Source: Pseudotabrizicola algicola (GTDB lineage Bacteria > Pseudomonadota > Alphaproteobacteria > Rhodobacterales > Rhodobacteraceae). Taken from it: a DNA stretch of 64,000 nt. How positions within the stretch are numbered: the first letter of the stretch is position 1; every line of letters starts with the position of its first letter. Below the pieces are notes generated by a model. That model was not told the origin of the DNA. It saw nothing but the letters and a program-made list of their open reading frames with translations, and ran no database searches. This document shows, one piece after another, positions 1 through 64,000 of the stretch. The stretch covers positions 620,001 through 684,000 of the forward strand of contig NZ_JAAIKE010000002.1 in NCBI RefSeq assembly GCF_010915705.1. Direction: 5' to 3'. The position numbers and the translations under genes were made by a program.

Positions 1-687
1 GCCGACCAGCCCCGGCTCCCGGTTGCCGAGCTGGCTCATCGCATTGAACAGATGCGTGGCACAGCGCGCACCCGCTGCGATGGCTGCTTCCGCTTCGGCA
101 TAGGTGCATTCCGAATGGCCAAGGCTGACAACCGCACCCGCAGCGGCCAAGGCCTCGATCTGTTCGGGGAGCACGGCGGATGGGGCCACAGTCACCATAA
201 GCGCGGGCAGGCGCTGGGCGGCGCGGATCAGGAGCCGAAGATCGCGATCCTCCATCGGGCGGATCAATGCCGGATCATGGGCACCCTTGCGTCGCGGGTC
301 CAGATGCGGGCCTTCCAGATGCAGGCCCAGAAAGCCCTGCACCCCGATTGCGGCAATACCGGCCTCTATCAGATGGGCGGTTGCATCGAAGGTGTCGGTG
401 ATGAGGGTCGGCAGAATGCCCGTCGTTCCCATACGGGCGTGTGTCTGGCAGATGGCGCACAAGGTCTGCACGCCTGCCCTTCCATCGACCATATACCCGC
501 CACCGCCATTCACCTGCAGATCAAGCAGACCGGGCGAGAGGATGCCCCCGCCCAGATCCGTCACTTCGGCCCCCGCAGGCACCGAGGCGGCAAGCTCCAC
601 CACCTCGCCGTTCTCGATGACAAGAACCGCATCATCGTGCAGAAGGACGCCATCAAAAATCCGCGCGCCGATGAAAGCGGTGGTCAT
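1..687 (-). CDS. nagA: N-acetylglucosamine-6-phosphate deacetylase (partial, C-terminus off the left edge)
   Basis: Cytoplasmic metal-dependent amidohydrolase that removes acetate from GlcNAc-6-P to give glucosamine-6-P. The first 229 residues are visible. They carry the family's DLQVNG signature (56-61), the HLEGPHLDPRR block with the metal-ligand Glu at 125, and the metal-ligand histidines of SLGHSECTYAEA (H191) and ATHLFNAM (H212). These positions are close to those of the E. coli enzyme. The start ATG at 687 overlaps the stop of the upstream SIS-domain gene by one base (TGATG), so the two are probably translationally coupled. It is the last visible gene of a leftward operon kinase-gntR-SIS-nagA. 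The remaining ~150 C-terminal residues are outside the window. The assignment is firm. Confidence 0.95.
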   Translation of the reverse strand, partial: MTTAFIGARIFDGVLLHDDAVLVIENGEVVELAASVPAGAEVTDLGGGILSPGLLDLQVNGGGGYMVDGRAGVQTLCAICQTHARMGTTGILPTLITDTFDATAHLIEAGIAAIGVQGFLGLHLEGPHLDPRRKGAHDPALIRPMEDRDLRLLIRAAQRLPALMVTVAPSAVLPEQIEALAAAGAVVSLGHSECTYAEAEAAIAAGARCATHLFNAMSQLGNREPGLVG

Positions 688-1712
688 CAGACAGTCTCCG
701 TCACCTTGCGCAGATGCGGCGGCGTGTCGGGGTCAAATCCGCGGCGACGGGCAAGGCCCTCGACAAAGCTGTAAAAGCCGGTGGCAAGCACTAGCGGGGC
801 AACCAAAGGATGCAGGTCCGGCACCGAGGGAAGCTGTGTGACACCCTTGCCCGCTGCGCCCGTCAGGAACACATCTGCACCCTGCGCAGCCAGTCGCTCG
901 GCCGTGGTGATCACATGCGGCAGGGCGGCATCCGCCACGCCCAAGGCCAGAACGGGAAACTGCGCCTGAACAATCGCGGCGGGGCCGTGGAGAACCTCGG
1001 CGGCGGAATAGGATTCAGCATGGAGACCGCAGGTTTCCTTGAACTTCAGCGCGCATTCGTTCGCGATGGCAAAGGCAGGACCGCGCCCCAGAACATAGGC
1101 CGAATTGGCGCGCGAAAGGCGTGCGGCCAAGGGCGACCAATCCAGATGCAGCGCCTTTTCCAGCGCATCGGGCAAGGCTGCGATGGCGCGGCGCAGGTCA
1201 TTGTCCTGCTGCCATTCCGCCACGAGCGTCAGGCCAGCCAAGACCGAGACCACAAAGGTCTTGGTTGCCGCAACGCTCTGCTCCACCCCTGCCTGCAAGG
1301 GAAGGCAATGGTTCGAGGCCGCTCCCATAGGGCTGTCGGCAAAGTTTGTGATGGCAACGGACAGAGCCCCGCCACTGCGACCCGCGCGCATCATCTCGAC
1401 AATGTCGGGGCTTTGGCCGGATTGGGAAATGCCAACGCAAACCGCCCCGTCCAGCCGGAGCGGGCGCCCATAGATCGACGCAACAGAAGGGCCGACCGAG
1501 GCGACAGGCACCCCCGCCATCAACTCGACAGCGTATTTGAGATAAGTCGCCGCATGATCCGAAGACCCGCGGGCCACGGTCACAATCAGCCTTGGGTCGA
1601 GGGCTTGCATGGCCTGTGCCGCGTCTTGCACCGCAGGGCCACTTTGCGCCAGAAATCGCGCGACGGCGGCCGGAATCTCTGCCACTTCGCGTGCCATATG
1701 CGTTTGGGTCAT
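687..1712 (-). CDS. SIS-domain amino-sugar phosphate deaminase/isomerase (NagB-II / AgaS type)
   Basis: A 341-residue cytoplasmic protein with two SIS sugar-isomerase domains (roughly 30-165 and 195-330). It includes VTVARGSSDHA and GISQSGQSPD phosphosugar loops and a C-terminal EGLARRRGFDPD segment typical of the isomerase half of glutamine-fructose-6-P transaminase. Standing between nagA and the regulator, with no classical hexameric NagB visible, it most likely converts glucosamine-6-P to fructose-6-P plus ammonia (NagB-II role). The start overlaps the GntR stop by four bases (ATGA). The exact substrate (glucosamine-6-P or galactosamine-6-P) cannot be read from sequence, but the neighbouring murQ and nagA favour glucosamine-6-P. 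Confidence 0.88.
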   Translation of the reverse strand: MTQTHMAREVAEIPAAVARFLAQSGPAVQDAAQAMQALDPRLIVTVARGSSDHAATYLKYAVELMAGVPVASVGPSVASIYGRPLRLDGAVCVGISQSGQSPDIVEMMRAGRSGGALSVAITNFADSPMGAASNHCLPLQAGVEQSVAATKTFVVSVLAGLTLVAEWQQDNDLRRAIAALPDALEKALHLDWSPLAARLSRANSAYVLGRGPAFAIANECALKFKETCGLHAESYSAAEVLHGPAAIVQAQFPVLALGVADAALPHVITTAERLAAQGADVFLTGAAGKGVTQLPSVPDLHPLVAPLVLATGFYSFVEGLARRRGFDPDTPPHLRKVTETV

Positions 1713-2491
1713 GTCGGTGTCCTTTCCGATGGGCCGCCTTGCGGCGACAGGGTCAGTTCCACGGCAAAGTCATAGGCATCACCGCGATAGAGTGAGCGGG
1801 TGAATTCAACCACCCGGCCCGATGGCAAATAGCCGATACGTTCAATTCGAAGCCCCGCCGCGCCGATTGGCACACCCAGCAACTCGGCATCTCTGCCGCC
1901 AAGATTGGCCGCCGAAATGCGCTGCACGGCCCGGACAGGCCGCAGGCCGCGCGATTCCAGAATGGCGTAGAGACTGGTCTCCACCATCCCGGGATCAGGC
2001 AAGGTCGCCGTTGACAGCGAGGCACGCTCGATGGCCAGTGGCACATCATCGGAACGGCGCACACGCTCCAGCCGCGCAACGCGGTCCCCGATGCCAAGAC
2101 CAAGTGCCATCACCTCTTCGGGTGAGGGCGTCACGACCTGCCGTGACAGCCAGACGGATTCCACCGATTTCCCACGGCGCGCCATGTCTTCCGTGAACGA
2201 GGTCAGCAAAGACAATGCCTGTTCCAGCCGTTCCACCTTTGGAGCCACAAAAGTGCCCGATCCCCGCCGCTGCACAAGCTGGCCATTCGCCACAAGCGCT
2301 TGCACTGCCTTGCGAACCGTCACCCGCGACAGCCCTGTCATGCTGGCCATGTCACGTTCCGCAGGCAGGCTGTCCCCAGCCGCCAGCCGACCCGAAGTGA
2401 TGGCATCCACGAGCCGCCTCTGGAGTTGAAGATAGAGCGGCCCAGAGCCGGACTCTTCGAAGCCTGCCGGAGAAAAGATCGTGTCCATCAT
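1709..2491 (-). CDS. GntR-family transcriptional regulator with UTRA effector domain (NagR/NagQ-like)
   Basis: A 260-residue repressor. The N-terminal winged helix (about 20-85) contains the typical LPAERDMASMTGLSRVTVRK recognition region and the RRGSGTFVA wing. The rest (about 100-250) is a HutC/UTRA ligand domain. Family members in amino-sugar operons bind GlcNAc-6-P or glucosamine-6-P and release their operator. Its place inside the nag operon and beside the divergent murQ promoter makes it the likely controller of both arms; candidate operators lie at 3356-3460. The start is at 2491, or the adjacent ATG at 2488, overlapping the kinase stop. Confidence 0.9.
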   Translation of the reverse strand: MMDTIFSPAGFEESGSGPLYLQLQRRLVDAITSGRLAAGDSLPAERDMASMTGLSRVTVRKAVQALVANGQLVQRRGSGTFVAPKVERLEQALSLLTSFTEDMARRGKSVESVWLSRQVVTPSPEEVMALGLGIGDRVARLERVRRSDDVPLAIERASLSTATLPDPGMVETSLYAILESRGLRPVRAVQRISAANLGGRDAELLGVPIGAAGLRIERIGYLPSGRVVEFTRSLYRGDAYDFAVELTLSPQGGPSERTPT

Positions 2492-3333
2492 CCCGCCTCT
2501 CTGGCTAAAAGCAGCGCTCCGTCAAGCGCCGAACCCTTTGGCGCAACCTGCGCAAACTGCGTCAGGGCAGCGGCATAGCTGGAACCGAGGCCGCCGATGA
2601 AGGTCACCGGCAAGGGTGCCAATGCCACCAGATGGGACAGAACGGTGGCGACGTCTGCCGTGGCCTGTGCCCAGATGGCCTGTGCGGCAGGGTCATCCGA
2701 CTGCACGATCGACGGCGCAAGCGCTGCAAAATCGGTCGGGAGCGCGGATTGTGCAAAGCTGACAATGCCCGCCGCGCCGCCATGGTCCTGCAGAAGTTGC
2801 GCCAGAAACGGAGTCATGCCTTCTAAACCGTCGGTTGCGCGCAAGGCCCGTGACAGCGCCGCGCGCCCAAGCCATGCGCCGCTGCCCTCATCCCCCAGAA
2901 CCAGACCCCAGCCGCCAAAACAGCGGATCTTATCCCCCTGCCGGACAGCAAAAACCGAGCCCGTGCCCATCGCCGCGACAATGCCGTCTGACCCGGCCAA
3001 GGCGCCAAGCGCGGCGGCCACGGCATCTGTTTCAATACGCGCCCGAGCAAACGGAAGCGCAAGCCTGAGTCGGCCCGCGGCACCGGCGGCGTTTGCCCCC
3101 GCCACACCCAGACCCGCGCGCAGGGACGACAAATCCTGCGCCGAAGGCTTAGCGCCCAGCGCAGCCGACATTGCCGCATGCGTTGCCGCCAAAATGCTGT
3201 CACGCGCCGCATCGGGAGCCGAGGCAATGTTTGCGGGGCCACCAAATCCACGCCCGAGGATGAACCCGTCCTGATCGGCGACCACAGCCCGACATCCGGT
3301 ACCGCCGCCATCGATTCCCAGAAAAAGCTGCAT
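2488..3333 (-). CDS. BadF/BadG/BcrA-type ATPase: N-acetylglucosamine / N-acetylmuramic acid kinase
   Basis: A 281-residue sugar kinase of the ASKHA fold. The N-terminal FLGIDGGGTGCRAVVAD phosphate-1 loop lies at residues 3-19, a MGTGSVFAVR phosphate-2 segment near 110-120, and GWGLVLGDEGSGAWLG near 130-145. An open frame extends upstream to 3549, but the family N-terminus and a GGGGGA Shine-Dalgarno just upstream place the start at 3333. The BcrAD_BadFG family includes GlcNAc kinases and the clostridial MurK that phosphorylates both GlcNAc and MurNAc. With murQ divergently next door and no PTS seen, a MurK-like dual activity is attractive but inferred. Confidence 0.88.
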   Translation of the reverse strand: MQLFLGIDGGGTGCRAVVADQDGFILGRGFGGPANIASAPDAARDSILAATHAAMSAALGAKPSAQDLSSLRAGLGVAGANAAGAAGRLRLALPFARARIETDAVAAALGALAGSDGIVAAMGTGSVFAVRQGDKIRCFGGWGLVLGDEGSGAWLGRAALSRALRATDGLEGMTPFLAQLLQDHGGAAGIVSFAQSALPTDFAALAPSIVQSDDPAAQAIWAQATADVATVLSHLVALAPLPVTFIGGLGSSYAAALTQFAQVAPKGSALDGALLLAREAG

Positions 3334-3355
3334 CCGATTCCCCCTTTGCAGGCAA

Positions 3356-3460
3356 GATACCAAAACAATACCATTTTGAAAGTGGTATCTTTCTGTCGCC
3401 TCATTATGAGCCGAAATGGCGGGTTCACAACTTAATTCTTTACAATTGGTATTGTTTTGG
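3356..3460. promoter_or_regulatory. Divergent promoter region with mirror-image operator-like repeats
   Basis: The 13-mer CCAAAACAATACC (3360-3372) recurs as its exact reverse complement GGTATTGTTTTGG (3448-3460). A second, partly overlapping inverted pair ATACCA/TGGTAT lies at 3369-3374 and 3384-3389 with a 9-bp centre. TGGTAT/ATACCA half-sites suit a GntR/HutC-type repressor. The region separates the kinase start (3333) from the murQ start (3499), so one repressor could bridge both promoters. The link to the regulator at 1709-2491 is inference. Confidence 0.6.
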
Positions 3461-3498
3461 CATTGTCTTAGGCAAGACGGGGGCAAGGAGAGAATCAG

Positions 3499-4389
3499 TT
3501 GGCAGAGCGCAGGACAGAAAGCCGCCACATCTTGTCGGCCAATCTTCACGCCGCGCAGGGGGCTGATGTTCTGTCACGGATCCTGGCAAGCCAGCACGGA
3601 GCGATTGCCGCGCTGACCCCGGCCTTTCCCCAGATCATAGCCGCCGCACAGGCAGGCGCGCAGGCGCTGCGGGCTGGCGGGAAAATGGGTTATGCCGGAG
3701 CAGGGTCGTCCGGCCTGATGGCGCTTGCCGATTGTCTCGAACTGCCCGGCACATTCGGTATCGCCCCTGACCGCGTTCCGATGCTGTTCGCAGGCGGGGT
3801 TGAGGCGCTTTTGCACATGCAGGGCGGGGTTGAGGATGATCCGAAGCTTGCGCTTGCCGACATCGCCCGCGCACAGATTGGTGCGGGCGATACCATCCTG
3901 TGCCTCGCGGCCTCGGGGCGGACACCGTATACGCTTGCAGTTGCAAAAGAGGCAAAGGCACGCGGAGCCGTCGTTGTCGGTTTGTCGAACACGGCGGAGG
4001 CCGATCTTTTGGCTCTGGCCGACATTCCCGTGGTGCTGGACACCGGCCCCGAAATCATCACCGGGTCTACCCGGATGGGGGCGGCATCGGCGCAGAAGAT
4101 CGCACTGAACATGATCTCGGTGTTGGTCGGGCTGCATCTGGGCCATGTGTATGACGGGTTCATGGTCAACCTGACCGCAGACAATATCAAACTGCTGGAC
4201 CGTGCCGCGCGCATCGTGGCCGCTGTTTCCGGCGCCGACATCGCAGCGGCACAGGCGGCACTCGATGAAACCGAGGGCGCCGTAAAACCGGCGATTCTGG
4301 TGGCCACGGGCATGACCCGCCCCGAGGCCGAGGCGGCGCTTGTCCGCACCGGCGGGCATCTGGCCCCTGCGCTCCTTGAAAACCAATAA
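3499..4389 (+). CDS. murQ: N-acetylmuramic acid 6-phosphate etherase
   Basis: A 296-residue SIS-domain lyase that cleaves the lactyl ether of MurNAc-6-P to GlcNAc-6-P and D-lactate. The N-terminus RTESRHILSANL matches the MurQ signature (T-E-x-R-N/H). GAGSSGLMALAD is the first phosphosugar loop, and the family block ITGSTRMGAASAQK follows near residues 185-198. Length is normal (about 300). The start is a TTG at 3499 with AAGGAG about 10 bases upstream; no better ATG preserves the conserved N-terminus. It heads an operon with a CUT1 transporter, which suggests scavenged MurNAc-type sugars and not only internal cell-wall recycling. Confidence 0.95.
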   Translation: MAERRTESRHILSANLHAAQGADVLSRILASQHGAIAALTPAFPQIIAAAQAGAQALRAGGKMGYAGAGSSGLMALADCLELPGTFGIAPDRVPMLFAGGVEALLHMQGGVEDDPKLALADIARAQIGAGDTILCLAASGRTPYTLAVAKEAKARGAVVVGLSNTAEADLLALADIPVVLDTGPEIITGSTRMGAASAQKIALNMISVLVGLHLGHVYDGFMVNLTADNIKLLDRAARIVAAVSGADIAAAQAALDETEGAVKPAILVATGMTRPEAEAALVRTGGHLAPALLENQ

Positions 4390-4429
4390 AGACCAACCGG
4401 GCAAAAAGCCCACCAACCGGGAGACGACG

Positions 4430-5677
4430 ATGAACAAGACCTATCTTACTGCCCTGTTGACCAGCACCCTGCTGGCCGGGCCGGCGCTTGCGCAGACCAC
4501 GTTGACCATCGAAAGCTGGCGCAATGATGATCTGACGATCTGGCAAGACACGATCATTCCCGCGTTCAACGCGCAGCACCCTGAGATTTCGGTGGTTTTC
4601 GCGCCTTCTGCACCGGCCGAGTACAACGCCGCGCTGAACTCGAAACTGGCGGCGGGGAGCGCCGGTGATCTGATCACCTGCCGCCCCTTCGATGCTTCGC
4701 TGGAATTGTTCAACCAAGGCCATCTTGCCGATCTGACCGATCTTGCGGGCATGGCCAATTTCTCGGATGTGGCGAAATCGGCATGGCAGACCGATGATGG
4801 CGCGGCGACGTTCTGCGTGCCGATGGCGTCGGTCATCCACGGGTTCATCTACAACGCCGATGCCTTTGCCGAACTTGGCATCGAGGTTCCTGCCACCGAA
4901 GCCGAATTCTTTGCCGCGCTCGACAAGATCAAGGCGGATGGCACCTATATTCCGATGGCGATGGGCACCAACGACCAGTGGGAAGCCGCGACGATGGGAT
5001 ACAACAACATTGGCCCGAACTACTGGAAGGGTGAGGAGGGCCGCCGCGCCCTGATCGCAGGCGAGCAAAAGCTGACAGACCCGCAATGGGTGGCCCCGTT
5101 CGAGCAGTTGGCAAAGTGGAAGGATTATCTGGGCGACGGCTTTGAAGCGCAAACCTATCCGGACAGCCAGAACCTGTTCACCCTCGGCCGTGCCGCGATC
5201 TATCCCGCAGGGTCATGGGAAATTTCAGGCTTTAACGCGCAGGCTGATTTCAAGATGGGGGCCTTCCCGCCGCCAGTCGCCGCAGAGGGCGATACCTGCT
5301 ATATCAGCGACCACACAGATATTGCGATCGGTCTGAATGCCAAGTCGCCGAATGCCGAGGCTGCGCGCGTGTTTCTGGATTGGGTGGCAAGCCCCGAATT
5401 TGCGACGCTTTATGCCAACGCCCTGCCCGGCTTTTTCAGCCTGAACTCCACTCCGGTAGAGATGCAAGACCCGCTGGCGCAGGAATTCGTCTCGTGGCGC
5501 GGCAAGTGCGAACCAACGATCCGGTCGACCTATCAGATCCTGTCGCGCGGAACGCCGAACTTGGAGAACGAGACCTGGAACGCGTCGGCCAACGTGATCC
5601 GCGGGTCGGAAACCCCAGCCGATGCCGCCAAGCGGCTGCAAGACGGGCTGGCAAGCTGGTACGAGCCCCAAAAGTAA
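4430..5677 (+). CDS. Carbohydrate ABC transporter substrate-binding protein (CUT1)
   Basis: A 415-residue periplasmic binding protein with a signal peptide (MNKTYLTALLTSTLLAGPA, cleavage after ALA-Q near 22). The mature protein is of the extracellular solute-binding family 1 type. The start is at 4430, with GGGAGA about 8 bases upstream; an open frame reaching further back overlaps murQ and is ignored. It sits 40 bp after murQ and upstream of its permeases. The context suggests an amino-sugar ligand such as MurNAc or a muropeptide-derived sugar; the sequence alone does not prove it. Confidence 0.92.
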   Translation: MNKTYLTALLTSTLLAGPALAQTTLTIESWRNDDLTIWQDTIIPAFNAQHPEISVVFAPSAPAEYNAALNSKLAAGSAGDLITCRPFDASLELFNQGHLADLTDLAGMANFSDVAKSAWQTDDGAATFCVPMASVIHGFIYNADAFAELGIEVPATEAEFFAALDKIKADGTYIPMAMGTNDQWEAATMGYNNIGPNYWKGEEGRRALIAGEQKLTDPQWVAPFEQLAKWKDYLGDGFEAQTYPDSQNLFTLGRAAIYPAGSWEISGFNAQADFKMGAFPPPVAAEGDTCYISDHTDIAIGLNAKSPNAEAARVFLDWVASPEFATLYANALPGFFSLNSTPVEMQDPLAQEFVSWRGKCEPTIRSTYQILSRGTPNLENETWNASANVIRGSETPADAAKRLQDGLASWYEPQK

Positions 5678-5698
5678 GCGCAGGCTGAAGTTGCGGGA

Positions 5699-5756
5699 CT
5701 GGAGGGGCTGTCTGCCCCTCCAGACCACCCCGAGGATATTTTCAAACAGATGAAAA
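5699..5756 (+). repeat. Intercistronic stem-loop and dispersed-type motif between binding protein and permease
   Basis: A perfect 10-bp stem CTGGAGGGGC (5699-5708) / GCCCCTCCAG (5714-5723) with a five-base loop is followed by CCCCGAGGATATTTT (5728-5742). Stem-loops after binding-protein genes commonly stabilise the upstream mRNA or attenuate readthrough. The CCCCGAGGATATTT motif resembles a dispersed intergenic element I associate with Rhodobacteraceae; that family link is from memory. Confidence 0.6.
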
Positions 5757-5766
5757 GGGGAAGGAC

Positions 5767-6684
5767 ATGGCTGCGCGAAAGCCAGTGCGCTGGCATATTG
5801 CCGTTTTTCTTGCGCCTGCGGTTTTGGTCTATACCGCAATCATGATCATACCCCTGATCGGGACGCTGAACCTGTCCCTGTTCAACAAAGGCCCTGACGG
5901 AGTGCAATTTGTCGGCTTGGCGAACTTTGCCACGCTCTTTGGCGACCCCCGCTGGTCAGCCTCTTTCTGGAATGCCCTCGGCAACAATGCCTGGTTCTTC
6001 CTGATCCACATGCTGGTGCAAAACCCCATCGGCATCGCCCTGGCAGCGATCCTTTCGACGCCAAAACTGCGCATGGCGGCCTTTTACCGGACCGCGATCT
6101 TCATTCCGACCATCCTGAGTTTCGTGATCGTCGGTTTCGTATGGAAGCTGATCCTGTCGCCCATCTGGGGCATCGCGCCGGGGCTTCTGGATCTGGTAGG
6201 ACTGAAAAGCCTGTTTGCGCCTTGGCTGGGGCGGGAAGAGTATGCGCTGACCACGCTGGCGCTGATCTCGGTCTGGCAGTTTGTCGGCATACCGATGATG
6301 CTGATCTATGCAGCCCTTCTGTCGATCCCCGACGAGGTGCTGGAGGCCGCCGAAATGGACGGGATTACCGGGGCAAGCCAGTTCTGGAAGATCAAGTTGC
6401 CGCTGATCCTGCCGAGCATCGGGATCATCTCGATCCTGACTTTTGTAGGCAACTTCAACGCCTTTGATCTGATCTATGTGGCGCAAGGCGCGCTGGCGGG
6501 GCCGGATTTCAGCACCGATATTCTGGGCACCTTCCTGTATCGCACCTTCTTCGGGTTTCAGCTGCAACTGGGCGATCCCTACATGGGCTCGGCAATTGCG
6601 GGGGCGATGTTCGGGATCATCCTGCTTGGGGTCTGCATCTATCTCTTCGGTATCCAGACCCGGTTGCGGAGGTACCAGTTCTGA
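5767..6684 (+). CDS. CUT1 sugar ABC transporter permease (MalF-type)
   Basis: A 305-residue inner-membrane protein with six predicted helices, the first at about 12-35 (IAVFLAPAVLVYTAIMIIPL). The EAA cytoplasmic loop reads EAAEMDGITGASQFWKIKLP (about 195-215), the site that contacts the ATPase. This is the usual MalF/UgpA-like first permease of a CUT1 importer. The start ATG at 5767 has AAGGGGAAGG upstream. The stop overlaps the next permease start by one base. Confidence 0.94.
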   Translation: MAARKPVRWHIAVFLAPAVLVYTAIMIIPLIGTLNLSLFNKGPDGVQFVGLANFATLFGDPRWSASFWNALGNNAWFFLIHMLVQNPIGIALAAILSTPKLRMAAFYRTAIFIPTILSFVIVGFVWKLILSPIWGIAPGLLDLVGLKSLFAPWLGREEYALTTLALISVWQFVGIPMMLIYAALLSIPDEVLEAAEMDGITGASQFWKIKLPLILPSIGIISILTFVGNFNAFDLIYVAQGALAGPDFSTDILGTFLYRTFFGFQLQLGDPYMGSAIAGAMFGIILLGVCIYLFGIQTRLRRYQF

Positions 6685-7523
6685 TGGCACGCGCACGCAC
6701 ATCCATAGGGCGCACCATTGCTGCCCATGCCATCCTCATCACATGGACTGTGATCGCCCTTTTCCCGGTATTTGTCACTGTCGTGAACAGCTTCAAATCC
6801 CGCCGCGCGATCTTTGCCGACCCACTGGCGCTGCCTTGGCCGCAGCATTTCGACCTGGTCGGATATACCACTGTTCTCAAGCAGGGGGATTTCTTTGGCT
6901 ACTTCCAGAACTCGATGATCGTCACCGTCGCAAGCCTGTTCTTTGTACTTCTGTTCGGGGCGATGGCGGCTTTTGCGCTGTCGGAATACCGGTTCAAGGG
7001 CAACCTGCTGATGGGCCTTTATCTTGCCTTGGGCATCATGATTCCCATCCGGCTTGGCACCGTGGCCATCTTGCAGATCATGGTGGCGGGCGGGCTGGTC
7101 AATACACTCACGGCGCTCATCCTCGTCTACACCGCACAAGGATTGCCGCTGGCGGTGTTCATCCTGTCAGAGTTCATGAAGACCGTGTCTGACGATCTGA
7201 AGAACGCCGGACGCATCGACGGGCTTTCGGAGTATGCGATTTTCTTCACGCTCGTCTTGCCGCTGGTGCGGCCCGCGATGGCGACCGTGGCAGTTTTTAC
7301 CATGATCCCGATCTGGAATGATCTGTGGTTCCCGCTGATCCTTGCTCCGGCAGAAGAGGTGAAGACCATCACCCTGGGCAGTCAGGTGTTCATCGGGCAG
7401 TTTGTCACCAACTGGAATGCGGTTCTGGCGGCGCTGAGCCTCGCCATCCTGCCGGTGTTGGTTCTGTATCTCATCTTCTCGCGGCAGTTGATCCGCGGCA
7501 TTACGGCGGGGGCTGTGAAATGA
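6684..7523 (+). CDS. CUT1 sugar ABC transporter permease (MalG-type)
   Basis: A 279-residue inner-membrane protein with six predicted helices. The conserved EAA-like loop LKNAGRIDGLSEYAIFFTLV lies near residues 172-191. It pairs with the upstream permease as the second channel half. Start and stop both overlap their neighbours (TGATGG upstream, ATGA downstream), so the transporter and oxidoreductase genes are tightly coupled. Confidence 0.94.
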   Translation: MARARTSIGRTIAAHAILITWTVIALFPVFVTVVNSFKSRRAIFADPLALPWPQHFDLVGYTTVLKQGDFFGYFQNSMIVTVASLFFVLLFGAMAAFALSEYRFKGNLLMGLYLALGIMIPIRLGTVAILQIMVAGGLVNTLTALILVYTAQGLPLAVFILSEFMKTVSDDLKNAGRIDGLSEYAIFFTLVLPLVRPAMATVAVFTMIPIWNDLWFPLILAPAEEVKTITLGSQVFIGQFVTNWNAVLAALSLAILPVLVLYLIFSRQLIRGITAGAVK

Positions 7524-8542
7524 TCCGAACACTCGTGGCGGGACTTGGGACGATGGGGCGCAGCCATGCGCTTGCCTATCACCGGAATCCGGGGTTTGAC
7601 CTTGTCGGCATGGTGAACCGCAGCACACCGCGGCTGGACCCGGAACTGGCGGACTACCCGGTCACCCCGGATTTTCACGAAGCCTTGGCGCGCCTGAAAC
7701 CCGATCTGGTGAATATCTCGACCTACACCGACAGCCACGCAGACTATGCCTGCGCGGCGATGGAGGCGGGGGCGCATGTCTTTGTCGAAAAGCCGCTGGC
7801 CGGAACGGTGGCGGATGCGCGGCGTGTGGTGGATTGTGCCGTGGCGAACGGGCGGAAGCTGGTGGTGGGCTATATCCTTCGCCATCACCCCAGCTGGATG
7901 CGGCTGATCGATGAGGCGCGGGCGCTTGGCGGGCCTTATGTGTTTCGGTTGAACCTGAACCAGCAGAGCAGCGGCCCGACATGGGAGGTGCACAAGACGC
8001 TGATGCAAAGCACCTCGCCCATCGTCGATTGCGGGGTGCATTACGTCGATGTGATGTGCCAGATCACCGATGCACGCCCGGTGGAGGTGCGTGGCATGGG
8101 CCTTCGGCTTTCCGACGAGATTGCGCCCGACATGTATAACTACGGCCATTTTCAGGTGTTGTTCGCCGATGGCAGCCTTGGCTGGTACGAGGCAGGCTGG
8201 GGTCCGATGATGTCCGACACAGCATTTTTTGTGAAAGACGTCGTAAGCCCGAGGGGCGCCGTGTCTATCCGCATGCCGGAAGGGGCCAAGTCGGACGATC
8301 ATGACACCCATACCAAGACCTCGGTGATCCGGGTGCATCGCAACGGACAGCCGGATGAAGACCTGAACATGGCCGACGAGCCCGGGCATCAAGACCTGTG
8401 CGAGCGGGAGCAGGCCTTCATGCTGCGCGCGATTACCGAAGATCTGGATCTGTCCCGCCATATGCAGGATGCCATCCAGTCGCTTGCCATCTGCCTTGCC
8501 GCCGACGAGTCGGTGCGCTCTGGCCAACCTGTCAAATTGTGA
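7520..8542 (+). CDS. Gfo/Idh/MocA-family NAD(P)-dependent oxidoreductase
   Basis: A 340-residue two-domain dehydrogenase. The Rossmann domain begins [17 protein letters not shown], and the VEKPLAG motif (89-95) is the family signature that carries the catalytic Lys. The C-terminal alpha/beta domain has [14 protein letters not shown] near 172-185. The ATG at 7520 overlaps the permease stop by four bases. It probably oxidises or epimerises the imported sugar or a derivative, but which reaction is unknown. Its presence between permease and ATPase genes suggests the substrate needs a redox step before or alongside MurQ/NagA. Confidence 0.88.
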
Positions 8543-8549
8543 GGCTGCC

Positions 8550-9545
8550 ATGGGTGCGCTGGAACTGAAGTCGGTCACCAAGTCCTTCGGGTCTACCGAT
8601 GTGATCAAGGGCGTTGATCTGGAGGTTGCCGAAGGTGAGTTTTGCGTGTTCGTCGGCCCGTCTGGCTGTGGAAAGTCGACGCTGCTGCGTATCATCGCGG
8701 GGCTGGAAGACGCGACCGGCGGGGATATCTTGCTGGATCGCAAGCGCGTTAACGATGTGGCACCGGCCAAACGCGAACTTGCGATGGTGTTCCAGTCTTA
8801 TGCGCTTTACCCCCATCTGACCGTGCGTGACAACATGGGGCTTGCGCTCAAGCAAGCGGGGGTTGCCAAGGCAGATATCCTGCGTGCCACCGACAAGGCT
8901 GCGACGATGCTGTCTTTGGAAAAGCTGCTGGACCGCCGGCCCGCGGAATTGTCGGGCGGGCAGCGGCAGCGCGTGGCGATCGGGCGGGCCATCGTGCGAA
9001 CGCCAAAACTGTTCCTGTTTGACGAGCCGCTCTCAAACCTTGACGCCGCGCTGCGTGTGGCGACGCGTATAGAAATTGCCCGCCTGCACCGCGAGCTTGG
9101 TGCGACAATGATCTATGTGACACATGATCAGGTAGAGGCCATGACACTTGCAGACAAGATCGTGGTCTTGCGGGACGGTCGAGTGGAACAGGTGGGCAGT
9201 CCGATGCATCTTTATAACGATCCTGACAATACCTTTGTTGCAGGTTTCATTGGCAGTCCTCAAATGAATTTCCTGAAGTCGGGCCCTCTGGGTTTACCGG
9301 GAGAAACTACGGGTATTCGTCCGGAGCATCTGCAAATCAAGAAAGACGGGTCAATTACAGGGACCGTCAGCCATGTGGAAAAGCTGGGCGGGGAAACTCT
9401 GGTTTATATCCGCACGCATCCGCATGGGCTTTTAACCGTACGTTTGTTCGGAGAACACGATCATAGTGTCGATAGTGATGTGACACTTGAACCGGATGAC
9501 AAGCGGGCGTTTTATTTTGACGCAGCGGGCAGACGCTTACGCTAA
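8550..9545 (+). CDS. CUT1 sugar ABC transporter ATP-binding protein (UgpC/MsmK-like)
   Basis: A 331-residue ATPase with Walker [10 protein letters not shown] (about 36-44), Q-loop [10 protein letters not shown], signature LSGGQRQR, Walker [14 protein letters not shown] and switch [14 protein letters not shown] short TOBE-like tail ([10 protein letters not shown] onward) follows and is about 25-30 residues shorter than typical 355-370-residue members. The start at 8550 follows the Gfo/Idh stop by seven bases. Codon choice becomes noticeably more A/T-rich in the last ~300 bases. Confidence 0.93.
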
Positions 9546-9757
9546 CAAATGCTCAACCCTAAGCATATGTAATTCACCCGCCCCACAACCTTACAGAATA
9601 AATCTTGGCGAAAAAGCGGCGCAATCGCGGCTGTCCCATGACATAGCCCCTAGAAATAGGGATCGTTCGGCTGTATCCTCCGATCAATTGCACCTCGAAC
9701 GAGGGCTAATAATCACATCGGATCAAAAAAGATCCGGGTTTGAGGCGGAGTAGTAAA
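9546..9757. other. Intergenic region upstream of the adhesin gene
   Basis: This A/T-richer gap holds two small hairpins: CCCTA-GAAA-TAGGG (9648-9661) and CGGATC-AAAAAA-GATCCG (9719-9736). The second lies about 20 bases before the adhesin start and could affect initiation. No gene or clear promoter is readable here. Confidence 0.5.
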
Positions 9758-12700
9758 ATGGTAACGGCGATTAACTTCGCCGTCCGCACTTCTGCGGGCG
9801 GTCGTCAGCATGGGACAGTGGCTGGCGAGGGACAAGCAAATTTCATTCAAGTAGGATCGGGTGACAGCGTTTCGCTGAACATTTCCCCGTCGAGCGTTGT
9901 AGCCTATGAACAGCAAGGTCGTGACCTTGTCATCACATTGGCCGATGGGCGTGTGATCGTTCTGGCAGGATACTTCGATGCAACGGGCGGTGCGCATCTT
10001 TATCTGAGTTCGAATGACCAGATCACCGAGGTAATGCTTTCCGGTGATGGAAGCGGTGTGCTGACGGCGCAATATGGCCCGGCACAACCCATGGAAAAAT
10101 GGAGCCCGCTGGACGATCTGCGCTTTACGCAAGCAGACGGCGTGATCGACGACTCGGCAATCGGGGATGAACCCGCAGGCATGGGTCTTTTCGCGCCCGC
10201 AATGCTCGGCGGCATGGGCGGAGTTGGCGCAGCGGGCGCGGGTCTGCTCGGCCTCGGCCTGGCTGCAGGTGGCGGTGGCGGCGGCGGCGGTGGTGGCGAT
10301 ACGACACCCGGTGGTGGTGGTGACACAACGCCTGGCGGCGGCGGGGACACGACACCCGGCGGTGGTGGCGATACGACGCCCGGCGGCGGCGGGGACACGA
10401 CACCCGGTGGTGGCGGCGACACGACGCCCGGTGGTGGCGGTGACACGACACCCGGCGGTGGTGGCGATACGACACCCGGAGGCGGTGGCGACACGACGCC
10501 CGGCGGCGGTGGCGACACGACGCCCGGTGGTGGTGGTGACACGACGCCCGGCGGCGGCGGGGACACGACGCCCGGTGGCGGCGGCGATACGACGCCCGGC
10601 GGCGGTGGCGACACGACGCCCGGTGGTGGCGGCGATACGACACCCGGTGGTGGGGGCGATACGACACCCGGCGGTGGCGGCGATACGACGCCCGGCGGCG
10701 GTGGCGACACGACACCCGGCGGTGGGGGCGATACGACACCCGGCGGTGGCGGCGATACGACGCCCGGTGGTGGCGGCGATACGACGCCCGGTGGTGGCGG
10801 CGATACGACGCCCGGTGGTGGCGGCGATACGACGCCCGGTGGTGGCGGGGACACGACACCCGGCGGCGGTGGCGATACGACGCCCGGTGGTGGCGGCGAC
10901 ACGACACCCGGCGGCGGTGGCGATACGACGCCCGGTGGTGGCGGGGACACACGTGTGCCGCCGACAGTCAACAATCCGAACGACCAAGACATTCTGACCA
11001 CCAACACGGCCAATCCGGTCATTGAAATCAGCGGCACCGGCGAGCCCGGGGATGCTGTTGTCGTGACCGTAGGTAACAGCACTCAGACCACGGTGATCGG
11101 GTCGGACAGCACTTGGGCTGTAGACTTCGAAGGCGATGAATTGCCCGCCGATGGCAGCTATTCCTCGGTTGTGGTCGTGACGGAACCGGGCGGAACCGAA
11201 CATGTTCTGGATGGGCCGGATTACATCATCGATATGACGCCCCCCGCGGTCGAAGTCACGACCGGCACCGAAAGCGTGGGCGATCTGGAGAACCTCGCAG
11301 ATTATGCCGACGGCATCACCATTGCCGGCGAAGGCGAACCGGGCGCTACGGTTCGGATCGAGGTTGGCGGCCTGACGCGCGATGCCGTGATCGACACACA
11401 GGGGAACTGGTCCTTCACGTTCAGCCAGTCCGAGATTGCAGGCGGAGAGCGCACCCTTGACGTCAAGGTGACCGCGACAGATCCGCTGGGCAATACCACG
11501 GTCATTACCGACCGGCTGGTGATTGACACCATTCCGCATCCCGTCTCCATTGACCCGGTGACCGAAAACAACCTTGTCAATCAGGCCGAGTATGCCTCGG
11601 GCTTCAGCATGACGGGCAGCACCAGCCCCAATACGACTGTGACGCTGGTTGTCGAGGGCGGTGGCCAGACGGTGACCCGCACGATAACCTCGGACGCGTC
11701 GGGCAACTGGCAGCAAACCTTCCCGCAAGGCACCTTGCCTGCAGGCACCTATCAGGCGACCGCCACCCTTTCGACGGTGGATGCCGCAGGGAACCCGTCA
11801 TCGGTCACTCGCAGCTTTGATGTTGATACCGAGATCAGCGTTGCCTTCGACCAGAACGCAATTGCCGGTGACAACATCGTCAATGCCGTTGAAGCAGCAG
11901 GCGCTGTGACGATGTCCGGCACATCGGCGGCCGGGTCTACGGTTGTTGTCGAATGGGCGGGCAGCACGCGCCCCGCGACAACCGACGCCTCTGGCAACTG
12001 GACGGTGACCTTCCCCGCAGGCACAGCGACGGGCGGCACATATGAAACCACCGCCATCGTGACTGCAACCGATGCGGCGGGCAATACCTCGAGCGCCCGG
12101 CGCGACATCCTTGTGGATACCGAAATCGCGGTCGGGACCGACGAAACCCAAGCGGGCGACAACCGCATTTCCGGGGCAGAGCGCGCGGAAGGCTTTACCC
12201 TGACCGGCACCGGTGAACCCGGTGCGGCTCTGACGGTCAGCGTCACCACTCCGGGCAGCACCGTGACCCATCCGACAACGGTGGGGGCAAACGGCCAGTG
12301 GGCGATCGAATATGCCCCCGGCGAGTTGCCATCCGGCACTTACACCGCCTCTGTTTCGGTGTCTGCCCGCGACGCGGCAGGCAACATCGCGACCGACACC
12401 CACATGGTTGAGGTCGACACCCAAACCAGCGTCGGCATCGACCCCATTCAGGCTGGCGACAACTTCATATCCGGGGCAGAGCGGTTGGCGGGCATCACGC
12501 TGACCGGGACGGCAGAGGCAAACGCAACGCTCAGCGTTACCTTCAACGGGACCACCTATGAAAACGTGCGCGCTTCGGCCGATGGCACATGGGCCCTGCC
12601 TGTCAGCACTGCCGGTATTCCGTCCGGCACCACGACAGCCAACGTGGCAGTGACTGCGGTAGACAGTTTTGGCAACATCGCAAGCGCGAGCCATGTGGTG

Positions 12701-13915
12701 AACATCGATACCGAGGTGGTGCCGCTGACCCGTGGCACCATGTCGACCGGCGGCGACAATATCCTGAACGATGCCGAAGCCAGCCGCGGGTTGACCGTGA
12801 CGGGCACTGTTGAAGCGGGCTCTACCGTGATGGTCAGCTTTGATGGCCATGACGCGCGCGCAGCAACCGTATCGGGCGGGATCTGGTCGATCACCATTCC
12901 CGCATCGGAGATTCCCCAAGGCACGACTTCGGCAGAACTTGTGGTGACTGCAACCGACCGTCTGGGCAACACGGGTGTGCACCGCGAGGCGATTGCCATC
13001 GACCGCGAGGTGACACCCCTTCGCCCCGGACAGGAAATGCTGTCCGGCGATGGCTACCTGAACGCGCGTGAAGCGTCCGAGGGTCTGCTTGTCACCGGCA
13101 CGTCTGAACCCCGCTCTACGGTCACCGTCCAGATGATGGTGGGCGATCAGGTGGTGGGCAACGCGATGCGCATCGTCACGGATGCCAGCGGCAACTGGTC
13201 GACGACCTTCAGCAGCAGCAATCTGCCGCGTGGAGAATTGAACGCGCGGGTGGTTGTGACCGCGCAGGACCTTGCCGGAAACATCGACAGCTACAGTCAG
13301 CCGCTGGTCATCGACACTGTCGCTCCGGGTGCGCCCGATGTCGTCAAGTTTGAACGTGTCAGCGCAGGTTTGACCCGGATCGTCACGCAAGAAGTGGATG
13401 GCAGCTACGAGTTCACGCGGATCGACGCGAATGGCAACGCCTCGCATATCAACGCCGTGCGCTCGATAGACGAAGTGACGGGCGACGAGAACATTACCTT
13501 CGGGTCTCGGGGGGCCAACGGGTTTACGCCCACACCGGTGCCGGACGGCAGCTATCTGGTTGTGGACACGACCGATCTGGCAGGGAACCAAAGCTCTACC
13601 CTGCTCATCGTGAACAACACAAACGCCCCTGATATCGATCTGTCCCGCCCCGGTCTTTCCAATTTCGACTTCTCGGCGATCGACCTGACCTTTGCGCCAG
13701 ACGCCGATCTGACGATCACCGAGGCGCAGCTCCTGAACATCACGGGCGCGGACAAGACGGTGTTGATCAAAGGCGGTTCGGATGACCGGGTCGAGATCAT
13801 CGACGGGGTCAACACCGGACAAACCCGTGAAGTCGACGGCGAAACCTACAATATCTATACTGTCGGTTCCTCGGGTGCGACGGTGCTGCTCGACGACGAT
13901 ATCCAGACGGTTTGA
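9758..13915 (+). CDS. BapA-like giant adhesin with octapeptide linker and Ig-like repeats
   Basis: A 1385-residue predicted surface or secreted protein. The first ~130 residues resemble the BapA/Bap prefix domain (IVLAGYFDATGG and similar). They are followed by a small hydrophobic Gly/Ala stretch, then 27 GGGGDTTP octads (about 181-396), then about eight Ig-like repeats of 90-100 residues. Each Ig repeat begins with a (V/L/M)(S/T)GTxExGxxV motif and ends near TDxxGN. The C-terminal ~200 residues include a DLTITEAQLLNITGADK block. There is no N-terminal signal peptide and I see no RTX nonapeptides. The start ATG at 9758 has GGCGGAG upstream. The following TolC, ABC and HlyD genes are its likely exporter. 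The role in adhesion or biofilm is inferred. Confidence 0.85.
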   Translation: MVTAINFAVRTSAGGRQHGTVAGEGQANFIQVGSGDSVSLNISPSSVVAYEQQGRDLVITLADGRVIVLAGYFDATGGAHLYLSSNDQITEVMLSGDGSGVLTAQYGPAQPMEKWSPLDDLRFTQADGVIDDSAIGDEPAGMGLFAPAMLGGMGGVGAAGAGLLGLGLAAGGGGGGGGGGDTTPGGGGDTTPGGGGDTTPGGGGDTTPGGGGDTTPGGGGDTTPGGGGDTTPGGGGDTTPGGGGDTTPGGGGDTTPGGGGDTTPGGGGDTTPGGGGDTTPGGGGDTTPGGGGDTTPGGGGDTTPGGGGDTTPGGGGDTTPGGGGDTTPGGGGDTTPGGGGDTTPGGGGDTTPGGGGDTTPGGGGDTTPGGGGDTTPGGGGDTTPGGGGDTTPGGGGDTRVPPTVNNPNDQDILTTNTANPVIEISGTGEPGDAVVVTVGNSTQTTVIGSDSTWAVDFEGDELPADGSYSSVVVVTEPGGTEHVLDGPDYIIDMTPPAVEVTTGTESVGDLENLADYADGITIAGEGEPGATVRIEVGGLTRDAVIDTQGNWSFTFSQSEIAGGERTLDVKVTATDPLGNTTVITDRLVIDTIPHPVSIDPVTENNLVNQAEYASGFSMTGSTSPNTTVTLVVEGGGQTVTRTITSDASGNWQQTFPQGTLPAGTYQATATLSTVDAAGNPSSVTRSFDVDTEISVAFDQNAIAGDNIVNAVEAAGAVTMSGTSAAGSTVVVEWAGSTRPATTDASGNWTVTFPAGTATGGTYETTAIVTATDAAGNTSSARRDILVDTEIAVGTDETQAGDNRISGAERAEGFTLTGTGEPGAALTVSVTTPGSTVTHPTTVGANGQWAIEYAPGELPSGTYTASVSVSARDAAGNIATDTHMVEVDTQTSVGIDPIQAGDNFISGAERLAGITLTGTAEANATLSVTFNGTTYENVRASADGTWALPVSTAGIPSGTTTANVAVTAVDSFGNIASASHVVNIDTEVVPLTRGTMSTGGDNILNDAEASRGLTVTGTVEAGSTVMVSFDGHDARAATVSGGIWSITIPASEIPQGTTSAELVVTATDRLGNTGVHREAIAIDREVTPLRPGQEMLSGDGYLNAREASEGLLVTGTSEPRSTVTVQMMVGDQVVGNAMRIVTDASGNWSTTFSSSNLPRGELNARVVVTAQDLAGNIDSYSQPLVIDTVAPGAPDVVKFERVSAGLTRIVTQEVDGSYEFTRIDANGNASHINAVRSIDEVTGDENITFGSRGANGFTPTPVPDGSYLVVDTTDLAGNQSSTLLIVNNTNAPDIDLSRPGLSNFDFSAIDLTFAPDADLTITEAQLLNITGADKTVLIKGGSDDRVEIIDGVNTGQTREVDGETYNIYTVGSSGATVLLDDDIQTV
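10298..10945 (+). repeat. 27 tandem 24-bp units encoding (DTTPGGGG)n
   Basis: 648 bp divide exactly into 27 in-frame units of 24 bp. Every unit encodes the same octapeptide (Asp-Thr-Thr-Pro then four Gly), with no amino-acid exceptions. The DNA varies at third positions (gat/gac, aca/acg, ggt/ggc/ggg/gga). A 28th Asp begins the next segment with DTRV. The unit forms a flexible linker between the N-terminal anchor and the Ig-like stalk and is a site for slippage and assembly collapse. Confidence 0.97.
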
Positions 13916-13930
13916 CGGGGGCTCCCTGTC

Positions 13931-15268
13931 ATGCCGCATCAATCAACGGCACGCATCAGGGTCAAGGGCATACGCCCTGCCCTGATGCTCGGGATGTGCT
14001 TTCTGCTCTCGGCCTGTCTGGGCGAAGGCATACCGGGCGTTGCCAAGATGGGCTTCGGCGCGGGGGACGCCCCCGCCGACCTTCGCGCGGCATCCCTATC
14101 AGCGCAGGGCGATGTCAGGTCTGCGCTGATTGATGATCTTCAGGCGCGCCGTTCGGTCTTGCCACCGGGTGGCGCGTTCTCGGCAGTTGCCGATGCCGTG
14201 ATAGAGGCCGGAGCAGGCGTTGCGGCGGCCGAGTTGCGCATTGCACGGCTTCGGGCAGAGGCAAAGGCCAAGAACTGGCTACCCCAGATCGGCCCATCCG
14301 CAAACCTGACCTCACTAGGGACGCTGGCGGCGTCTCTGCTGGTGGAGCAGACCTTGTTCGACAACGGAAGGCGAAAGGCAGAACGCGCCTATGCCGCCGC
14401 CGATGTCGAGGTGGCAGCGGTTGTTTGGGCAAGCGAGGGCAATAAACGGGTCTATGATGGCCTGCGGCACTATCTGGCAGCCGAACGCGCGCGCGATCAG
14501 TCGAATGTGTCGGAACGCGCGGTCACCCGCCTTGCCGAGTTTGAGCGGATCATGGCGCTGCGGGTCGACGGCGGCATCTCGGATCGATCCGAACAGCGGG
14601 TCTTGTCGCAGAAACTTGCCGAGATGCAGGCCAATCTTTCGGCGGACCGGCAGGCCGAACTGACCGCCATGAGCGAACTGGGCGCGATGACCACCCGCGA
14701 TCTCTCGTTGCTTCGCGGTCTTCAAAATCTGCCTGCCGATCAGCCGCATCCCGAACCTCTCGCCGTGACGCGCTCCCGTGGCGAGGGCGCACGCATGATT
14801 GCCGAGGCGGCCATGGCAAAGGCAGACATGCTTCCTAGCCTGACCGCCAGTGCCGCGCTTGGCAAAGGCGGGGTGGACGGCGGCATCGGCCTGAATGGCG
14901 GCACGTTCGGTTTTGGCTCCTCTGCCACGCGCGAGGCTTTGGATGCGACAGCCGATCTGGTGGATCGCAGAACCGCACAGGTCGCAGAAGATGCAAACCG
15001 GCGCATCATCGCCTTGCAGCGGGAAATGCAAAGTGTGCTGAGCAGGGAAGCCGAAGGGGCGGAGGTCTTGCGGCAGACCGGCAGCAACCTTTCGATGTTT
15101 ACCGAACAATACAAGGTCGGTCGCCGCAGCCTGCTTGAACTTGTGCAGCAATACGAAAGTTTCGCCAGAGCAGAGCGCGACCAGGTGGCTCTGAAATACA
15201 TCGCCACGGATCTGCGGCTGCAAATCGCCCTTGAACGTGGCGTTCTGGTAGACGGGGCGCGCATGTGA
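13931..15268 (+). CDS. TolC-family outer-membrane lipoprotein of the type I secretion system
   Basis: A 445-residue outer-membrane efflux protein. The N-terminus has a hydrophobic signal ending in a lipobox LLSAC with Cys at about 29, so it is probably lipidated. The body has two long helical outer-membrane-efflux repeats with coiled-coil heptads, for example near 75-215 and 285-430. It follows the adhesin by 15 bp and overlaps the ABC exporter start, so it is the outer-membrane duct for that protein. The Shine-Dalgarno for the ATG at 13931 is weak. A later ATG at 13985 would shorten the signal peptide's n-region, so the longer form is preferred. Confidence 0.87.
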   Translation: MPHQSTARIRVKGIRPALMLGMCFLLSACLGEGIPGVAKMGFGAGDAPADLRAASLSAQGDVRSALIDDLQARRSVLPPGGAFSAVADAVIEAGAGVAAAELRIARLRAEAKAKNWLPQIGPSANLTSLGTLAASLLVEQTLFDNGRRKAERAYAAADVEVAAVVWASEGNKRVYDGLRHYLAAERARDQSNVSERAVTRLAEFERIMALRVDGGISDRSEQRVLSQKLAEMQANLSADRQAELTAMSELGAMTTRDLSLLRGLQNLPADQPHPEPLAVTRSRGEGARMIAEAAMAKADMLPSLTASAALGKGGVDGGIGLNGGTFGFGSSATREALDATADLVDRRTAQVAEDANRRIIALQREMQSVLSREAEGAEVLRQTGSNLSMFTEQYKVGRRSLLELVQQYESFARAERDQVALKYIATDLRLQIALERGVLVDGARM

Positions 15269-17508
15269 CAAGCGACAGGGTGGTTTCCTTTGACATGAAC
15301 GCAGGCCGGGCCGCATCTGCTGGTCCGGTTTCGTCACGTCCCGCCCCTGCCAGCCGGAAATCCCGACCGCGCCACACCAATCGCGCCATGAACCGGGCCC
15401 AGCTTGCCAGCGTCTACGCCGGCATTCTTGGCGCCGAGATCGCCGCCGCCGATCTGCTTGAACATATCCAGATCGCAGCAGGATCGGGCACCCTCGGTCT
15501 GGCTGAAGTGTGCACCGCACTGAAGGGATGCGGCCTGACGGCAAAGGTAGAAAAGGCCGCCACGCCTGCCCCCGACCTATGGCCTGCCCTTGCCGAAATG
15601 TCATCGGGTCAGATCGTGCTGGTCCTCTCCGAGGATGAGGATGGTATCGCCGTTTATGATCCGACAGTCCCCGACGGCCGTGCCGACGTTACGAAGGCCG
15701 ATTTTGCAAGTGTCTATGCGGGCACCATTCTGCGCGCCCGCACCACAATGGCCGATCTGGAGTCCCGCCACACGCCCAAGGCCGGGGCGCATTGGTTCTG
15801 GGGGGAGTTTTCCAAGTATCGCCGGCAACTGCTCGAAGTCGCTGCCGGCTCTCTTTTTGCCAACTTGCTGGCGGTGTCCGTCGCCCTGTTTTCCTTGCAG
15901 GTCTATGACCGTGTGATCCCCCACCAGTCAGAGCCGACGCTCTGGGTGCTGGCTTTGGGCGCGATGCTCGCCATCGTCCTCGAAGGCATGCTGAAGGGAG
16001 CCCGGTCTGGCCTGATGGACATGACCGGGCGCCGCATCGAATTGGTGGTGCAGGACCGCCTGATGGCAAAACTGCTTGGCATGAAAGCCAACCCGCACGA
16101 GCGCCGTCCCAGCCAGATCTTCAACGCGATGCGCGAGTTCGGCTCGGTGCGAGAATTCTTCACCGCCTCAACCATCGGCACGCTCGCGGACCTGCCCTTC
16201 ATCCTGATCTTTCTGGCGTTGGTCGCCACCATCGGAGGAAATCTGGTTTGGGTCCTGATCGCCGGCGGCGTCCTCATGGTGCTGCCGGGATTCCTGCTGC
16301 GCGGGAAGATGGTGGAGATGAGCAAGGCCTCGCAGGGGGCCAGCACCAGACAAGCAAAACTGCTCTATGAAGCCGTGTTCGAGACTGAAACGGTTACCAT
16401 CACAAGGGGGGAAGACCGCATAAAGCGCCTATGGGCGGAGCTTGTCACGTTGAACGCAGTCAAATCATCCGAGCAGCGCAAACTGACCTCGCTTTTGACC
16501 TATTGGGCGCAGGGCGTGCAGCAAGCAACCTATGTCGGTGCGGTGATGGTCGGCACGTTCATGGTGTTCTCGGGTAACTTCACCGTCGGGACGATCATTG
16601 CCATCGGCATCCTGACGGGCCGCACCTTGGGCCCCTTGGCGCAGCTTTCTGCAACGATGGCTCGCTGGTCCAATGTGAAAGGCGCGCTGGAGGCTTTGGA
16701 TGCAATTGCGTCGGCACGGCAAGCGGAAGAAGCCGAGCGCAAGTATCTGCGCCGCGAGAAACTGACCGGAGCATATGAACTGCGCAACCTCGAATTCCGT
16801 TATGATCCGTCTGCATCTCCTACAGTCGACATCGCCGCGCTGGCCATTCCGGCAGGACAGCACATTGCCGTCCTCGGCACCAACGGATCAGGAAAATCGA
16901 CCCTGTTGCGCCTTCTTGCGGGCCTTTACGACCCGACAGCGGGCCGCGTGCTGATTGATGGCGTCGATCTGGGGCAGGTCCATCCGCGCGATCTGCGCCG
17001 GGGGATCGGCTATCTGGGGCAGGAGGTTCGTCTGTTTGCAGGCAGCCTGCGCGACAACCTGAACACCACCCAGTTGGAACGTGATGACGACCGGTTGCTG
17101 GAAGCGCTGGATTTCGCAGGGCTCGGCCCCTTTGTTCGCAACCATCCGCGCGGTCTTGATCTGGAAATCAAGGAAATGGGCGAGGGTCTGTCTGTTGGCC
17201 AGCGGCAATCCTTGGGCTGGGCGCGGATCTGGCTGCAAAACCCCGCCGTCGCCATTCTGGATGAACCCACCGCAGCGCTGGATCAGACCCTTGAAACGAC
17301 GCTGGTCAGCCGCTTGCGGGTCTGGTTGGAAGGGCGGACCGCCATCATCGCCACGCATCGGGTGCCGATCCTCCAGCTGACGACCCGCACGCTTATCTTG
17401 CAAAACGGGAAACTGGCGGTGGATGGTCCCCGCGATGCCGTTCTGGCGCATCTGATGAAAGCGCAACCACAAGCTGCCGCAATGGTCGGCGGGGGCGGCG
17501 CATCATGA
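15265..17508 (+). CDS. Type I secretion ABC exporter with N-terminal C39-like domain (LapB-like)
   Basis: A 747-residue inner-membrane exporter. The first ~140 residues form a C39-peptidase-like domain without a recognisable catalytic Cys at the expected N-terminal place, so it probably recognises rather than cleaves substrate. The transmembrane domain spans about 185-460. The nucleotide-binding domain has Walker A GTNGSGKST (Lys 544), signature LSVGQRQSLGWARI and Walker B VAILDEPTAALD. The start is GTG at 15265, overlapping the TolC stop (ATGTGA). ATGs at 15295 and 15388 are alternatives. It energises export of the adhesin encoded upstream. Confidence 0.9.
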   Translation: MTSDRVVSFDMNAGRAASAGPVSSRPAPASRKSRPRHTNRAMNRAQLASVYAGILGAEIAAADLLEHIQIAAGSGTLGLAEVCTALKGCGLTAKVEKAATPAPDLWPALAEMSSGQIVLVLSEDEDGIAVYDPTVPDGRADVTKADFASVYAGTILRARTTMADLESRHTPKAGAHWFWGEFSKYRRQLLEVAAGSLFANLLAVSVALFSLQVYDRVIPHQSEPTLWVLALGAMLAIVLEGMLKGARSGLMDMTGRRIELVVQDRLMAKLLGMKANPHERRPSQIFNAMREFGSVREFFTASTIGTLADLPFILIFLALVATIGGNLVWVLIAGGVLMVLPGFLLRGKMVEMSKASQGASTRQAKLLYEAVFETETVTITRGEDRIKRLWAELVTLNAVKSSEQRKLTSLLTYWAQGVQQATYVGAVMVGTFMVFSGNFTVGTIIAIGILTGRTLGPLAQLSATMARWSNVKGALEALDAIASARQAEEAERKYLRREKLTGAYELRNLEFRYDPSASPTVDIAALAIPAGQHIAVLGTNGSGKSTLLRLLAGLYDPTAGRVLIDGVDLGQVHPRDLRRGIGYLGQEVRLFAGSLRDNLNTTQLERDDDRLLEALDFAGLGPFVRNHPRGLDLEIKEMGEGLSVGQRQSLGWARIWLQNPAVAILDEPTAALDQTLETTLVSRLRVWLEGRTAIIATHRVPILQLTTRTLILQNGKLAVDGPRDAVLAHLMKAQPQAAAMVGGGGAS

Positions 17509-18680
17509 CGACCTTTGACCACGGCCTTGATCAGCGCATGCGTGGGCCTTCCCTGACCATCTGGATGATCGGCCTTTCACTGGTGGTGTTTATACTATGG
17601 GCCTCGTTCGCATGGCTGGCCGAGATTGTCCGCGCCGAGGGGCAGATCGTGTCTTCATCGCGGCCCCAGATCATCCAGAACCTCGAGGGAGGCATTCTGG
17701 CAGAGCTGTTCGTGGCCGAGGGGGACACGGTAGAGCCGGGGCAAACGCTCGCGCGGCTTTATGGCACGCAGTATCAGGCTGCCGTGGATGACCTGAGTGA
17801 TCAGATCGCCACTCTGGAAGTGCGCAAGCTGCGACTGGAGGCGGAACTGGAAGGCAGGTCAGAGTTTGTGGTTCCCGACGACATCGCGCGCCGAGTTGCC
17901 GATGTGGTTGCATCAGAGCGCACGTTGCTGGAAGCCCGCATGTCTGAGCAATCGGCGCGCGTGGCGGGGGCGAAGGCGATCCTCAAACAGGCGGAGACCG
18001 AGCGCGACCTGCTGGAGCGGATGTACAAGCAGGAGGTCGCACCTCTGATCGAGGTGACACGCGCCCGCAAAGCGGCCTCTGATGCTGAGGCACAGCTTGC
18101 CGAGGCGCGCACGATGGCAGAACTTGATCGCGCATCCACCTATTCTGAAACGCAGGCCCAACTGGCTTCTTTGCGGCAGCGGTTGAAACAGGCGCAAGAT
18201 CAGCTGTCGCGCACCGAACTTGTGGCACCGATGCGGGGGGTGGTGAACAAACTGTCGCTGACGACCATCGGTGGAGTGGTGCGCCCCGGTGAAGAGATCA
18301 TGCAGATCATACCGCTGGATGAAGAGCTTTTCGTCGAGGCGCGGGTGAAGCCCCGCGATATCGCACAGGTGCGGCTGGATCAGATGGCGACGATCAAACT
18401 ATCCGCCTATGACTATACCATCTACGGCAGCCTGCAGGCACGGGTAACCTTTGTGTCGGCCGATACCTTCAGGGATGAACGGTCACGCACCCCGGACGGC
18501 GATCCGCATTACAAAGTGACACTGCGGGTGGACAGCCAGCACCTCACAGAGCGCCAGAAAAACCTTGAAATCCGGCCTGGCATGCAGGCAACGGTAGAGT
18601 TGCAGACCGGGGGCAAGACCATCCTGACCTATCTGACAAAGCCACTTTACAAGGCAAACGAAGCGCTGCGCGAACGCTAG
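17505..18680 (+). CDS. HlyD-family periplasmic adaptor of the type I secretion system
   Basis: A 391-residue membrane-fusion protein. It has a short cytoplasmic N-terminus, one transmembrane helix (about 17-42), a lipoyl half-motif (IVSSSRPQIIQNLEGGIL), a long coiled-coil hairpin (about 95-235), the second lipoyl half (LVAPMRGVVNKLS) and a beta-barrel domain to the end. It overlaps the exporter stop by four bases (ATGA). It completes the three-part secretion machine; no gene for a calcium-dependent protease such as LapG is visible nearby. Confidence 0.92.
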   Translation: MTTFDHGLDQRMRGPSLTIWMIGLSLVVFILWASFAWLAEIVRAEGQIVSSSRPQIIQNLEGGILAELFVAEGDTVEPGQTLARLYGTQYQAAVDDLSDQIATLEVRKLRLEAELEGRSEFVVPDDIARRVADVVASERTLLEARMSEQSARVAGAKAILKQAETERDLLERMYKQEVAPLIEVTRARKAASDAEAQLAEARTMAELDRASTYSETQAQLASLRQRLKQAQDQLSRTELVAPMRGVVNKLSLTTIGGVVRPGEEIMQIIPLDEELFVEARVKPRDIAQVRLDQMATIKLSAYDYTIYGSLQARVTFVSADTFRDERSRTPDGDPHYKVTLRVDSQHLTERQKNLEIRPGMQATVELQTGGKTILTYLTKPLYKANEALRER

Positions 18681-18786
18681 GACTGTTTGTGGTATCCGAA
18701 GAACATCGGCTCAAGGGAGGCATAAGAAAAACGGCAGGCACCCCGTGCAGGGGCGCCCGCCATGTCGTTACAGCGCAGACCGGATG

Positions 18787-19284
18787 TCAGGCTGCTTCAA
18801 GGGCCGTTGCATTTACGGAACTGTCCGCAAGAGCCGTCAGCCGCTCGTCGGTCGACATTTCTTCTTCCAGTGTCTGATCCAGAAGCTTAACCACTTCATC
18901 CATGCCCAGCACTTCTGCCCAAGCTTTCAGGGTGCCGTAGCGCGCCATCTCATAATGTTCGACAGCCTGCGCGGCGGCCACCAGCCCCGCATCAATCGCG
19001 GCCGAACCTTTGAAAGTGTCCAGCACTTCCTCGCCTTCTTCGATGATGCCTTCAATCGCCGGACAGGTTTTGCCGACCGCCCGCTTGCCGATGATTTCGA
19101 ACACCTGCTGGAGGCGCTCGATCTGCACCTGTGTTTCCTCGGCGTGGGTGCTGAAGGCCTCTTTCAATTCTTCGGACTGCGCGCCGCGGGCCATCTTGGG
19201 CAGCGCTTTCAGGATTTTGCGCTCGGCGTAATAGATGTCCTTGAGGTTCTCGAGAAACAGATCGTTCAACGTTTTCGTCTTCAT
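18787..19284 (-). CDS. DUF892 (YciE/YciF) ferritin-like stress protein
   Basis: A 165-residue all-helical protein with the DUF892 N-terminus (LNDLFLENLKDIYYAERKIL) and ferritin-like Glu/His pairs such as AEETQVQIERLQQVF and QAVEHYEMARYGTL. E. coli YciE/YciF belong to the stationary/osmotic-stress regulon; a di-metal site is likely but the reaction is unproven. The start ATG at 19284 has AAGGAG eight bases upstream. A longer open frame to 19665 is not supported. An EcfG-type promoter lies at 19342-19366 on the same strand. Gene and promoter together mark the left end of the stress island. Confidence 0.92.
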   Translation of the reverse strand: MKTKTLNDLFLENLKDIYYAERKILKALPKMARGAQSEELKEAFSTHAEETQVQIERLQQVFEIIGKRAVGKTCPAIEGIIEEGEEVLDTFKGSAAIDAGLVAAAQAVEHYEMARYGTLKAWAEVLGMDEVVKLLDQTLEEEMSTDERLTALADSSVNATALEAA

Positions 19285-19341
19285 GATGATCTCCTTGATC
19301 CTGTCCGGCTGCAGATCGCAGCCTCGCATTGGCGGGAGAAG

Positions 19342-19366
19342 AACCGGGTGCTGTGTCATTTGTTCC
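19342..19366 (-). promoter_or_regulatory. EcfG-type promoter for the DUF892 gene
   Basis: On the minus strand GGAAC (19366-19362) is followed after 17 bases by GTT (19344-19342), 58 bases before the start codon. It is divergent to the next site. Confidence 0.7.
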
Positions 19367-19402
19367 GCAAGAGACGTGACCAAATCTGGTCGCATTTCGG
19401 CG

Positions 19403-19428
19403 GGAACAATCGGCCCAGCGGCACCGTT
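19403..19428 (+). promoter_or_regulatory. EcfG-type promoter for the microprotein pair at 19465
   Basis: GGAAC (19403-19407), 17 bases, then CGTT (19425-19428), about 37 bases upstream of the ATG. This is a near-perfect match to the alphaproteobacterial general-stress consensus. Confidence 0.75.
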
Positions 19429-19464
19429 GAGGGAGGGTCCTCGTACCACGGAAAGGGGAAACCC

Positions 19465-19617
19465 ATGTCTAAACCACACGCCAAACCGCCCGGACAGTCG
19501 GCGAATATTCAGCCGCGCCCTTCTCCGGATCGTTCCGATGCCGGCCCCAAGCGAGAGCAAAAGCAGGCGGGACAGTCCCTTGCCGATCCGCAGGCGGAGA
19601 AGAACGATGCCGAATGA
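19465..19617 (+). CDS. Hydrophilic 50-residue microprotein
   Basis: A small Pro/Gln/Lys/Asp-rich protein (begins MSKPHAKPPGQSANIQPRPS, ends EKNDAE) with no predicted membrane segment or known domain. It is likely disordered. The start ATG at 19465 has GGAAAGGGG upstream and lies directly behind an EcfG-type promoter. Its 3' end overlaps the next small gene by 11 bases in another frame. I do not recognise the family; composition resembles stress-induced disordered proteins. Confidence 0.65.
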   Translation: MSKPHAKPPGQSANIQPRPSPDRSDAGPKREQKQAGQSLADPQAEKNDAE

Positions 19618-19753
19618 GCCGAAACCCGCGCGTGAGAAGCGCCCGCCGTCACCAGATCGCAACAATGATCAGGATGACCACGAAGGGTCAGCGCACAGCC
19701 CCGAAGAGTTCAAGAAGGGGTGGCCTGCGGATACGGGCGATGCCAAGCCCTGA
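19607..19753 (+). CDS. Hydrophilic 48-residue microprotein
   Basis: A small charged protein starting MPNEPKPAREKRPPSPDRNN and ending KKGWPADTGDAKP. The ATG at 19607 has GGAGAAG about 5-10 bases upstream, inside the preceding gene's last codons, which suggests coupled translation. It is rich in Pro, Asp, Glu and Lys with a lone Trp near the end; no domain is recognised. It is probably co-transcribed with the upstream microprotein from the EcfG-type promoter at 19403. Confidence 0.6.
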   Translation: MPNEPKPAREKRPPSPDRNNDQDDHEGSAHSPEEFKKGWPADTGDAKP

Positions 19754-19773
19754 CGATCAGGCCATCGTTGGCA

Positions 19774-19995
19774 TTACAGTCGGGCAACCGCACCGTCCGA
19801 CGCGGCGTCGTCCGAATTCTGCTCGGAAAACTTGGCCTGAAGTTTGAGGGCGAGTTCCATCATTTCGGGTGGAACGGGCTCTGCCCGAATTGCATCAAGA
19901 ACCGCTTCTGCCGTGCCATTCAGCATGTCATCAGGGGTTTGGTTCGCTTTGACATCTGTTTTCACGCCAAGACCCGCCCTCTGTTTCTTAATCAA
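19774..19995 (-). CDS. NepR-like small protein (second copy of the anti-sigma fold?)
   Basis: A 73-residue protein with natural codon use. It has a helix, then AEPVPPEMMELALKLQAKF (about 38-56). The layout helix-(A)xPVP-helix-LQA, with PVP at residues 40-42, matches the NepR protein encoded at 35259 (APVPEHLQRLIDALQARL, PVP at 41-43). NepR proteins bind EcfG sigma factors and are released by PhyR. The start is TTG at 19995 with only a weak ribosome site; an internal GTG at codon 11 is an alternative. It is divergent from a single-domain response regulator. The anti-sigma role is inferred from pattern similarity only. Confidence 0.5.
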   Translation of the reverse strand: MIKKQRAGLGVKTDVKANQTPDDMLNGTAEAVLDAIRAEPVPPEMMELALKLQAKFSEQNSDDAASDGAVARL

Positions 19996-20111
19996 TCGTC
20001 ACTTCATTCAAGATAGTCGAAGTGGGGGCTTCATACAGTCAAAATGCGTGCCAGAGACACAAAAAAACGTGATTCTCTTGTATTTCACCCAGAGAAACCG
20101 TCGAGAAAGCG

Positions 20112-20137
20112 GGAACCGGGCCCTCGAAATGTGCGTT
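20112..20137 (+). promoter_or_regulatory. EcfG-type promoter for the single-domain response regulator
   Basis: GGAAC (20112-20116), 17 bases, CGTT (20134-20137), about 88 bases before the ATG at 20226. It is the same spacing class as the site at 19403. Confidence 0.72.
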
Positions 20138-20225
20138 TAAGCGCGACGATGGGCGCCGGGGGCATCAATGGACAAATTTGCACTGTCCGCCTGTCAAACC
20201 GATTGGTCAGCCCGAGGGAGGGGGT

Positions 20226-20642
20226 ATGGAGCGCGCCACAACGCAACGGGACGGCACTTGCAACATTCTGGTCATGGAAGACGATTACATCGTGGCTCTT
20301 GACCTGTGCACTTATCTGGAAAGCATCGGCGTCACCGTGATCGGGCCCGCCGGAATGATCAAGGCAGGGCTGGAAATCGCCAGAAGCGCCGAAGCAATTG
20401 ATGGTGCCTTGCTCGATGTCAACATCGCGGGCCAGACGGTGTTCGCAGTTGCCGACGCGCTTATCGAGCGCAAGGTGCCGATCACCTTCGTCACCGCCTA
20501 TGACAGTAGCATGTTGCCCGCCCCATACCGCCACTTTGCTCGCATCGAAAAGCCAATCGAAAGCGCGCAGGTGGCCGAGGCCGTTGAGCGCATGTGCAAA
20601 CAGGCGATGAAATGTCGGCCGCAGCAGATGCTGGCCGACTGA
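20226..20642 (+). CDS. Single-domain response regulator (receiver only)
   Basis: A 138-residue receiver with acidic pocket E18-D19-D20, phospho-acceptor D64 (ALLDVN), T90 (FVTAYD) and K109 (RIEKP). There is no output domain, so it works by protein contact or as a phosphate sink. The sequence around T90-K109 resembles receivers in alphaproteobacterial general-stress pathways. The ATG at 20226 has GGGAGGGGG upstream; earlier in-frame codons have none. An EcfG-type promoter precedes it, so it could form a feedback element. A partner HWE kinase lies 0.8 kb downstream. Confidence 0.88.
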   Translation: MERATTQRDGTCNILVMEDDYIVALDLCTYLESIGVTVIGPAGMIKAGLEIARSAEAIDGALLDVNIAGQTVFAVADALIERKVPITFVTAYDSSMLPAPYRHFARIEKPIESAQVAEAVERMCKQAMKCRPQQMLAD

Positions 20643-20654
20643 CAGCCCGACACC

Positions 20655-21227
20655 CTAGTGCAAAAGTCGACGCCCGTGATCTTCGGCCAGCGTGCGCATC
20701 AGACGTTCAAGCCAAGGGCCGACCTGCGTCATCACCGGCAGCGGGTCCGGATCGGCGATGGCGCGGCGAAGGGTCAATTCGACAAGACGATCGGCAGCAC
20801 TTTTGTCTTGCATCAATTCGCGGGCGCGCAGGCGCAATTGCGGGACGAGGTCTGCAATGGTCTGAGGATTGGCAAGACCTGACCGCGCGAGGATCTTGAC
20901 CGTCGTCTGCGGAGCCATCGGCTTGTTGATGCAGACGACTTCGGCAAAGCGCGGGGGCAACAGAGGCTGATCGAACCCGGTGTAAAAGACAAAGGGCACA
21001 CCGTCCTGCAACATCTGGTCAGCCAGAGGAAAAACCATCTGGCCCCGGAGATCGACATCGAGCACGGCCATCTGGCTGGTGGGTGCCAGACGGGTGGCTT
21101 CGGCCAGACTGGCACAGGGACCAATCACTTGTGCATTGGCCGCCCTGAACTCATTCGCCAGTTCGGTCGCAACAAAATAATCATCCTCGGCGATAAGAAC
21201 CCGCCGCCCCTGAAAGTCGAATAGCAT
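20655..21227 (-). CDS. Response regulator with receiver and short helical C-terminal extension
   Basis: A 190-residue protein with receiver residues E14-D15-D16, phospho-acceptor D57 (VLDVDLRG), T83 (FYTGFD) and K102 (INKPM). About 75 mostly helical residues of no recognised output family follow. It is divergent from the large HWE kinase at 21457 and convergent with the single receiver at 20226 (12-base gap), so the three probably form one signalling set. The C-terminal part is neither a DNA-binding domain nor the sigma-like domain of PhyR, which is N-terminal. No EcfG-type site was found on its promoter side. Confidence 0.82.
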   Translation of the reverse strand: MLFDFQGRRVLIAEDDYFVATELANEFRAANAQVIGPCASLAEATRLAPTSQMAVLDVDLRGQMVFPLADQMLQDGVPFVFYTGFDQPLLPPRFAEVVCINKPMAPQTTVKILARSGLANPQTIADLVPQLRLRARELMQDKSAADRLVELTLRRAIADPDPLPVMTQVGPWLERLMRTLAEDHGRRLLH

Positions 21228-21456
21228 GCAAAGCCCCCCGGATCCCGATACGACGATGATACCTTAGCGTGGGTCATGACGCATTCACCCAAGACAACCC
21301 CTTTGGCCGCGCAATCACAAGTAGATAAGGGCGATCGCGAAGGGCGTCGGAACATTTCCGCCGAAAAGCATCATCGCAGGACAAGCCGCGGAACCTTTTG
21401 CCCTGCCGCCGTCTTTAACCTCTGACAGGGCTGGCCCCGTCTTCGACAGGTAGAAT

Positions 21457-24400
21457 ATGGTCAGCAAGAATTCACCTTTGCCGGGGCGCGCTGCGCCGCA
21501 GGATCGCTCACGCAAAGAGAAAGTTGTGGCATGGGAAGCCGTGTATGGCCCCCGCAGCTCCTGGCCTGATTGCGTTCGCGCCGCATCTGAACTGGTGCTG
21601 GAGGCAAAGGCTCCGGCGGCGGTGCTTTGGGACGACCCGCCACGATTGATTTCCAATTCGGCCTTTGAAAATCTGCGTGGTGTGAGGACAGAAAGCTTGA
21701 CGCCAGAGCTTCGCATGGCTCTCGAGCCTTCTCTGGTGTCGATCAGACAGGGCCAAAGCGTCCTGCTGCGCCTGCAAGGCAGTGACCCGGCACCTGCGTC
21801 TGATCCGGCGCAAGACTTGGTGATGTCGCCTTTATGGGGCGCAGATGGCGGCGTGGTTGGAGCGCTTGTCACGCAACTGAACCGCGGCGTGGGCGATCCT
21901 GCACCGCCGGTTCTGCAAGACATGGGCGCTTATCGGCGCTTGTTCGAAGTGATCGACCAGGGCTTTTGTCTTGCGGAAGTCCTTTTCACGCCAGAGGGGC
22001 AAGCCTGTGACTACAGGTTTCTGGAAACCAACAGCGCCTTTAGCCAACATACGGGGATGCAGAATGCTGTAGGCAGAACTGCGCTCGAACTTGTGCCGGA
22101 GTTGGAACGGGGCTGGGTCGAGCTTTATGCGAATGTCGTCCTGACGGGTCGCAGCATACGCTTTGAATATCAGGCCGAACCTATCGGTCGGCTTTTTGAT
22201 GTCTTTGCTGCCCGTGTTGGTGGCGACGACAGCCGCATTGTCGGGATCATCTTCCGTGACATAACAGAGCATCGCGCGCGGGAAGCCGAATTGCGTGCAA
22301 GCAATGCTCGCAAGGCCTTTCTTCTGGAACTCTCCGACGCAATCTGCGCACCGGGCGATGCGGCTTGCGTGCAGTGGTCAAGCTTGCGACTTTTGGGCGA
22401 GCATCTGGGCGTGGACCGCGTGGCCTGGCTGGATATGACAGAACCGGATGCCGCTGTGGGGAGGGCTTATTGCGCCGGTGCCGACAGCGTCCAGGATTAC
22501 CAGATCGAAAGCCTCCTCGGCCAAAACATTGGTCACCGGTTTGCCACCGGTCAGATTGAAGTCTGCGCCGACACGCGCACGGGCGGCTTGTCAGCGCAGG
22601 CCGTTGCCACGCTCGAGGCCGTATCGGCACGCGCCTTTGTCGCCGTACCCTACTTGCGCGGCGGCAAACTGATTGGCGGGCTGGTTGTCCATAATAAACA
22701 GCCGCGCAATTGGAGTGCGGCGGAATTGACCCTGATGGCCGAGGCGACAGAACGGATCATGCCGGCGCTGGAACAGGCCCGCGCCGAGAGCGCCTTGCGC
22801 CAAAGCGAGGAAAAATTCCGTCAGCTTGCCGATCTGGCCCCGTCCGTCGTCTGGATGGCCGACGCCGACGGCACGATCAGCTATGTCAGCGAACAATGGC
22901 AGCACTTTGCGGGACAAGATCCTCACGGGCCAAAGACCGGGCCGTCAGCTTTCCTGTTGCACCCCGATGACCGGTCAAAAGCGAAACAGGCATGGGCAGC
23001 GGCGCTGCGCAGCGGAGAGCCATTCGAGATGGAACTGCGCAATCGCCGCAAAGACGGGCAATACCGCTGGTGCCTGACCCGCGCCCGGCCGCAGCACGGC
23101 GCAGAAGGCCGCATCTTGTGCTGGTTCGGAACGACCACCGACATTGACGATCAGAAGCGCACCGAAGAATTCCTGCGACAAAGCGAAGGACGGCAGGCCT
23201 TTCTGCTGTCCTTGGTCGATGCCTTGCGACAATCGGCCCCGCTTCCAGCGCAGAAGGAAGCCTGCCGCCTTGTCGCACAGCATTTGCAAGTGAACCGCGC
23301 TTTCTTTGCAGAACTGGATGAACCCACCGGGAAAGTGCACGTCGCGCAGGATCACTTTGACCCCGCGCTGAACTCGGTCGCGGGAAGCTATCGTGCGGAC
23401 AGCTTCGGCCTGGCAATGACACTGCTGCGCCGGGGAGATCGGTTCGAGGTTTGCGACATGCGCAGCCATTCGGCCATCCCCGCATTTGTGCAGGCCCGTT
23501 TTCTGGCAGGCCAGATCGCCGCTTGCCTCTGCGTGCCGGTCATTCTTGGCGGACAGACGGCGGGGGCGATCTGCGTCACCACCTGCGAGGCGCGGCAATG
23601 GACGGAAGCAGAAGTGGAACTTCTGGCCGAAGCAGGACAGAGAATCTGGGCGGCTGTCGCGCAAACCCGGTCAGAAACCGCCCAGCGCGCCATCGATACA
23701 CGCTTCCGAACCTTGGTCGAGGGTATGCCACAGCTTGTCTGGCGTGCGGCGACCAGTGGCCGCTGGACATGGGCCAGCCCCCAGTGGACCGCTTTCACAA
23801 ACCTCACGAACAGCCAAAGCCAGAATGCGGGATGGTTGGACGCGGTTCATCCGGAGGACAGGGCAGAGGCAGAGGCGGCTTGGGCCCGGGCTCGAGATCT
23901 GGGCAAGTTCAGCGCGGAATACCGGTTGCGCGACCATGCCACGGATACCTATCGCTGGTTTCAGACACGCGCCTTGCCGGTGCGGGACGAGACGGGGCAT
24001 CCGGTAGAATGGCTTGGCACCTCGACCGATGTGCAAGGTCAGCATGACATGCAGGAACGGCTGCGCTCGCTGGTGGCCGAATTGCAGCACAGGACGCGCA
24101 ACCTGATGGCGGTGGTCATGGCGGTGACCGATCGCACCTTGGCTTCCAGCGCCACATTGGAGGATTTTCGCGTGGTCATCCAATCGCGACTCGGCTCGAT
24201 TGCGCGCACCAGCGGGCTGCTCTCCAAGCTGCGAGACGACGGGCAAATCACCTTTGACGAATTGCTTGCCAGCGTCTTCCAGGGGCATGGGATCGCGATA
24301 AAAGAAACCACCGGGCTGCGGGTGTCGGGACCGGCGGGCATAAGGCTGCGTTCCTCTTCGGTTCAGACCTTGGCGCTGGCCCTGCATGAACTCGTGGCAC

Positions 24401-24690
24401 AGAGCATAGCAAGCGGCGGGTTTGCAGGGGCGGGAGGATCGGTTTGCGTGGATTGGCACATGCAACATGTCGCAGAGGGCAAGCGGCGTCTGGTTCTGGC
24501 ATGGCGAGAGACCTTTGCAGAACCCTTGCCCCCGTCCCAGCTTGCCAAAGATCAAAGCAGCATCAGTTTTGGCCGCGAGTTGATTGAACGGGGTCTCTCC
24601 TATCAGCTTAATGCCGACACGTCCTATCGGCTGACCTCAGAAGGCCTCGCTTTTGATCTTTCCTTGCCGCTAACGCAGTATCGCACCTGA
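21457..24690 (+). CDS. PAS/GAF multi-sensor HWE-family histidine kinase with degenerate N-box
   Basis: A 1077-residue protein without clear membrane segments, so probably cytoplasmic. Apparent order: N-terminal region, PAS (about 155-270), GAF (285-435), PAS (447-565), GAF (585-735), PAS (745-855), then the HWE dimerisation/kinase domain. The H-box reads ELQHRTRNLMAVV with the phospho-His at 878. The N-box reads ALHELVAQSIASGG (His 977), where active relatives have HELATNAAKYG. The key Asn is therefore missing, and the GGP after the WRE motif is also absent. It may be a poor or non-catalytic kinase, or act as a sensor/phosphatase. It shares a divergent gap with the response regulator at 20655. 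Confidence 0.88.
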   Translation: MVSKNSPLPGRAAPQDRSRKEKVVAWEAVYGPRSSWPDCVRAASELVLEAKAPAAVLWDDPPRLISNSAFENLRGVRTESLTPELRMALEPSLVSIRQGQSVLLRLQGSDPAPASDPAQDLVMSPLWGADGGVVGALVTQLNRGVGDPAPPVLQDMGAYRRLFEVIDQGFCLAEVLFTPEGQACDYRFLETNSAFSQHTGMQNAVGRTALELVPELERGWVELYANVVLTGRSIRFEYQAEPIGRLFDVFAARVGGDDSRIVGIIFRDITEHRAREAELRASNARKAFLLELSDAICAPGDAACVQWSSLRLLGEHLGVDRVAWLDMTEPDAAVGRAYCAGADSVQDYQIESLLGQNIGHRFATGQIEVCADTRTGGLSAQAVATLEAVSARAFVAVPYLRGGKLIGGLVVHNKQPRNWSAAELTLMAEATERIMPALEQARAESALRQSEEKFRQLADLAPSVVWMADADGTISYVSEQWQHFAGQDPHGPKTGPSAFLLHPDDRSKAKQAWAAALRSGEPFEMELRNRRKDGQYRWCLTRARPQHGAEGRILCWFGTTTDIDDQKRTEEFLRQSEGRQAFLLSLVDALRQSAPLPAQKEACRLVAQHLQVNRAFFAELDEPTGKVHVAQDHFDPALNSVAGSYRADSFGLAMTLLRRGDRFEVCDMRSHSAIPAFVQARFLAGQIAACLCVPVILGGQTAGAICVTTCEARQWTEAEVELLAEAGQRIWAAVAQTRSETAQRAIDTRFRTLVEGMPQLVWRAATSGRWTWASPQWTAFTNLTNSQSQNAGWLDAVHPEDRAEAEAAWARARDLGKFSAEYRLRDHATDTYRWFQTRALPVRDETGHPVEWLGTSTDVQGQHDMQERLRSLVAELQHRTRNLMAVVMAVTDRTLASSATLEDFRVVIQSRLGSIARTSGLLSKLRDDGQITFDELLASVFQGHGIAIKETTGLRVSGPAGIRLRSSSVQTLALALHELVAQSIASGGFAGAGGSVCVDWHMQHVAEGKRRLVLAWRETFAEPLPPSQLAKDQSSISFGRELIERGLSYQLNADTSYRLTSEGLAFDLSLPLTQYRT

Positions 24691-24712
24691 CGGCATCGGT
24701 CACCGAATGGCA

Positions 24713-24740
24713 AAAGGGGCGCGGCCAAGCGCGCCCCTTT
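24713..24740. terminator. Bidirectional terminator between the HWE kinase and a convergent gene
   Basis: Perfect stem AAAGGGGCGC (24713-24722) / GCGCCCCTTT (24731-24740) with an eight-base loop, placed between two convergent stop codons. Confidence 0.8.
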
Positions 24741-24755
24741 CATCTGGCAGGAAAT

Positions 24756-25448
24756 TCAGAGGTTCGCGGTTGCCGCGCAGATCGCCTGCATGTTTTCGGG
24801 CGATACATCCATCATGCCCGTGACAGAGCCGCCTGCCGCCGTGGCACCTTCGCCCGTGCCAGTGGAGCCGATCTCTGCCGCGCCCGTGCCAGATGCACCA
24901 CCTTCGGCCGTTCCGGTGGTGGTCGTATCCGCACCGGTGCCGCCCTCGGTCCCTGTGCCGACAGAACCAGCGGCACCCGTGCCCGTGGTGGCGCTGCCCG
25001 CAGCACCTGCATCACCGCTGGTTGTGCCTCCCTCGGCCCCCGTCGTGGCAGAGCCAGTCGCATCGGCACCCGTGGTCGCGCTGCCTGCGCCGGTGGTGCT
25101 GTTTGTTCCCGTGGTGCTGTCTGTGCCGACAGTGCCCGATGCCGCTGCATCGCCCGTGGCCGCACCGCCCATGCTGCCTGCCGAGCCTTGCATGAACACC
25201 ATGCAGTCGCGGCGGATCATCGTCCGGTCTTCTTCCGACAACGTCTGCCATTGCGCTTCGATCTCGCTGGTCGAACGGACCGTGCTGCCATCTTCGCCGA
25301 ACATCGCGGAACCCAGCGAAGTCGACCAGTCAGACCCGAAGGTGCCCGACATTGCCGAAGTCCCGCTGGTGCCGTCGCTGGTCTGTGCCATCGCTACGGT
25401 TGCTGCCAGTTGCGCTGCCATCGTCACTGTAAGAAAGGTCAGTTTCAT
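24756..25448 (-). CDS. Secreted low-complexity protein with two-cysteine core (paralogue of 45811-46344)
   Basis: A 230-residue exported protein. The signal peptide is MKLTFLTVTMAAQLAATVAMAQ. A globular patch follows with EIEAQWQTLSEEDRTMIRRDC (split for length: motif E-I-x-A-x-W-x-x-L-S-x-x-D-x-x-x-I-x-x-x-C). Then comes a ~110-residue Gly/Thr/Ala/Ser-rich linker of GTGAxG-like repeats, and a C-terminal VSPENMQAICAATANL. The start at 25448 is chosen because GGAG lies seven bases upstream; an ATG four codons earlier lacks one. The two Cys could form a disulfide. I do not recognise a named family. A possible EcfG-type promoter is ~195 bases upstream. Confidence 0.75.
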   Translation of the reverse strand: MKLTFLTVTMAAQLAATVAMAQTSDGTSGTSAMSGTFGSDWSTSLGSAMFGEDGSTVRSTSEIEAQWQTLSEEDRTMIRRDCMVFMQGSAGSMGGAATGDAAASGTVGTDSTTGTNSTTGAGSATTGADATGSATTGAEGGTTSGDAGAAGSATTGTGAAGSVGTGTEGGTGADTTTTGTAEGGASGTGAAEIGSTGTGEGATAAGGSVTGMMDVSPENMQAICAATANL

Positions 25449-25641
25449 TGCCGTCTCCATTGCGTAAAAATTCGGGCCTTGCGTCGTCTTGATCAGGCGA
25501 TGCGCAACGCCTCTGCTCTGTCCGGGCCTGTGCAACACTGCTGCTGACGCGACCTAAGTCGCCAAGCCTGCTGTGCGGCCGCCCACAAGCGCCATCGGGG
25601 GAAGGTCTATCCCGCGGCATCGTTGCGACCCACCGCCTTCC

Positions 25642-25666
25642 AACTGGCCGCTTGGCCATTTGTTCC
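25642..25666 (-). promoter_or_regulatory. EcfG-type promoter, probably for the secreted protein at 24756
   Basis: Minus-strand GGAAC (25666-25662), 17 bases, GTT (25644-25642). The nearest downstream start is 25448, giving an unusually long ~190-base leader. The 336-base gap 25449-25784 otherwise holds only this site and the terminator below. Confidence 0.55.
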
Positions 25667-25723
25667 CGATGACGGGTCCGGAAGGCGCGGCTTTCGTCTC
25701 GAGCCAGTTCCGCCGTCTTCGGA

Positions 25724-25759
25724 GCAAAGAAAAATGGCGCGCCCCCGCGGGGCGCGCCA
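25724..25759 (-). terminator. Rho-independent terminator of the BON-protein gene
   Basis: Eleven-bp stem TGGCGCGCCCC (25735-25745) / GGGGCGCGCCA (25749-25759). On the minus strand it is followed by a T-rich run (TTTTTCTTT complement at 25726-25734). It lies 25 bases after the BON gene stop. Confidence 0.85.
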
Positions 25760-25784
25760 ATACACTTTCAAACCGAGGCCCGCC

Positions 25785-26618
25785 TTAGGCCTGTGTCTTC
25801 CCTTGGCCCACTGAGCCTTTGGCGCTCGACCCGGAAGAAGACGTCATGTCATCCACCGAACCTGACAGGCTTTGCGATTTCACGCGCAGATTATTCTGCA
25901 CATGGGTCACGCCCGTAATGCGATCGACACAGTCTTCGGCGCGGCGCTTGCTCTGACGCGAGTCCACCTGTCCGGTAAGCGTCACCTCGCCACCAGACAC
26001 GCTGACCTCGATGTCCGAAGCATCGAGCCATGAATCGTCACTCAGATGGTCATTCACATCTTCGCGAATACGGTCATCGGACCGGGTGTAACCCTTGGGG
26101 CCTTTGCCCCGGTGATCGTTGTCGCGCCGACGCTGCGCATCATTGTCGCCAAACCAAGACGATATCTCGTCGCCAGCCTTTTCGAGAAAGCCGCGCTCTT
26201 CCGAATAGCCGCCCTGACGCTGATCGCCATAACCCGAACTTCGGCCTTGGCCGCCATAGCCACCACGGTCATAGGGTCCAAAAGAAGGCTGGCTGTATCC
26301 GTAAGGCCCGCTCGACCTCTGACCATAGCCGTAGCCGCCCTCATCGTGGGAAGACTGCGCGCTCTCGCGGCCGCGATACCCGCTGCCCGATCCTTCGTCC
26401 ATCATCCGGCTTTGGGCGTAGTCATCACCCTGCCGGCCGCCATATCCACCCTGACTGCGGTGGTCAGCCGGGCTGCGGTTGTCATATTCATGCGCCATGC
26501 CGTAGCCGCGGCCATAGCCCGCATCCTGATGTGACTCGCGGTCTCGTGCATATCTGTTTTCGTCTTGGGATGATCTGCCACCCTCGCGGTCAGCCTCAAA
26601 CTGTCTTGATCTAGCCAT
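25785..26618 (-). CDS. BON-domain stress protein with Gly/Tyr-rich low-complexity N-terminus
   Basis: A 277-residue protein. Residues ~1-150 are dominated by Gly, Tyr, Ser, Gln, Arg and Asp (repeats such as GGYGGQGRSSGYG). A SWFGDNDAQRRRD hinge follows, then one BON domain (about 188-252: IREDVNDHL ... VTLTGQVDSRQSKRRAED ... GVTHVQNNLRV), which usually binds lipid or envelope surfaces. No signal peptide is visible. The start at 26618 has GAGGAG nine bases upstream; a longer frame to 26825 lacks one. An EcfG-type promoter lies at 26678-26702. Family members with the SWFGD hinge are common in proteobacterial stress regulons. Confidence 0.88.
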   Translation of the reverse strand: MARSRQFEADREGGRSSQDENRYARDRESHQDAGYGRGYGMAHEYDNRSPADHRSQGGYGGRQGDDYAQSRMMDEGSGSGYRGRESAQSSHDEGGYGYGQRSSGPYGYSQPSFGPYDRGGYGGQGRSSGYGDQRQGGYSEERGFLEKAGDEISSWFGDNDAQRRRDNDHRGKGPKGYTRSDDRIREDVNDHLSDDSWLDASDIEVSVSGGEVTLTGQVDSRQSKRRAEDCVDRITGVTHVQNNLRVKSQSLSGSVDDMTSSSGSSAKGSVGQGKTQA

Positions 26619-26677
26619 GTTTGGCACTCCTCTCATGGTTTTTCGCGCACGGCGCAGTGCTGCCGTGCCCCCTGTCC

Positions 26678-26702
26678 AACCGGGGGATGAGGTAAATGTT
26701 CC
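26678..26702 (-). promoter_or_regulatory. EcfG-type promoter for the BON protein
   Basis: Minus-strand GGAAC (26702-26698), 17 bases, GTT (26680-26678; GGTT in context), 60 bases before the start at 26618. It is divergent to the next site. Confidence 0.72.
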
Positions 26703-26749
26703 TTGCTCGGCCTCCCCCCACGGTCGGCCAGAGCGCTCAGTCAGGCGGT

Positions 26750-26775
26750 GGAACATTGCAGCCGGTTGAGAAGTT
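26750..26775 (+). promoter_or_regulatory. EcfG-type promoter for the small membrane protein at 26813
   Basis: GGAAC (26750-26754), 18 bases, GTT (26773-26775), 37 bases before the ATG. Confidence 0.7.
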
Positions 26776-26812
26776 GAGAGCACTTTCCAACATAAAAACC
26801 GGAGAGATTTCC

Positions 26813-26989
26813 ATGTCAGAGACACTCATCGCCGTTGTCGTTTTCGGCATCCTCCTGGCCATCTGCCTTGTCGGGCTCGTCACTTCAAATCGTGCAAGCG
26901 AACGGAATAATGCCTCGCGCAGCCATCGCCCGCCAATGCAGCCAGCCTCGCAAAGCTTTTCGCCGCCGCTTCCGCCTCGCGGCGGCTGA
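26813..26989 (+). CDS. 58-residue single-pass membrane microprotein
   Basis: An N-terminal transmembrane helix (about 3-24, LIAVVVFGILLAICLVGLV) is followed by a short Arg/Ser/Pro-rich tail ending PPLPPRGG. The ATG at 26813 has GGAGAG about seven bases upstream and a well-placed EcfG-type promoter, so the gene is credible despite its size. No named family is recognised. It is divergent from the BON protein; the pair shares one 194-base promoter region. Confidence 0.75.
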   Translation: MSETLIAVVVFGILLAICLVGLVTSNRASERNNASRSHRPPMQPASQSFSPPLPPRGG

Positions 26990-26998
26990 ATGCAAAAG

Positions 26999-27022
26999 GG
27001 GAGACAACACCTTGTCTCCCCC
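26999..27022. terminator. Bidirectional terminator between 26989 and the glucose dehydrogenase gene
   Basis: Perfect ten-bp stem GGGGAGACAA (26999-27008) / TTGTCTCCCC (27013-27022) with a four-base loop. It is flanked by CAAAA upstream, giving a T-run for minus-strand transcripts. Confidence 0.8.
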
Positions 27023-27050
27023 GGTGCCGCGACGACAAGGCCGCTGTCGG

Positions 27051-29480
27051 CTAAGGCAACGCATAGGCGATAAAGTAGTCGCCAATCGGGGTTTCCATGA
27101 AGTTATGGCCGCCCGCATTGATGATCAGATATTGAACCCCGTCCACTTCGTACATCGCGGGGCCGGCCTGTCCGCCTGCGGGCAGGGCGTCTTGCCAAAG
27201 GACCTCGCCGGTTGCGATGTCCATCGCGCGGATCAGATCGTCGGTCGCCGCCGCAATGAAGATCAACCCGCTGGCAGTCACCACCGCCCCCGCATTGTTC
27301 GGGGTCCCGATGTCGAGAGGAAGCATCGACGGGATGCCGAACGGCCCGTTCTTGCGGGCGGTGCCGAAAGGCTTGTCCCAAAGCACCTCACGCGTGGCAA
27401 GATCAATCGCCATGATGCCGCCATAGGGCGGCTCTTTGCACAAAAGCCCCGTAAGGCCCACGCGCCAACCTGCGTTCACCTTGATGGCAAAGGGGGTGTC
27501 GGCTTGCGGGTTCAGCCCTTCGGGCGTGTCTTCGGCACCCGGCTCGTCAATCGGAACGGCGCCCCGGCGATCCGCCTCGTCACGGGGAATCAGCCTGTTG
27601 AAATTGGGGGCGTCATTGTAGTTGGCCACCATGATGCCCCGAACAGGATCAATTGCGACGCCGCCCCAATCTGATCCGCCGTTATAGCCGGGATATTGGA
27701 TCCAGTCCCGGTCCACCGAAGGAGGTGTATAAATGCCGTCATAATTCGCCCTGCGGAACTGGATGCGGCACCAGAGTTGGTCAAGCGGCGTCATACCCCA
27801 CATATGCCGCTCTTCGATATCGGGCTTCAGGGTGTTTGGAAAATCGACCACAAAGGGCTGGGTCGGTGACAGACGTTCAGGCTCTACCCCGCCCTGCGGG
27901 ACCGGGCGTTCCTCGACCTCGACCAGCAGTTCCCCCGTTTCGCGATTGAAGATGAAGAACATCCCCAGCTTGGTAGGCAAGATCAAAGCTGGAACAGGGC
28001 CGTCCGGCGTGGGAAAGTCGATGAGGCTGCCTTGCGATCCCAGATCATAATCCCAGACATCGTAATGGACTGTCTGATAATGCCATGCAACCTGTCCCGT
28101 TTCGACGTCGAGCGCGACCAGTGCAGTGGAATATTCGTTCTCGATCTCCGACCGCATTCCGCCCCAATAGTCCACCGACGGAACCCCGTGCGGCAGATAG
28201 ACGAGACCGAGCTCATTGTCGCCCGAGGCTATGGTCCACACATTTGGCGTTCCTCTGGTATAGGTTTCGCCTTCGGGGGGAAGCCCGGTCTCACCGGGGC
28301 GACCCATGTCCCATGCCCATGCCAGTTCACCGGTTTCGGCATCATACCCACGGATCACCCCCGAGGGAGCATCACGGCGCTGGCCGTCACGGACCTGAGA
28401 GTGAACGACGGCGATGTTGCGCACGATGGTGGGCGGTGATGTCGGGGCGTACCAACCCGGCACGGTGTGGCCGATCCCTTCTTCCAGGTCGACGGTGCCG
28501 CTGCTGCCAAAGCCTTGGCAAAGCGCGCCGGTGCGCGTGTCGACCGCGATCAGCCTTGCATCAAGCGTGTTCATGATCACCCGCTCGGCGCATGGCTCGT
28601 CTTCGGCAAGGGTGGGAGAGGCATAATAGGCCAGACCACGGCACGTGGCATTGTAGGGGATTGCCTCTTGCGGCACCTGCGGATCAAAGCGCCAGTTCTC
28701 GGCCCCCGTGCGAGGATCAAGCGAGATGATCTTGTTCATCGCCGAGCAGATCAGAACCTGATCGCCGATCTTGAGGGGCGTATTCTGGTTGGAATACCGC
28801 GCATCGCCTTCGGGCATGTCGCCCGTGCGGAACTCCCAGACCTTGCGCAGTCCCGCCACGTTTTCCGGTGTGATCTGACTGAGCGGCGAATACCGCGTGG
28901 CGTGATGAGTGCCTCCATAGGCCGGCCAATCCGCGCCGACCTCTGGCATCTGGAAAGTGACCGGCGCGGAAGGTGGTTCGGTCGGCAGTGCGTCAGGCTG
29001 GGGTGCAGGTTCCGTGCTGCTCTGTTCCTGTGCCCATGCTGGTTGCCCCGAGAAGGCCTGCGCGAACAACAAACCAACAAGCGCGATGAGAGGGAGTGTA
29101 GAACCGGCCCTGCGCGCACCAAGACGATGCAATGCCGGAATGGTCGCCAGCACCAGCACGAGAACCAGTGTGGGGGCGACCAGCCGAGGCACCTGCGCCC
29201 ACCAATTGAACCCGGCCTCCCAGAAGGCCCAGATGACTGTGCCAGCAAAGGTCAGGACATAGACCCAAACCGCAGCCATCGACCGATGGAACAGAGCATA
29301 AGCGGTTGCCAAAAGTCCGATCCCCGCCAAGGCGTAATACCAAGACCCGCCCAGGATGATGAGCCAGATGCCACCGCCAAAGATCGGCAACCCGAAGATC
29401 ACAAGCACGACCGCAAGCAGGTTGACAGCAATCGTGGCGGCACGACTCCGGCGCGGCGTGACAGGGTCAGAATAGGGCAT
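27051..29480 (-). CDS. gcd: Membrane-bound PQQ-dependent glucose dehydrogenase
   Basis: An 809-residue inner-membrane quinoprotein that oxidises periplasmic aldoses (glucose to gluconolactone) and passes electrons to ubiquinone. Residues ~15-145 hold about five membrane helices. The rest is an eight-bladed propeller with PQQ-enzyme motifs, for example WEFRTGDMPEG, GQVAWHYQTVHYDVWDYD and the C-terminal blade GQAGPAMYEVDGVQYLII. The start is at 29480 with CGGAG upstream; an upstream ATG at 29501 has no ribosome site. PQQ synthesis genes are not in the window. The EcfG-type promoter at 29516-29540 puts it in the stress set. Its product would feed the gluconate genes at 59-61 kb. Confidence 0.93.
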   Translation of the reverse strand: MPYSDPVTPRRSRAATIAVNLLAVVLVIFGLPIFGGGIWLIILGGSWYYALAGIGLLATAYALFHRSMAAVWVYVLTFAGTVIWAFWEAGFNWWAQVPRLVAPTLVLVLVLATIPALHRLGARRAGSTLPLIALVGLLFAQAFSGQPAWAQEQSSTEPAPQPDALPTEPPSAPVTFQMPEVGADWPAYGGTHHATRYSPLSQITPENVAGLRKVWEFRTGDMPEGDARYSNQNTPLKIGDQVLICSAMNKIISLDPRTGAENWRFDPQVPQEAIPYNATCRGLAYYASPTLAEDEPCAERVIMNTLDARLIAVDTRTGALCQGFGSSGTVDLEEGIGHTVPGWYAPTSPPTIVRNIAVVHSQVRDGQRRDAPSGVIRGYDAETGELAWAWDMGRPGETGLPPEGETYTRGTPNVWTIASGDNELGLVYLPHGVPSVDYWGGMRSEIENEYSTALVALDVETGQVAWHYQTVHYDVWDYDLGSQGSLIDFPTPDGPVPALILPTKLGMFFIFNRETGELLVEVEERPVPQGGVEPERLSPTQPFVVDFPNTLKPDIEERHMWGMTPLDQLWCRIQFRRANYDGIYTPPSVDRDWIQYPGYNGGSDWGGVAIDPVRGIMVANYNDAPNFNRLIPRDEADRRGAVPIDEPGAEDTPEGLNPQADTPFAIKVNAGWRVGLTGLLCKEPPYGGIMAIDLATREVLWDKPFGTARKNGPFGIPSMLPLDIGTPNNAGAVVTASGLIFIAAATDDLIRAMDIATGEVLWQDALPAGGQAGPAMYEVDGVQYLIINAGGHNFMETPIGDYFIAYALP

Positions 29481-29515
29481 AGGGGACTCCGCTTGGCACA
29501 TTTGTTGTCATAGCC

Positions 29516-29540
29516 AACAGCCAACACGGAAATTTGTTCC
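29516..29540 (-). promoter_or_regulatory. EcfG-type promoter for glucose dehydrogenase
   Basis: Minus-strand GGAAC (29540-29536), 17 bases, GTT (29518-29516), 36 bases before the start at 29480. Confidence 0.7.
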
Positions 29541-29570
29541 GCCTTTTCGGAACTTCCGGCGCAACGCACC

Positions 29571-29601
29571 CGTGACCCGGCCATCAAAGGGCCGGATCAC
29601 G
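29571..29601 (-). terminator. Stem-loop after the catalase gene
   Basis: Twelve-bp imperfect stem CGTGACCCGGCC (29571-29582) / GGCCGGATCACG (29590-29601) with one mismatch, 12 bases past the catalase stop. No strong T-run is present. Confidence 0.6.
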
Positions 29602-29612
29602 GGCCTTGCAGT

Positions 29613-31718
29613 TCAATGCGCCAGGGTTGCCTCGCGCGCCCAGAAGCGGAGGTCGACGCAAGCATCGAGAAAATCGGTGATGTCGTCCCCTGTCGTCAGT
29701 CCGAAATACCCGCCATCAAGCTTGTCGGTCAGCCCGCTGGCCGTGACGAGTTCCTTGGCCTGATCCAGCGCGATGAACTTGCAATGCGCATGGGCGTCGC
29801 GCAGGAAATCCTGCGCAGCGGGATTACGGGCGACCATCGCTGCCGTATCCGGCCCAAGCAGGACTGCAACCGCATCAAACAGAACCGAAGGGCCGCCCCC
29901 GATCTTTTCATCCGCGCGGTGCAGGGTGCCGCCACTGTCGATTACTCCCCCGATGGCTGGTGCCACGATCTTCATCTGCGCCCCTGCTGCCTTTATCGCT
30001 GCAGAAAGGCTCGACATCGCTGCGGCGTCCACACCGTCAGACACCATCACGCCCACTGTCCGCCCGGCAAAACTGATAGGGCCGTTCTTGAGGATGCTCA
30101 GCGCATCGGAGGGGGGGAGATCCGTGCGGGTCGGGCCAGATGTCGGGGCGGGGTCCGGCATTGATGGCAACCCGAGCCCCTGCGCCACCTCTGCCGCAAG
30201 GTCGGTGTCGATATGCATGAGATGGGCCACGATCCGCACCCGGATGTCTTCAACCTCACATTTCGAAAGTTCAAAGATCAGCGCGTCGCGGATATGGCCT
30301 TTTTCGATGCTGGTCTGGCTGATGTAGAACTGCCGCGCCTGACTGTAATGGTCGGCAAAGCTCTCGGGCCGCAAACGGCGCTTCTCGCCCTCATTCCTGA
30401 CCGAATAGCTGACATAACCTTCCAGCGGATGCGCGCGTGGACCTTGACCCCAGCTGTTGGGTTCATAATTGACCCGCCCCTTGCGATTGCTGGTCTGCAT
30501 ATGCCCATCTTGCTGGTAGTTGCTGACAGGGCAGCCGCGCGGCGCATTAATGGGCAACTTGGTAAAGTTGGGGCTGCCAAGGCGCTTCAACTGTGTGTCG
30601 AGATAGGAAAAGTTGCGCCCCTGCAGCAACGGATCATCGGTGAAGTCGATGCCCGGAACAACATTCTGGGTGCAGAAAGCGACCTGTTCTGTTTCGGCAA
30701 AGAAATTGTCGACCAGACGGTTCAAGGTGAGCGTGCCAATCACCTCGGCCGGGCACTCCTCCTCCGGAATGATCTTGGTGGGATCAAGCACGTCGAAGTC
30801 GAAGCGGTCGGCAAAGGCTTGATCGAACATCTGCACAGCCAGATCCCACCGGGGAAGGTCGCCTGTCTCGATGGCCTCCCACAGATCGCGGCGGTGACGA
30901 TCCGGATCGGCGCCGTTGATTTTCACGGCCTCATCCCACAAGACAGATTGCAGGCCCTGCCGGGGCTTCCAGTGAAACTTTACAAAGGTGGACTCGCCCG
31001 CCGCGTTCACGAACCGGAAAGTGTGCACGCCGAACCCTTCCATCGTGCGGAAAGACTTCGGAATGGTGCGATCCGACATCTGCCACATGACCATGTGCAT
31101 GGATTCGGGGGTGAGTGAGATGAAATCCCAGAAGTTGTCATGCGCCGACTGCGCTTGCGGAAAGCCGCGGTCGGGGGCCGGTTTGACCGCATGCACCAGA
31201 TCGGGAAATTTGATGGCGTCCTGAATGAAAAACACCGGAATGTTGTTGCCGACCAGATCCCAGTTGCCTTCGTCGGTATAGAATTTCACCGCAAAGCCGC
31301 GCACATCCCGCGCAAGGTCCATAGACCCTTTTGATCCGGCAACCGTGGAAAAGCGGACAAAGGTCTCGGTGATCTTGCCTTTGCTCTGAAAGGGCGCGGC
31401 GCGCGTGATTTCAGGGATCGCACGGGTGCACTCAAAAATGCCATGCAGGCCAAAGCCCCGCGCATGAACCACGCGTTCCGGAATGCGTTCATGGTCGAAG
31501 TGGAATATCTTCTCGCGCAACACGAAGTCTTCCAACAGCGTCGGCCCGGGTGCCCCTGTCCGCAGCGAGTTCTGGTTGTCGGCAATCACGACGCCCTGCG
31601 CGGTGGTAAGGCGATCTCCGCCTTCGCCGGCATGCTGGTGAAACTCGCCGCCTGCACCGTAATCTGACACCAGATCGTTGAACTCGCCGCCACGCTGCTT
31701 GGCTTGGTCTTTCGTCAT
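29613..31718 (-). CDS. katE: Large-subunit monofunctional catalase (HPII type)
   Basis: A 701-residue heme catalase that disproportionates hydrogen peroxide. The catalytic His lies in [11 protein letters not shown], the distal Asn in [18 protein letters not shown], and the heme-ligand Tyr in the RNFSYLDTQ block. The last ~150 residues are the DJ-1/PfpI-like domain found only in large catalases ([18 protein letters not shown] onward). The ATG at 31718 has AAGGAGAG upstream. Its EcfG-type promoter (31829-31853) is divergent to that of the glycosyltransferase-like gene. KatE-type catalases are typical general-stress genes. Confidence 0.96.
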
Positions 31719-31828
31719 GGGAACGTCTCTCCTTGGTCGGACGATGGAACGCCCTCAGGTGTTGCAAGGCAAATGCGCTGCATCCCGTCCGGTCCGGTCG
31801 TCGAACCGCGGGACAGCCCGGCCAGATC

Positions 31829-31853
31829 AACCGCAGAATCCGGCGAATGTTCC
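31829..31853 (-). promoter_or_regulatory. EcfG-type promoter for catalase
   Basis: Minus-strand GGAAC (31853-31849), 17 bases, GTT (31831-31829; GGTT in context), about 110 bases before the ATG at 31718. Confidence 0.68.
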
Positions 31854-31900
31854 GCAGATGCCGCAGCAGATGGAAACTTCGGGAAATCTCGACGACCCGC

Positions 31901-31925
31901 GGAACAATCACGCGCTTCACAGGTT
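31901..31925 (+). promoter_or_regulatory. EcfG-type promoter for the glycosyltransferase-like gene
   Basis: GGAAC (31901-31905), 17 bases, GTT (31923-31925; GGTT), 48 bases before the ATG at 31974. Confidence 0.7.
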
Positions 31926-31973
31926 CAACGCGCCATGCCGGAAGATGCCGCGCATAAAGAGGAGCGGTTTTTC

Positions 31974-33080
31974 ATGAACAAGGCCATGCGCGAAAGCCGC
32001 ACCGTTGTGACTGCGCTTGGACCAGACACCGCGTTGGACGTTGCCGTGGTTATCCCGCTCCAAGCGGATAACCGCCCGATAAAACCTTGCCTCGATGCTC
32101 TTGCCGTTGCCATCGCAAAGGCGCGACCGTTTTCAGTCGGCTTGGTGCTGTCAGCACCGAACGGGCAGGACCCTGCGACTGCGCAGGTCATGCATTGGGC
32201 GAAACGGCACCCCGATTTGTCGCTCCGACTGGTTTACGGCAACCAGTTAACCCAAGAGGGTGGGTTTGCGCTCGACCATGCGGCCTCGCTTGTGAAGCAA
32301 AACGGCATCTTGATGACCACGAACACCGCTTGTCGGGTGCGACCGGGCTGGATCAGCCGGAACCTTCAGGAACTGGCCCGGGCCGATCTGCTTTGTGGAA
32401 CGCTTGTGCCTGATCCCGATACAGAACAGGCCCTGACCGCGGAGTTGATGCGACTGCGCCGGATCGAAAGCGCCTATATGTCCGTTTCCGTCAGGCTGGC
32501 GGATTTGCTTGACCCCCGCCCGCATGACCCGGACCCGCCCCATATGTCCTCCTCAAGCGCGAGTCTCGCGTTCTCCCGGCGGGTGTACGAAATGCTGGGC
32601 GGCGGCTTCGCCCGATTGGCGGAACACGAGGTGCAAGGCCTTGCCGCCCTTGCCCACCGCCACGATTTGCGTGTTCGCCACTCTGGCACGGTGGTTGTGG
32701 ATACCACTTTTCCCGAGGGGGCCGTTACCGACGAGGTGCTGGCAGATATGTGGCTCGAGCCTGCCGACAAGTTCGTGCGGCGCTATCAGTTGCGGGGCCG
32801 GTTGCGGGCAATGTGGCCCGACGTGGCTGCGATCTCTGCCCTGCTCGGCGATGCTCTGGGGCCGTCCGATGAGCGGGCCATCCTGCATCCCACATTGCCA
32901 CCCACGTTCGGCCTCTTCTGGGAAAGGGTGGAGACAAAGGCCACGGCCCTTGCCCGCGATAAGATGAGTCTCGACGATTGCGAAAGGGAACTGCCACGTC
33001 TGCGCGATTTGTTCACCGCCTTTTCCTGTCTGGGCCTGATGATGCCCGAGCCTTCGCAGTTTGGGCAGCGGGTTCATTAA
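31974..33080 (+). CDS. GT2-like glycosyltransferase-fold protein lacking the DxD motif
   Basis: A 368-residue soluble protein. The first ~200 residues follow the GT-A nucleotide-sugar fold: DVAVVIPLQADNRP start, GFALDHAASLV, and ILMTTNTACRVRPGWISRNL where active GT2 enzymes have TDADTxVPPDWL. Both metal-binding Asp are thus replaced (Asn and Ala), so catalysis is doubtful. A C-terminal helical part follows. The start at 31974 has AAGAGGAG upstream; a longer frame to 31704 would run over the promoter. It is divergent from catalase and under its own EcfG-type promoter. The function is not known. Confidence 0.7.
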   Translation: MNKAMRESRTVVTALGPDTALDVAVVIPLQADNRPIKPCLDALAVAIAKARPFSVGLVLSAPNGQDPATAQVMHWAKRHPDLSLRLVYGNQLTQEGGFALDHAASLVKQNGILMTTNTACRVRPGWISRNLQELARADLLCGTLVPDPDTEQALTAELMRLRRIESAYMSVSVRLADLLDPRPHDPDPPHMSSSSASLAFSRRVYEMLGGGFARLAEHEVQGLAALAHRHDLRVRHSGTVVVDTTFPEGAVTDEVLADMWLEPADKFVRRYQLRGRLRAMWPDVAAISALLGDALGPSDERAILHPTLPPTFGLFWERVETKATALARDKMSLDDCERELPRLRDLFTAFSCLGLMMPEPSQFGQRVH

Positions 33081-33171
33081 TGCCCAACGGAACCCGCTGG
33101 ATGCCCGCCCGTTATCGGTTATGCGGCCCCTTGATCGTGGGCTGCGCTCCCTTATCCGGAACGAGCCGCTG

Positions 33172-33642
33172 ATGGACCATGGAAACGCCCCCACCCCCGC
33201 CGAGAATCGCGCGATGAACGATGCCATCGAGCGCGCCTTGTCCGCCCGTCATCAAAGCGGGAAGGCAGGGATCGCCGCCAGTATCCTGTGCGAGGGGCAA
33301 AGCATCGCAACCGCCGAGAATGAAGTGCAACTGCACTCCGATCCGACCCAACATGCCGAAATGGTCGCGATCACGCGGGCAGCGGCGGCGTTGGGAACAA
33401 CCGATCTTTCAGGCTGTGTGATGATTTCAACGCTGCAACCCTGCGAGATGTGTCTTGCCGCGATGCGCTTTGCAGGGATCACGCGGGTGATCTTTGCAGC
33501 CACCCAAGAGCGCGTGGCAGGGAAATACTTCGTGTTCCCGCACCTGAACCTTCGCGATTTTCAAAAGGGCGGCGATTTTGTCGCCATAGGCGGCGTGGGC
33601 GAGGACAGGGTTCTGTACCTCTACGCCACCGGAAAGGAATGA
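33172..33642 (+). CDS. Cytidine/deoxycytidylate-family nucleoside deaminase
   Basis: A 156-residue zinc deaminase-fold protein. The zinc/catalytic motifs are QHAEMVAI (HAE) and LQPCEMCLAAM (PCxxC), and FAGITRVIFAA follows as in guanine/tRNA-adenosine deaminase relatives. The true substrate (guanine, cytosine or another base) cannot be told. The start is uncertain: ATG at 33172 is preferred by domain fit, with ATG at 33121 as an alternative; neither has a strong ribosome site. Its stop overlaps the VOC gene by four bases. Confidence 0.8.
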   Translation: MDHGNAPTPAENRAMNDAIERALSARHQSGKAGIAASILCEGQSIATAENEVQLHSDPTQHAEMVAITRAAAALGTTDLSGCVMISTLQPCEMCLAAMRFAGITRVIFAATQERVAGKYFVFPHLNLRDFQKGGDFVAIGGVGEDRVLYLYATGKE

Positions 33643-34067
33643 AAATGCTAACGCCACCAGTCGATGCCATACTCGAAACAGCCCTTTATGTGGATGATCT
33701 GGACAGGGCCGGCGCATTTTATGAGCAGGTCATGGGTCTGCCTGTCTTGCACGCCGAAGATCGCATGCGTGCCTACTCCGTAAATGGGCGAAGCGTTTTG
33801 CTGTTGTTCCTGCGCGGCGGGACAACAGAGCCGGTTCAGACCAAAAGCGGCCTGATCCCCGCGCATGATGCGCAAGGGCAGATCCACATCGCCTTTGCGA
33901 TCAGCCCCGCGCAGCTCGAAGCTTGGCGCGCCCATCTGGTCAAAAATGCTGTGCCGATCGAAGGCACGTCAGATTGGCAGCGCGGCGGGCATAGCCTGTA
34001 TTTCCGCGACCCCGACGGCAACATGCTCGAGGTCGCCACCACACCCGGATTATGGGAAGGGTTCTAA
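33639..34067 (+). CDS. VOC-superfamily (glyoxalase/dioxygenase-like) protein
   Basis: A 142-residue protein with two beta-alpha-beta-beta-beta modules: ILETALYVDDLDRAGAFYEQV at the N-terminus and the closing DPDGNMLEVATTPG, where the Glu is a usual metal ligand. His in GQIHIAF and HSLYF are other possible ligands. Relatives include glyoxalase I and fosfomycin-resistance enzymes; the substrate is unknown. The ATG at 33639 has GGAAAGGA upstream and overlaps the deaminase stop. It is probably co-transcribed with the DUF3008 gene three bases downstream. Confidence 0.87.
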   Translation: MKMLTPPVDAILETALYVDDLDRAGAFYEQVMGLPVLHAEDRMRAYSVNGRSVLLLFLRGGTTEPVQTKSGLIPAHDAQGQIHIAFAISPAQLEAWRAHLVKNAVPIEGTSDWQRGGHSLYFRDPDGNMLEVATTPGLWEGF

Positions 34068-34070
34068 GCC

Positions 34071-34256
34071 ATGCCAGCAAAATCAAAAGCACAGCAAAAA
34101 GCTGCGGGTGCCGCCTTGGCGGCCAAGCGGGGCGATGCGGACAAAAACGATTTGAAAGGTGCCTCGCAAAGCATGTTCGAGGGGATGACGGAAAGTGAAC
34201 TCGAGGATCTGGCGAAAACGCCGCGAAAAGGTCTTCCCAAGAAGAAAGATGGTTAG
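34071..34256 (+). CDS. DUF3008 family small basic protein
   Basis: A 61-residue Lys/Ala-rich protein starting MPAKSKAQQKAAGAALAAKR, the hallmark of DUF3008, and ending in a KKKDG tail. The segment SQSMFEGMTESELEDLAKT (about 37-55) is a conserved helix. The function is unknown; family members are common in alphaproteobacteria and often stress-associated. It lies three bases after the VOC gene, so probably in one operon. Confidence 0.85.
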   Translation: MPAKSKAQQKAAGAALAAKRGDADKNDLKGASQSMFEGMTESELEDLAKTPRKGLPKKKDG

Positions 34257-34292
34257 GCAGTCGACCTTTGATCGCCGCCCAACCGCAGCGCC

Positions 34293-34478
34293 TTACTGTG
34301 TCGCCTGCACCGGAGGGACGACCTCACCCGGAGGTGGCGTGATCGGGTCATAGGCCGGAATTGTGTCTGGGTCTTGCATCGGATCGGGAAACGTATCCGG
34401 GTCCGGCTCATGACGCGGCGTGGTGGGCTCTGGCAGATCAGGCTGCGGTGCAGGTGGTTTCGGGGCGTTCGGGTGCAT
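34293..34478 (-). CDS. Proline-rich 61-residue hypothetical protein
   Basis: A disordered Pro/Asp-rich protein (MHPNAPKPPAPQPDLPEP onward) with DPDTFPDP/DPDTIPAYDP repeats and no domain. The start at 34478 is supported by AAGGA nine bases upstream; the frame opens further upstream but without a ribosome site. A variant EcfG-like site (GGAAC then ATT) lies about 60-85 bases upstream, divergent to the ecfG promoter. Similar Pro-rich microproteins occur in alphaproteobacterial stress clusters; I cannot name the family. Confidence 0.55.
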   Translation of the reverse strand: MHPNAPKPPAPQPDLPEPTTPRHEPDPDTFPDPMQDPDTIPAYDPITPPPGEVVPPVQATQ

Positions 34479-34537
34479 GGGGATGGTCCTTTCTCGCTGG
34501 TCTGGCACGCGATGCGCACCTGCGGGTTCCTGTCATC

Positions 34538-34562
34538 AATGCGCCAGCGCGCAGTATGTTCC
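34538..34562 (-). promoter_or_regulatory. Variant EcfG-like promoter for the Pro-rich protein
   Basis: Minus-strand GGAAC (34562-34558), 17 bases, ATT in place of GTT (34540-34538). One mismatch to the pattern used by the other sites. Confidence 0.35.
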
Positions 34563-34606
34563 GCCACCCGAGCACATTTTAGATCTTGGCGAGGGTCAGC
34601 GAAAAA

Positions 34607-34632
34607 GGAACTTGCCCGACCTTTCCGGAGTT
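34607..34632 (+). promoter_or_regulatory. EcfG-type promoter of the sigma-factor gene itself
   Basis: GGAAC (34607-34611), 18 bases, GTT (34630-34632), 42 bases before the ATG at 34674. This implies positive autoregulation. Confidence 0.72.
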
Positions 34633-34673
34633 TATGAACAGGTTTCGTAGAAGCCTGAGGGGGACTGAAACAG

Positions 34674-35186
34674 ATGCATGACAAACGTGCCTCGACCGTG
34701 ACGGACGATGTCGTACAGCTTATTCCATCGTTGCGGGCCTATTCGCGGGCGCTCATCCGGCATTCCGATGAAGCAGACGATCTTGTGCAGGAAACGCTGA
34801 TGAAGGCGATTGCCAATGTGGGCCGCTTCGAGCCTGGCACAAACCTGCGCGCCTGGCTGTTCACCATCATGCGCAATACCTTTTACACCAACGTTCAAAA
34901 GCGCATTCGGGAAAGTCCGGCAGCGGCAGATTGCGCGTCGTTGCAGGCCATCACCCAAGCCAACAACGGATCATACATCGAAGGCCAGCGCATCCTTAAA
35001 GCAATTGACCAATTGCCGGAACATCATCGCGAAATTCTGGTTCTGGTTGTCGTTCTGGGTGAGAGCTACGAAGACGCGGCGATCATCTGCAACTGTGCGG
35101 TTGGGACGATCAAAAGCCGGGTCAGCCGTGCCAGAAAAATGATTATTGACCAGATCGGCGTTGGCGATTTCCATGAGATTTTTTGA
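34674..35186 (+). CDS. ecfG: EcfG-type (ECF15) RNA polymerase sigma factor of the general stress response
   Basis: A 170-residue ECF sigma factor with region 2 EADDLVQETLMKAIANVGRF and LRAWLFTIMRNTFYTNVQKR, and region 4 GESYEDAAIICNCAVGTIKS then RVSRARKMI. These blocks closely follow the EcfG/RpoE2/SigT group that reads GGAAC/GTT promoters. The ATG at 34674 is behind an EcfG-type promoter. NepR is encoded 72 bases downstream, whereas the usual order is nepR before ecfG. No PhyR (sigma-like plus receiver) is encoded in the window. It is the likely master of the surrounding genes. Confidence 0.92.
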   Translation: MHDKRASTVTDDVVQLIPSLRAYSRALIRHSDEADDLVQETLMKAIANVGRFEPGTNLRAWLFTIMRNTFYTNVQKRIRESPAAADCASLQAITQANNGSYIEGQRILKAIDQLPEHHREILVLVVVLGESYEDAAIICNCAVGTIKSRVSRARKMIIDQIGVGDFHEIF

Positions 35187-35258
35187 AGTATCCGAGACGG
35201 CAACACATCCGCCCAGCCTTCCTAGAACGGGCCCTAGGCGGACTGAGGAGATTTGCTA

Positions 35259-35459
35259 ATGCCGGATGATGACACGCAAAAGGCAAGGGCGGCGAAAGGC
35301 CTGCCTGCCTCGAACGAACTCCAGATAAAGCAGCTTTCCCGCAATCTGCGCCGCGCCTTTGAGGCCGATCTTGATGCCCCGGTTCCAGAGCATCTTCAGC
35401 GCCTGATCGATGCCCTGCAAGCTCGGCTGAAAGACACGGGCGGGCCAAGTCGATCCTGA
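35259..35459 (+). CDS. nepR: NepR family anti-sigma factor
   Basis: A 66-residue two-helix protein: QIKQLSRNLRRAFEADLDAPVP then EHLQRLIDALQARLKD (split for length; PVP at 41-43). This is the NepR pattern that wraps EcfG and is removed by phosphorylated PhyR. The ATG at 35259 has GAGGAG eight bases upstream and is preferred over a TTG two codons earlier. It lies directly downstream of ecfG and is probably co-transcribed, so sigma and anti-sigma would be made together. The leader contains a CCTAG...CTAGG inverted repeat at about 35220-35238. Confidence 0.9.
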   Translation: MPDDDTQKARAAKGLPASNELQIKQLSRNLRRAFEADLDAPVPEHLQRLIDALQARLKDTGGPSRS

Positions 35460-35616
35460 GCGAACTACACGCTGATGCGTGCAGCGCCGGCGGATAACGG
35501 TGCTCTGCCTGGCGTGAATTGAGGCATGACCCCAATCTGTTCGGGGCGCGCCTCGCTACAGGCTTCAAACCTTGGACCGGCCTGATTGGTCTGCACCCTG
35601 ATCCCGCCGAGGCCAA

Positions 35617-35636
35617 GGGCTGCCTGCGGGCAGCCC
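35617..35636. other. Hairpin in the 313-base gap after nepR
   Basis: Stem GGGCTGCC (35617-35624) / GGCAGCCC (35629-35636). Apart from this and the promoter at 35720, I see no convincing gene or signal between 35460 and 35772. Confidence 0.5.
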
Positions 35637-35719
35637 ATGCGGACACAATCCCGAAAACAGCATCTCCGCTCTCGCTTTGCCACTTATCGACCCTGACCTT
35701 GGGCCGTTCGCCTCCTGAC

Positions 35720-35744
35720 GGAACAAAGCAAGGAATCTTCAGTT
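35720..35744 (+). promoter_or_regulatory. EcfG-type promoter for the DUF378 gene
   Basis: GGAAC (35720-35724), 17 bases, GTT (35742-35744), 28 bases before the ATG at 35773. Confidence 0.72.
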
Positions 35745-35772
35745 GAGGGTCTGAAGTCACAGGAGCAAATAG

Positions 35773-36015
35773 ATGCGAAACATAGATATTATCACTCAGA
35801 TTCTGATCATCGTCGGCGGGCTGAACTGGCTTTTGGTGGGGCTGTTCCAGTTCGATCTGGTCGCGGCATTGTTTGGCGGGCAGTCGGCTGGCTTGGCGCG
35901 GATTGTCTATGTGCTGGTCGGTCTTTCCGCCATCTGGCAGATCGTTCGCTTCAGCACGATCATAGCTGGCCCGACACATGCAACCGCCGCTTCGCGCCCG
36001 ATTGATCGGCCCTGA
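35773..36015 (+). CDS. DUF378 small membrane protein
   Basis: An 80-residue inner-membrane protein with two helices (about 5-30 and 42-64). The family motif IIVGGLNWLLVGLFQFDLV is followed by RIVYVLVGLSAIWQIVRF. DUF378 proteins are widespread, of unknown function, and often stress-induced. The last ~15 residues form a short hydrophilic tail. Start and promoter agree (ATG 28 bases behind an EcfG-type site). A stem-loop at 36044-36078 may end this transcript or allow partial readthrough into the BON gene. Confidence 0.9.
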   Translation: MRNIDIITQILIIVGGLNWLLVGLFQFDLVAALFGGQSAGLARIVYVLVGLSAIWQIVRFSTIIAGPTHATAASRPIDRP

Positions 36016-36043
36016 CCCATCAAATCACGGCGGCGAGTAGGCG

Positions 36044-36078
36044 TGGGCGGCTAGGCGGCAACGGCAACCAGCCGCCCA
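36044..36078 (+). terminator. Possible terminator after the DUF378 gene
   Basis: Nine-bp stem TGGGCGGCT (36044-36052) / AGCCGCCCA (36070-36078) with a 17-base loop, followed by TACACTTTTCACTTT. The T-run is weak. Confidence 0.5.
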
Positions 36079-36145
36079 TACACTTTTCACTTTCGGCAGT
36101 TGCCTTCAGGCAGCGTAGCAAGCAGCAACAGTGAAAGGCCAACAG

Positions 36146-36547
36146 ATGGTAGACAAACCTCCGCAGAGGGTAACGGGCTTGCCCGAAGGGGCCGAAACCA
36201 CGGCTGCGCATCCCACGGGAACCGCCGCCGCAAACGGCCATTGGCAACACGATTCCGGGGGGCCAAGGCTTTATGTGCCGCCTGTCGCAGCAGATGGTGT
36301 GGATCTCGCCGATGCAAGCGCCAGAGCGGCAGCAGTGCTGGATACGTTGGGCCCTGACATCTCGCAACGTGTCCACCTGACTTTGACAGGTGAAGCGGTT
36401 GTCCTGACCGGCACGCTAAATGACGCCGCCCAACTTCATGCGGTCGAACAGGGCGTTGCCCGCGTGGTTCACAGGGCACGGCTGGTGAACAACCTCCGCG
36501 TGGCGACCAAGGCACAGGAGGGATCAGATGACACATCACCAAGATGA
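36146..36547 (+). CDS. BON-domain protein
   Basis: A 133-residue protein with a disordered first ~50 residues and then a BON domain (about 62-122: DISQRVHLTLTGEAVVLTGT, AVEQGVARVVHRARLVNNLRV). No signal peptide is seen. The ATG at 36146 has AAAGG upstream; a GTG five codons earlier is possible. It overlaps the SRPBCC gene by 20 bases. No EcfG-type site was found directly upstream, so it may be read through from the DUF378 promoter. Confidence 0.8.
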   Translation: MVDKPPQRVTGLPEGAETTAAHPTGTAAANGHWQHDSGGPRLYVPPVAADGVDLADASARAAAVLDTLGPDISQRVHLTLTGEAVVLTGTLNDAAQLHAVEQGVARVVHRARLVNNLRVATKAQEGSDDTSPR

Positions 36548-37205
36548 ACGCTCGCGCCAAAGCATTGCGTGGCTCGCACTTGGCGCAGTTGCGGTAACGG
36601 GTCTTGTCGGGGCGTCGGTGCTCACGCGGCAGCCGATGGCGCGGCACGACGCCGATAGTGCGCCCGGTCGCACCGCGCGGCAGATGCGCTATGGCCGGTT
36701 TGCGGTTGTGGGGCGCACTGTCACCATCCATCGCCCTCGCGATGAGGTGTATCGCTTCTGGCGCGACCCTTCGAACTTGCCGACCATCATGGACCACGTG
36801 GCAGCCATCACTGAACAGAATAATGATCTGTGGACATGGCAGCTTGATGCCCCCGCGGGCATGACGGTTCATCTGGAAACGGAAATTGTCTCTGACCGCC
36901 CCGGAAGCGAGATCGCTTGGAAATCTACAGAGGCATCGCAGGTCCGCACGCAAGGCAAGGTGATGTTTAGTGACGCGCCCGGAGATCGTGGCACAGAGGT
37001 AGAGGCGATCATCGCCTACACACCTGTCCTCGGAGAGTTGGGGCGCCTGATTGCCAAACTCGCAGGTAAAGACCCGGAGACCCAAGGCAGGCGGGCGCTC
37101 AAGCGGCTGAAGATGCTGTTGGAAACCGGAGAAATAGCCACCTCGCGCAATCAGCGGGAGCCGGAGGCACCCACAGCCAAAGCAGCCGAAAGCCAACAGG
37201 CGTAA
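36528..37205 (+). CDS. SRPBCC (cyclase/dehydrase-like) protein with N-terminal membrane helix
   Basis: A 225-residue protein. One hydrophobic helix (about 13-32) anchors it, and the SRPBCC/START-like lipid-binding fold spans about 62-205 ([20 protein letters not shown], then [19 protein letters not shown]). A charged C-terminal tail follows. Bacterial relatives of this polyketide-cyclase type are common in stress operons and may bind hydrophobic ligands. The start overlaps the BON gene; an alcohol dehydrogenase follows 13 bases downstream. Confidence 0.82.
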
Positions 37206-37218
37206 AGGAGATATCGTC

Positions 37219-38391
37219 ATGCGAGCCCTTACATGGCACGGCACCAAAGATGTGCGTGTCGATACCGTTCCCGACCCACAGATCGTCAATCCGCGGGATG
37301 CGATCATCGAAATCACCTCTACCGCCATATGCGGTTCCGATCTGCATCTCTACAACGGTCTTATTCCTGGTGTTCTGCCGGGTGATATTCTAGGTCACGA
37401 ATTCATGGGGCGGGTCGTGGATGTCGGGCCGGGCAGCACGCTTTCCGTCGGAGACAGGGTGGTGGTCCCCTTTACGATCTCGTGCGGAGCATGCTTTTTC
37501 TGCCGCCATGATCTGTTTTCCGCCTGCGACAACTCCAATCCGGTGGACACGCAAGAGGTGACCGAAGCGCAGTTTGGTCACGCAATGGCAGGGCTTTTTG
37601 GCTACTCGCATTTGACGGGCGGATATCCGGGCGGTCAGGCGCAATATGCGCGGGTGCCTTTCTCGGATGTCGGGCCTATCGTCATTCCCGAAGGTCTGAG
37701 TGATGACCAGGTCTTGTTCCTGTCCGATATCTTGCCCACCGGTTGGATGGCGGCGGAAAATGCCAAGATCGAACCCGGTGACACGGTCGCCGTTTGGGGC
37801 TGCGGTCCGGTTGGCCTGTTTGCCATCCAGAGTGCGCTTCTGATGGGAGCAGAGACTGTGATTGCCATCGACCACCACAGCAGACGCCTTGATCTGGCAA
37901 GGTCGCTTGGGGCGAAGGTGATCGATTTCCGGCAGACCCGCGTGCTTGAGGCGCTGACGGAAATGACCGGAGGCATCGGGCCGGATGCCGTGATCGATGC
38001 CGTCGGTATGGAAAGCCACGGCTTTGTCACCGACACGATTCTGGACAAGGCCAAGCAGGCCTTGGGCCTGCCCTACGATGCAGCGCACGCGCTGCGCGAG
38101 GCGATCATGGCATGCCGCAAAGGCGGGCGCATTTCTGTTCCGGGGGTTTATGGCGGGCTGACACAAATGTTCCCGATGGGCGCGATCATGCAAAAGGGGC
38201 TGGAGCTGCGGACCGGCCAAACCCATGTGCAGCGCTATCTGCAGCCACTTTTGCGGCGCATCGAGGAAGGGGAAATAGACACCACTTTCCTGATCAGCCA
38301 CCACCTGTCGCTCGAGGACGCCCCCAAGGGGTATCACAACTTCCTCAATCATCAGGACGAATGGATCAAGGTGGTTCTGAAACCCCATTGA
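37219..38391 (+). CDS. Zinc-dependent alcohol dehydrogenase (glutathione-independent formaldehyde dehydrogenase-like)
   Basis: A 390-residue medium-chain dehydrogenase. The catalytic zinc ligands are Cys in [11 protein letters not shown] and His in [10 protein letters not shown], and the structural-zinc loop is [16 protein letters not shown]. The NAD-binding motif is [16 protein letters not shown]. The long insertions and the C-terminus ([15 protein letters not shown]) match the family that dismutates or oxidises aldehydes without glutathione. It is the third gene of the BON-SRPBCC-ADH operon and has AAAGGAG upstream. A strong hairpin follows the stop. A detoxification role is inferred. Confidence 0.88.
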
Positions 38392-38400
38392 GAGTTCTGC

Positions 38401-38434
38401 GAAAGCGCGCGTGGCCCCGGCCGCGCGCGCTTTC
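38401..38434 (+). terminator. Terminator after the alcohol dehydrogenase gene
   Basis: Eleven-bp GC-rich stem GAAAGCGCGCG (38401-38411) / CGCGCGCTTTC (38424-38434), ten bases past the stop. Confidence 0.75.
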
Positions 38435-38445
38435 GAGTGGGGCAA

Positions 38446-38470
38446 GGAACAGTTTCCCGATTGGCCGGTT
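38446..38470 (+). promoter_or_regulatory. EcfG-type promoter for the 24-residue membrane peptide and its neighbour
   Basis: GGAAC (38446-38450), 17 bases, GTT (38468-38470; GGTT), 52 bases before the ATG at 38523. Confidence 0.72.
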
Positions 38471-38522
38471 AAGGCAAACATCGGGGCCAGTCCCGCGCCC
38501 TGTCATTGATATGGAGAGTTTC

Positions 38523-38597
38523 ATGAACAGCATCATTTATCTGGTGGGTTTGATCGTGGTCGTTCTGGCCATCCTGTCGTTCGTCGGTGTCCGGTGA
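38523..38597 (+). CDS. 24-residue single-helix membrane peptide
   Basis: A tiny hydrophobic protein, MNSIIYLVGLIVVVLAIL then SFVGVR, that is almost entirely one transmembrane helix with a C-terminal Arg. ATG 38523 has GGAGAG six bases upstream and a matching EcfG-type promoter. Its stop overlaps the start of the next membrane-protein gene (GTGA), suggesting coupling. Similar 24-30-residue peptides occur in alphaproteobacteria but are rarely annotated. The function is unknown, possibly a regulator of the larger membrane protein. Confidence 0.7.
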   Translation: MNSIIYLVGLIVVVLAILSFVGVR

Positions 38598-39556
38598 GCG
38601 GAGTGATGGAACCCCGCAAACATGTAACTGAGACAGAGACAAACGCGGCGGCATCCGCACCTTATGTGGACTGGGCTGCCATCTTTGCCGGCGCGGTAAT
38701 TGCTGTCGCGCTTGGTGTGCTGTTCACCGGATTTGGCGCAGCACTTGGCCTTACCGCCGTTTCCGCCGAGAGGGGGGAGGGAAATGGCCTTGTGGGCTTT
38801 GTGATCTCGACCCTCTTTATCATCGTCAGCATGGTGGCTGCCTATGCCGCAGGCGGATACATTGCCGGACGTCTCCGCCGCCGCACGGGGACCGCCACGC
38901 GCGACGAAACGACGGTGCGGGACGGCTTGAACGGCCTGGTTGTCTGGGGTCTGGGCGTTGCGACAAGTGCCTTGATGCTGGGGTCGGTCGTTTCCGGCCT
39001 TGCAGCAGGTGCAGGCAACGTGGCGTCAGCGGGAGCGCAGGTTGCAGGCTCGGTAGCGGCCGGCGCTGCCGATGTTGCTGCCGATGCGACGCAAGCAGCG
39101 CTTCCGGAAGAGTCGATCGCGTTTGAAGCGCGTGCATTGCTTAGACCGCAAACCTTGGCTCCGGGTGCGGCAGGTGCTTCCTCCACCACCGCTGATGTGA
39201 CTGCGATTCTCGCCAATATCGTCACGACGGGAGAGTTGAGTGATGCGAATCGGGCGTATCTTGTCGAGGTGACCAGCGCGCGGACGGGCCTGGCCCCGCA
39301 AGAGGTGGAAGCCCGCGTTGAAGAAGCGGTAGCGGCGGCGCAAGCGGCACGCAATGATGCTGCGCAGTTGGCCGACGAGGCCGAAACTGCAGCGCGGGAT
39401 GCGGCGGAAACTGCCCGCATTTCAGCCATCCTGACCGCCTTTCTGTTGACCGCCACGGCGTTGGTGGCGGGCGTCGCAAGCTATGTCGCTGCCGTAAAGG
39501 GCGGCCGGCATCGTGACGAAGGCCGGGTTTTCAGTGGATTCTCATACCTCGGCTAA
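38594..39556 (+). CDS. Multi-pass membrane protein (often labelled PhnA-like)
   Basis: A 320-residue membrane protein. YVDWAAIFAGAVIAVALGVL starts a first membrane region (about 24-50). Further helices lie at about 68-92 and 113-145, a long Ala/Glu-rich coiled-coil stretch at about 235-275, and a last helix near 278-300. The opening YVDWAAIFAGA pattern is typical of alphaproteobacterial stress-cluster proteins sometimes called PhnA-like, with no evidence of phosphonate work. The start is GTG 38594 overlapping the peptide gene, or ATG 38606. Confidence 0.75.
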   Translation: MSGVMEPRKHVTETETNAAASAPYVDWAAIFAGAVIAVALGVLFTGFGAALGLTAVSAERGEGNGLVGFVISTLFIIVSMVAAYAAGGYIAGRLRRRTGTATRDETTVRDGLNGLVVWGLGVATSALMLGSVVSGLAAGAGNVASAGAQVAGSVAAGAADVAADATQAALPEESIAFEARALLRPQTLAPGAAGASSTTADVTAILANIVTTGELSDANRAYLVEVTSARTGLAPQEVEARVEEAVAAAQAARNDAAQLADEAETAARDAAETARISAILTAFLLTATALVAGVASYVAAVKGGRHRDEGRVFSGFSYLG

Positions 39557-39641
39557 CGCGCTGGCATCGCACATTTATCCAGCGGCACTTCTCGTGAGGG
39601 GTGCCGCTGAAGGCTTTGGAGCAAATAGTTCCAATTGTTAC

Positions 39642-39666
39642 GGAACAATTTCCAGCGTCGGCGGTT
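39642..39666 (+). promoter_or_regulatory. EcfG-type promoter for the 72-residue protein
   Basis: GGAAC (39642-39646), 17 bases, GTT (39664-39666; GGTT), 33 bases before the TTG start at 39700. Confidence 0.65.
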
Positions 39667-39699
39667 GTCGTGACAAACCATCAGTTTTCGGAGGCGCTT

Positions 39700-39918
39700 T
39701 TGCCTGTCTCAAGCAAAGTCGGCATCTTCCCAACCGCACTGGAAACCAGACGCCCCCTGCGCCGACGATCGGCAAAATCAGTTCGTGAAGAGGACGAGCT
39801 TGCAGCGCTTGACCAACGCGTCGGGCGCGCCGACCCTTATGATGAAGATGATCGGCTCGACGATCCTTTTGAAGCGATCGGCTCTTTAGCGCACGCGGTG
39901 CGTTTGGATGACAGCTGA
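39700..39918 (+). CDS. 72-residue acidic hypothetical protein with TTG start
   Basis: A small protein with a basic N-terminal half (ETRRPLRRRSAK) and an acidic C-terminal half (EEDELAALDQRV, RADPYDEDDRLDDP). No domain is recognised. The frame is open from 39601, but an EcfG-type promoter lies inside that stretch. GGAGG (39690-39694) sits five bases before a TTG at 39700, so the TTG start is preferred. The 230 bases after the gene hold only a small hairpin. Confidence 0.55.
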   Translation: MPVSSKVGIFPTALETRRPLRRRSAKSVREEDELAALDQRVGRADPYDEDDRLDDPFEAIGSLAHAVRLDDS

Positions 39919-39969
39919 AGCACCCTGCCCGAGAAAATGGGCCGTCCTTCCTGTTTCAATCCAAAGTGA

Positions 39970-39990
39970 AGGTGGCTATCGAGGCCACCT
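39970..39990 (+). terminator. Small terminator-like hairpin
   Basis: Stem AGGTGGC (39970-39976) / GCCACCT (39984-39990) followed by GTTTTC. The rest of 39919-40149 is A/T-rich and shows no gene; it probably carries the kinase promoter, which is not of the EcfG type. Confidence 0.5.
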
Positions 39991-40149
39991 GTTTTCACAT
40001 GTGGGGTCCAGCCTCAGAAAATACAACTTATGGTTGTTTTTTGAAGATACATTGCAACTAGAAAATAGTTTGGTATTGTTGAAGCATCCAACGCCAGATG
40101 GGGATTTGCAAACTCCACATTCTTGCCACTCCAGTCTTTACCAAATCAT

Positions 40150-42660
40150 ATGAACCCAGACGTTCGCCACCCAGTAATCAATAAAACGATGCCGCTGGGG
40201 CGGTTCTGGAGGCAATGGCGATTGTCGGCCACGCGCTTTTGCAAGCGTGACATGGCACTTCCTGCCACCGCTGTTGTGGTTCCGTTGTCGATCATGCTGA
40301 CTGTGGGATGGCTCAGTTGGTCCTCTGCCTGGACTGCCGCCGAGACGGACATGCGCCGCGCCGCACTGTCTGCCTCGGAATATGCCAACCGCACTTTTGA
40401 AGGCTATTCGGTTGCGGTGGGCCGCGTAAATGACCGCCTGCGCACCCTGACAGACCAAGACATCCGCGACAGAGAGCGCGCTTTGGGCGAAGAGCTACGC
40501 CGCATCACTGCCGAGCTATCCCAGACGCAGATGAGCTATGTGATAGACCGGAACGGCTATCCTCTGGTCATTACAAACATCTACCCTGCTCCCGAAGGAT
40601 CGCTTGCAGACAGGGATTACTTTCAAATCCTGAGCGAGCCTGACGCGCCCGAGTTGTTCATAAGCCAAACCTTTGTCGGGCGCTTTGACGGCCAACTCCT
40701 TTTCTCTGTCGGTCGGCGCCGTACAGACACCGGAAATTTTACGCCTGACGACAGGTTTGACGGTGTCGTTCTTGTGTCTGTCAGTCCCAAGGTTCTGGCA
40801 GATGGGCTTGCGCGGCTGCTTTCTGCGCCGACCGACCGCCTTGCGGTTTTCCGCAATGACGGCTTCGGGCTCAGCACCACCAGCGGCATTCTGGAAAGCG
40901 GCACGCCGCTGCCGCAGCTTGACCGGCAAAGCGCCTTTTATGACTTTGCGGATCTTGGCATCGAAAGCGCCGTCTATTCTTCGTCCCTGTCAATTCCGGG
41001 TGACAGGGCGCTGGTGGCCATGCAGGCCGTGGGCGACTTGCCGCTTTATGCGGTCAGTATGCGACCCCGCTCACAGATTGTCGCGGCCTGGCGCGCGACC
41101 ATGCTTCCTCTTCTGGCGTTGGGAGTGCCGGCAACGCTTGCCCTTTTCCTGCTCAGCATACGCGTCGTGTTCGACCAGCGCCGCCTCGCCGAGCGCAATG
41201 TCAGCCTGCAGCGCGACAACGCGCTGAGTTCGGACAGGCTGCTGCGCGCCAAGCGCTTCGGCCTGATGGGAACGTTTGAGTTCGATTTGCGCACAGGCAT
41301 CAGCCGGCGTTCGGCAGAATACATGGCGATTCACGGGCACGATCCGGTCCCGTCAGAGGAAGCGCATGAAGATTGGGTAAGTCGCGTTCACCCCGATGAT
41401 CGGGTGCGGGCCGAAAGGGTGGTGCTGAACGCTCTGTCTGACGCCAGCGGCGATACCGATTACGGGCAGAGCTACCGCATCATCACCAAGGATGGCGAGA
41501 CGCGCTGGATTGCGGCTTGGGGCGAGATAGACCGTGACGCTGCCGGGCGCGCCTACATGCTGCGCGGCATCCATATTGATGTGACACCCCTGCGCACGAC
41601 AGAAATGGCGCTGGCAGAAAGCGACGCACGGCTTCGGCTTGCGCAAGAAGCGATGGGGATCGGAGCATGGGAATGGCTGGGGTATTCGCAGCCTCTGCGC
41701 TGCTCACGCAAGGCGCTGGAACTGTTCGGCTTTGATCCAGGGGCTGGTCCGGTTGGACTGCGCAGCCTGATGGCAAAGGTCCACCAGGAAGATCGTAGCG
41801 CGATGGCGCGGGCGCTTCGCCACATGCGCGCGAGTGGCTCGCTTCAGATCGAGGTGCGCCTGCAACGCCTGGCCGAAGGCGGGGGGGCGGTTGCAACACC
41901 GCATTGGGTCGCCCTGCGCGCCCGCAGGATCTCGTCCCGTCGGCTTGGCGGAACCCGTCTCATGGGCGTGGTTTATGATGTTTCCGATCGGAAGCGATCC
42001 GAAGAACTGGTCATGCTCATGGCGCACGAGGTCGAACATCGGGCCAAGAACGCCCTTACTGTCGTATCCAGCCTTCTACGGACAGCCAAAGCCAACAGCG
42101 CGGAAGAGCTTGCCCATGTCATGCGCGGACGCGTGCGTGCCCTTAGCCAGACGATGGCGCTTCTGGGCAAGCAGCAATGGACAGGAGCGGATCTGCACGA
42201 CATCGTGGAAAGCGAGTTGAGGCCCTTCAACTTGGTTGACACGACTGCTGCCGAAAACGCGACGACGGAACATCATATCTCTGTGTCCGGCCCTCCGATA
42301 CGCATCGGGGTCGCAGCGGCGCAGCCCTTGTCGATGGCACTGCATGAACTGGCGACGAATGCGGCCAAATACGGTGCCCTGTCGGTTGCGGGCGGCCAGT
42401 TGAGCGTCAGCTGGTCCTTGGAAGAGGGTGACGTTCACATCCTCTGGCGAGAGGCGGGCGGGCCCGAGATAAACGATCAGCCGCGAACTACAGGATTCGG
42501 CTCGCGGCTGATCTCGCTGGTGTTTGAAGGACAGATCGGCGGACGCATCGAAAAGAGGTGGAGCCGGGGCGGCCTCGAGTGCCGCATGATCCTTCCCGCC
42601 TCCACTCTGGTCGCCGGCGCAGCGACGCCACCCGAGGCCAGCCAGAACAGGCTGGCCTGA
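40150..42660 (+). CDS. Membrane-bound HWE-family histidine kinase with extracytoplasmic sensor and PAS domains
   Basis: An 836-residue sensor kinase. One transmembrane helix lies near 37-60, a periplasmic Cache-like sensor at about 65-305, and a second helix near 315-340. Two PAS domains follow (about 370-490 and 500-615), then the HWE domain with H-box HEVEHRAKNALTVV (His 630) and N-box ALHELATNAAKYGAL (Asn 737). The WREAGGP motif and a GFGSRLI G-box complete it. All catalytic motifs look intact, unlike the kinase at 21457. ATG 40150 is chosen over a TTG at 40123; its ribosome site is weak. It is a candidate input kinase for the general stress response. Confidence 0.9.
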   Translation: MNPDVRHPVINKTMPLGRFWRQWRLSATRFCKRDMALPATAVVVPLSIMLTVGWLSWSSAWTAAETDMRRAALSASEYANRTFEGYSVAVGRVNDRLRTLTDQDIRDRERALGEELRRITAELSQTQMSYVIDRNGYPLVITNIYPAPEGSLADRDYFQILSEPDAPELFISQTFVGRFDGQLLFSVGRRRTDTGNFTPDDRFDGVVLVSVSPKVLADGLARLLSAPTDRLAVFRNDGFGLSTTSGILESGTPLPQLDRQSAFYDFADLGIESAVYSSSLSIPGDRALVAMQAVGDLPLYAVSMRPRSQIVAAWRATMLPLLALGVPATLALFLLSIRVVFDQRRLAERNVSLQRDNALSSDRLLRAKRFGLMGTFEFDLRTGISRRSAEYMAIHGHDPVPSEEAHEDWVSRVHPDDRVRAERVVLNALSDASGDTDYGQSYRIITKDGETRWIAAWGEIDRDAAGRAYMLRGIHIDVTPLRTTEMALAESDARLRLAQEAMGIGAWEWLGYSQPLRCSRKALELFGFDPGAGPVGLRSLMAKVHQEDRSAMARALRHMRASGSLQIEVRLQRLAEGGGAVATPHWVALRARRISSRRLGGTRLMGVVYDVSDRKRSEELVMLMAHEVEHRAKNALTVVSSLLRTAKANSAEELAHVMRGRVRALSQTMALLGKQQWTGADLHDIVESELRPFNLVDTTAAENATTEHHISVSGPPIRIGVAAAQPLSMALHELATNAAKYGALSVAGGQLSVSWSLEEGDVHILWREAGGPEINDQPRTTGFGSRLISLVFEGQIGGRIEKRWSRGGLECRMILPASTLVAGAATPPEASQNRLA

Positions 42661-42669
42661 GCCTCACGA

Positions 42670-43608
42670 TCAGATGCCCGACGCCTTGGATTTGCGCGCG
42701 CTATCCTTGCCCGCATTATCCTTGTCGGCTCCGCTGTCGACACCATCGCCATGCAGGATGGGATCAATCTGCTCGGCCGCGGTATCGACGGCGGCCTGAG
42801 CCACATGTTCGACCTTTTCCGCCAAGGTCGTGCCTTTGCCATCAGGCATCAGCCCTTCTTTGCGGGCGGCCTCTGCGGCGGCGGCATAGGTTGTCTTGGC
42901 TGCCTCTGTCACGCGCTCGCCCATCTCGCCCGTGGCCTGATAGGCTGCCGTCCACATTTTCTGCCGTTGCGGGCCCAAGAGCCGATCTTCGGTGCGCGTC
43001 CGCGGCAAAGCGCTTCCCATGATCGCGCCCATAGCAAAGGTTGCCGCCCCGACAAGCAGCGGCTGGGAGGAAACGCTCCGCGTCAGGGGACGCACTGTCG
43101 ATCCGGCCCGTTCCTTGACCGTGTCGACAGAAGATTGCACACCCTCTACCGCTCTGCCCATCGCGTCGCGCACCATATGCGGCACTTCGCCCAAGGTTTC
43201 GCCCAGATCAGAAACGCTCGCCATCGCCTTGCCAGCCAAGCTGCTGTCATCGTCATGCAACTTGTCCTGACCACCGGAATAGGATTGCCAGTGATCTCCG
43301 GACCGCCCGCCGTAACCGGTGTCGCTCTCGCCGCGCCAGTCGTCGGGATCATGGGTCGACGTCTGCGACTTGCCCATCATCAACCATGCAACTCCTGCAC
43401 CGATCAGCGCCAGCGCCATCGGGTTTTCCCGCACCTGACGTCCGGCGGAGTGCAGCGTTTCGCGCACATTCTCCACCCCCAGAAAATGGCCCACGTCGTC
43501 AACCATCTGGTCAACCGAGAGGCGATTTTTTAGCTTGTCGAGTGTCTCTTCGACCCCCGCACGGTGGGCTTCGATTTCGTTTTCAAGATGCTGTGCTCTG
43601 TCAGACAT
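42670..43608 (-). CDS. DUF3618-domain membrane-associated protein
   Basis: A 312-residue protein. The N-terminal DUF3618 (about 3-55) has LENEIEAHRAGVEETLDKLK. A short hydrophobic segment (NPMALALIGAGVAWLMMGK, about 63-81) follows, then a disordered stretch. A second hydrophobic stretch, QPLLVGAATFAMGAIMGS, lies near 182-199, with helical Ala-rich sequence after it. It is the last gene of the leftward NDI-holin-DUF3618 operon; its ATG at 43608 overlaps the holin-like stop (TGATG). The function is unknown, possibly envelope structure under stress. Confidence 0.85.
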   Translation of the reverse strand: MSDRAQHLENEIEAHRAGVEETLDKLKNRLSVDQMVDDVGHFLGVENVRETLHSAGRQVRENPMALALIGAGVAWLMMGKSQTSTHDPDDWRGESDTGYGGRSGDHWQSYSGGQDKLHDDDSSLAGKAMASVSDLGETLGEVPHMVRDAMGRAVEGVQSSVDTVKERAGSTVRPLTRSVSSQPLLVGAATFAMGAIMGSALPRTRTEDRLLGPQRQKMWTAAYQATGEMGERVTEAAKTTYAAAAEAARKEGLMPDGKGTTLAEKVEHVAQAAVDTAAEQIDPILHGDGVDSGADKDNAGKDSARKSKASGI

Positions 43609-44021
43609 CACAAATGCTCCTTTGCAAGCCGGATATCCCGGCTGGTTTGTTGAAGGGTGCGGTCCGGCATGAGTTCGGCCGCAGAAAGGGATGTGCGCCC
43701 ACGCGCGATCAGCAATGCACCGATGATGCCCAGGGCCGCGCCAACGATGACCGAGGCCCAACCCGGCCCCACCCACTCTGCCAAGGCGATGACGAGGGCC
43801 TGAACCAGAACGAGGGCAGCGACCAAAAGAAAAATCGCCCCTGCAACCATCATTTCGGCTCCGGCAGCCATCGATTTTAGGCCTTGCGAAAGTTCAGTCC
43901 GGATCAGCCTGCCTTCGCCGCGCACGATTCCGGTCACGTCGCGGATGAGATCAGCCAATAACCCCGCGATGCCGCCGGGGCCCGACTCTGTCTGCGGGGA
44001 AAGTGGATCGCGCTCAATCAT
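43608..44021 (-). CDS. Phage-holin superfamily (Actinobacterial holin-like, DUF1469) membrane protein
   Basis: A 137-residue protein. GIAGLLADLIRDVTGIVRGEG forms an amphipathic start, and two transmembrane helices lie at about 52-75 (MMVAGAIFLLVAALVLVQAL) and 80-103. The tail is basic. Chromosomal members in stress operons are not phage genes; their role is unknown. The start is ATG 44021, overlapping the upstream stop by eight bases; a frame open to 44087 would overlap too far. Confidence 0.84.
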   Translation of the reverse strand: MIERDPLSPQTESGPGGIAGLLADLIRDVTGIVRGEGRLIRTELSQGLKSMAAGAEMMVAGAIFLLVAALVLVQALVIALAEWVGPGWASVIVGAALGIIGALLIARGRTSLSAAELMPDRTLQQTSRDIRLAKEHL

Positions 44022-44736
44022 GGCTGCCCGTCCCCGCCCCACCCGGGCGCGTGGCGCCGAGGGGGCCAGACGAGCCACTGACGACACCCGGATTTGATTG
44101 CGACCTGCCGCCTTCGGGGGCGCTCACCATCGGGTCGTTCAGCATCTCTTGTGTGCGCTGTGGCGTGGCGAGCGTCACTCGGCTGCCGCCCTGCGGATGC
44201 CCCGACCGCCCACCATGCGACATCTCGCTTTGCGAATTGCCGCGCGCACCGGAGCGCTGGCCGGCGTTCGATTTGCCACGCGTTGACGAGGTATCGGTCG
44301 CCACGATCATGCGCCCCGCCAAAGCGCCCGTGACAAGGCAGCCCATCACGAAAAGCGCAGGGTTCTCGCGCCCGAACTGGCCAAGACGCTGCCCCATCTC
44401 GCGAATGGATTGTCCCTCGAGGCGTGACGACATATCGTCTATCAAATCAGCGGCATGAGCGGCCATTGCCGAGGCTGCCTCATCCTCTGCGCCCGCCGTC
44501 TCTCCACGCAGCCGCCCTGCGACCGCGCGTATTTGCGACCCCATGTCGGCGGCCCTGCGGTCCAGTTCATCAAGCACAAGCGCCGATATCGTGGAGCCAG
44601 CGTTTTGCGCCTCGTGTTTCACGCGGTCCGCGGCCTGAGAAAGGCGCGCTTTGGCATCGTCAAGCTCGCGTTGGGCAGCTTTTGCCATATCCGAGGTGTC
44701 GTCTTGCGAATGGGTGTCTCTGTTTTCGCTGTGCAT
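44014..44736 (-). CDS. Nutrient-deprivation-induced (NDI)-like membrane protein
   Basis: A 240-residue protein. The long helical first part (about 15-115) is rich in Ala/Glu/Arg (AQRELDDAKARLSQAADRV). One transmembrane segment at about 125-145 (RENPALFVMGCLVTGALAGR) resembles rhizobial nutrient-deprivation-induced proteins. The Ser/Gly-rich tail is disordered. The ATG at 44736 has AAGGAGG nine bases upstream. It is first gene of the operon with the holin-like and DUF3618 genes, behind an EcfG-type promoter. Confidence 0.78.
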   Translation of the reverse strand: MHSENRDTHSQDDTSDMAKAAQRELDDAKARLSQAADRVKHEAQNAGSTISALVLDELDRRAADMGSQIRAVAGRLRGETAGAEDEAASAMAAHAADLIDDMSSRLEGQSIREMGQRLGQFGRENPALFVMGCLVTGALAGRMIVATDTSSTRGKSNAGQRSGARGNSQSEMSHGGRSGHPQGGSRVTLATPQRTQEMLNDPMVSAPEGGRSQSNPGVVSGSSGPLGATRPGGAGTGSHD

Positions 44737-44786
44737 TTTTGGTCCTCCTTGGTCCGGCGAAAAGTTGCCGGCGTGCATGAAGGTCC

Positions 44787-44811
44787 AACTGGAGGCTGGT
44801 CACTTTGTTCC
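44787..44811 (-). promoter_or_regulatory. EcfG-type promoter for the NDI-holin-DUF3618 operon
   Basis: Minus-strand GGAAC (44811-44807), 17 bases, GTT (44789-44787), 51 bases before the ATG at 44736. Confidence 0.72.
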
Positions 44812-44841
44812 GGCGTCCTGAGGGCGCGCCGCACGGCGGGC

Positions 44842-44866
44842 GGAACAATGGCGCGACGGAGCGGTT
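44842..44866 (+). promoter_or_regulatory. EcfG-type promoter for the SDR oxidoreductase
   Basis: GGAAC (44842-44846), 17 bases, GTT (44864-44866; GGTT), 56 bases before the ATG at 44923. It is divergent to the previous site. Confidence 0.72.
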
Positions 44867-44922
44867 GGAGCCCCGAGCGACAGGCTCTGTCGCAGATGAC
44901 GCAGTGACAAAGGAAAATTCTG

Positions 44923-45771
44923 ATGAGCAAAGATATTCCCGCCCAAGAGCAAGACCACCAGCCCGGAACCGAAGCCGAGATGGAACCGAAGCCGGAGTTC
45001 ATGCCCGTCTACGCCGGATCGGGGAGACTGAAGGACAAGGTTGCCGTGATCACAGGGGGCGACAGCGGCATCGGCCGCGCTGCGGCGGTTCTTTTCGCGC
45101 GTGAAGGGGCGAATGTGGCGATCCTTTACAAGGACGAACATGGCGATGCGGACACCACGATCGACATGATCGATGCCGAAGGCGGCGAAGGGATGAAGAT
45201 CGCACTGGATATCGGCGACAAGCAGGCTGTCGAGGCTGCAATCCAGCAGGTGATTGACCGTTTTGGTCGTATCAACATTCTGGTGAACAATGCCGCCGAG
45301 CAGCACGTTCAGGATAATGTCGAGGACATCAGCGAAGATCAGCTTTTGCGCACATTCAAAACCAATATCTTTGGTCAGTTCTTCGCGGTGCAGGCTGTGC
45401 TGGGCCAGATGGAACAGGGCGACAGCATCATCAACATCACGTCGGTGACCGCGTTTCGGGGGCAGGACCAACTGGTTGACTACTCGTCCACCAAAGGGGC
45501 AATTCTGGCCTTTACCCGCGCCCTGTCATCCAAACTCGCCGAACGCGGCATCAGGGTGAACGCCGTCGCACCCGGGCCGATCTGGACACCGCTCATCCCG
45601 GCATCCTTTCCGGCAGATAAGGTGGAAAGCTTTGGCCAGAACGTGCCGCTCGGTCGTCCCGGCCAGCCGAACGAGGTGGCGCCCTGCATCCTGTTTCTTG
45701 CCTGTCAGGACAGCTCTTACATCACAGGGCAGACATTGCATCCGAACGGGGGCGAACTGATCGGAGGCTAA
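44923..45771 (+). CDS. SDR-family oxidoreductase (YghA/general-stress type)
   Basis: A 282-residue classical short-chain dehydrogenase with an N-terminal extension (about 1-38) typical of the YghA/GspA-like stress subgroup. Cofactor motif GGDSGIGRA, NNAAEQ, catalytic Ser in ITSVTAFRG and YSSTK active site are all intact. The C-terminus GQTLHPNGGELIGG is normal. The substrate is unknown; relatives reduce aldehydes or ketones. It has its own EcfG-type promoter and is divergent from the NDI operon. A perfect terminator follows. Confidence 0.9.
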   Translation: MSKDIPAQEQDHQPGTEAEMEPKPEFMPVYAGSGRLKDKVAVITGGDSGIGRAAAVLFAREGANVAILYKDEHGDADTTIDMIDAEGGEGMKIALDIGDKQAVEAAIQQVIDRFGRINILVNNAAEQHVQDNVEDISEDQLLRTFKTNIFGQFFAVQAVLGQMEQGDSIINITSVTAFRGQDQLVDYSSTKGAILAFTRALSSKLAERGIRVNAVAPGPIWTPLIPASFPADKVESFGQNVPLGRPGQPNEVAPCILFLACQDSSYITGQTLHPNGGELIGG

Positions 45772-45777
45772 ATAAAG

Positions 45778-45799
45778 GCGGGGGCAGTGCTGCCCCCGC
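45778..45799. terminator. Convergent terminator after the SDR gene
   Basis: Perfect nine-bp stem GCGGGGGCA (45778-45786) / TGCCCCCGC (45791-45799), between two convergent stops. Confidence 0.82.
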
Positions 45800-45810
45800 T
45801 CTCCACACCA

Positions 45811-46344
45811 TCAGATTCCCGCAACAACGCTGCACACGGGGCGAAGTTGAGCATCATCCGGCGTGACGCCACCGGCGAGTCCGGTATAGGGCTGAACCCC
45901 TTCGGAAGGGCGATGCACTTCGGCCCCATCCGCCGCGCCAGAGATTGACGTTGGCGCGGTAGCCTCGCGCTGGACGCCTTCATCGGCAGGCAATTCGCTG
46001 CCCGTGGCTTGCGCGTCTTGGGTGTCACCAAGGCCGGTATTGGAGCCTTGCTGCTGCGAAGGGACAACCGCGCCCGAGGTGTCAGAAACATCAGCCCGAT
46101 CCGCCAGAATGGCGCAGCGTTCCAAGATGGCAGCCTGATCGTCGGAACTCAGGGCTGTCCAATGCGCGCGTATCTCGAATTCCGGTCGCAGCAGCGTCAG
46201 ACCTTCATCACTGAAAAAACCGGCCCCGACCCTGTCCCACCATGTTTCGGCAGCGGGCAGATCATTTCCTGCGGTTTGGGCATAGGCAGGGGCGAGGGCA
46301 GGCAGGGCAGCCACAGAGGCAGCAAGTGCGAGTGTTCGCATCAT
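45811..46344 (-). CDS. Secreted two-cysteine protein (paralogue of 24756-25448)
   Basis: A 177-residue exported protein. The signal peptide is MMRTLALAASVAALPALAPA, cleaved near AYAQ. The core has EGLTLLRPEFEIRAHWTALS then DDQAAILERC, the same E-I-x-A-x-W-x-x-L-S-x-x-D-x-x-x-I-x-x-x-C pattern as the paralogue. A polar linker follows, then VTPDDAQLRPVCSVVAGI at the C-terminus. The start at 46344 has AAGGA seven bases upstream. An EcfG-type promoter lies at 46387-46412. It is an unnamed family, probably periplasmic with one disulfide. Confidence 0.78.
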   Translation of the reverse strand: MMRTLALAASVAALPALAPAYAQTAGNDLPAAETWWDRVGAGFFSDEGLTLLRPEFEIRAHWTALSSDDQAAILERCAILADRADVSDTSGAVVPSQQQGSNTGLGDTQDAQATGSELPADEGVQREATAPTSISGAADGAEVHRPSEGVQPYTGLAGGVTPDDAQLRPVCSVVAGI

Positions 46345-46386
46345 CGTCTTTTCCTTTCTTGGCGTTCTCAAACTGTTCCCGACACA

Positions 46387-46412
46387 AACACCTCAAAGAG
46401 GAGATATGTTCC
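46387..46412 (-). promoter_or_regulatory. EcfG-type promoter for the secreted two-cysteine protein
   Basis: Minus-strand GGAAC (46412-46408), 18 bases, GTT (46389-46387), 43 bases before the ATG at 46344. Confidence 0.65.
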
Positions 46413-46537
46413 GCCTTTGCGCCCCGCTGCGGCCATTTGCCCGAAGGTTCGGGGAACAATCGGCGCAGTTACAGCTTTAAGCGCAGCAGCAGGTCGGGCC
46501 ATCGCGTGTCCGGGCAAAACCGATTGGACCCGAGCGC

Positions 46538-47956
46538 ATGACAGCGACCCACAGGCCCCCCTGCCTTGTCGAACCCGACATCTTGAGCCTCTGCGTGGAA
46601 GGCAAGAGCGCCACTTCCGGCCCGCCGCCTCCCCGCCTTTTCTATCTGAGCGGCTTTGAAGGCACCCAGATGTTCGGACATGGGATAGATGTTCTGGACA
46701 CATCCCAACACACCGGACGCTACGCCGCCGATCTTTTGCAACTGGTTACCGACGGGATAACCGAGTTTCGGTGCTGTATCCCGTGGCACAAGATTGAGAG
46801 GGTGCGCGGCAGTTATGACTGGAGTTGGACCGACCGCTATCTAGATCAGGTCAGACGCCTTGGCCTGCGGCCCATAGTGGACCCGCTGCACCATACCAGT
46901 TTTCCGCACTGGCTGGAAAACGGCTTTGCCAACCCCGATTTTCCTCACCGTTATGTCGCCTTCCTGACCAGTTTTGCCCGCCGTTATCCCTGGGTGTCAG
47001 ACTACACCATCATCAATGAGCCGGTTGCGACATCAATTCTTTGCGGCTTTACCGGCGACTGGTATCCGCATTGGACAGGCCGTGGCGGCGTGGCGCAGAT
47101 GATCCTCGGGATGGTGCGCGCCATCCACGCGGCCAGCATCGCCCTTGAGAATCTTGTGCCGGCATTGCGCATTGTGCATGTCGATACCTGCGAGCGGCAT
47201 CATGCGCTGGATGAGGCTGCAAAGGACCATACGGAATTCAGCAATCATCTGCGGTTCGCGGTGCTTGACCTCTTGCTCGGCAGGGTCGCTGCTGACCACC
47301 CCTTGTTCGAGTTGTTTTCGCGTAATGGCTTGCGAGAAGACGAACTTGCACTTTATCGCGCGCTTCCCTCGCGGATCGACGTTCTGGGACTGGATTACTA
47401 TGCCCATAGCGAAATGGGCTGGACGCGCAAAGGACCTAGCGAAGCCTTTCGACCGTTTGGCTTTCGCAAGCTGGCGAAGGAATATGCCGCGCGTTATCCG
47501 TTCAACCTCATGCTGTCGGAAACCAATGTCCGCGGGCGGATCGAAGATCGACTGACATGGCTTAGATACATGGTGTCGGAGTGTGAGCAGTTGACTCTCG
47601 AGCTGATGGCCCAAGGTCGTCAGTTCGAAGGCTTTTGTTGGTATCCGCATATTGATTCCACGGATTGGTGCTCGCTCTGCCGTGAGCCGAACGGGCGGAT
47701 CGATCCGCAAGGGATATACCATCTGACCGGTCAGTTTGACCGCATGCCCTCGGAACTGTCCGAGACCTATGTTCAGTTGGCCGCGGGGAAAATAGAGGCC
47801 TCACAGATACCCGCATATCGTTTGGAAAATCCGGTTCTGACAGACCGCAGGGTCGGCAAGTTCCTGTGCCACATGGCCGGATTTGAGTGGCGCGAAGGCC
47901 AGCCCAGCGGCGCACCTTATGCGTGTCAGTCCCCTCTTACCCTTGCCGATATCTAG
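46538..47956 (+). CDS. Family-1-like glycoside hydrolase
   Basis: A 472-residue TIM-barrel protein. The acid/base site is DYTIINEPVATS (Glu 161) as in GH1 TxNEP enzymes, and the nucleophile is probably the Glu of LMLSETNVRG (Glu 328), where classic beta-glucosidases have TENG. Length is normal for GH1. No signal peptide is seen. The ATG at 46538 precedes a variable ~30-residue leader; an internal start near FYLSGFEG is possible. It is the first gene of a glycan set with a glycosyltransferase and UDP-galactopyranose mutase. Upstream, GGAAC at 46453 lacks a proper -10 element. Confidence 0.8.
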   Translation: MTATHRPPCLVEPDILSLCVEGKSATSGPPPPRLFYLSGFEGTQMFGHGIDVLDTSQHTGRYAADLLQLVTDGITEFRCCIPWHKIERVRGSYDWSWTDRYLDQVRRLGLRPIVDPLHHTSFPHWLENGFANPDFPHRYVAFLTSFARRYPWVSDYTIINEPVATSILCGFTGDWYPHWTGRGGVAQMILGMVRAIHAASIALENLVPALRIVHVDTCERHHALDEAAKDHTEFSNHLRFAVLDLLLGRVAADHPLFELFSRNGLREDELALYRALPSRIDVLGLDYYAHSEMGWTRKGPSEAFRPFGFRKLAKEYAARYPFNLMLSETNVRGRIEDRLTWLRYMVSECEQLTLELMAQGRQFEGFCWYPHIDSTDWCSLCREPNGRIDPQGIYHLTGQFDRMPSELSETYVQLAAGKIEASQIPAYRLENPVLTDRRVGKFLCHMAGFEWREGQPSGAPYACQSPLTLADI

Positions 47957-47980
47957 GGCTGGCAAGGCCGCGGGGGCGCA

Positions 47981-48005
47981 GGAACAAAAGTTTCATCCAC
48001 TGGTT
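47981..48005 (+). promoter_or_regulatory. EcfG-type promoter for the glycosyltransferase-glf pair
   Basis: GGAAC (47981-47985), 17 bases, GTT (48003-48005; GGTT), 35 bases before the ATG at 48041. Confidence 0.7.
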
Positions 48006-48040
48006 GAGCAGCCAAGACCCTCATTCAATCGGATGCCCCA

Positions 48041-49228
48041 ATGAATTCCCCATTTTCGCTATCACCGGCGGGACAAGACCTCGTGCCCCAAAAGCAGCCT
48101 GCCCTGCGCCCGAATGCGCGGGCGCGGCAAACCATCGTCTGCTTTTCCCATTTGCGGTGGGGTTTCGTGCATCAGCGCCCGCAGCATTTGCTCAACCATG
48201 CTGCGGCGTCCTATCTGGTGTATTTTGTCGAAGAACCCGTGGCGGGTGAGGGGCCATCGCATTTCCGGATGCAGGTCGCAGAGTCGGGCGTGATCGTCCT
48301 GACACCCTACATCGACCCCGCAGCCCATCAGATTGAGGAACAGCACAAGCTGGTGCAAGACCTGCACCGCAGCATCGCGGGCGATCTTGTGGTCCATTGG
48401 TTCTATACGCCGATGGCATTGCAATTCGTGCAGGATATTCCTTGCGACCTTTGCATTTACGACTGCATGGACGAGCTGTCGGCCTTCCGCTTTGCCCCCG
48501 CCGGTCTGCGCGATTTGGAGCGTGATTTGCTGGGGCGGGCAGATCTTGTCTTTACGGGGGGGCGCAGCCTGTTCGAAGCCAAGCGTGCCCACCATCTGGA
48601 TGTGCATTGTTTTCCGAGCAGCGTGGATGTCAGCCATTTCGGTCGTGCGCGCACTGCAATCCCCGATCCGGCGGATCAGGCGCACCTGCCCGGCCCCCGC
48701 ATCGGATTTGTGGGGGTGATCGATGAACGGATCGACCTTGATCTGATCGCGCAAGCGGCGTCTGAACTGCCGGAGCTGCAATTTGTCATGCTCGGGCCAA
48801 CTGCCAAGATCGATCCGGCCAGCCTGCCGCACGCAAAGAACATTCACTGGCTGGGCAGCAAATCCTACGCCGAATTGCCTGCCTATATGGCAAATTGGCA
48901 AGCGGCGTGGATGCCCTTCGCTCTCAATGATGCGACCCGCTTTATCAGCCCGACCAAGACACCGGAATTCTTGTCTGCCGGATTGCAGGTTGTGTCGACA
49001 GCGGTGCCGGATGTGGTCGCGGAATACGGGCAGAAGCGTTTGGTCAAGATCGCAGAGGCATCAAGCATTGCGGCAGATCTGCGCGCCAGCCTGACGTCAC
49101 CCACCCCGGATTGGAAAAGAGCCGTCGACCGATCGTTGCGGCAAATGTCATGGGGCCGGACATGGAACGCGATGCAGGGGCTGATGGCTTCCCGCATGAC
49201 GATGCCAAAGGAATTGGCCCATGCATGA
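48041..49228 (+). CDS. GT-B fold glycosyltransferase (TuaH-like)
   Basis: A 395-residue protein. The N-terminal Rossmann half includes VCFSHLRWGFVHQRPQHLL, a motif common in TuaH-like transferases, and LCIYDCMDELSAF. The C-terminal half is GPRIGFVGVIDERIDLDLI then PLHA-type donor site ISPTKTPEFLSAGLQVV. The stop overlaps the glf start by eight bases, so the two act together. Donor and acceptor are unknown, but coupling with Glf suggests a galactofuranose-containing surface glycan. Its own EcfG-type promoter makes this pair stress-inducible. Confidence 0.85.
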   Translation: MNSPFSLSPAGQDLVPQKQPALRPNARARQTIVCFSHLRWGFVHQRPQHLLNHAAASYLVYFVEEPVAGEGPSHFRMQVAESGVIVLTPYIDPAAHQIEEQHKLVQDLHRSIAGDLVVHWFYTPMALQFVQDIPCDLCIYDCMDELSAFRFAPAGLRDLERDLLGRADLVFTGGRSLFEAKRAHHLDVHCFPSSVDVSHFGRARTAIPDPADQAHLPGPRIGFVGVIDERIDLDLIAQAASELPELQFVMLGPTAKIDPASLPHAKNIHWLGSKSYAELPAYMANWQAAWMPFALNDATRFISPTKTPEFLSAGLQVVSTAVPDVVAEYGQKRLVKIAEASSIAADLRASLTSPTPDWKRAVDRSLRQMSWGRTWNAMQGLMASRMTMPKELAHA

Positions 49229-50345
49229 CTGGCTGATCGTAGGGGCGGGTTTTGCTGGGAGCGTTCTGGCCGAGCGTTTGGCGACCCAGCGCAATGAAAC
49301 GGTGCTGGTCATCGACAAGCGCGATCATATCGGCGGCAATGCCTATGATTACCATGACGCGGCAGGCGTCCTGGTACACCGCTATGGCCCGCATATCTTC
49401 CATACCAATGCAGCGGTCGTCGTCGAATATCTGTCCCGGTTCACAGATTGGCGCCCCTATGAACATCGCGTTCTGGCGCAAGTGGACGGGCAGTTGGTGC
49501 CAATTCCGATCAATCTCGATACAGTCAATCGGCTTTACGGGTTGGACCTTGATCCACAGGGGATGGAAGCCTTTCTGGCCGAGCGGCGCGAACCCGTCGA
49601 AGAGATCAAAACATCGGAAGATGTGGTGGTGTCGACGGTCGGCCGAGATCTCTATGAGAAGTTCTTTCAGGGCTATACGCGCAAACAATGGGGGCTTGAC
49701 CCGTCCCAGCTGTCGCGCATCGTGACCGCGCGAATTCCCACACGGACAAACCGGGATGACCGCTATTTTACCGATCAGTTCCAGCAGATGCCCTCCGACG
49801 GCTATAGCGCCATGTTCCGCCGGATGCTCGACCACCCCAATATCCACGTGGAGCTTGGCACGACCTGGAATGAAACGCGTGACAGACCAAAGGCGCGGCG
49901 GCTCATTTTCACAGGGCCGATCGATGAATATTTCGGGCATTGCTATGGGCATTTGCCTTATCGCTCGCTCCGCTTTGAACACGAGACGCGCGATCTGGAA
50001 TGGGCGCAGCCTGTCGGGGTGATAAACTTTCCCCAGACAGAAGATTACACGCGGGTCACTGAATACAAACACCTGACAGGCCAGACGCACCCCAAAACCA
50101 GCCTGACTTACGAATACCCGAGTCCCACGGGTGATCCCTATTACCCCATTCCGCGCGAAGAGAACCAAGAGCTTTACCGCAAGTATCGCACGGCAGCGTC
50201 ACGGCTGGACGATGTCTGGTTTCTTGGGCGGTTGGGAACCTACCAATATCTGAACATGGATCAGGTGGTGGGTCAGGCGCTGGCAACCTTCGATCGCATC
50301 AACGCCACCCGCACCCCGACAGCGGCGGCGCGCGCAGCCGAGTGA
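49221..50345 (+). CDS. glf: UDP-galactopyranose mutase
   Basis: A 374-residue FAD flavoenzyme that converts UDP-galactopyranose to UDP-galactofuranose. The N-terminus MHDWLIVGAGFAGSVLAERL holds the dinucleotide motif. DKRDHIGGNAYDY and RYGPHIFHTN are the invariant Glf blocks, and the C-terminal FLGRLGTYQYLNMDQV completes it. Length is normal (370-390). It is co-translated with the upstream glycosyltransferase. A long hairpin follows the stop. Confidence 0.96.
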   Translation: MHDWLIVGAGFAGSVLAERLATQRNETVLVIDKRDHIGGNAYDYHDAAGVLVHRYGPHIFHTNAAVVVEYLSRFTDWRPYEHRVLAQVDGQLVPIPINLDTVNRLYGLDLDPQGMEAFLAERREPVEEIKTSEDVVVSTVGRDLYEKFFQGYTRKQWGLDPSQLSRIVTARIPTRTNRDDRYFTDQFQQMPSDGYSAMFRRMLDHPNIHVELGTTWNETRDRPKARRLIFTGPIDEYFGHCYGHLPYRSLRFEHETRDLEWAQPVGVINFPQTEDYTRVTEYKHLTGQTHPKTSLTYEYPSPTGDPYYPIPREENQELYRKYRTAASRLDDVWFLGRLGTYQYLNMDQVVGQALATFDRINATRTPTAAARAAE

Positions 50346-50350
50346 GGCTG

Positions 50351-50384
50351 TTCCGGCACCGGAGGTGAGCCCCCGGTGCCGGAA
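50351..50384. terminator. Convergent terminator after glf
   Basis: Perfect twelve-bp stem TTCCGGCACCGG (50351-50362) / CCGGTGCCGGAA (50373-50384) between convergent stops. Confidence 0.85.
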
Positions 50385-50398
50385 ACGCATCGCGCCGA

Positions 50399-50695
50399 TC
50401 AATCGTAATGTTCTGGCAGCGCGCGCAACTGGTCTTTCGACCATGTGGTAAGGCCATGAACACGGCCCGCTGTATCGCGCATAAGATCAAGGTCATCCAG
50501 ATTGATCAGAACGGGCTTGGCGCCGATGCCAAGGAAACCGCCAACGTCAATCACCACCTTGGGCGCGACACCGACATCATGCAGATGCGAAATGGTGCCG
50601 ACCTTCTCGTCGTTCTGGTCATAGATCGGCGCACCAGTCAGGTTTTCTTCGGTCTGTTCGGCCAGCGTCAGTCGAATGTGGCTGCTATGGTCCAT
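50399..50695 (-). CDS. PRC-barrel domain protein
   Basis: A 98-residue protein with one PRC-barrel (about 18-80: LTGAPIYDQNDEKVGTISHL, then PKVVIDVGGFLGIGAKPVLI). PRC-barrels occur in RimM, photosynthetic reaction centres and many stress proteins. ATG 50695 is chosen because AAGGAG ends six bases upstream; an ATG at 50701 would touch the ribosome site. Its EcfG-type promoter (50745-50769) is divergent to the next gene's. Confidence 0.88.
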   Translation of the reverse strand: MDHSSHIRLTLAEQTEENLTGAPIYDQNDEKVGTISHLHDVGVAPKVVIDVGGFLGIGAKPVLINLDDLDLMRDTAGRVHGLTTWSKDQLRALPEHYD

Positions 50696-50744
50696 CGTCA
50701 TCTCCTTTTTCATCACGGCCAGAGCCGTTCTGACCAGCCAAGGA

Positions 50745-50769
50745 AACTGGCGTGCATAAACTATGTTCC
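50745..50769 (-). promoter_or_regulatory. EcfG-type promoter for the PRC-barrel gene
   Basis: Minus-strand GGAAC (50769-50765), 17 bases, GTT (50747-50745), 50 bases before the ATG at 50695. Confidence 0.72.
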
Positions 50770-50789
50770 TGCGCCAGACCTGCCGCGGC

Positions 50790-50814
50790 GGAACAAAAGG
50801 CGGCATGCCCTGTT
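50790..50814 (+). promoter_or_regulatory. EcfG-type promoter for the 76-residue membrane protein
   Basis: GGAAC (50790-50794), 17 bases, GTT (50812-50814), 28 bases before the ATG at 50842. Confidence 0.72.
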
Positions 50815-50841
50815 GTCAGCGGCAAAAGCGGAGGGCAAACG

Positions 50842-51072
50842 ATGCCAAGACTTTTGAGCTTCATGCTGCGACAGTTCTGCAATGGTGCAGTCATGGGTTT
50901 GGCGTTTGCGCAATTGCTGCTCTGGGCGAATGTCGGCAATCTGCCCGCGCTCTTGGCGTCAGATCCGCATGGCGGCGCTCTGACTGGCTTTTACTTCGCG
51001 CAAGGTGCGCTGCTGTTTGGCACCCTTGGCATGAGCGTTGCGTTGATGAACCTGTCCGAGTCCGATGAGTAG
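50842..51072 (+). CDS. 76-residue two-helix membrane protein
   Basis: A small inner-membrane protein with helices at about 12-34 (FCNGAVMGLAFAQLLLWANV) and 46-70 (LTGFYFAQGALLFGTLGMSV), and a short acidic end (SESDE). The ATG at 50842 has CGGAGG seven bases upstream and a well-spaced EcfG-type promoter. No named family is recognised. It is the right-most gene I assign to the stress island; its stop faces the DNA glycosylase gene ten bases away. Confidence 0.78.
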   Translation: MPRLLSFMLRQFCNGAVMGLAFAQLLLWANVGNLPALLASDPHGGALTGFYFAQGALLFGTLGMSVALMNLSESDE

Positions 51073-51082
51073 CGACAGATCA

Positions 51083-51655
51083 TCACTGTTGCGGAGGAAA
51101 GGGGCGGCTTAGCCCGCTTGCACCCGCAAGTCCGAACCTCCACAGCCGATCCGTCGCCTTTGACAAGCCTATCCTTGGTCCGACGAGAATGTCGCGCGGG
51201 GCAGAAGGCGCGGATAACAGGGAATAATCGCCAGCGCCAAACATCTGGCCGTTGTCTGCAAGGCTGACTCCGAGCGCTTGCCCCAACCTGCCCGGCCCGG
51301 ACGCCAGCGCAGAGGTTGCCCCCCGCCGCTCTGCCATGAAAGCCCTGCCAACCTCCGGCAGAATTGCGCGAAACAACACCGCCTCACCGGCGCGGCCCAC
51401 GACATTCAGGCAAAGATGGCAGCCATAGGAGAGGTAGATATAAACACTTCCCGGCGGCCCGAACATCGCCGCGTTACGCGGGGTCAGACCGATAAAGCTG
51501 TGAGATGCCGGATCGTCCCGTCCATAGGCTTCGGTTTCCACAACCGTGCCGCCAACACCGCGCACCAGCAAGGTCGCGCCGATTAAAGAGCGGGCGAGGT
51601 CTCCGATCTCGCGATCAAAATAGTCAGGCGCGGGAAGGACAGGTGCAGAACACAT
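51083..51655 (-). CDS. DNA-3-methyladenine glycosylase (AAG/MPG family)
   Basis: A 190-residue base-excision repair enzyme that removes alkylated purines. Family blocks: VVETEAYGRDDPASHSFIGL (catalytic Glu and substrate-binding region), TPRNAAMFGPPGSVYIYLSY, then GCHLCLNVV, and a closing GPRIGL. It is close to the normal ~195-200 residues. It stands alone between the stress island and the sugar-acid cluster. No EcfG-type site was found upstream, so control is unknown. Confidence 0.94.
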   Translation of the reverse strand: MCSAPVLPAPDYFDREIGDLARSLIGATLLVRGVGGTVVETEAYGRDDPASHSFIGLTPRNAAMFGPPGSVYIYLSYGCHLCLNVVGRAGEAVLFRAILPEVGRAFMAERRGATSALASGPGRLGQALGVSLADNGQMFGAGDYSLLSAPSAPRDILVGPRIGLSKATDRLWRFGLAGASGLSRPFPPQQ

Positions 51656-51743
51656 CTTGCCCGCAGGATATCAAAGAGAACCTGCGCTTGCCAGACGTGG
51701 CAGGCGGTGCGGCAGGGCCTGCGCGAAAAGGACCAAAAAGAAA

Positions 51744-51768
51744 GGTGCGAAGGCCACGCCCTCGCACC
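51744..51768 (-). terminator. Terminator of the CUT2 transporter operon
   Basis: Seven-bp stem GGTGCGA (51744-51750) / TCGCACC (51762-51768). For the minus strand it is followed by TTTCTTTTTGG. It lies 21 bases after the binding-protein stop. Confidence 0.75.
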
Positions 51769-51788
51769 CGTCCTTGAGTCAGCGTATC

Positions 51789-52835
51789 TTACTTGCCCCA
51801 GATCGCGGCATAGGCCTCACGGTAGCCGTTGTCGGGGTCAAAGGTATTTCCACTGGTATTCGCCAGCCCCTCCTCTGTCACCAGTGCGGGTGCGGTGATA
51901 TAGCCGGAGCACGCCTCGCCCTGGATCGCGCGGTTCAACTCGTCCACCAATTGCCAGCCTTGAAGGTTCAGCGGCTCGGCCACGGTGACGGCTTGATACT
52001 GTCCCGTGCGGATGCGCTGGAACGCGGCCTCGGACCCGTCGCCAGCCGATCCGGCCTTGGGCGCGCCGCGACCATCGATGCCCGCAGCGGCGAGCGACGG
52101 ACCCATGAAATCGAAGTAAAGGTCGTTGATGGCCAAAGAATGCGTCCAAGCAGCGCCATGCTGTTGCAGCAGGGTCGTTGTCAGTGGCCCCATCCGTGCC
52201 GAAGTTTCCGCAATCGGCGTGTCCACCCATTGCAGAACTGTGCCGCCGCCGGCCTCGATGATTTCTTTCAGCTTGGCCGCCTTCAGGATCGCGATGGTGT
52301 AGGTGCTGTCGGTAAAGATGACCACGCCCGGCTTGCCGCCTGCGTCCGCCAAGGCCCATTCTGCCGCCTTTGCAGAGACATCCATCGCATCGGTAGAGAC
52401 ATTCGCAAAAATGCCGCCCGGCGCGTCGCAGCCGATCTTGGGTCCGGAATGCCATGACACCATCGGGATGCCTGCCGCTGCAACACCTTCCAGCGCCGCT
52501 TGCTGTTCGGCCGCGTCAAAGCCGTTGATCACGATACCGTCCGGCCCCAGTGCCAGCGCCTGCCCGACGGCAGCGGCACGGCTTTGGACGGAGCCTGCGC
52601 CATCCAGCACCTTGACCTCCCAACCGATCTTGGCAGCGGCCTCCTCGATTCCGTTCGTGACGCCCAGAATCCCCCCGTTCTTCATGTCTCCGGCCAGCAC
52701 GACAATCGTTTTGCCTTCCGCGGCCTTTGGTCCGGTCGTCGGACCGTCAAAAGCCTCTTGGGCAAGGCCGGCAAGGCCCGTCGTTGCCAAGAAAGTGCCT
52801 GCCAGCAGTCCCGTCAGCAGAGTGCGTTTCAGCAT
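51789..52835 (-). CDS. Sugar ABC transporter periplasmic binding protein (CUT2, ribose-type)
   Basis: A 348-residue exported protein with a signal peptide (MLKRTLLTGLLAGTFLATTG, cleavage near LAQ-E at 25) and a periplasmic-binding-protein-4/LacI-like fold (KTIVVLAGDMKNGGILGVTN, ALGPDGIVINGFD). The start at 52835 has GGGAGGA upstream. It is the last gene of a leftward operon ATPase-permease-binding protein. The gene is followed by a T-tailed terminator. The ligand is unknown; the adjacent enzymes point to an aldonate or related sugar. Confidence 0.9.
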   Translation of the reverse strand: MLKRTLLTGLLAGTFLATTGLAGLAQEAFDGPTTGPKAAEGKTIVVLAGDMKNGGILGVTNGIEEAAAKIGWEVKVLDGAGSVQSRAAAVGQALALGPDGIVINGFDAAEQQAALEGVAAAGIPMVSWHSGPKIGCDAPGGIFANVSTDAMDVSAKAAEWALADAGGKPGVVIFTDSTYTIAILKAAKLKEIIEAGGGTVLQWVDTPIAETSARMGPLTTTLLQQHGAAWTHSLAINDLYFDFMGPSLAAAGIDGRGAPKAGSAGDGSEAAFQRIRTGQYQAVTVAEPLNLQGWQLVDELNRAIQGEACSGYITAPALVTEEGLANTSGNTFDPDNGYREAYAAIWGK

Positions 52836-52860
52836 GATTATCCTCCCGATATTTTGCTGA

Positions 52861-53883
52861 TCATTTGGTGTTCGAGCCCTTTTTTCGTTGCGCGTATCCG
52901 GCAATGCCGATCGCGATCAAAAGGGTTGTGCCGTTGAAAAGTGGTTCGACCCAGAAACTGCCGCCGAACTGCTGGATGCCCGAGATCCCCACGGCAAGGA
53001 TCAGCACCGCCACAATCGTGCCCCAAACATTCACACGGCCGGGTTTGATTGTGGTCGACCCGAGAAACGCGCCGACAAGCGCAGGCAACAAGAACTCCAG
53101 CCCCACACTTGCCTGACCGATCCGCAACTTCGACGCTAGCAAAACACCTGCCAAGGCAGTCAGCGCCCCCGATGACACAAAGGCGCCGATCACGAACTTC
53201 CGGGTCGGAATGCCATTAAGCTCCGCCGCGCGCTGGTTCGCGCCGATGGCGTAAAGATACCGGCCCGTCGGCGTGTATTCGAGGATGATCCACAGGGCGA
53301 GCGTGATTGCCAGAACGTAGAAAGCTGTGATGGGCAGACCGAGAACAAAGGTGCCATTGATCGCGTAGAAGGCATCCGGCAAGGCCCCAACCATCTGCCG
53401 CCCGCCCGTGTGCCACAGGGCCAGCGCGTAAAGCACCGTTCCCGTGCCCAGCGTCGCGATAAAGCTGTCGATCCGCGCCACTTCCACCAAAAGCCCGTTC
53501 AGCGCCCCGGTGACGATGCCAAGGACCAGAACGATGCCCACGGCAACAGGCCAAGGCAGACCATAGAGCGTTTGCAAGCTGATGGCGAGGATGTGCCACA
53601 GCACGATGCCATACCCCACAGTCAGATCGATGCGACCCGCCACCATCGGAATCATCGCGGCCAAAGCCAGAAGCGCGATGATCGCCTTGTCGCTAAGGAT
53701 CGAGCGCACGTTCAAAAGCGTGGGAAAGGTGTTCGGCAACAGAAGCGAGAACAGCAGCACCAATCCCAGCATCAGGATGACCAAGCCATAGGTCGGTGCC
53801 AGCCGCAGCGCCTTGCGCAAGGGAGGCAGTCCGCGCAGTTCGTCTCGGGTCGGTTCTACGGCATTAGACTCAATTCCGGGCAT
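52861..53883 (-). CDS. Sugar ABC transporter permease (CUT2, RbsC-type)
   Basis: A 340-residue inner-membrane protein of the branched-chain/ribose permease family with about 8-10 helices. The signature region is MIPMVAGRIDLTVGYGI (ribose permeases have DLSVG here), and PALVGAFLGSTTIKPGRVNV follows near the end. The start ATG at 53883 has GAGGAG upstream; a longer frame to 54108 overlaps the ATPase gene. The genes are 25 bases from the binding protein and ten from the ATPase. Confidence 0.92.
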   Translation of the reverse strand: MPGIESNAVEPTRDELRGLPPLRKALRLAPTYGLVILMLGLVLLFSLLLPNTFPTLLNVRSILSDKAIIALLALAAMIPMVAGRIDLTVGYGIVLWHILAISLQTLYGLPWPVAVGIVLVLGIVTGALNGLLVEVARIDSFIATLGTGTVLYALALWHTGGRQMVGALPDAFYAINGTFVLGLPITAFYVLAITLALWIILEYTPTGRYLYAIGANQRAAELNGIPTRKFVIGAFVSSGALTALAGVLLASKLRIGQASVGLEFLLPALVGAFLGSTTIKPGRVNVWGTIVAVLILAVGISGIQQFGGSFWVEPLFNGTTLLIAIGIAGYAQRKKGSNTK

Positions 53884-53893
53884 GATTTGCTCC

Positions 53894-55387
53894 TCAGGCG
53901 GCTTCACCGGCCGATGCGGCCTGGATGAGGGATTCGGTGGACAGTTCGACACCAGACAATTCGGCAACAGGCATGCCGCGGCTGAACACGATGGCGCGGT
54001 GGCAGATGGCGGCGATTTCCTCAAAATCGGTAGAGACAACCAGCACGCCCATGCCGCTAGCCAAAGCTTGGTAAAGCAGATGATAAATCTCGGCCTTCGC
54101 CCCCACATCGACGCCGGCGGTCGGGTCTTCGGTGATCAGCAGGCGACGCTGCGCATCGAGCCAACGCCCGAAAACCACCTTTTGCTGGTTACCCCCGGAC
54201 AGCGCCTCGATGGCGAGTGTCGGGTCGTTGGGAGACAGCCCCACACGTCCCCCCAACGTCTTTGCCATCTCCTCCTCTCGGGCGGGCGACAGCATGGACA
54301 GCAGCTTGCGCCCCGTGGCCGAGGGATTCAGAAAGGCGTTTTCACGGATTGTCAGACCGGGGGCGACGCTTTCCCCGATACGGTCGCGTGCGACAAATCC
54401 GATGCCCGATGTCATCGCGGTCTGTGCGTTGCGCAGATCGGGCGCTTGCCCGTCCAGCATGATCCGGCCCGCATGGGGAATGACGCCGAACAGCGCGCGA
54501 CCGATATCTTCATGCCCTGCACCGCGCAGTCCGGCCAAGCCAAGCAACTCGCCACGCTTGATGACAAAGCTGACCGGCCCCACGACAGGGGTAGCAAGGC
54601 CCTGAACACTCAGGATAGCAGGCCCGTCTTGCACCGGAGGACGCGCAATTTCCCGCGCCTTGCGCCCCACAATCAGGCTGACCAGTTCATCCGGCGTGGT
54701 ATGGCTGATCGGACGCATGCCCACCATCTGCCCATCGCGCAGCACCGCGACCCGATCAGCGATGCGAAAGACCTCGTCCAGCCGATGGCTGACATAGATC
54801 ATCCCCACCCCGCGCCGCTTGAGCGGGCGAAGCGCCGCAAACAGGCGCTCCACCTCGTCGGCGGGCAAACTTGCGGTTGGTTCATCCAGCACCAGAAAAT
54901 CGCAATGGGCCGCCAGAGCGCGTGCGATTGCGACCAAGGATTTTTGCGTGCGCGTCAGGCTGGCGACGCGCGCTGTGGCGGCGAAATCAGCCTCGACCAG
55001 ACGGAGGGCCGCATCGGCAGCCGCCTCTGTGGCGGGCCAGTCAATGCGGCGACCACGGCGCACATAGCCCAGCGCCAATGCAATATTTTCGGCGACGCTC
55101 ATCCATTCGATCAAGCCGAGGTCCTGATGGATGAAGGCAACCTTCTGCCCACCGGCCTTGCCTGCCTCATGGGCATAAGGCACGCCATCGATCCGCACAT
55201 CGCCCTCATCAGGACGATGAATGCCACCCAGCACCTTTATCAGGGTGGATTTGCCCGCGCCGTTTTCGCCAAGGAGCGCCACGATTTCCCCGCGACCCAC
55301 CGTCAGGGAAACACCCTTCAAAGCGCGCGTGCCGCCAAAGCTTTTTACAATGCGGTCGAAAAACAGGCCGTCCGGTGACGGTTCCAT
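53894..55387 (-). CDS. Sugar ABC transporter ATPase with two nucleotide-binding domains (CUT2, RbsA-type)
   Basis: A 497-residue double ATPase. The first domain has a full Walker A LLGENGAGKSTLIK and DFLVLDEPTASLPADE, but a degenerate signature LTRTQKSLVAIARAL. The second has the usual non-canonical P-loop (GLAGLRGAGHED) and a good signature LSGGNQQKVVFGRWL. This asymmetry is normal for RbsA/XylG proteins. It is the first gene of the leftward operon; the start at 55387 is divergent from lacI, with two palindromic sites between. Confidence 0.93.
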   Translation of the reverse strand: MEPSPDGLFFDRIVKSFGGTRALKGVSLTVGRGEIVALLGENGAGKSTLIKVLGGIHRPDEGDVRIDGVPYAHEAGKAGGQKVAFIHQDLGLIEWMSVAENIALALGYVRRGRRIDWPATEAAADAALRLVEADFAATARVASLTRTQKSLVAIARALAAHCDFLVLDEPTASLPADEVERLFAALRPLKRRGVGMIYVSHRLDEVFRIADRVAVLRDGQMVGMRPISHTTPDELVSLIVGRKAREIARPPVQDGPAILSVQGLATPVVGPVSFVIKRGELLGLAGLRGAGHEDIGRALFGVIPHAGRIMLDGQAPDLRNAQTAMTSGIGFVARDRIGESVAPGLTIRENAFLNPSATGRKLLSMLSPAREEEMAKTLGGRVGLSPNDPTLAIEALSGGNQQKVVFGRWLDAQRRLLITEDPTAGVDVGAKAEIYHLLYQALASGMGVLVVSTDFEEIAAICHRAIVFSRGMPVAELSGVELSTESLIQAASAGEAA

Positions 55388-55439
55388 ATTTACCCCCTCC
55401 CTGAGCAGAAACCGGTTTTGAGCTGATCTTGCGCCAGGT

Positions 55440-55508
55440 TTACCGGTAACGTAAGACTTGATGGACTTGCCACCCCCTACCTGTCAAGCGCAAAGTTAAC
55501 GATAACAT
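55440..55508. promoter_or_regulatory. LacI-type operators in the divergent ABC/lacI promoter region
   Basis: Perfect palindrome TTACCGGTAA (55440-55449), and GTTAACGATAAC with its flank (14-mer GTTAACGATAACAT, 55495-55508). The 14-mer recurs exactly at 59502-59515. They probably bind the LacI protein encoded at 55545. Confidence 0.65.
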
Positions 55509-55544
55509 GGTCGCCCGTGCGCACGGGCCGAAAGGAACCCGGGC

Positions 55545-56540
55545 ATGAAAGCCAATCTCGAAGACATCGCCCTGGCTGCCGGCGTCTCGAAGATGACGGT
55601 CAGCCGTGTTTTGCGGGGTGGCACTGGATTTTCCGCCGAAACGCGCGACAGGGTGATGACCATCGCGCAGCGCATGGGATATGTGCCGAATCGGCTGGCT
55701 GCCGCCTTCGGGTCCGACCAGGCCAGCACACTGGTGGGCATGTGCGTGCCCCGCCTCACCTCGGGGCTGTTTGGCCATGTGCTAGACGGGGTCGACCGTG
55801 CCCTGTCCCGCCTTGGCTATCAGCTGATGATCGGGGCCAACAACCATTCCGCCGAGGAAGAAGAGGCTTGGATCCGGCAGGTGATTGCATGGCGTCCGGC
55901 GGGTTTCATTCTCTCGGGGCGGATACACACGCCGGGAACGGTCGATCTGCTGCGTGAAGCAACCGGCCCTGTGGTCGAGATCTGGGATCTGACCACCAGC
56001 CCGATCGATCTGTCGGTCGGCTTTTCGCATGTGGATTGCGGCGCGGAAATGGCCCAGTTCCTGCTGCGACGCGGGCGGCGTCGGGCGGGTTATGTGGGCG
56101 CATTGGCCCGCGCCGATGTGATGGGCGCGGCACGGCTGGAAGGGTTCCAATCCACCCTTGCCCGCGCGGGCCATCCGCTGGTGGCAAGCGAGGTTTTGCA
56201 CGACATGCCAGGGTTTTATGCGGGGTATTACGGGCTTGAAACGCTGCTGAGCCGTCAACCGCGGCTGGATGTGGTCTATTTCCACAATGATGAAATGGCG
56301 ATTGGCGGGCTGGCCTATGCCCAGTCACGCGGCATCAGGGTGCCGGAAGACCTTGGCATTGCGGGCTGGGGAGGAATGGAAGCTGCATCGATCCTGCCGC
56401 GCCGCCTGACCACCACCATCGTGCCGACCACCGCCATTGGCAAAGCCGCGGCCGAGGCGCTTGTCGCGCGGCTGAAGGGTGAGGGCGGGCCAGAGGTTAC
56501 TGTCATCCCCACCCGGCTGGAACCGGGGGAAACCGGCTAA
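55545..56540 (+). CDS. LacI-family transcriptional regulator
   Basis: A 331-residue repressor. The N-terminal helix-turn-helix LEDIALAAGVSKMTVSRVLR and hinge helix NRLAAAFGS are typical of GntR/GulR-like LacI members. A periplasmic-binding-protein-like ligand domain (about 65-325) follows. The ATG at 55545 has GAAAGGAA upstream. It is divergent from the CUT2 operon and convergent with the SMP-30 gene (three-base gap). The effector is likely a sugar acid or its phosphate. Confidence 0.92.
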   Translation: MKANLEDIALAAGVSKMTVSRVLRGGTGFSAETRDRVMTIAQRMGYVPNRLAAAFGSDQASTLVGMCVPRLTSGLFGHVLDGVDRALSRLGYQLMIGANNHSAEEEEAWIRQVIAWRPAGFILSGRIHTPGTVDLLREATGPVVEIWDLTTSPIDLSVGFSHVDCGAEMAQFLLRRGRRRAGYVGALARADVMGAARLEGFQSTLARAGHPLVASEVLHDMPGFYAGYYGLETLLSRQPRLDVVYFHNDEMAIGGLAYAQSRGIRVPEDLGIAGWGGMEAASILPRRLTTTIVPTTAIGKAAAEALVARLKGEGGPEVTVIPTRLEPGETG

Positions 56541-56543
56541 GGC

Positions 56544-57434
56544 TTACGGGCTCTGCACGCCCCTGCGGTTCAGGATCACCGAATACACGCTTGTCGTGGC
56601 GGTGATGAACAGCCGGTGCTTGGCCCGTCCGCCAAAGCAGATGTTGGACACCAGTTCCGGCACATGGATCTTGCCCATCAGATGCCCGTCGGGTGCGATG
56701 CAATGCACCCCGTCGGCGGCCGAGGACCACAGGTTGCCATCCGTATCCACCCGGATGCCGTCCGCACAACCGGGGCTGATCGTGTGAAACAGCCGCCCGT
56801 TCGCGGGCCGACCATCCACCATGTCATAAACCCGGATGTGCTGCGGATCGGCGCTGAACATCCGCCCGGTGTCAGCCACATACAGCAAGGATTCGTCCGG
56901 GCTGAAGGCCAGCCCATTCGGGCAGGCCATATCGGTGATCACAGCCGCAATCCCGCCCGCAGGGTCGATGCGATAGACCGCGCAGGGCAGTTCCTGCTCG
57001 GCGCGGAACCCTTCGTAATCGGTCATGATCCCGTAATGCGGATCGCTGAACCAGATGCTGCCATCGCGTGCCACGATCACATCATTGGGGCTGTTCAGAG
57101 GCTTGCCGTCAAAACTGTCGGCCAGCACCGTGATGGTGCCATCCCATTCGGTGCGTGTCACCCGCCGCAACCCGTGTTCGCAACTGATCAGCCGCCCCTT
57201 CCGGTCGCGGGTGTGGCCGTTGGCATAATCCGACGGCGCACGGAACGTGGTCACCCCATTCTCGGTCCAGCGCAGGATGCGATTGTTCGGGATGTCGGAA
57301 AACAGCAAGCACTCCATGTCACCGAACCAGACCGGGCCTTCCACCCAATCGAACCCGGTGGCAAGCCGCTTGACCGGTGCATTGCCCATGACAAAGCTGC
57401 CAAAGGCCGGATCATGGATTTCAAAGAATGACAT
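56544..57434 (-). CDS. SMP-30/gluconolactonase family lactonase
   Basis: A 296-residue six-bladed beta-propeller hydrolase. Metal ligands are expected in the family positions: WVEGPVWFGD (Glu), LNSPNDVIVARDGSIWFSDP (Asn and Asp) and CPNGLAFSPDESLLYVAD (Asn and Asp). It opens aldonolactones such as gluconolactone, the product of PQQ glucose dehydrogenase. It is the last gene of the leftward operon hydroxyacid dehydrogenase-idnD-lactonase, separated from idnD by 55 bases with a hairpin. Confidence 0.9.
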   Translation of the reverse strand: MSFFEIHDPAFGSFVMGNAPVKRLATGFDWVEGPVWFGDMECLLFSDIPNNRILRWTENGVTTFRAPSDYANGHTRDRKGRLISCEHGLRRVTRTEWDGTITVLADSFDGKPLNSPNDVIVARDGSIWFSDPHYGIMTDYEGFRAEQELPCAVYRIDPAGGIAAVITDMACPNGLAFSPDESLLYVADTGRMFSADPQHIRVYDMVDGRPANGRLFHTISPGCADGIRVDTDGNLWSSAADGVHCIAPDGHLMGKIHVPELVSNICFGGRAKHRLFITATTSVYSVILNRRGVQSP

Positions 57435-57464
57435 GGGGCCGCTCCCTGTTGCCCGGTTCTGGCT

Positions 57465-57484
57465 GGCCCCTTCGGAAAGGGGCC
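57465..57484 (-). other. Intercistronic hairpin between idnD and the lactonase gene
   Basis: Perfect eight-bp stem GGCCCCTT (57465-57472) / AAGGGGCC (57477-57484) with loop CGGA. It has no T-run, so it is more likely an mRNA-processing or attenuating element than a full terminator. Confidence 0.55.
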
Positions 57485-57489
57485 CTGCC

Positions 57490-58527
57490 CTATTCAGAAA
57501 ACACGATCTGCGCCTTCATCGCCTGCGTTCTGTCGGACGCGAGCTTGAACGCAGTCTCGGCCTGATCCAGTGCCACTGTATGCGTGATCAGGGGCTTCAC
57601 GTCTATCAACCCCTTTTGCATCAGGCCCACGCCCACCGCAAATTCCGCGTGAAAGCGGAACGACCCGCGCAGGTCCAACTCCTTGGCGGTTACGGCCATC
57701 ATCGGCAGGCTCATATCGCCGCCAAGGCCCAGTTGCAGGATTACCCCGCGAGGGCGCATCGCGGCGATGCCGCCGGCCAGTGCAGCAGCCACGCCGGTGC
57801 ATTCGTAAAGCACGTCAAAGCTGCCCTTGTCGGCGTTGTAGGCCGAAAGCGCATCGGGGTCTTTCGCGGTGTTGATCACCCGGTCCGCCCCGGCCTTGCG
57901 CGCAAGGGCAAGCGTGAAATCCGACAGATCGGTCGCCACGATCTCGGCAGCGCCCGCCCGACGTGCGGCAAGGATCGACAGCACGCCAATCGGCCCGCAA
58001 CCGGCGACCAGCACCCGCTTGCCCAGCATGTCGCCCGCACGTTTTGTGGCGTGCAGCGTCACCGCCAAAGGTTCCGCCATCGCGGCCTCTCCGGCCGTAA
58101 GCCCGGTGGCATCGACGCATTGGCTGGCGTCAGCGACAAGGCTCTCGCGGAACGCGCCCTGAATGTGAGGAAAAGGCATCGCGCTGCCATAAAAGCGCAT
58201 GTTCAGACACTGGTTCGGAAGCCCTTCAAGGCAGAACTTGCACGCGCCACAAGGACGGCTTGGCGACACCGCAACCAGTTGCCCCGTCGTGAAATCCGTC
58301 ACCCCCGATCCGACGGCGTCGACATAGGCCGAAACCTCATGGCCGAGAATCATCGGCTCGCGCAGACGCACCGTGCCAAAGCCGCCGTGGTGATAGTAAT
58401 GCAGATCAGACCCGCACACGCCCCCCGTGGCCAACCGCAGGCGCACCTGCCCTGCACCCGGCTGTTCGACCGGACGATCCTCGACCCGCAGATCCTTGGC
58501 CGCATGAATGACAATCGCGCGCATCAT
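57490..58527 (-). CDS. idnD: L-idonate 5-dehydrogenase (zinc alcohol dehydrogenase family)
   Basis: A 345-residue NAD(P)-dependent enzyme oxidising L-idonate to 5-ketogluconate. Catalytic zinc ligands are in GGVCGSDLHYYHHGGFG and LGHEVSAYVD. The structural-zinc loop is RPCGACKFCLEGLPNQC, and the cofactor motif is VAGCGPIGVLSILA. The SDLHYYHHGG block is characteristic of L-idonate dehydrogenases. The start (58527, or 58524) overlaps the hydroxyacid dehydrogenase stop. D-sorbitol or related polyol activity cannot be excluded. Confidence 0.88.
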   Translation of the reverse strand: MMRAIVIHAAKDLRVEDRPVEQPGAGQVRLRLATGGVCGSDLHYYHHGGFGTVRLREPMILGHEVSAYVDAVGSGVTDFTTGQLVAVSPSRPCGACKFCLEGLPNQCLNMRFYGSAMPFPHIQGAFRESLVADASQCVDATGLTAGEAAMAEPLAVTLHATKRAGDMLGKRVLVAGCGPIGVLSILAARRAGAAEIVATDLSDFTLALARKAGADRVINTAKDPDALSAYNADKGSFDVLYECTGVAAALAGGIAAMRPRGVILQLGLGGDMSLPMMAVTAKELDLRGSFRFHAEFAVGVGLMQKGLIDVKPLITHTVALDQAETAFKLASDRTQAMKAQIVFSE

Positions 58528-59471
58528 GCCACCTGCGTCAGCAAGGGCTGTCCGGCGAAATGCGCGGTCAGGTTGTCACGCACCAGCTTGCCCATCGCCT
58601 GCCGCGTTTCATAGGTGCCGCTGGCATGATGCGGCTGGACCAGCACATTCGGCAGGCTCAGGAACCGTGGGTTCAGCTTTGGCTCGCCTTCAAACACATC
58701 GAGCGCGGCAGACCCCAGCGCGCCGCTTTCCAGTGCCGCCAGCAGCGCCTCTTCGTCGATGTTCGACGCGCGCGAGATGTTAATCAACATGCCTTGCGGC
58801 CCAAGTGCCTCGATCACCTTTGCCCCCACGATGTGCCGCGTGGCCGCCGATGCCGCCAGCGTCACGAACAGGAAATCCGACCGCGCGGCCAGTGCCACAG
58901 GGTCCGCGATATACTCCCAATCCTTGGCATAGTCCTTTGCCCCGACATCGGAATAGGCAATCTGCATATCGAAGCCGGCCAGCCGTTTTGCAACCTCATA
59001 CCCGATGCGGCCAAGACCCAGAACCCCGGCGCGCTTGCCCCAGACGCGGCGCTGCAACGGATACAGGCCCTTTGCCGCCCAAGACCCGTCGCGCACCCAT
59101 GTTTCCGCCCCGATCATGCCGCGCGACTGCACCAGCATCATCGCGACCCCGAGATCGGCCACGTCATTGGTCAGCACATCCGGCGTGTTGGTCACCTTGA
59201 TGCCGCGGGCCCGCGCGGCCTCCAAGTCCACTGCGTCATAGCCCACGCCATAAACGCTGATCACCTCAAGCTGCGGGCAGGCCGCGATCATCGCGGCATT
59301 GGCACCCAGCTCGCCCCGCGTGGCGATTCCCTTGATCTGCGGACCGACCTCGGCCAGAAACGCAGCCTTGTCGGTGGCTTCGAAATAGCGGTGCATGTGA
59401 AAACTTGCATCCAGCGGCACCTGATCCCATTCAGGGTATGGGCCGACTTGCAGGATATGGGGCTTTGTCAT
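58524..59471 (-). CDS. D-isomer 2-hydroxyacid dehydrogenase (GhrB/2-ketogluconate reductase-like)
   Basis: A 315-residue NAD(P)H-dependent reductase with the nucleotide motif VLGLGRIGYEVAKRL near 147-161. The catalytic triad is Arg in INISRASNIDE, Glu in DVFEGEPKLN and His in VQPHHASGT. In a gluconate setting it may interconvert 2-ketogluconate or glyoxylate/hydroxypyruvate with the hydroxyacid. First gene of the leftward operon, it is divergent from the SDR gene across a 93-base region that contains a perfect LacI-type palindrome. Confidence 0.9.
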   Translation of the reverse strand: MTKPHILQVGPYPEWDQVPLDASFHMHRYFEATDKAAFLAEVGPQIKGIATRGELGANAAMIAACPQLEVISVYGVGYDAVDLEAARARGIKVTNTPDVLTNDVADLGVAMMLVQSRGMIGAETWVRDGSWAAKGLYPLQRRVWGKRAGVLGLGRIGYEVAKRLAGFDMQIAYSDVGAKDYAKDWEYIADPVALAARSDFLFVTLAASAATRHIVGAKVIEALGPQGMLINISRASNIDEEALLAALESGALGSAALDVFEGEPKLNPRFLSLPNVLVQPHHASGTYETRQAMGKLVRDNLTAHFAGQPLLTQVA

Positions 59472-59497
59472 TGTCTATCCGATCCCGGCTTGACAGT

Positions 59498-59517
59498 TTA
59501 TGTTAACGATAACATAA
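59498..59517. promoter_or_regulatory. Perfect LacI-type operator in the divergent dehydrogenase promoter
   Basis: Eight-bp arms TTATGTTA (59498-59505) / TAACATAA (59510-59517) around ACGA. The inner 14-mer GTTAACGATAACAT is identical to the site at 55495-55508, implying one LacI regulator for the transporter and both catabolic arms. Confidence 0.75.
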
Positions 59518-59564
59518 ACAGGAGAGACCACGCTTGTCGAGAGCGAACTGAAAGGAATCTGAAC

Positions 59565-60320
59565 GTGGGACACCAGCTTTTCGACCTGACCGGGCGGCGG
59601 GCACTGATCACCGGGTCGTCGCAGGGCATCGGCTTTGCCCTGGCCCAAGGGCTGAGCGCCGCAGGCGCGCAAGTGGTGCTGAACGGACGTGATGCGGGCA
59701 AACTGGCCGAGGCGGCAGCGCGCATTCCGGGTGCCGAAACGCTGGCCTTTGACGCGACCGATCACAACGCCGTCCGCGCCGCGGTCGATGCCTTCGAGGC
59801 CGGCGGCAAGCAGATCGACATTCTTGTGAACAATGCAGGCATGCAGCATCGCACACCGTTGGAAGATTTCCCCGCCGACGCCTTTGAACGCCTTTTGCAG
59901 ACCAATATCGCGAGTGTCTTCCACGTGGGCCAAGCGGTCGCCCGCCATATGATTGCCCGCAAGCGCGGCCACATCATCAACATCGCCTCGGTGCAAACCG
60001 CCCTCGCCCGCCCCGGCATCGCCCCCTATACAGCCACCAAGGGCGCGGTCGGGAACCTGACCAAAGGCATGGCAACCGATTGGGCCAGATACGGGCTGAA
60101 CTGCAACGCCATCGCGCCGGGCTATTTCGACACGCCGCTGAACGCAGCGCTGGTCGCGGACCCCGCCTTCAGCGCTTGGCTGGAAAAGCGCACTCCTGCC
60201 GGACGCTGGGGGAATGTCGAGGAATTGCAGGGTGCCTGCATCTTCCTTGCATCCGACGCCGCCAGTTTTGTGAACGGCCATATCCTTTACGTCGACGGCG
60301 GCATAACGGCCTCGCTATGA
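59565..60320 (+). CDS. idnO: SDR oxidoreductase, gluconate 5-dehydrogenase-like
   Basis: A 251-residue short-chain dehydrogenase with cofactor motif TGSSQGIGFALA (about 16-27), NNAGMQHRTPLEDF, catalytic Ser in INIASVQTALARPGI and YTATK. The NNAGxQxRxPL block is typical of gluconate 5-dehydrogenases, which reduce 5-ketogluconate to gluconate. The start is GTG at 59565 with AAAGGAA eight bases upstream; the frame is open much further back, overlapping the divergent gene. It overlaps gluconokinase by four bases. It completes the idonate-to-gluconate step with idnD. Confidence 0.88.
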   Translation: MGHQLFDLTGRRALITGSSQGIGFALAQGLSAAGAQVVLNGRDAGKLAEAAARIPGAETLAFDATDHNAVRAAVDAFEAGGKQIDILVNNAGMQHRTPLEDFPADAFERLLQTNIASVFHVGQAVARHMIARKRGHIINIASVQTALARPGIAPYTATKGAVGNLTKGMATDWARYGLNCNAIAPGYFDTPLNAALVADPAFSAWLEKRTPAGRWGNVEELQGACIFLASDAASFVNGHILYVDGGITASL

Positions 60321-60808
60321 CCTTGCGGCTTATCATCATGGGGGTATCGGGCTGCGGCAAATCTTCGGTGGGCGAAGGTCTGGCAGCCCGGCTTGGCATC
60401 CCCTACCGCGACGGTGACGATCTGCACCCCGCCGCGAATGTCGAGAAAATGCGCGCCGGCATCCCGCTGACTGATGAGGACCGCTGGCCGTGGCTGGACC
60501 GTGTGGCCCAAGTGCTGGCCGAGGAGGCGCCGGTGATCGTCGGATGCTCGGCCCTGCGCAGGATCTACCGCGACCGTCTGCGCGCGGGCGCGGGCGGGCC
60601 TGTGCGCTTTGTGCACCTGACAGGCAGCCGCGCGGTGATCGCCGCCCGCATGGCCGCGCGCAGCGGGCACTACATGCCACCCAGCCTTCTCGACAGCCAA
60701 TTCGCCGCACTGGAAGTCCCCGGCCCGGATGAGGCGCTTGCCGTCTCGATTGATCAGCCTTTGCCTGCGCTGATCGACTCCCTCCTCCCCCATCTGCAAG
60801 GAAGCTGA
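60317..60808 (+). CDS. gntK: Gluconokinase (GntK/IdnK type)
   Basis: A 163-residue P-loop kinase forming 6-phosphogluconate. Walker A is GVSGCGKSS (9-17). YRDGDDLHPAANVEKM is the gluconate-binding hallmark, with LTDEDRWPWL and CSALRRIYRDRLR following. Length is normal (160-175). The ATG at 60317 overlaps the SDR stop (ATGA), and the next gene begins two bases after the stop. The product enters the Entner-Doudoroff or pentose-phosphate pathway. Confidence 0.95.
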   Translation: MTLRLIIMGVSGCGKSSVGEGLAARLGIPYRDGDDLHPAANVEKMRAGIPLTDEDRWPWLDRVAQVLAEEAPVIVGCSALRRIYRDRLRAGAGGPVRFVHLTGSRAVIAARMAARSGHYMPPSLLDSQFAALEVPGPDEALAVSIDQPLPALIDSLLPHLQGS

Positions 60809-60810
60809 CC

Positions 60811-61698
60811 ATGACAGACACAATCGCACTCATCGGCGCGGGGGCGATGGGCGGGGCCATCGGCGCGCGCCTGGTGGCCACCGGAACGCCACTTGTGGTC
60901 TTTGATCTTGATCCGGCAAAGATCGCCCCGCTCGTCACCGCCGGGGCCACCGCCGCGGCCTCGGCTGCCGATGCGGCGCGCAATGCGCGCGCGGTGATCC
61001 TGTCGCTGAACGCGGCCCATATCGTGCGCGCGGCGGTGTTCGGCGCGAATGGCGTGGCGACGGGCGCGGCTCCCGGCACGCTGATCATCGACATGTCTTC
61101 AATCGACCCGGAGTCGACCAAGGCACTTGCCGCCGATGCCGCAGCAAAGGGCCTGCACTGGGTAGACAGCCCGCTATCGGGCGGCATCCCCAAGGCGGCT
61201 ACCGGAGAACTGACCCTGATGCAGGGCGGCGCACCCGAAGCGGTGGCGGCAGCGCAGGAGATTCTGGCGCATGTCGCCTCGAACCAAACCCGCATGGGCG
61301 AGGCGGGCGCGGGCCAGACCACCAAGTTGATCAATCAGGTTCTGTGCGGGTTGGGCTTCATGGCGGTGGCCGAAGCGACGGCACTGGCCGAAGCCGCAGG
61401 CGTCGATGTCGCGATGATCCCCAAGGCGCTCAAGGGTGGCCGCGCCGACTCGGCCATCTTGCAGGAATACATGCCCCGCTTTGCCAGTCGCGATTACCGT
61501 CGCACAGGGCGCATCGACAACATGGTGAAGGACCTGAACGGCGCCGCCGATCTGGCGCGCCTGACGCATACATCGATGCCGCTGACGGCGCTTTGCGCCG
61601 AGATCCACCGCATGCTGACCGCCGCCGGTCTGGGCGGTGAAGATCAGGCCGCCCTGATGGAATTCTTCAAGGGCCCCAACAAGGAACTGCCCCAATGA
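60811..61698 (+). CDS. NAD(P)-dependent beta-hydroxyacid dehydrogenase (3-hydroxyisobutyrate/tartronate-semialdehyde family)
   Basis: A 295-residue two-domain dehydrogenase. The cofactor motif is LIGAGAMGGAIGARL (about 6-20), the substrate motif is DSPLSGGIPKA (about 121-131), and the catalytic Lys lies in GAGQTTKLINQ. Family members act on 3-hydroxyisobutyrate, glycerate/tartronate semialdehyde, threonate or 6-phosphogluconate-like acids. The operon position after gluconokinase suggests a sugar-acid substrate, but the exact one is open. The stop overlaps the next gene by four bases. Confidence 0.88.
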   Translation: MTDTIALIGAGAMGGAIGARLVATGTPLVVFDLDPAKIAPLVTAGATAAASAADAARNARAVILSLNAAHIVRAAVFGANGVATGAAPGTLIIDMSSIDPESTKALAADAAAKGLHWVDSPLSGGIPKAATGELTLMQGGAPEAVAAAQEILAHVASNQTRMGEAGAGQTTKLINQVLCGLGFMAVAEATALAEAAGVDVAMIPKALKGGRADSAILQEYMPRFASRDYRRTGRIDNMVKDLNGAADLARLTHTSMPLTALCAEIHRMLTAAGLGGEDQAALMEFFKGPNKELPQ

Positions 61699-62030
61699 TC
61701 ACCCGCTACGCGCTGTTTGAAGGTCAGGTGCATCCCGGCCAGACCGAAGCCTTCCGCGCCGCCATTCTGGCCGAGGTGGTGCCGGTGTGGCGCCGCTTTC
61801 CCGGCGCTCTTGCCGTGCATGTCACCTTTGGCGAGGACCGCGACGAGGGCGCCCCCGAGTTTCCGCTGATCCTTGCCATCGACTGGCCGGATATGGCCAC
61901 GGTAGAGGCGTTTCTGGTCAACCCCATCCGGCTCGAAGGCCGTGCCGCGACCGAAGCTGTGCTGGCGCGGTTCTTCAACGGGCGGATCCATCACCATGTC
62001 ACCACCGCCCACAGCTTTGCGCCCAGCTAG
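61695..62030 (+). CDS. Small ferredoxin-like-fold protein (Dabb/ABM-like)
   Basis: A 111-residue protein with alternating beta/alpha pattern: ITRYALFEGQVHPGQTEAFR at the start, VPVWRRFPGALAVHVTF in the middle, and a His-rich IHHHVTTAHSF end. It resembles dimeric alpha-beta barrel proteins, though no family motif is decisive. The ATG overlaps the dehydrogenase stop (ATGA), so it is translationally coupled. A role as an accessory mutarotase or lactone/acid-binding subunit would be a guess. Confidence 0.65.
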   Translation: MITRYALFEGQVHPGQTEAFRAAILAEVVPVWRRFPGALAVHVTFGEDRDEGAPEFPLILAIDWPDMATVEAFLVNPIRLEGRAATEAVLARFFNGRIHHHVTTAHSFAPS

Positions 62031-62060
62031 GGCGAAACTGCACGCTGGATTTTCTATTTG

Positions 62061-62072
62061 GGTAACGATACC
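62061..62072. promoter_or_regulatory. Operator-like palindrome before the second lacI gene
   Basis: GGTA-ACGA-TACC (62061-62072) with the same ACGA centre as the other LacI sites but different arms (GGTA instead of GTTA). It ends nine bases before the ATG at 62081, so autorepression by the encoded LacI is likely. Confidence 0.6.
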
Positions 62073-62080
62073 AAAGTGAA

Positions 62081-63097
62081 ATGAACACCTCGCGCAAAAC
62101 CCTGACCATGGCCGATGTCGCCCGCCGCGCGGGCGTGTCGCCCATGACGGTCAGCCGCGCGTTCAAGACCGACAGTTCTGTGAGCGAGGCGACACGGCAG
62201 GCCATCCTCAAGGCCGCCGATGATCTGGGCTATGTGTTTGACAGCACCGCGTCCAACCTGCGCTCACAGCGCACCGATTTCATTGCCGTCACCATCCCGT
62301 CGATCAACAACGCAAACTTTGCCGATACCGTGCGCGGGTTGTCCGAAGGGCTCAAGCCGCGCGGGTTGCAAATTCTGCTGGGCTATACCGATTATGACAT
62401 GGCCGAAGAAGAGCGGCTGATCGAACAGTTCCTACGCCGCCGCCCCGAAGCGATTGTGGTGACGGGTGGCCGCCATACCCCAAGGGCAAGGCGGATGCTT
62501 GAAAACGCAGGGATACCGGTGATTGAAACATGGGACCTGCCCGACAAACCCATCGGCCATGTGATCGGTTTTTCGAATGCGCAGGCCGTGCGCGGCATGG
62601 TGGATCATTTCGTGGCAAAAGGGCTGACGCGCATCGCCTTCATCGGCGGCGATACCACGCGTGACACGCGCGGCGCAGACCGTCGCAACGGCTTTGTTGC
62701 GGCGATGCAGGCGCATGGGCTTGACGCCAGCCGCTTGATCGCCGCCGGTGTGCCACCGATCTCGATGCGCGAGGGGGCCGAGGCAATGGCGCGCCTGCTG
62801 GAAACGCTGCCCGATACCGAAGCGGTGATCTGCGTGTCGGACCTGTCAGCCTTTGGCGCGCTGACCGAATGTCAAAGACGGGGCGTCGATGTGCCGGGCA
62901 GGTTGTGGATCGCCGGCTTTGGTGACTATGAAATCGCCGAAATCTCTGTTCCTGCGCTGACCACGATCAACCCTTTTCCCCGCGATATCGGTGCCAGAAC
63001 CGCAGCCCTTATCCTTGATGTCCTTGATGGCAAGCAAGACGCCGCCGCCAAGATCGCCATTTCCCCCGAACTTATGCTGCGCCAGTCCACCGGCTGA
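62081..63097 (+). CDS. LacI-family transcriptional regulator (GntR/gluconate-repressor-like)
   Basis: A 338-residue repressor. The helix-turn-helix is MADVARRAGVSPMTVSRAFK, and the hinge region is DSTASNLRSQRTDFIAV. The ligand domain continues to the end (PRDIGARTAALILDVLDG). It is most like the gluconate/idonate LacI subgroup of enteric GntR. No strong ribosome site is seen, and the operator overlaps the leader. It lies between the gluconate operon and the TRAP binding-protein gene, which it may also control. A T-tailed hairpin follows. Confidence 0.92.
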   Translation: MNTSRKTLTMADVARRAGVSPMTVSRAFKTDSSVSEATRQAILKAADDLGYVFDSTASNLRSQRTDFIAVTIPSINNANFADTVRGLSEGLKPRGLQILLGYTDYDMAEEERLIEQFLRRRPEAIVVTGGRHTPRARRMLENAGIPVIETWDLPDKPIGHVIGFSNAQAVRGMVDHFVAKGLTRIAFIGGDTTRDTRGADRRNGFVAAMQAHGLDASRLIAAGVPPISMREGAEAMARLLETLPDTEAVICVSDLSAFGALTECQRRGVDVPGRLWIAGFGDYEIAEISVPALTTINPFPRDIGARTAALILDVLDGKQDAAAKIAISPELMLRQSTG

Positions 63098-63107
63098 GGC
63101 ATACAAA

Positions 63108-63131
63108 AAGGGGGCGATAACTCGCCCCCTT
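63108..63131. terminator. Convergent terminator between lacI and the TRAP gene
   Basis: Perfect ten-bp stem AAGGGGGCGA (63108-63117) / TCGCCCCCTT (63122-63131), preceded by AAA for the minus strand. Confidence 0.83.
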
Positions 63132-63159
63132 CCCTCGATGTTCTCCGGCAAAAGACTTC

Positions 63160-64000
63160 TTACTGCTGAGCAGCCATGATGGCGTTCACCACTGCATCGC
63201 CGTTCGCTGCGATGAAGCCATCCCATACCGGCTTGACCGATGCCTGGAATGCTGCCGCATCGACGTCATCGTTTACTTCCATCCCAGCAGCTTTCAGTTC
63301 TTCGATCATGCCGGCTTCCTTTTCCTGCACGGCCTTGCGCTGCATGGCGATGGCTTCGGCAGCAACTTCAACGATCACCTTCTGCTCGTCTGCGGTCAGG
63401 CTGTTGAACTTGGCATCGTTCATGACAAGCGCCAGTGCAGAATAGGCGTGCTGCGTCAGGCTCAGATACTTCTGCACTTCGTTGAACTTGAACGAAACGA
63501 CGATGCCGATCGGGTGGTCTTGTGCATCGACGACGCCGGTTTCCAGCGCGGTGTAAAGCTCAGCCACCGGCAGTTGCAGCGGGTTGGCACCAAGTGCTGC
63601 GAACATATCATTCAGCGCCTTGGAGTTGTTCACCCGCATGTTCAGCCCTGCCAGATCGCCTGGCACCTTGATCGGGCCCCGATTGTTCGACATGTTGCGA
63701 TAGCCGTTTTCCGGAAAGCCCAGAACTTTCAGCCCGTGCTGGGTGAATTCGCCCGCGATGCCCTGACCGACTTCGCCGTCCAGAACGGTATAGGCCACTT
63801 CACGCGTCGGGAAGATGAAGGGCAATTCAAACGCCCCTGCCGCAGGCACCAACCCCGAGAAGTTGTTCAGGCCCGACATCGCAATGTCGATGATCCCGGA
63901 CCGGGCACCATCAATCATCGCAGCATCATTGCCAAGCTGGCCTTGCGGAAAAATGGTGACCGTGACGGACCCATTGGTGCGCGCCTCGACCTGCTCTTTA
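63160..64000 (-). CDS. TRAP transporter solute-binding protein, DctP family (partial, N-terminus off the right edge)
   Basis: About 279 C-terminal residues of a periplasmic TRAP binding protein. It includes VTVTIFPQGQLGND just inside the edge, ELPFIFPTREVAYTVLDG, and the DctP signature GLNMRVNNSKALNDMFAALG with the conserved Arg that grips the substrate carboxylate. VVDAQDHPIGIVVSFKFNEV follows. The frame reads through the window end, so the signal peptide is missing. With gluconate and idonate genes next door, the likely ligand is an aldonate or ketogluconate. The membrane subunits would lie downstream of this gene but are not at 63098-63159, so they must be elsewhere. Confidence 0.92.
   Translation of the reverse strand, partial: KEQVEARTNGSVTVTIFPQGQLGNDAAMIDGARSGIIDIAMSGLNNFSGLVPAAGAFELPFIFPTREVAYTVLDGEVGQGIAGEFTQHGLKVLGFPENGYRNMSNNRGPIKVPGDLAGLNMRVNNSKALNDMFAALGANPLQLPVAELYTALETGVVDAQDHPIGIVVSFKFNEVQKYLSLTQHAYSALALVMNDAKFNSLTADEQKVIVEVAAEAIAMQRKAVQEKEAGMIEELKAAGMEVNDDVDAAAFQASVKPVWDGFIAANGDAVVNAIMAAQQ

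Follow-up and report, generated by a model that had tools for sequence, protein, structure and literature searches.

Which sigma factor does a cluster of EcfG-type promoters serve when it surrounds a sigma factor gene of its own? In the window, the whole 64,000-nucleotide stretch of the Pseudotabrizicola algicola genome that was analysed (contig C12), the original prediction placed 19 GGAAC-N17/18-GTT pairs around an EcfG gene at 34674. All 19 were recovered with coordinates, strands and spacings exact (N17 in 14, N18 in 5), and under revised gene calls (a codon model, with some starts altered by eye) every one is intergenic and aimed at the next gene. The distance of 28–110 bases claimed from GTT to gene start held for 17 sites, as did the exception named at 25642 (193 bases), but not for 29516, which lies at 14 bases, or 35 with the codon-model start.

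We compared site density in the island (18787–51072, 32.3 kb) with that of the genome, counting only N17 and N18 spacings. The island holds 22 matches (the 19, a gap site at 33089 and two within genes) against 1.36 expected from the rest of the genome (Poisson P = 2e-19; the genome-wide total is 210 in 4.49 Mb), which confirms the proposed enrichment. The pattern read backwards matched 7 times in the island and 339 times genome-wide, and eight control stretches (160 kb in total) held 7 GGAAC-N17/18-GTT sites; on these counts chance or composition was set aside as the origin of the sites. The earlier estimate of about 0.2 intergenic pairs was roughly right, since 4.1 kb of intergenic DNA gives about 0.25 by arithmetic. 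The canonical phyR/nepR/ecfG1 locus, on another contig (C1), has a cluster too, with 7 sites in 20 kb, about half the island density, so clustering by itself is not unique to the island.

Two genes lie at the centre of the island:
34674..35186 (+) ecfG2, second, non-canonical EcfG (ECF15-type) sigma factor, 170 aa; Sigma70_r2, Sigma70_r4_2 and PhyR_sigma2 above cut-off
35259..35459 (+) nepR2, NepR-like anti-sigma factor, 66 aa; Pfam NepR 27.6 bits, cut-off 25.7

EcfG2 has the EcfG/PhyR-type sigma2 and sigma4 domains that define EcfG membership, and its nearest solved chain is 5uxx, a Bartonella sigma factor solved with NepR. It is 41% identical to EcfG1 of the same genome, and the 19 EcfG1 rows of the tree form one group that excludes it (support 100/97). 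PhyR is encoded on contig C1 and is absent from the island locus, which has a NepR-like gene only. The gene therefore lacks the marks of a canonical EcfG, namely a locus shared with phyR and nepR, grouping with phyR-linked EcfGs, and CGTT targets (2 of 19 sites, if the island sites are EcfG2 targets). Judged by its sequence, it is a second, non-canonical EcfG and not the canonical general-stress sigma factor. An EcfG with nepR amid dense EcfG-like promoters had been predicted; the sigma factor and the NepR-like gene were confirmed, but the former is a paralogue outside the general-stress locus, and the supposition that the island promoters follow the established consensus found no support, as 17 of 19 depart from GGAAC-N16/17-CGTT.

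The departure is regular. A follows GGAAC in 17 of the 19 island sites and the textbook CGTT occurs in 2, whereas the promoters of the canonical locus read GGAACC...CGTT, with CGTT in 7/7 sites of its 20 kb (Fisher P = 5e-5). We extended the comparison to the neighbourhoods of 18 EcfG1 and 30 EcfG2 genes, taking at most 12 kb on either side. L026, which comes from the genome of G018, was dropped beforehand, as was G285, whose two loci lie less than 10 kb apart. A C precedes GTT in 80/119 EcfG1-neighbourhood sites vs 26/186 EcfG2 sites (odds ratio 12.6, P = 1e-21), and A follows GGAAC in 9/119 vs 122/186 (P = 7e-26), sites within one genome and in related genomes being statistically non-independent. 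The consensus is GGAACC...GCGTT for EcfG1 and GGAACAWW...CGGTT for EcfG2; the EcfG2 form can be written GGAACA(A/T)-...-(C)GGTT, in which A or T sometimes replaces the G before GTT. Among ten within-genome pairs, the A fraction was higher at EcfG2 in all ten and the CGTT fraction higher at EcfG1 in nine; in G051 CGTT is no rarer at EcfG2 (4/7 vs 3/6). One locus, L034, was kept among the EcfG2 loci and weakens the result, since the tree places it next to EcfG1 (88/86) and none of its 10 sites has the A. L106 (G004), at first read as EcfG2, proved to be an EcfG1 locus linked to phyR and entered the counts as one. A single uniform promoter class is at odds with these counts; chance or composition as the source of two classes is opposed by them and by the GGAAC and GTT copies that lack a partner in these stretches, which have no such base bias. 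Comparison of the sites thus shows two promoter classes, tied to two kinds of EcfG locus, in addition to clustering.

The island promoters, from site matches and gene calls, are as follows (EcfG2-class, A after GGAAC and not CGTT):
19342..19366 (-) EcfG2-class, DUF892 gene
19403..19428 (+) mixed (A after GGAAC but CGTT), 50-aa ORF
20112..20137 (+) EcfG1-class (GGAACC...GCGTT), response regulator gene
25642..25666 (-) EcfG2-class, 193 bases from 230-aa gene
26678..26702 (-) EcfG2-class, BON gene
26750..26775 (+) EcfG2-class, 58-aa ORF
29516..29540 (-) EcfG2-class, PQQ dehydrogenase
31829..31853 (-) EcfG2-class, catalase
31901..31925 (+) EcfG2-class, 368-aa gene
34607..34632 (+) neither class (GGAACT...AGTT), ecfG2
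35720..35744 (+) EcfG2-class, DUF378 gene
38446..38470 (+) EcfG2-class, 24-aa ORF then 316-aa gene
39642..39666 (+) EcfG2-class, 72-aa ORF
44787..44811 (-) EcfG2-class, 240-aa/holin-like/DUF3618 genes
44842..44866 (+) EcfG2-class, short-chain dehydrogenase
46387..46412 (-) EcfG2-class (N18), 177-aa gene
47981..48005 (+) EcfG2-class, glycosyltransferase/mutase genes
50745..50769 (-) EcfG2-class, PRC-barrel gene
50790..50814 (+) EcfG2-class, 69-aa gene

Once the classes had been defined, three further loci, on plasmids, were added; with ecfG2 promoters excluded, they gave CGTT in 5/36 sites, A in 19/36 and GGAACC...CGTT in 0/36. Genome-wide, GGAACAWN14/15GGTT exceeded its backwards control in the 16 EcfG2 genomes (151 vs 31), compared with 1818 vs 1316 in 279 others (Mann-Whitney P = 3e-6). 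The EcfG1-class pattern had no genome-wide excess over its own backwards control in the window's genome (34 vs 51). At DUF892 genes, taking the site nearest the gene and with several loci from one genome, promoters had A and not CGTT in 12/19 cases in EcfG2 genomes and in 0/10 in genomes lacking EcfG2 (P = 0.001; at least five of these ten genes are of a different-looking subtype, judged by eye). These tests overlap, in that the DUF892 genes and the genome-wide counts include the island sites themselves.

We infer everything functional about the island from sequence. The reading we favour, at a probability of about 0.72, is that the island (~18.8–51.1 kb) forms an accessory module for general stress, controlled by a second, non-canonical EcfG (EcfG2) that has shifted to promoters unlike those preferred by EcfG1. 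The EcfG2 holoenzyme would read the GGAACA(A/T)-...-(C)GGTT class directly, and NepR2 would hold EcfG2 in check.

An input to this module is suggested by the promoter of ecfG2 itself. Where such a site exists (19 loci), it has CGTT in 13, compared with 26/186 neighbouring sites (P = 8e-7), and A in 4; the other six are without CGTT, and at 11 of the 30 EcfG2 loci the 260 bases upstream of ecfG2 contain no N17/18 site. Among the three later plasmid loci, two have GGAACC...CGTT at this position. Because the ecfG2 promoter is mostly EcfG1-like in relatives, we propose a relay from PhyR through EcfG1 and ecfG2 to the island, in which EcfG1 would switch on ecfG2 in many relatives. In the window itself the ecfG2 promoter belongs to neither class (a close relative, L025, reads GGAACG...CGTT at the matching position), so the suggested relay rests on relatives and is weakest in the window's genome.

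A second candidate input, REC-sigma2, is encoded at the left of the island; it is listed here with the response regulator and the two HWE-family kinases:
20226..20642 (+) single-domain response regulator, PhyR-receiver-like; Response_reg below cut-off, best NCBIfam match a PhyR-family model, also below cut-off
20655..21227 (-) REC-sigma2, receiver then sigma2-like domain, 190 aa, proposed anti-anti-sigma factor; PhyR_sigma2 27.5 bits, cut-off 27
21457..24690 (+) PAS/GAF HWE-family sensor histidine kinase; Pfam HWE_HK, PAS_3, GAF
40123..42660 (+) second HWE-family sensor histidine kinase; Pfam HWE_HK, PAS_3; start uncertain (40252 in codon model)

All seven REC-sigma2 members scanned, the window's included, match PhyR_sigma2 at E ≤ 0.1, and hhalign aligns REC-sigma2 with the EcfG2 sigma2 region at 97.4%. 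In Foldseek the C-terminal domain alone found ECF sigma2 and PhyR sigma-like domains (TM 0.53–0.76, E 0.16 and up), while a fold search with the whole model ranked first receiver-plus-helical proteins such as Rv1626 and EutV. Homology and a shared fold with EcfG-like sigma2 are supported. The domain order is that of PhyR reversed, without sigma4, and so differs from the PhyR-family architecture. With the HWE kinases, REC-sigma2 may be able to release EcfG2 from NepR2. Exceptions to REC-sigma2 linkage are G051, G217 and Tistrella, and they make the bolder version given below less likely. A custom NepR profile matched near 5 of 32 EcfG2 loci, with G000 and G135 themselves in the profile and the match at G285 belonging to the adjacent EcfG1 locus.

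A bolder version of the module, possible but on the unlikely side, would be a self-contained second general stress response insulated at every level, with its own kinases, an inverted half-PhyR (REC-sigma2) to release EcfG2 from a dedicated NepR2, and a promoter code poorly read by EcfG1. The sole wire between the two responses would be a promoter of EcfG1 type in front of either ecfG2 or the response regulator gene, and the module would move among Alphaproteobacteria on plasmids with its target genes.

The remaining genes of the island are:
18787..19284 (-) DUF892 ferritin-like stress protein; Pfam DUF892 1.7e-60
24756..25448 (-) repeat-rich 230-aa protein, probably exported (by eye); ORF, no Pfam match
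25785..26618 (-) BON-domain protein; Pfam BON
27051..29501 (-) PQQ-dependent dehydrogenase; Pfam PQQ
29613..31718 (-) large-subunit catalase; Pfam Catalase, Catalase_C
31974..33080 (+) 368-aa protein of unknown function; ORF, no Pfam match
35773..36015 (+) DUF378 small protein; Pfam DUF378
36146..38391 (+) 133-aa protein (no Pfam match), SRPBCC-type protein, zinc alcohol dehydrogenase; Polyketide_cyc, ADH_N
42670..44736 (-) DUF3618-like (just below cut-off), holin-superfamily and 240-aa (no match) genes; Pfam
44923..45771 (+) short-chain dehydrogenase; Pfam adh_short_C2
46538..50345 (+) GH1-like (below cut-off), glycosyltransferase and UDP-galactopyranose mutase genes; Pfam/NCBIfam
50399..50695 (-) PRC-barrel protein; Pfam PRC

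Gene content varies among EcfG2 loci, which look accessory. We counted EcfG2 in 16 of 295 family genomes, and its conservation within the genus is 53%, compared with 94% for EcfG1. Related loci of other genera are plasmid-borne, one of them conjugative by PLSDB typing (Rhizobium sp. ACO-34A). Plasmid relatives, patchiness and low conservation fit a putative transferable accessory module, and to that extent the transferable stress island first proposed finds backing; for the window's own copy transfer is at most a possibility: the two RepC matches lie on contigs C10 and C14 with none on C12, and no tRNA gene was found within the window.

The main rival, which we consider improbable, is one shared regulon, in which both sigma factors read all GGAAC...GTT promoters, the bases tune strength and EcfG2 merely amplifies. 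As far as the available portions of the reports go, paralogues of S. granuli and M. extorquens have common targets, and a changed -10 element shifts promoter strength for either S. granuli factor (PMC7083833, PMC4814048). R. etli EcfG2, by the available text, is also active on the promoters of phyR and ReC64, so any specificity can amount to no more than a preference. A shared regulon sits poorly, however, with a promoter class that tracks the sigma locus within the same genomes (A in 10/10), across the DUF892 family and in the three later loci. According to the accessible part of the R. etli study, each EcfG, when tested in E. coli, favours its own promoter, and units dependent on EcfG2 mostly lack CGTT, the motif occurring in 1 of 19 units down-regulated in an ecfG2 mutant (PMC3892343). 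The same text has R. etli katG depending on EcfG2, but as direct proof of the class this gene was rejected, with no GGAAC-N17/18-GTT in the 170 bases up to its start.

Very little probability attaches to an effect of gene class or composition, by which accessory stress genes, for example in recently acquired DNA, would carry A-rich GGTT-type promoters unrelated to EcfG2; the accessory look and variable content of EcfG2 loci would suit it, but spacer positions 9–19 are alike in the EcfG1 and EcfG2 site sets, unpaired elements are free of bias, and DUF892 genes of genomes lacking EcfG2 are without the class (0/10, subject to the difference in subtype). That another ECF sigma factor reads the island promoters has hardly any probability: the genome has others (for example C23:29862) and the consensus of S. 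meliloti RpoE6 (group ECF26) is somewhat similar to that of ECF15 in the portion of the literature available, but across genomes the class goes together with EcfG2, and its sites are clustered around EcfG2 genes on different replicons.

An accessory module run by EcfG2 has partial parallels. The p42f gene RHE_RS26680 and the pSymB match, which from position and similarity we take to be the published R. etli EcfG2 and S. meliloti RpoE5, are matched better by the window's EcfG2 (44% and 48% identity; L116, L120) than by EcfG1 of the same genome, though the tree gives no firm placement of this pair relative to the Rhodobacterales EcfG2 group. Both lie on accessory replicons, the R. etli gene (plasmid-borne) next to a DUF892-type gene, and the available text gives R. 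etli EcfG2 a preference differing from that of EcfG1. In the accessible parts of these reports, RpoE2 directly targets rpoE5, in line with the proposed relay, and RpoE5 overexpression yielded one target (PMC6180224), which tells against the favoured reading. By the same parts, EcfG1 of R. etli gave no direct stimulation of ecfG2 in E. coli, which tells against the relay. In contrast to the island, no promoter motif was found for R. etli EcfG2 or RpoE5, R. etli ecfG2 is autoregulated, and the only putative NepR for R. etli EcfG2 is chromosomal. The canonical PhyR-NepR-EcfG response (ECF15) shares with the island the sigma fold, a NepR-like partner, the GGAAC -35 element and HWE kinases; the island locus differs in lacking PhyR, in a -10 that is mostly not CGTT and in having a separate canonical locus in the genome. 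As described in the portions available, Caulobacter SigT/SigU and Sphingopyxis EcfG2/EcfG1 are hierarchies in which the gene for one EcfG is under the control of the other (PMC8103513), but there the second factor shares or amplifies the targets of the first, whereas the island's target promoters differ by class. Bacillus subtilis SigM/V/W/X have overlapping ECF regulons partly separated by spacer features (PMC7083833, in the part available), but with unrelated factors and elements and no island. The available text of the open-licence literature searched held no report of the two-position promoter pattern or of an inverted half-PhyR.

Two sharply defined positions make the question of a promoter code testable by a few point mutations, and the candidate pattern could serve to tell the targets of EcfG1 and EcfG2 apart where a genome encodes the two factors. 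In its predicted role, the inverted half-PhyR is a possible missing input for the second system. A slightly different promoter 'address' suggests how sister regulators may keep their gene sets apart.

The original prediction held that GGAAC-N17/18-GTT promoter sites cluster around an EcfG sigma factor gene. All 19 sites that it listed are present exactly as claimed, and all 19 lie in gaps, each aimed at the following gene by our own gene calls. Across the 4.49-Mb Pseudotabrizicola algicola genome (29 contigs; the window is C12:620001-684000), the pattern occurs 210 times and its backwards-read control 339 times. The island alone holds 22 matches, against 1.36 predicted from the rest of the genome, and 7 control matches. 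The features of the window are as follows.

9758-18680: a very large, 1385-aa protein just beyond the island, then type I secretion-like genes (by eye)
18787-51072: the island; its 22 matches are the 19 sites, one more gap site and two within genes
20655-21227, minus strand: REC-sigma2, a 190-aa protein
34674: ecfG2, with EcfG-type sigma2 and sigma4 domains; a NepR-like gene lies directly behind

Domain matches agree that an EcfG-type sigma gene with a NepR-like gene sits inside the cluster. The island also encodes stress-type proteins (DUF892 ferritin-like, BON, PRC-barrel and a large catalase), PQQ and other dehydrogenases, sugar genes, two HWE kinases and two response regulators. We found no PhyR in the island; a PhyR sigma2-domain search of the genome led to the canonical genes on contig C1, where phyR and nepR-ecfG1 diverge and, by eye, a sensor-like gene adjoins them. 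The proposed interpretation was therefore half right: the cluster does surround an EcfG, but is not the general-stress locus, because PhyR lies elsewhere and EcfG2 is a paralogue with 41% identity to the same genome's EcfG1. Among named EcfG2 proteins, the nearest one found belongs to a Pseudotabrizicola MAG (87%). The PhyR_sigma2 model also matched a third ECF sigma factor, at C23:29862 (L008:9832), with what looks by eye like an anti-sigma gene behind it. Judged from sequence, the most likely reading of the island is an accessory module belonging to a second EcfG, one whose promoter code has shifted.

In a 20-kb stretch spanning the canonical locus, all seven sites end in CGTT and six start with GGAACC, whereas 17 of the 19 island sites start with GGAACA and only two end in CGTT. 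In neighbourhoods from relatives, counting every site up to 12 kb from the sigma gene and excluding the ecfG2 promoter itself, C precedes GTT at 80/119 sites of 18 EcfG1 loci versus 26/186 of 30 EcfG2 loci, and A follows GGAAC at 9/119 versus 122/186. Sites with a start codon and ribosome-binding motif behind them gave the same picture (C before GTT, 52/74 versus 17/118; A after GGAAC, 3/74 versus 85/118), and the N17 sites of this subset read GGAACC...GCGTT at EcfG1 loci and GGAACAWW...CGGTT at EcfG2 loci. Of the 10 genomes with both loci, all had the higher A fraction at EcfG2, and nine had the higher CGTT fraction at EcfG1, genome G051 being the exception. Such base bias was absent from partnerless GGAAC and GTT words in the same DNA. 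The twentieth gap site of the island (33089-33113, GGAACC...CCGTT) lies 7 bases ahead of the point where a deaminase gene is called to start; were translation to begin at a later ATG, the site might serve as an EcfG1-class promoter.

The class difference extends to DUF892 genes, which occur in 15/16 EcfG2 genomes versus 10/40 chosen EcfG2-lacking genomes (P 2e-6). Their promoters have A after GGAAC and not CGTT in 12 of the 19 site-bearing loci (27 examined) of EcfG2 genomes and in 0 of 10 (13 examined) in EcfG2-lacking genomes; these counts include several loci per genome in some cases and some within islands already counted, and at least 5 of the 10 EcfG2-lacking loci look like another subtype (by eye). 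The pattern GGAACAWN14/15GGTT occurs 151 times versus 31 for its backwards control in the 16 EcfG2 genomes, island sites included, and 1,818 versus 1,316 times in the other 279 genomes; the EcfG1-class pattern showed no excess over its control in the P. algicola genome (34 versus 51). Three plasmid loci were added later, one each from Martelella, Paracoccus AK26 and Rhizobium ACO-34A: with ecfG2 promoters excluded, CGTT ends 5/36 sites, A follows GGAAC in 19/36, and GGAACC...CGTT was found in 0/36. Two further small GGAACA-type clusters lie outside the island, on contigs C13 (L006:2565, 6745) and C26 (L007:8949, 12099, 12740), ahead of two DUF892 genes and of genes that resemble, by eye, those for manganese catalase, SOD and DUF2934; these clusters are likely more of the EcfG2 regulon.

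The R. etli study identified no EcfG2 motif, and the EcfG1 motif preceded only 1 of 19 EcfG2-dependent units (PMC3892343); a review describes the non-canonical EcfG promoter pattern as still not defined (PMC8103513). GGTT is already known as a −10 variant, since C/GGTT has been reported for M. extorquens factors (PMC4814048). Within the open-licence literature searched, what appears to be new is the link between GGTT and one type of EcfG.

For its own part, ecfG2 tends to have an EcfG1-like promoter: among 19 loci with an N17/18 site within 260 bases upstream, 13 have CGTT and 4 have A after GGAAC, and 11 of 30 loci have no such site within that distance. It is GGAACC...CGTT in Martelella and ACO-34A and GGAACA...GGTT in AK26. 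These promoters suggest that EcfG1 switches on ecfG2, a step that would resemble the activation of rpoE5 by RpoE2 described for S. meliloti (PMC6180224). R. etli ecfG2 differs in being autoregulated and only in part EcfG1-dependent (PMC3892343). In the window, the ecfG2 promoter (GGAACT...AGTT) belongs to neither class, that of a close relative (L025) is GGAACG...CGTT, and the EcfG1-class site (20112) instead precedes a response regulator gene.

In REC-sigma2 the receiver comes first; the ~75 residues after it match Pfam PhyR_sigma2 (7/7 members, E ≤ 0.1) and align with the sigma2 region of EcfG2 (hhalign 97.4%, 33% identity over 61 columns). The alignment shows that REC-sigma2 does not retain the PGT-containing loop of EcfG2, which we take to touch the −10. 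Structure comparison of the modelled sigma2-like domain (mean pLDDT 78) gave TM 0.53-0.76 against ECF sigma2 and PhyR sigma-like structures, at E-values no lower than 0.16. REC-sigma2 reads as a PhyR in reversed domain order with sigma4 missing, and is a putative anti-anti-sigma factor for EcfG2. Full-length copies occur in 5/295 family genomes (E ≤ 1e-25), four of them among the 16 EcfG2 genomes. Linkage was checked only in the cases named here, out of 29 plasmid records covering 80% of the protein. In the window, G018, G272 (one of two copies), L027, Paracoccus AK26, Paracoccus MA, Martelella, Roseivivax and ACO-34A, the gene is next to ecfG2 or up to ~14 kb away. The exceptions are G051 (~11 kb from canonical ecfG1, far from ecfG2), G217 (no EcfG2 by our count) and Tistrella (different replicons). 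In ACO-34A the gene (L187:28335-28924) is annotated as two adjoining ORFs and may therefore be broken.

In a 51-row tree, 19 EcfG1 proteins formed one group (100/97) with no EcfG2 inside; the EcfG2 rows did not come out as a single rooted clade, L034 among them lying beside EcfG1. EcfG2 is probably fast-evolving or exchanged, because between P. algicola and a same-genus genome (G135) it shares 53% identity, versus 94% for EcfG1 and 95% for PhyR. That genome also holds, ~14 kb from ecfG2, a fragment (L086:5931-6101) with 54% identity to EcfG2 residues 25-81, possibly a decayed second copy. EcfG2 was counted in 16/295 family genomes (matches >140 bits, the phyR-linked G004 subtracted), and EcfG2-like genes (~48-55% identity) lie on plasmids of Paracoccus, Rhizobium, Sinorhizobium, Mesorhizobium, Martelella and others. 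A test of 34 proteins from the island found DUF892 again in 12/30 EcfG2 loci (up to 40 kb long) versus 0/18 EcfG1 loci (up to 20 kb), and short-chain dehydrogenases in 18/30 versus 2/18 of these loci. What the islands have in common is a habit more than a gene set.
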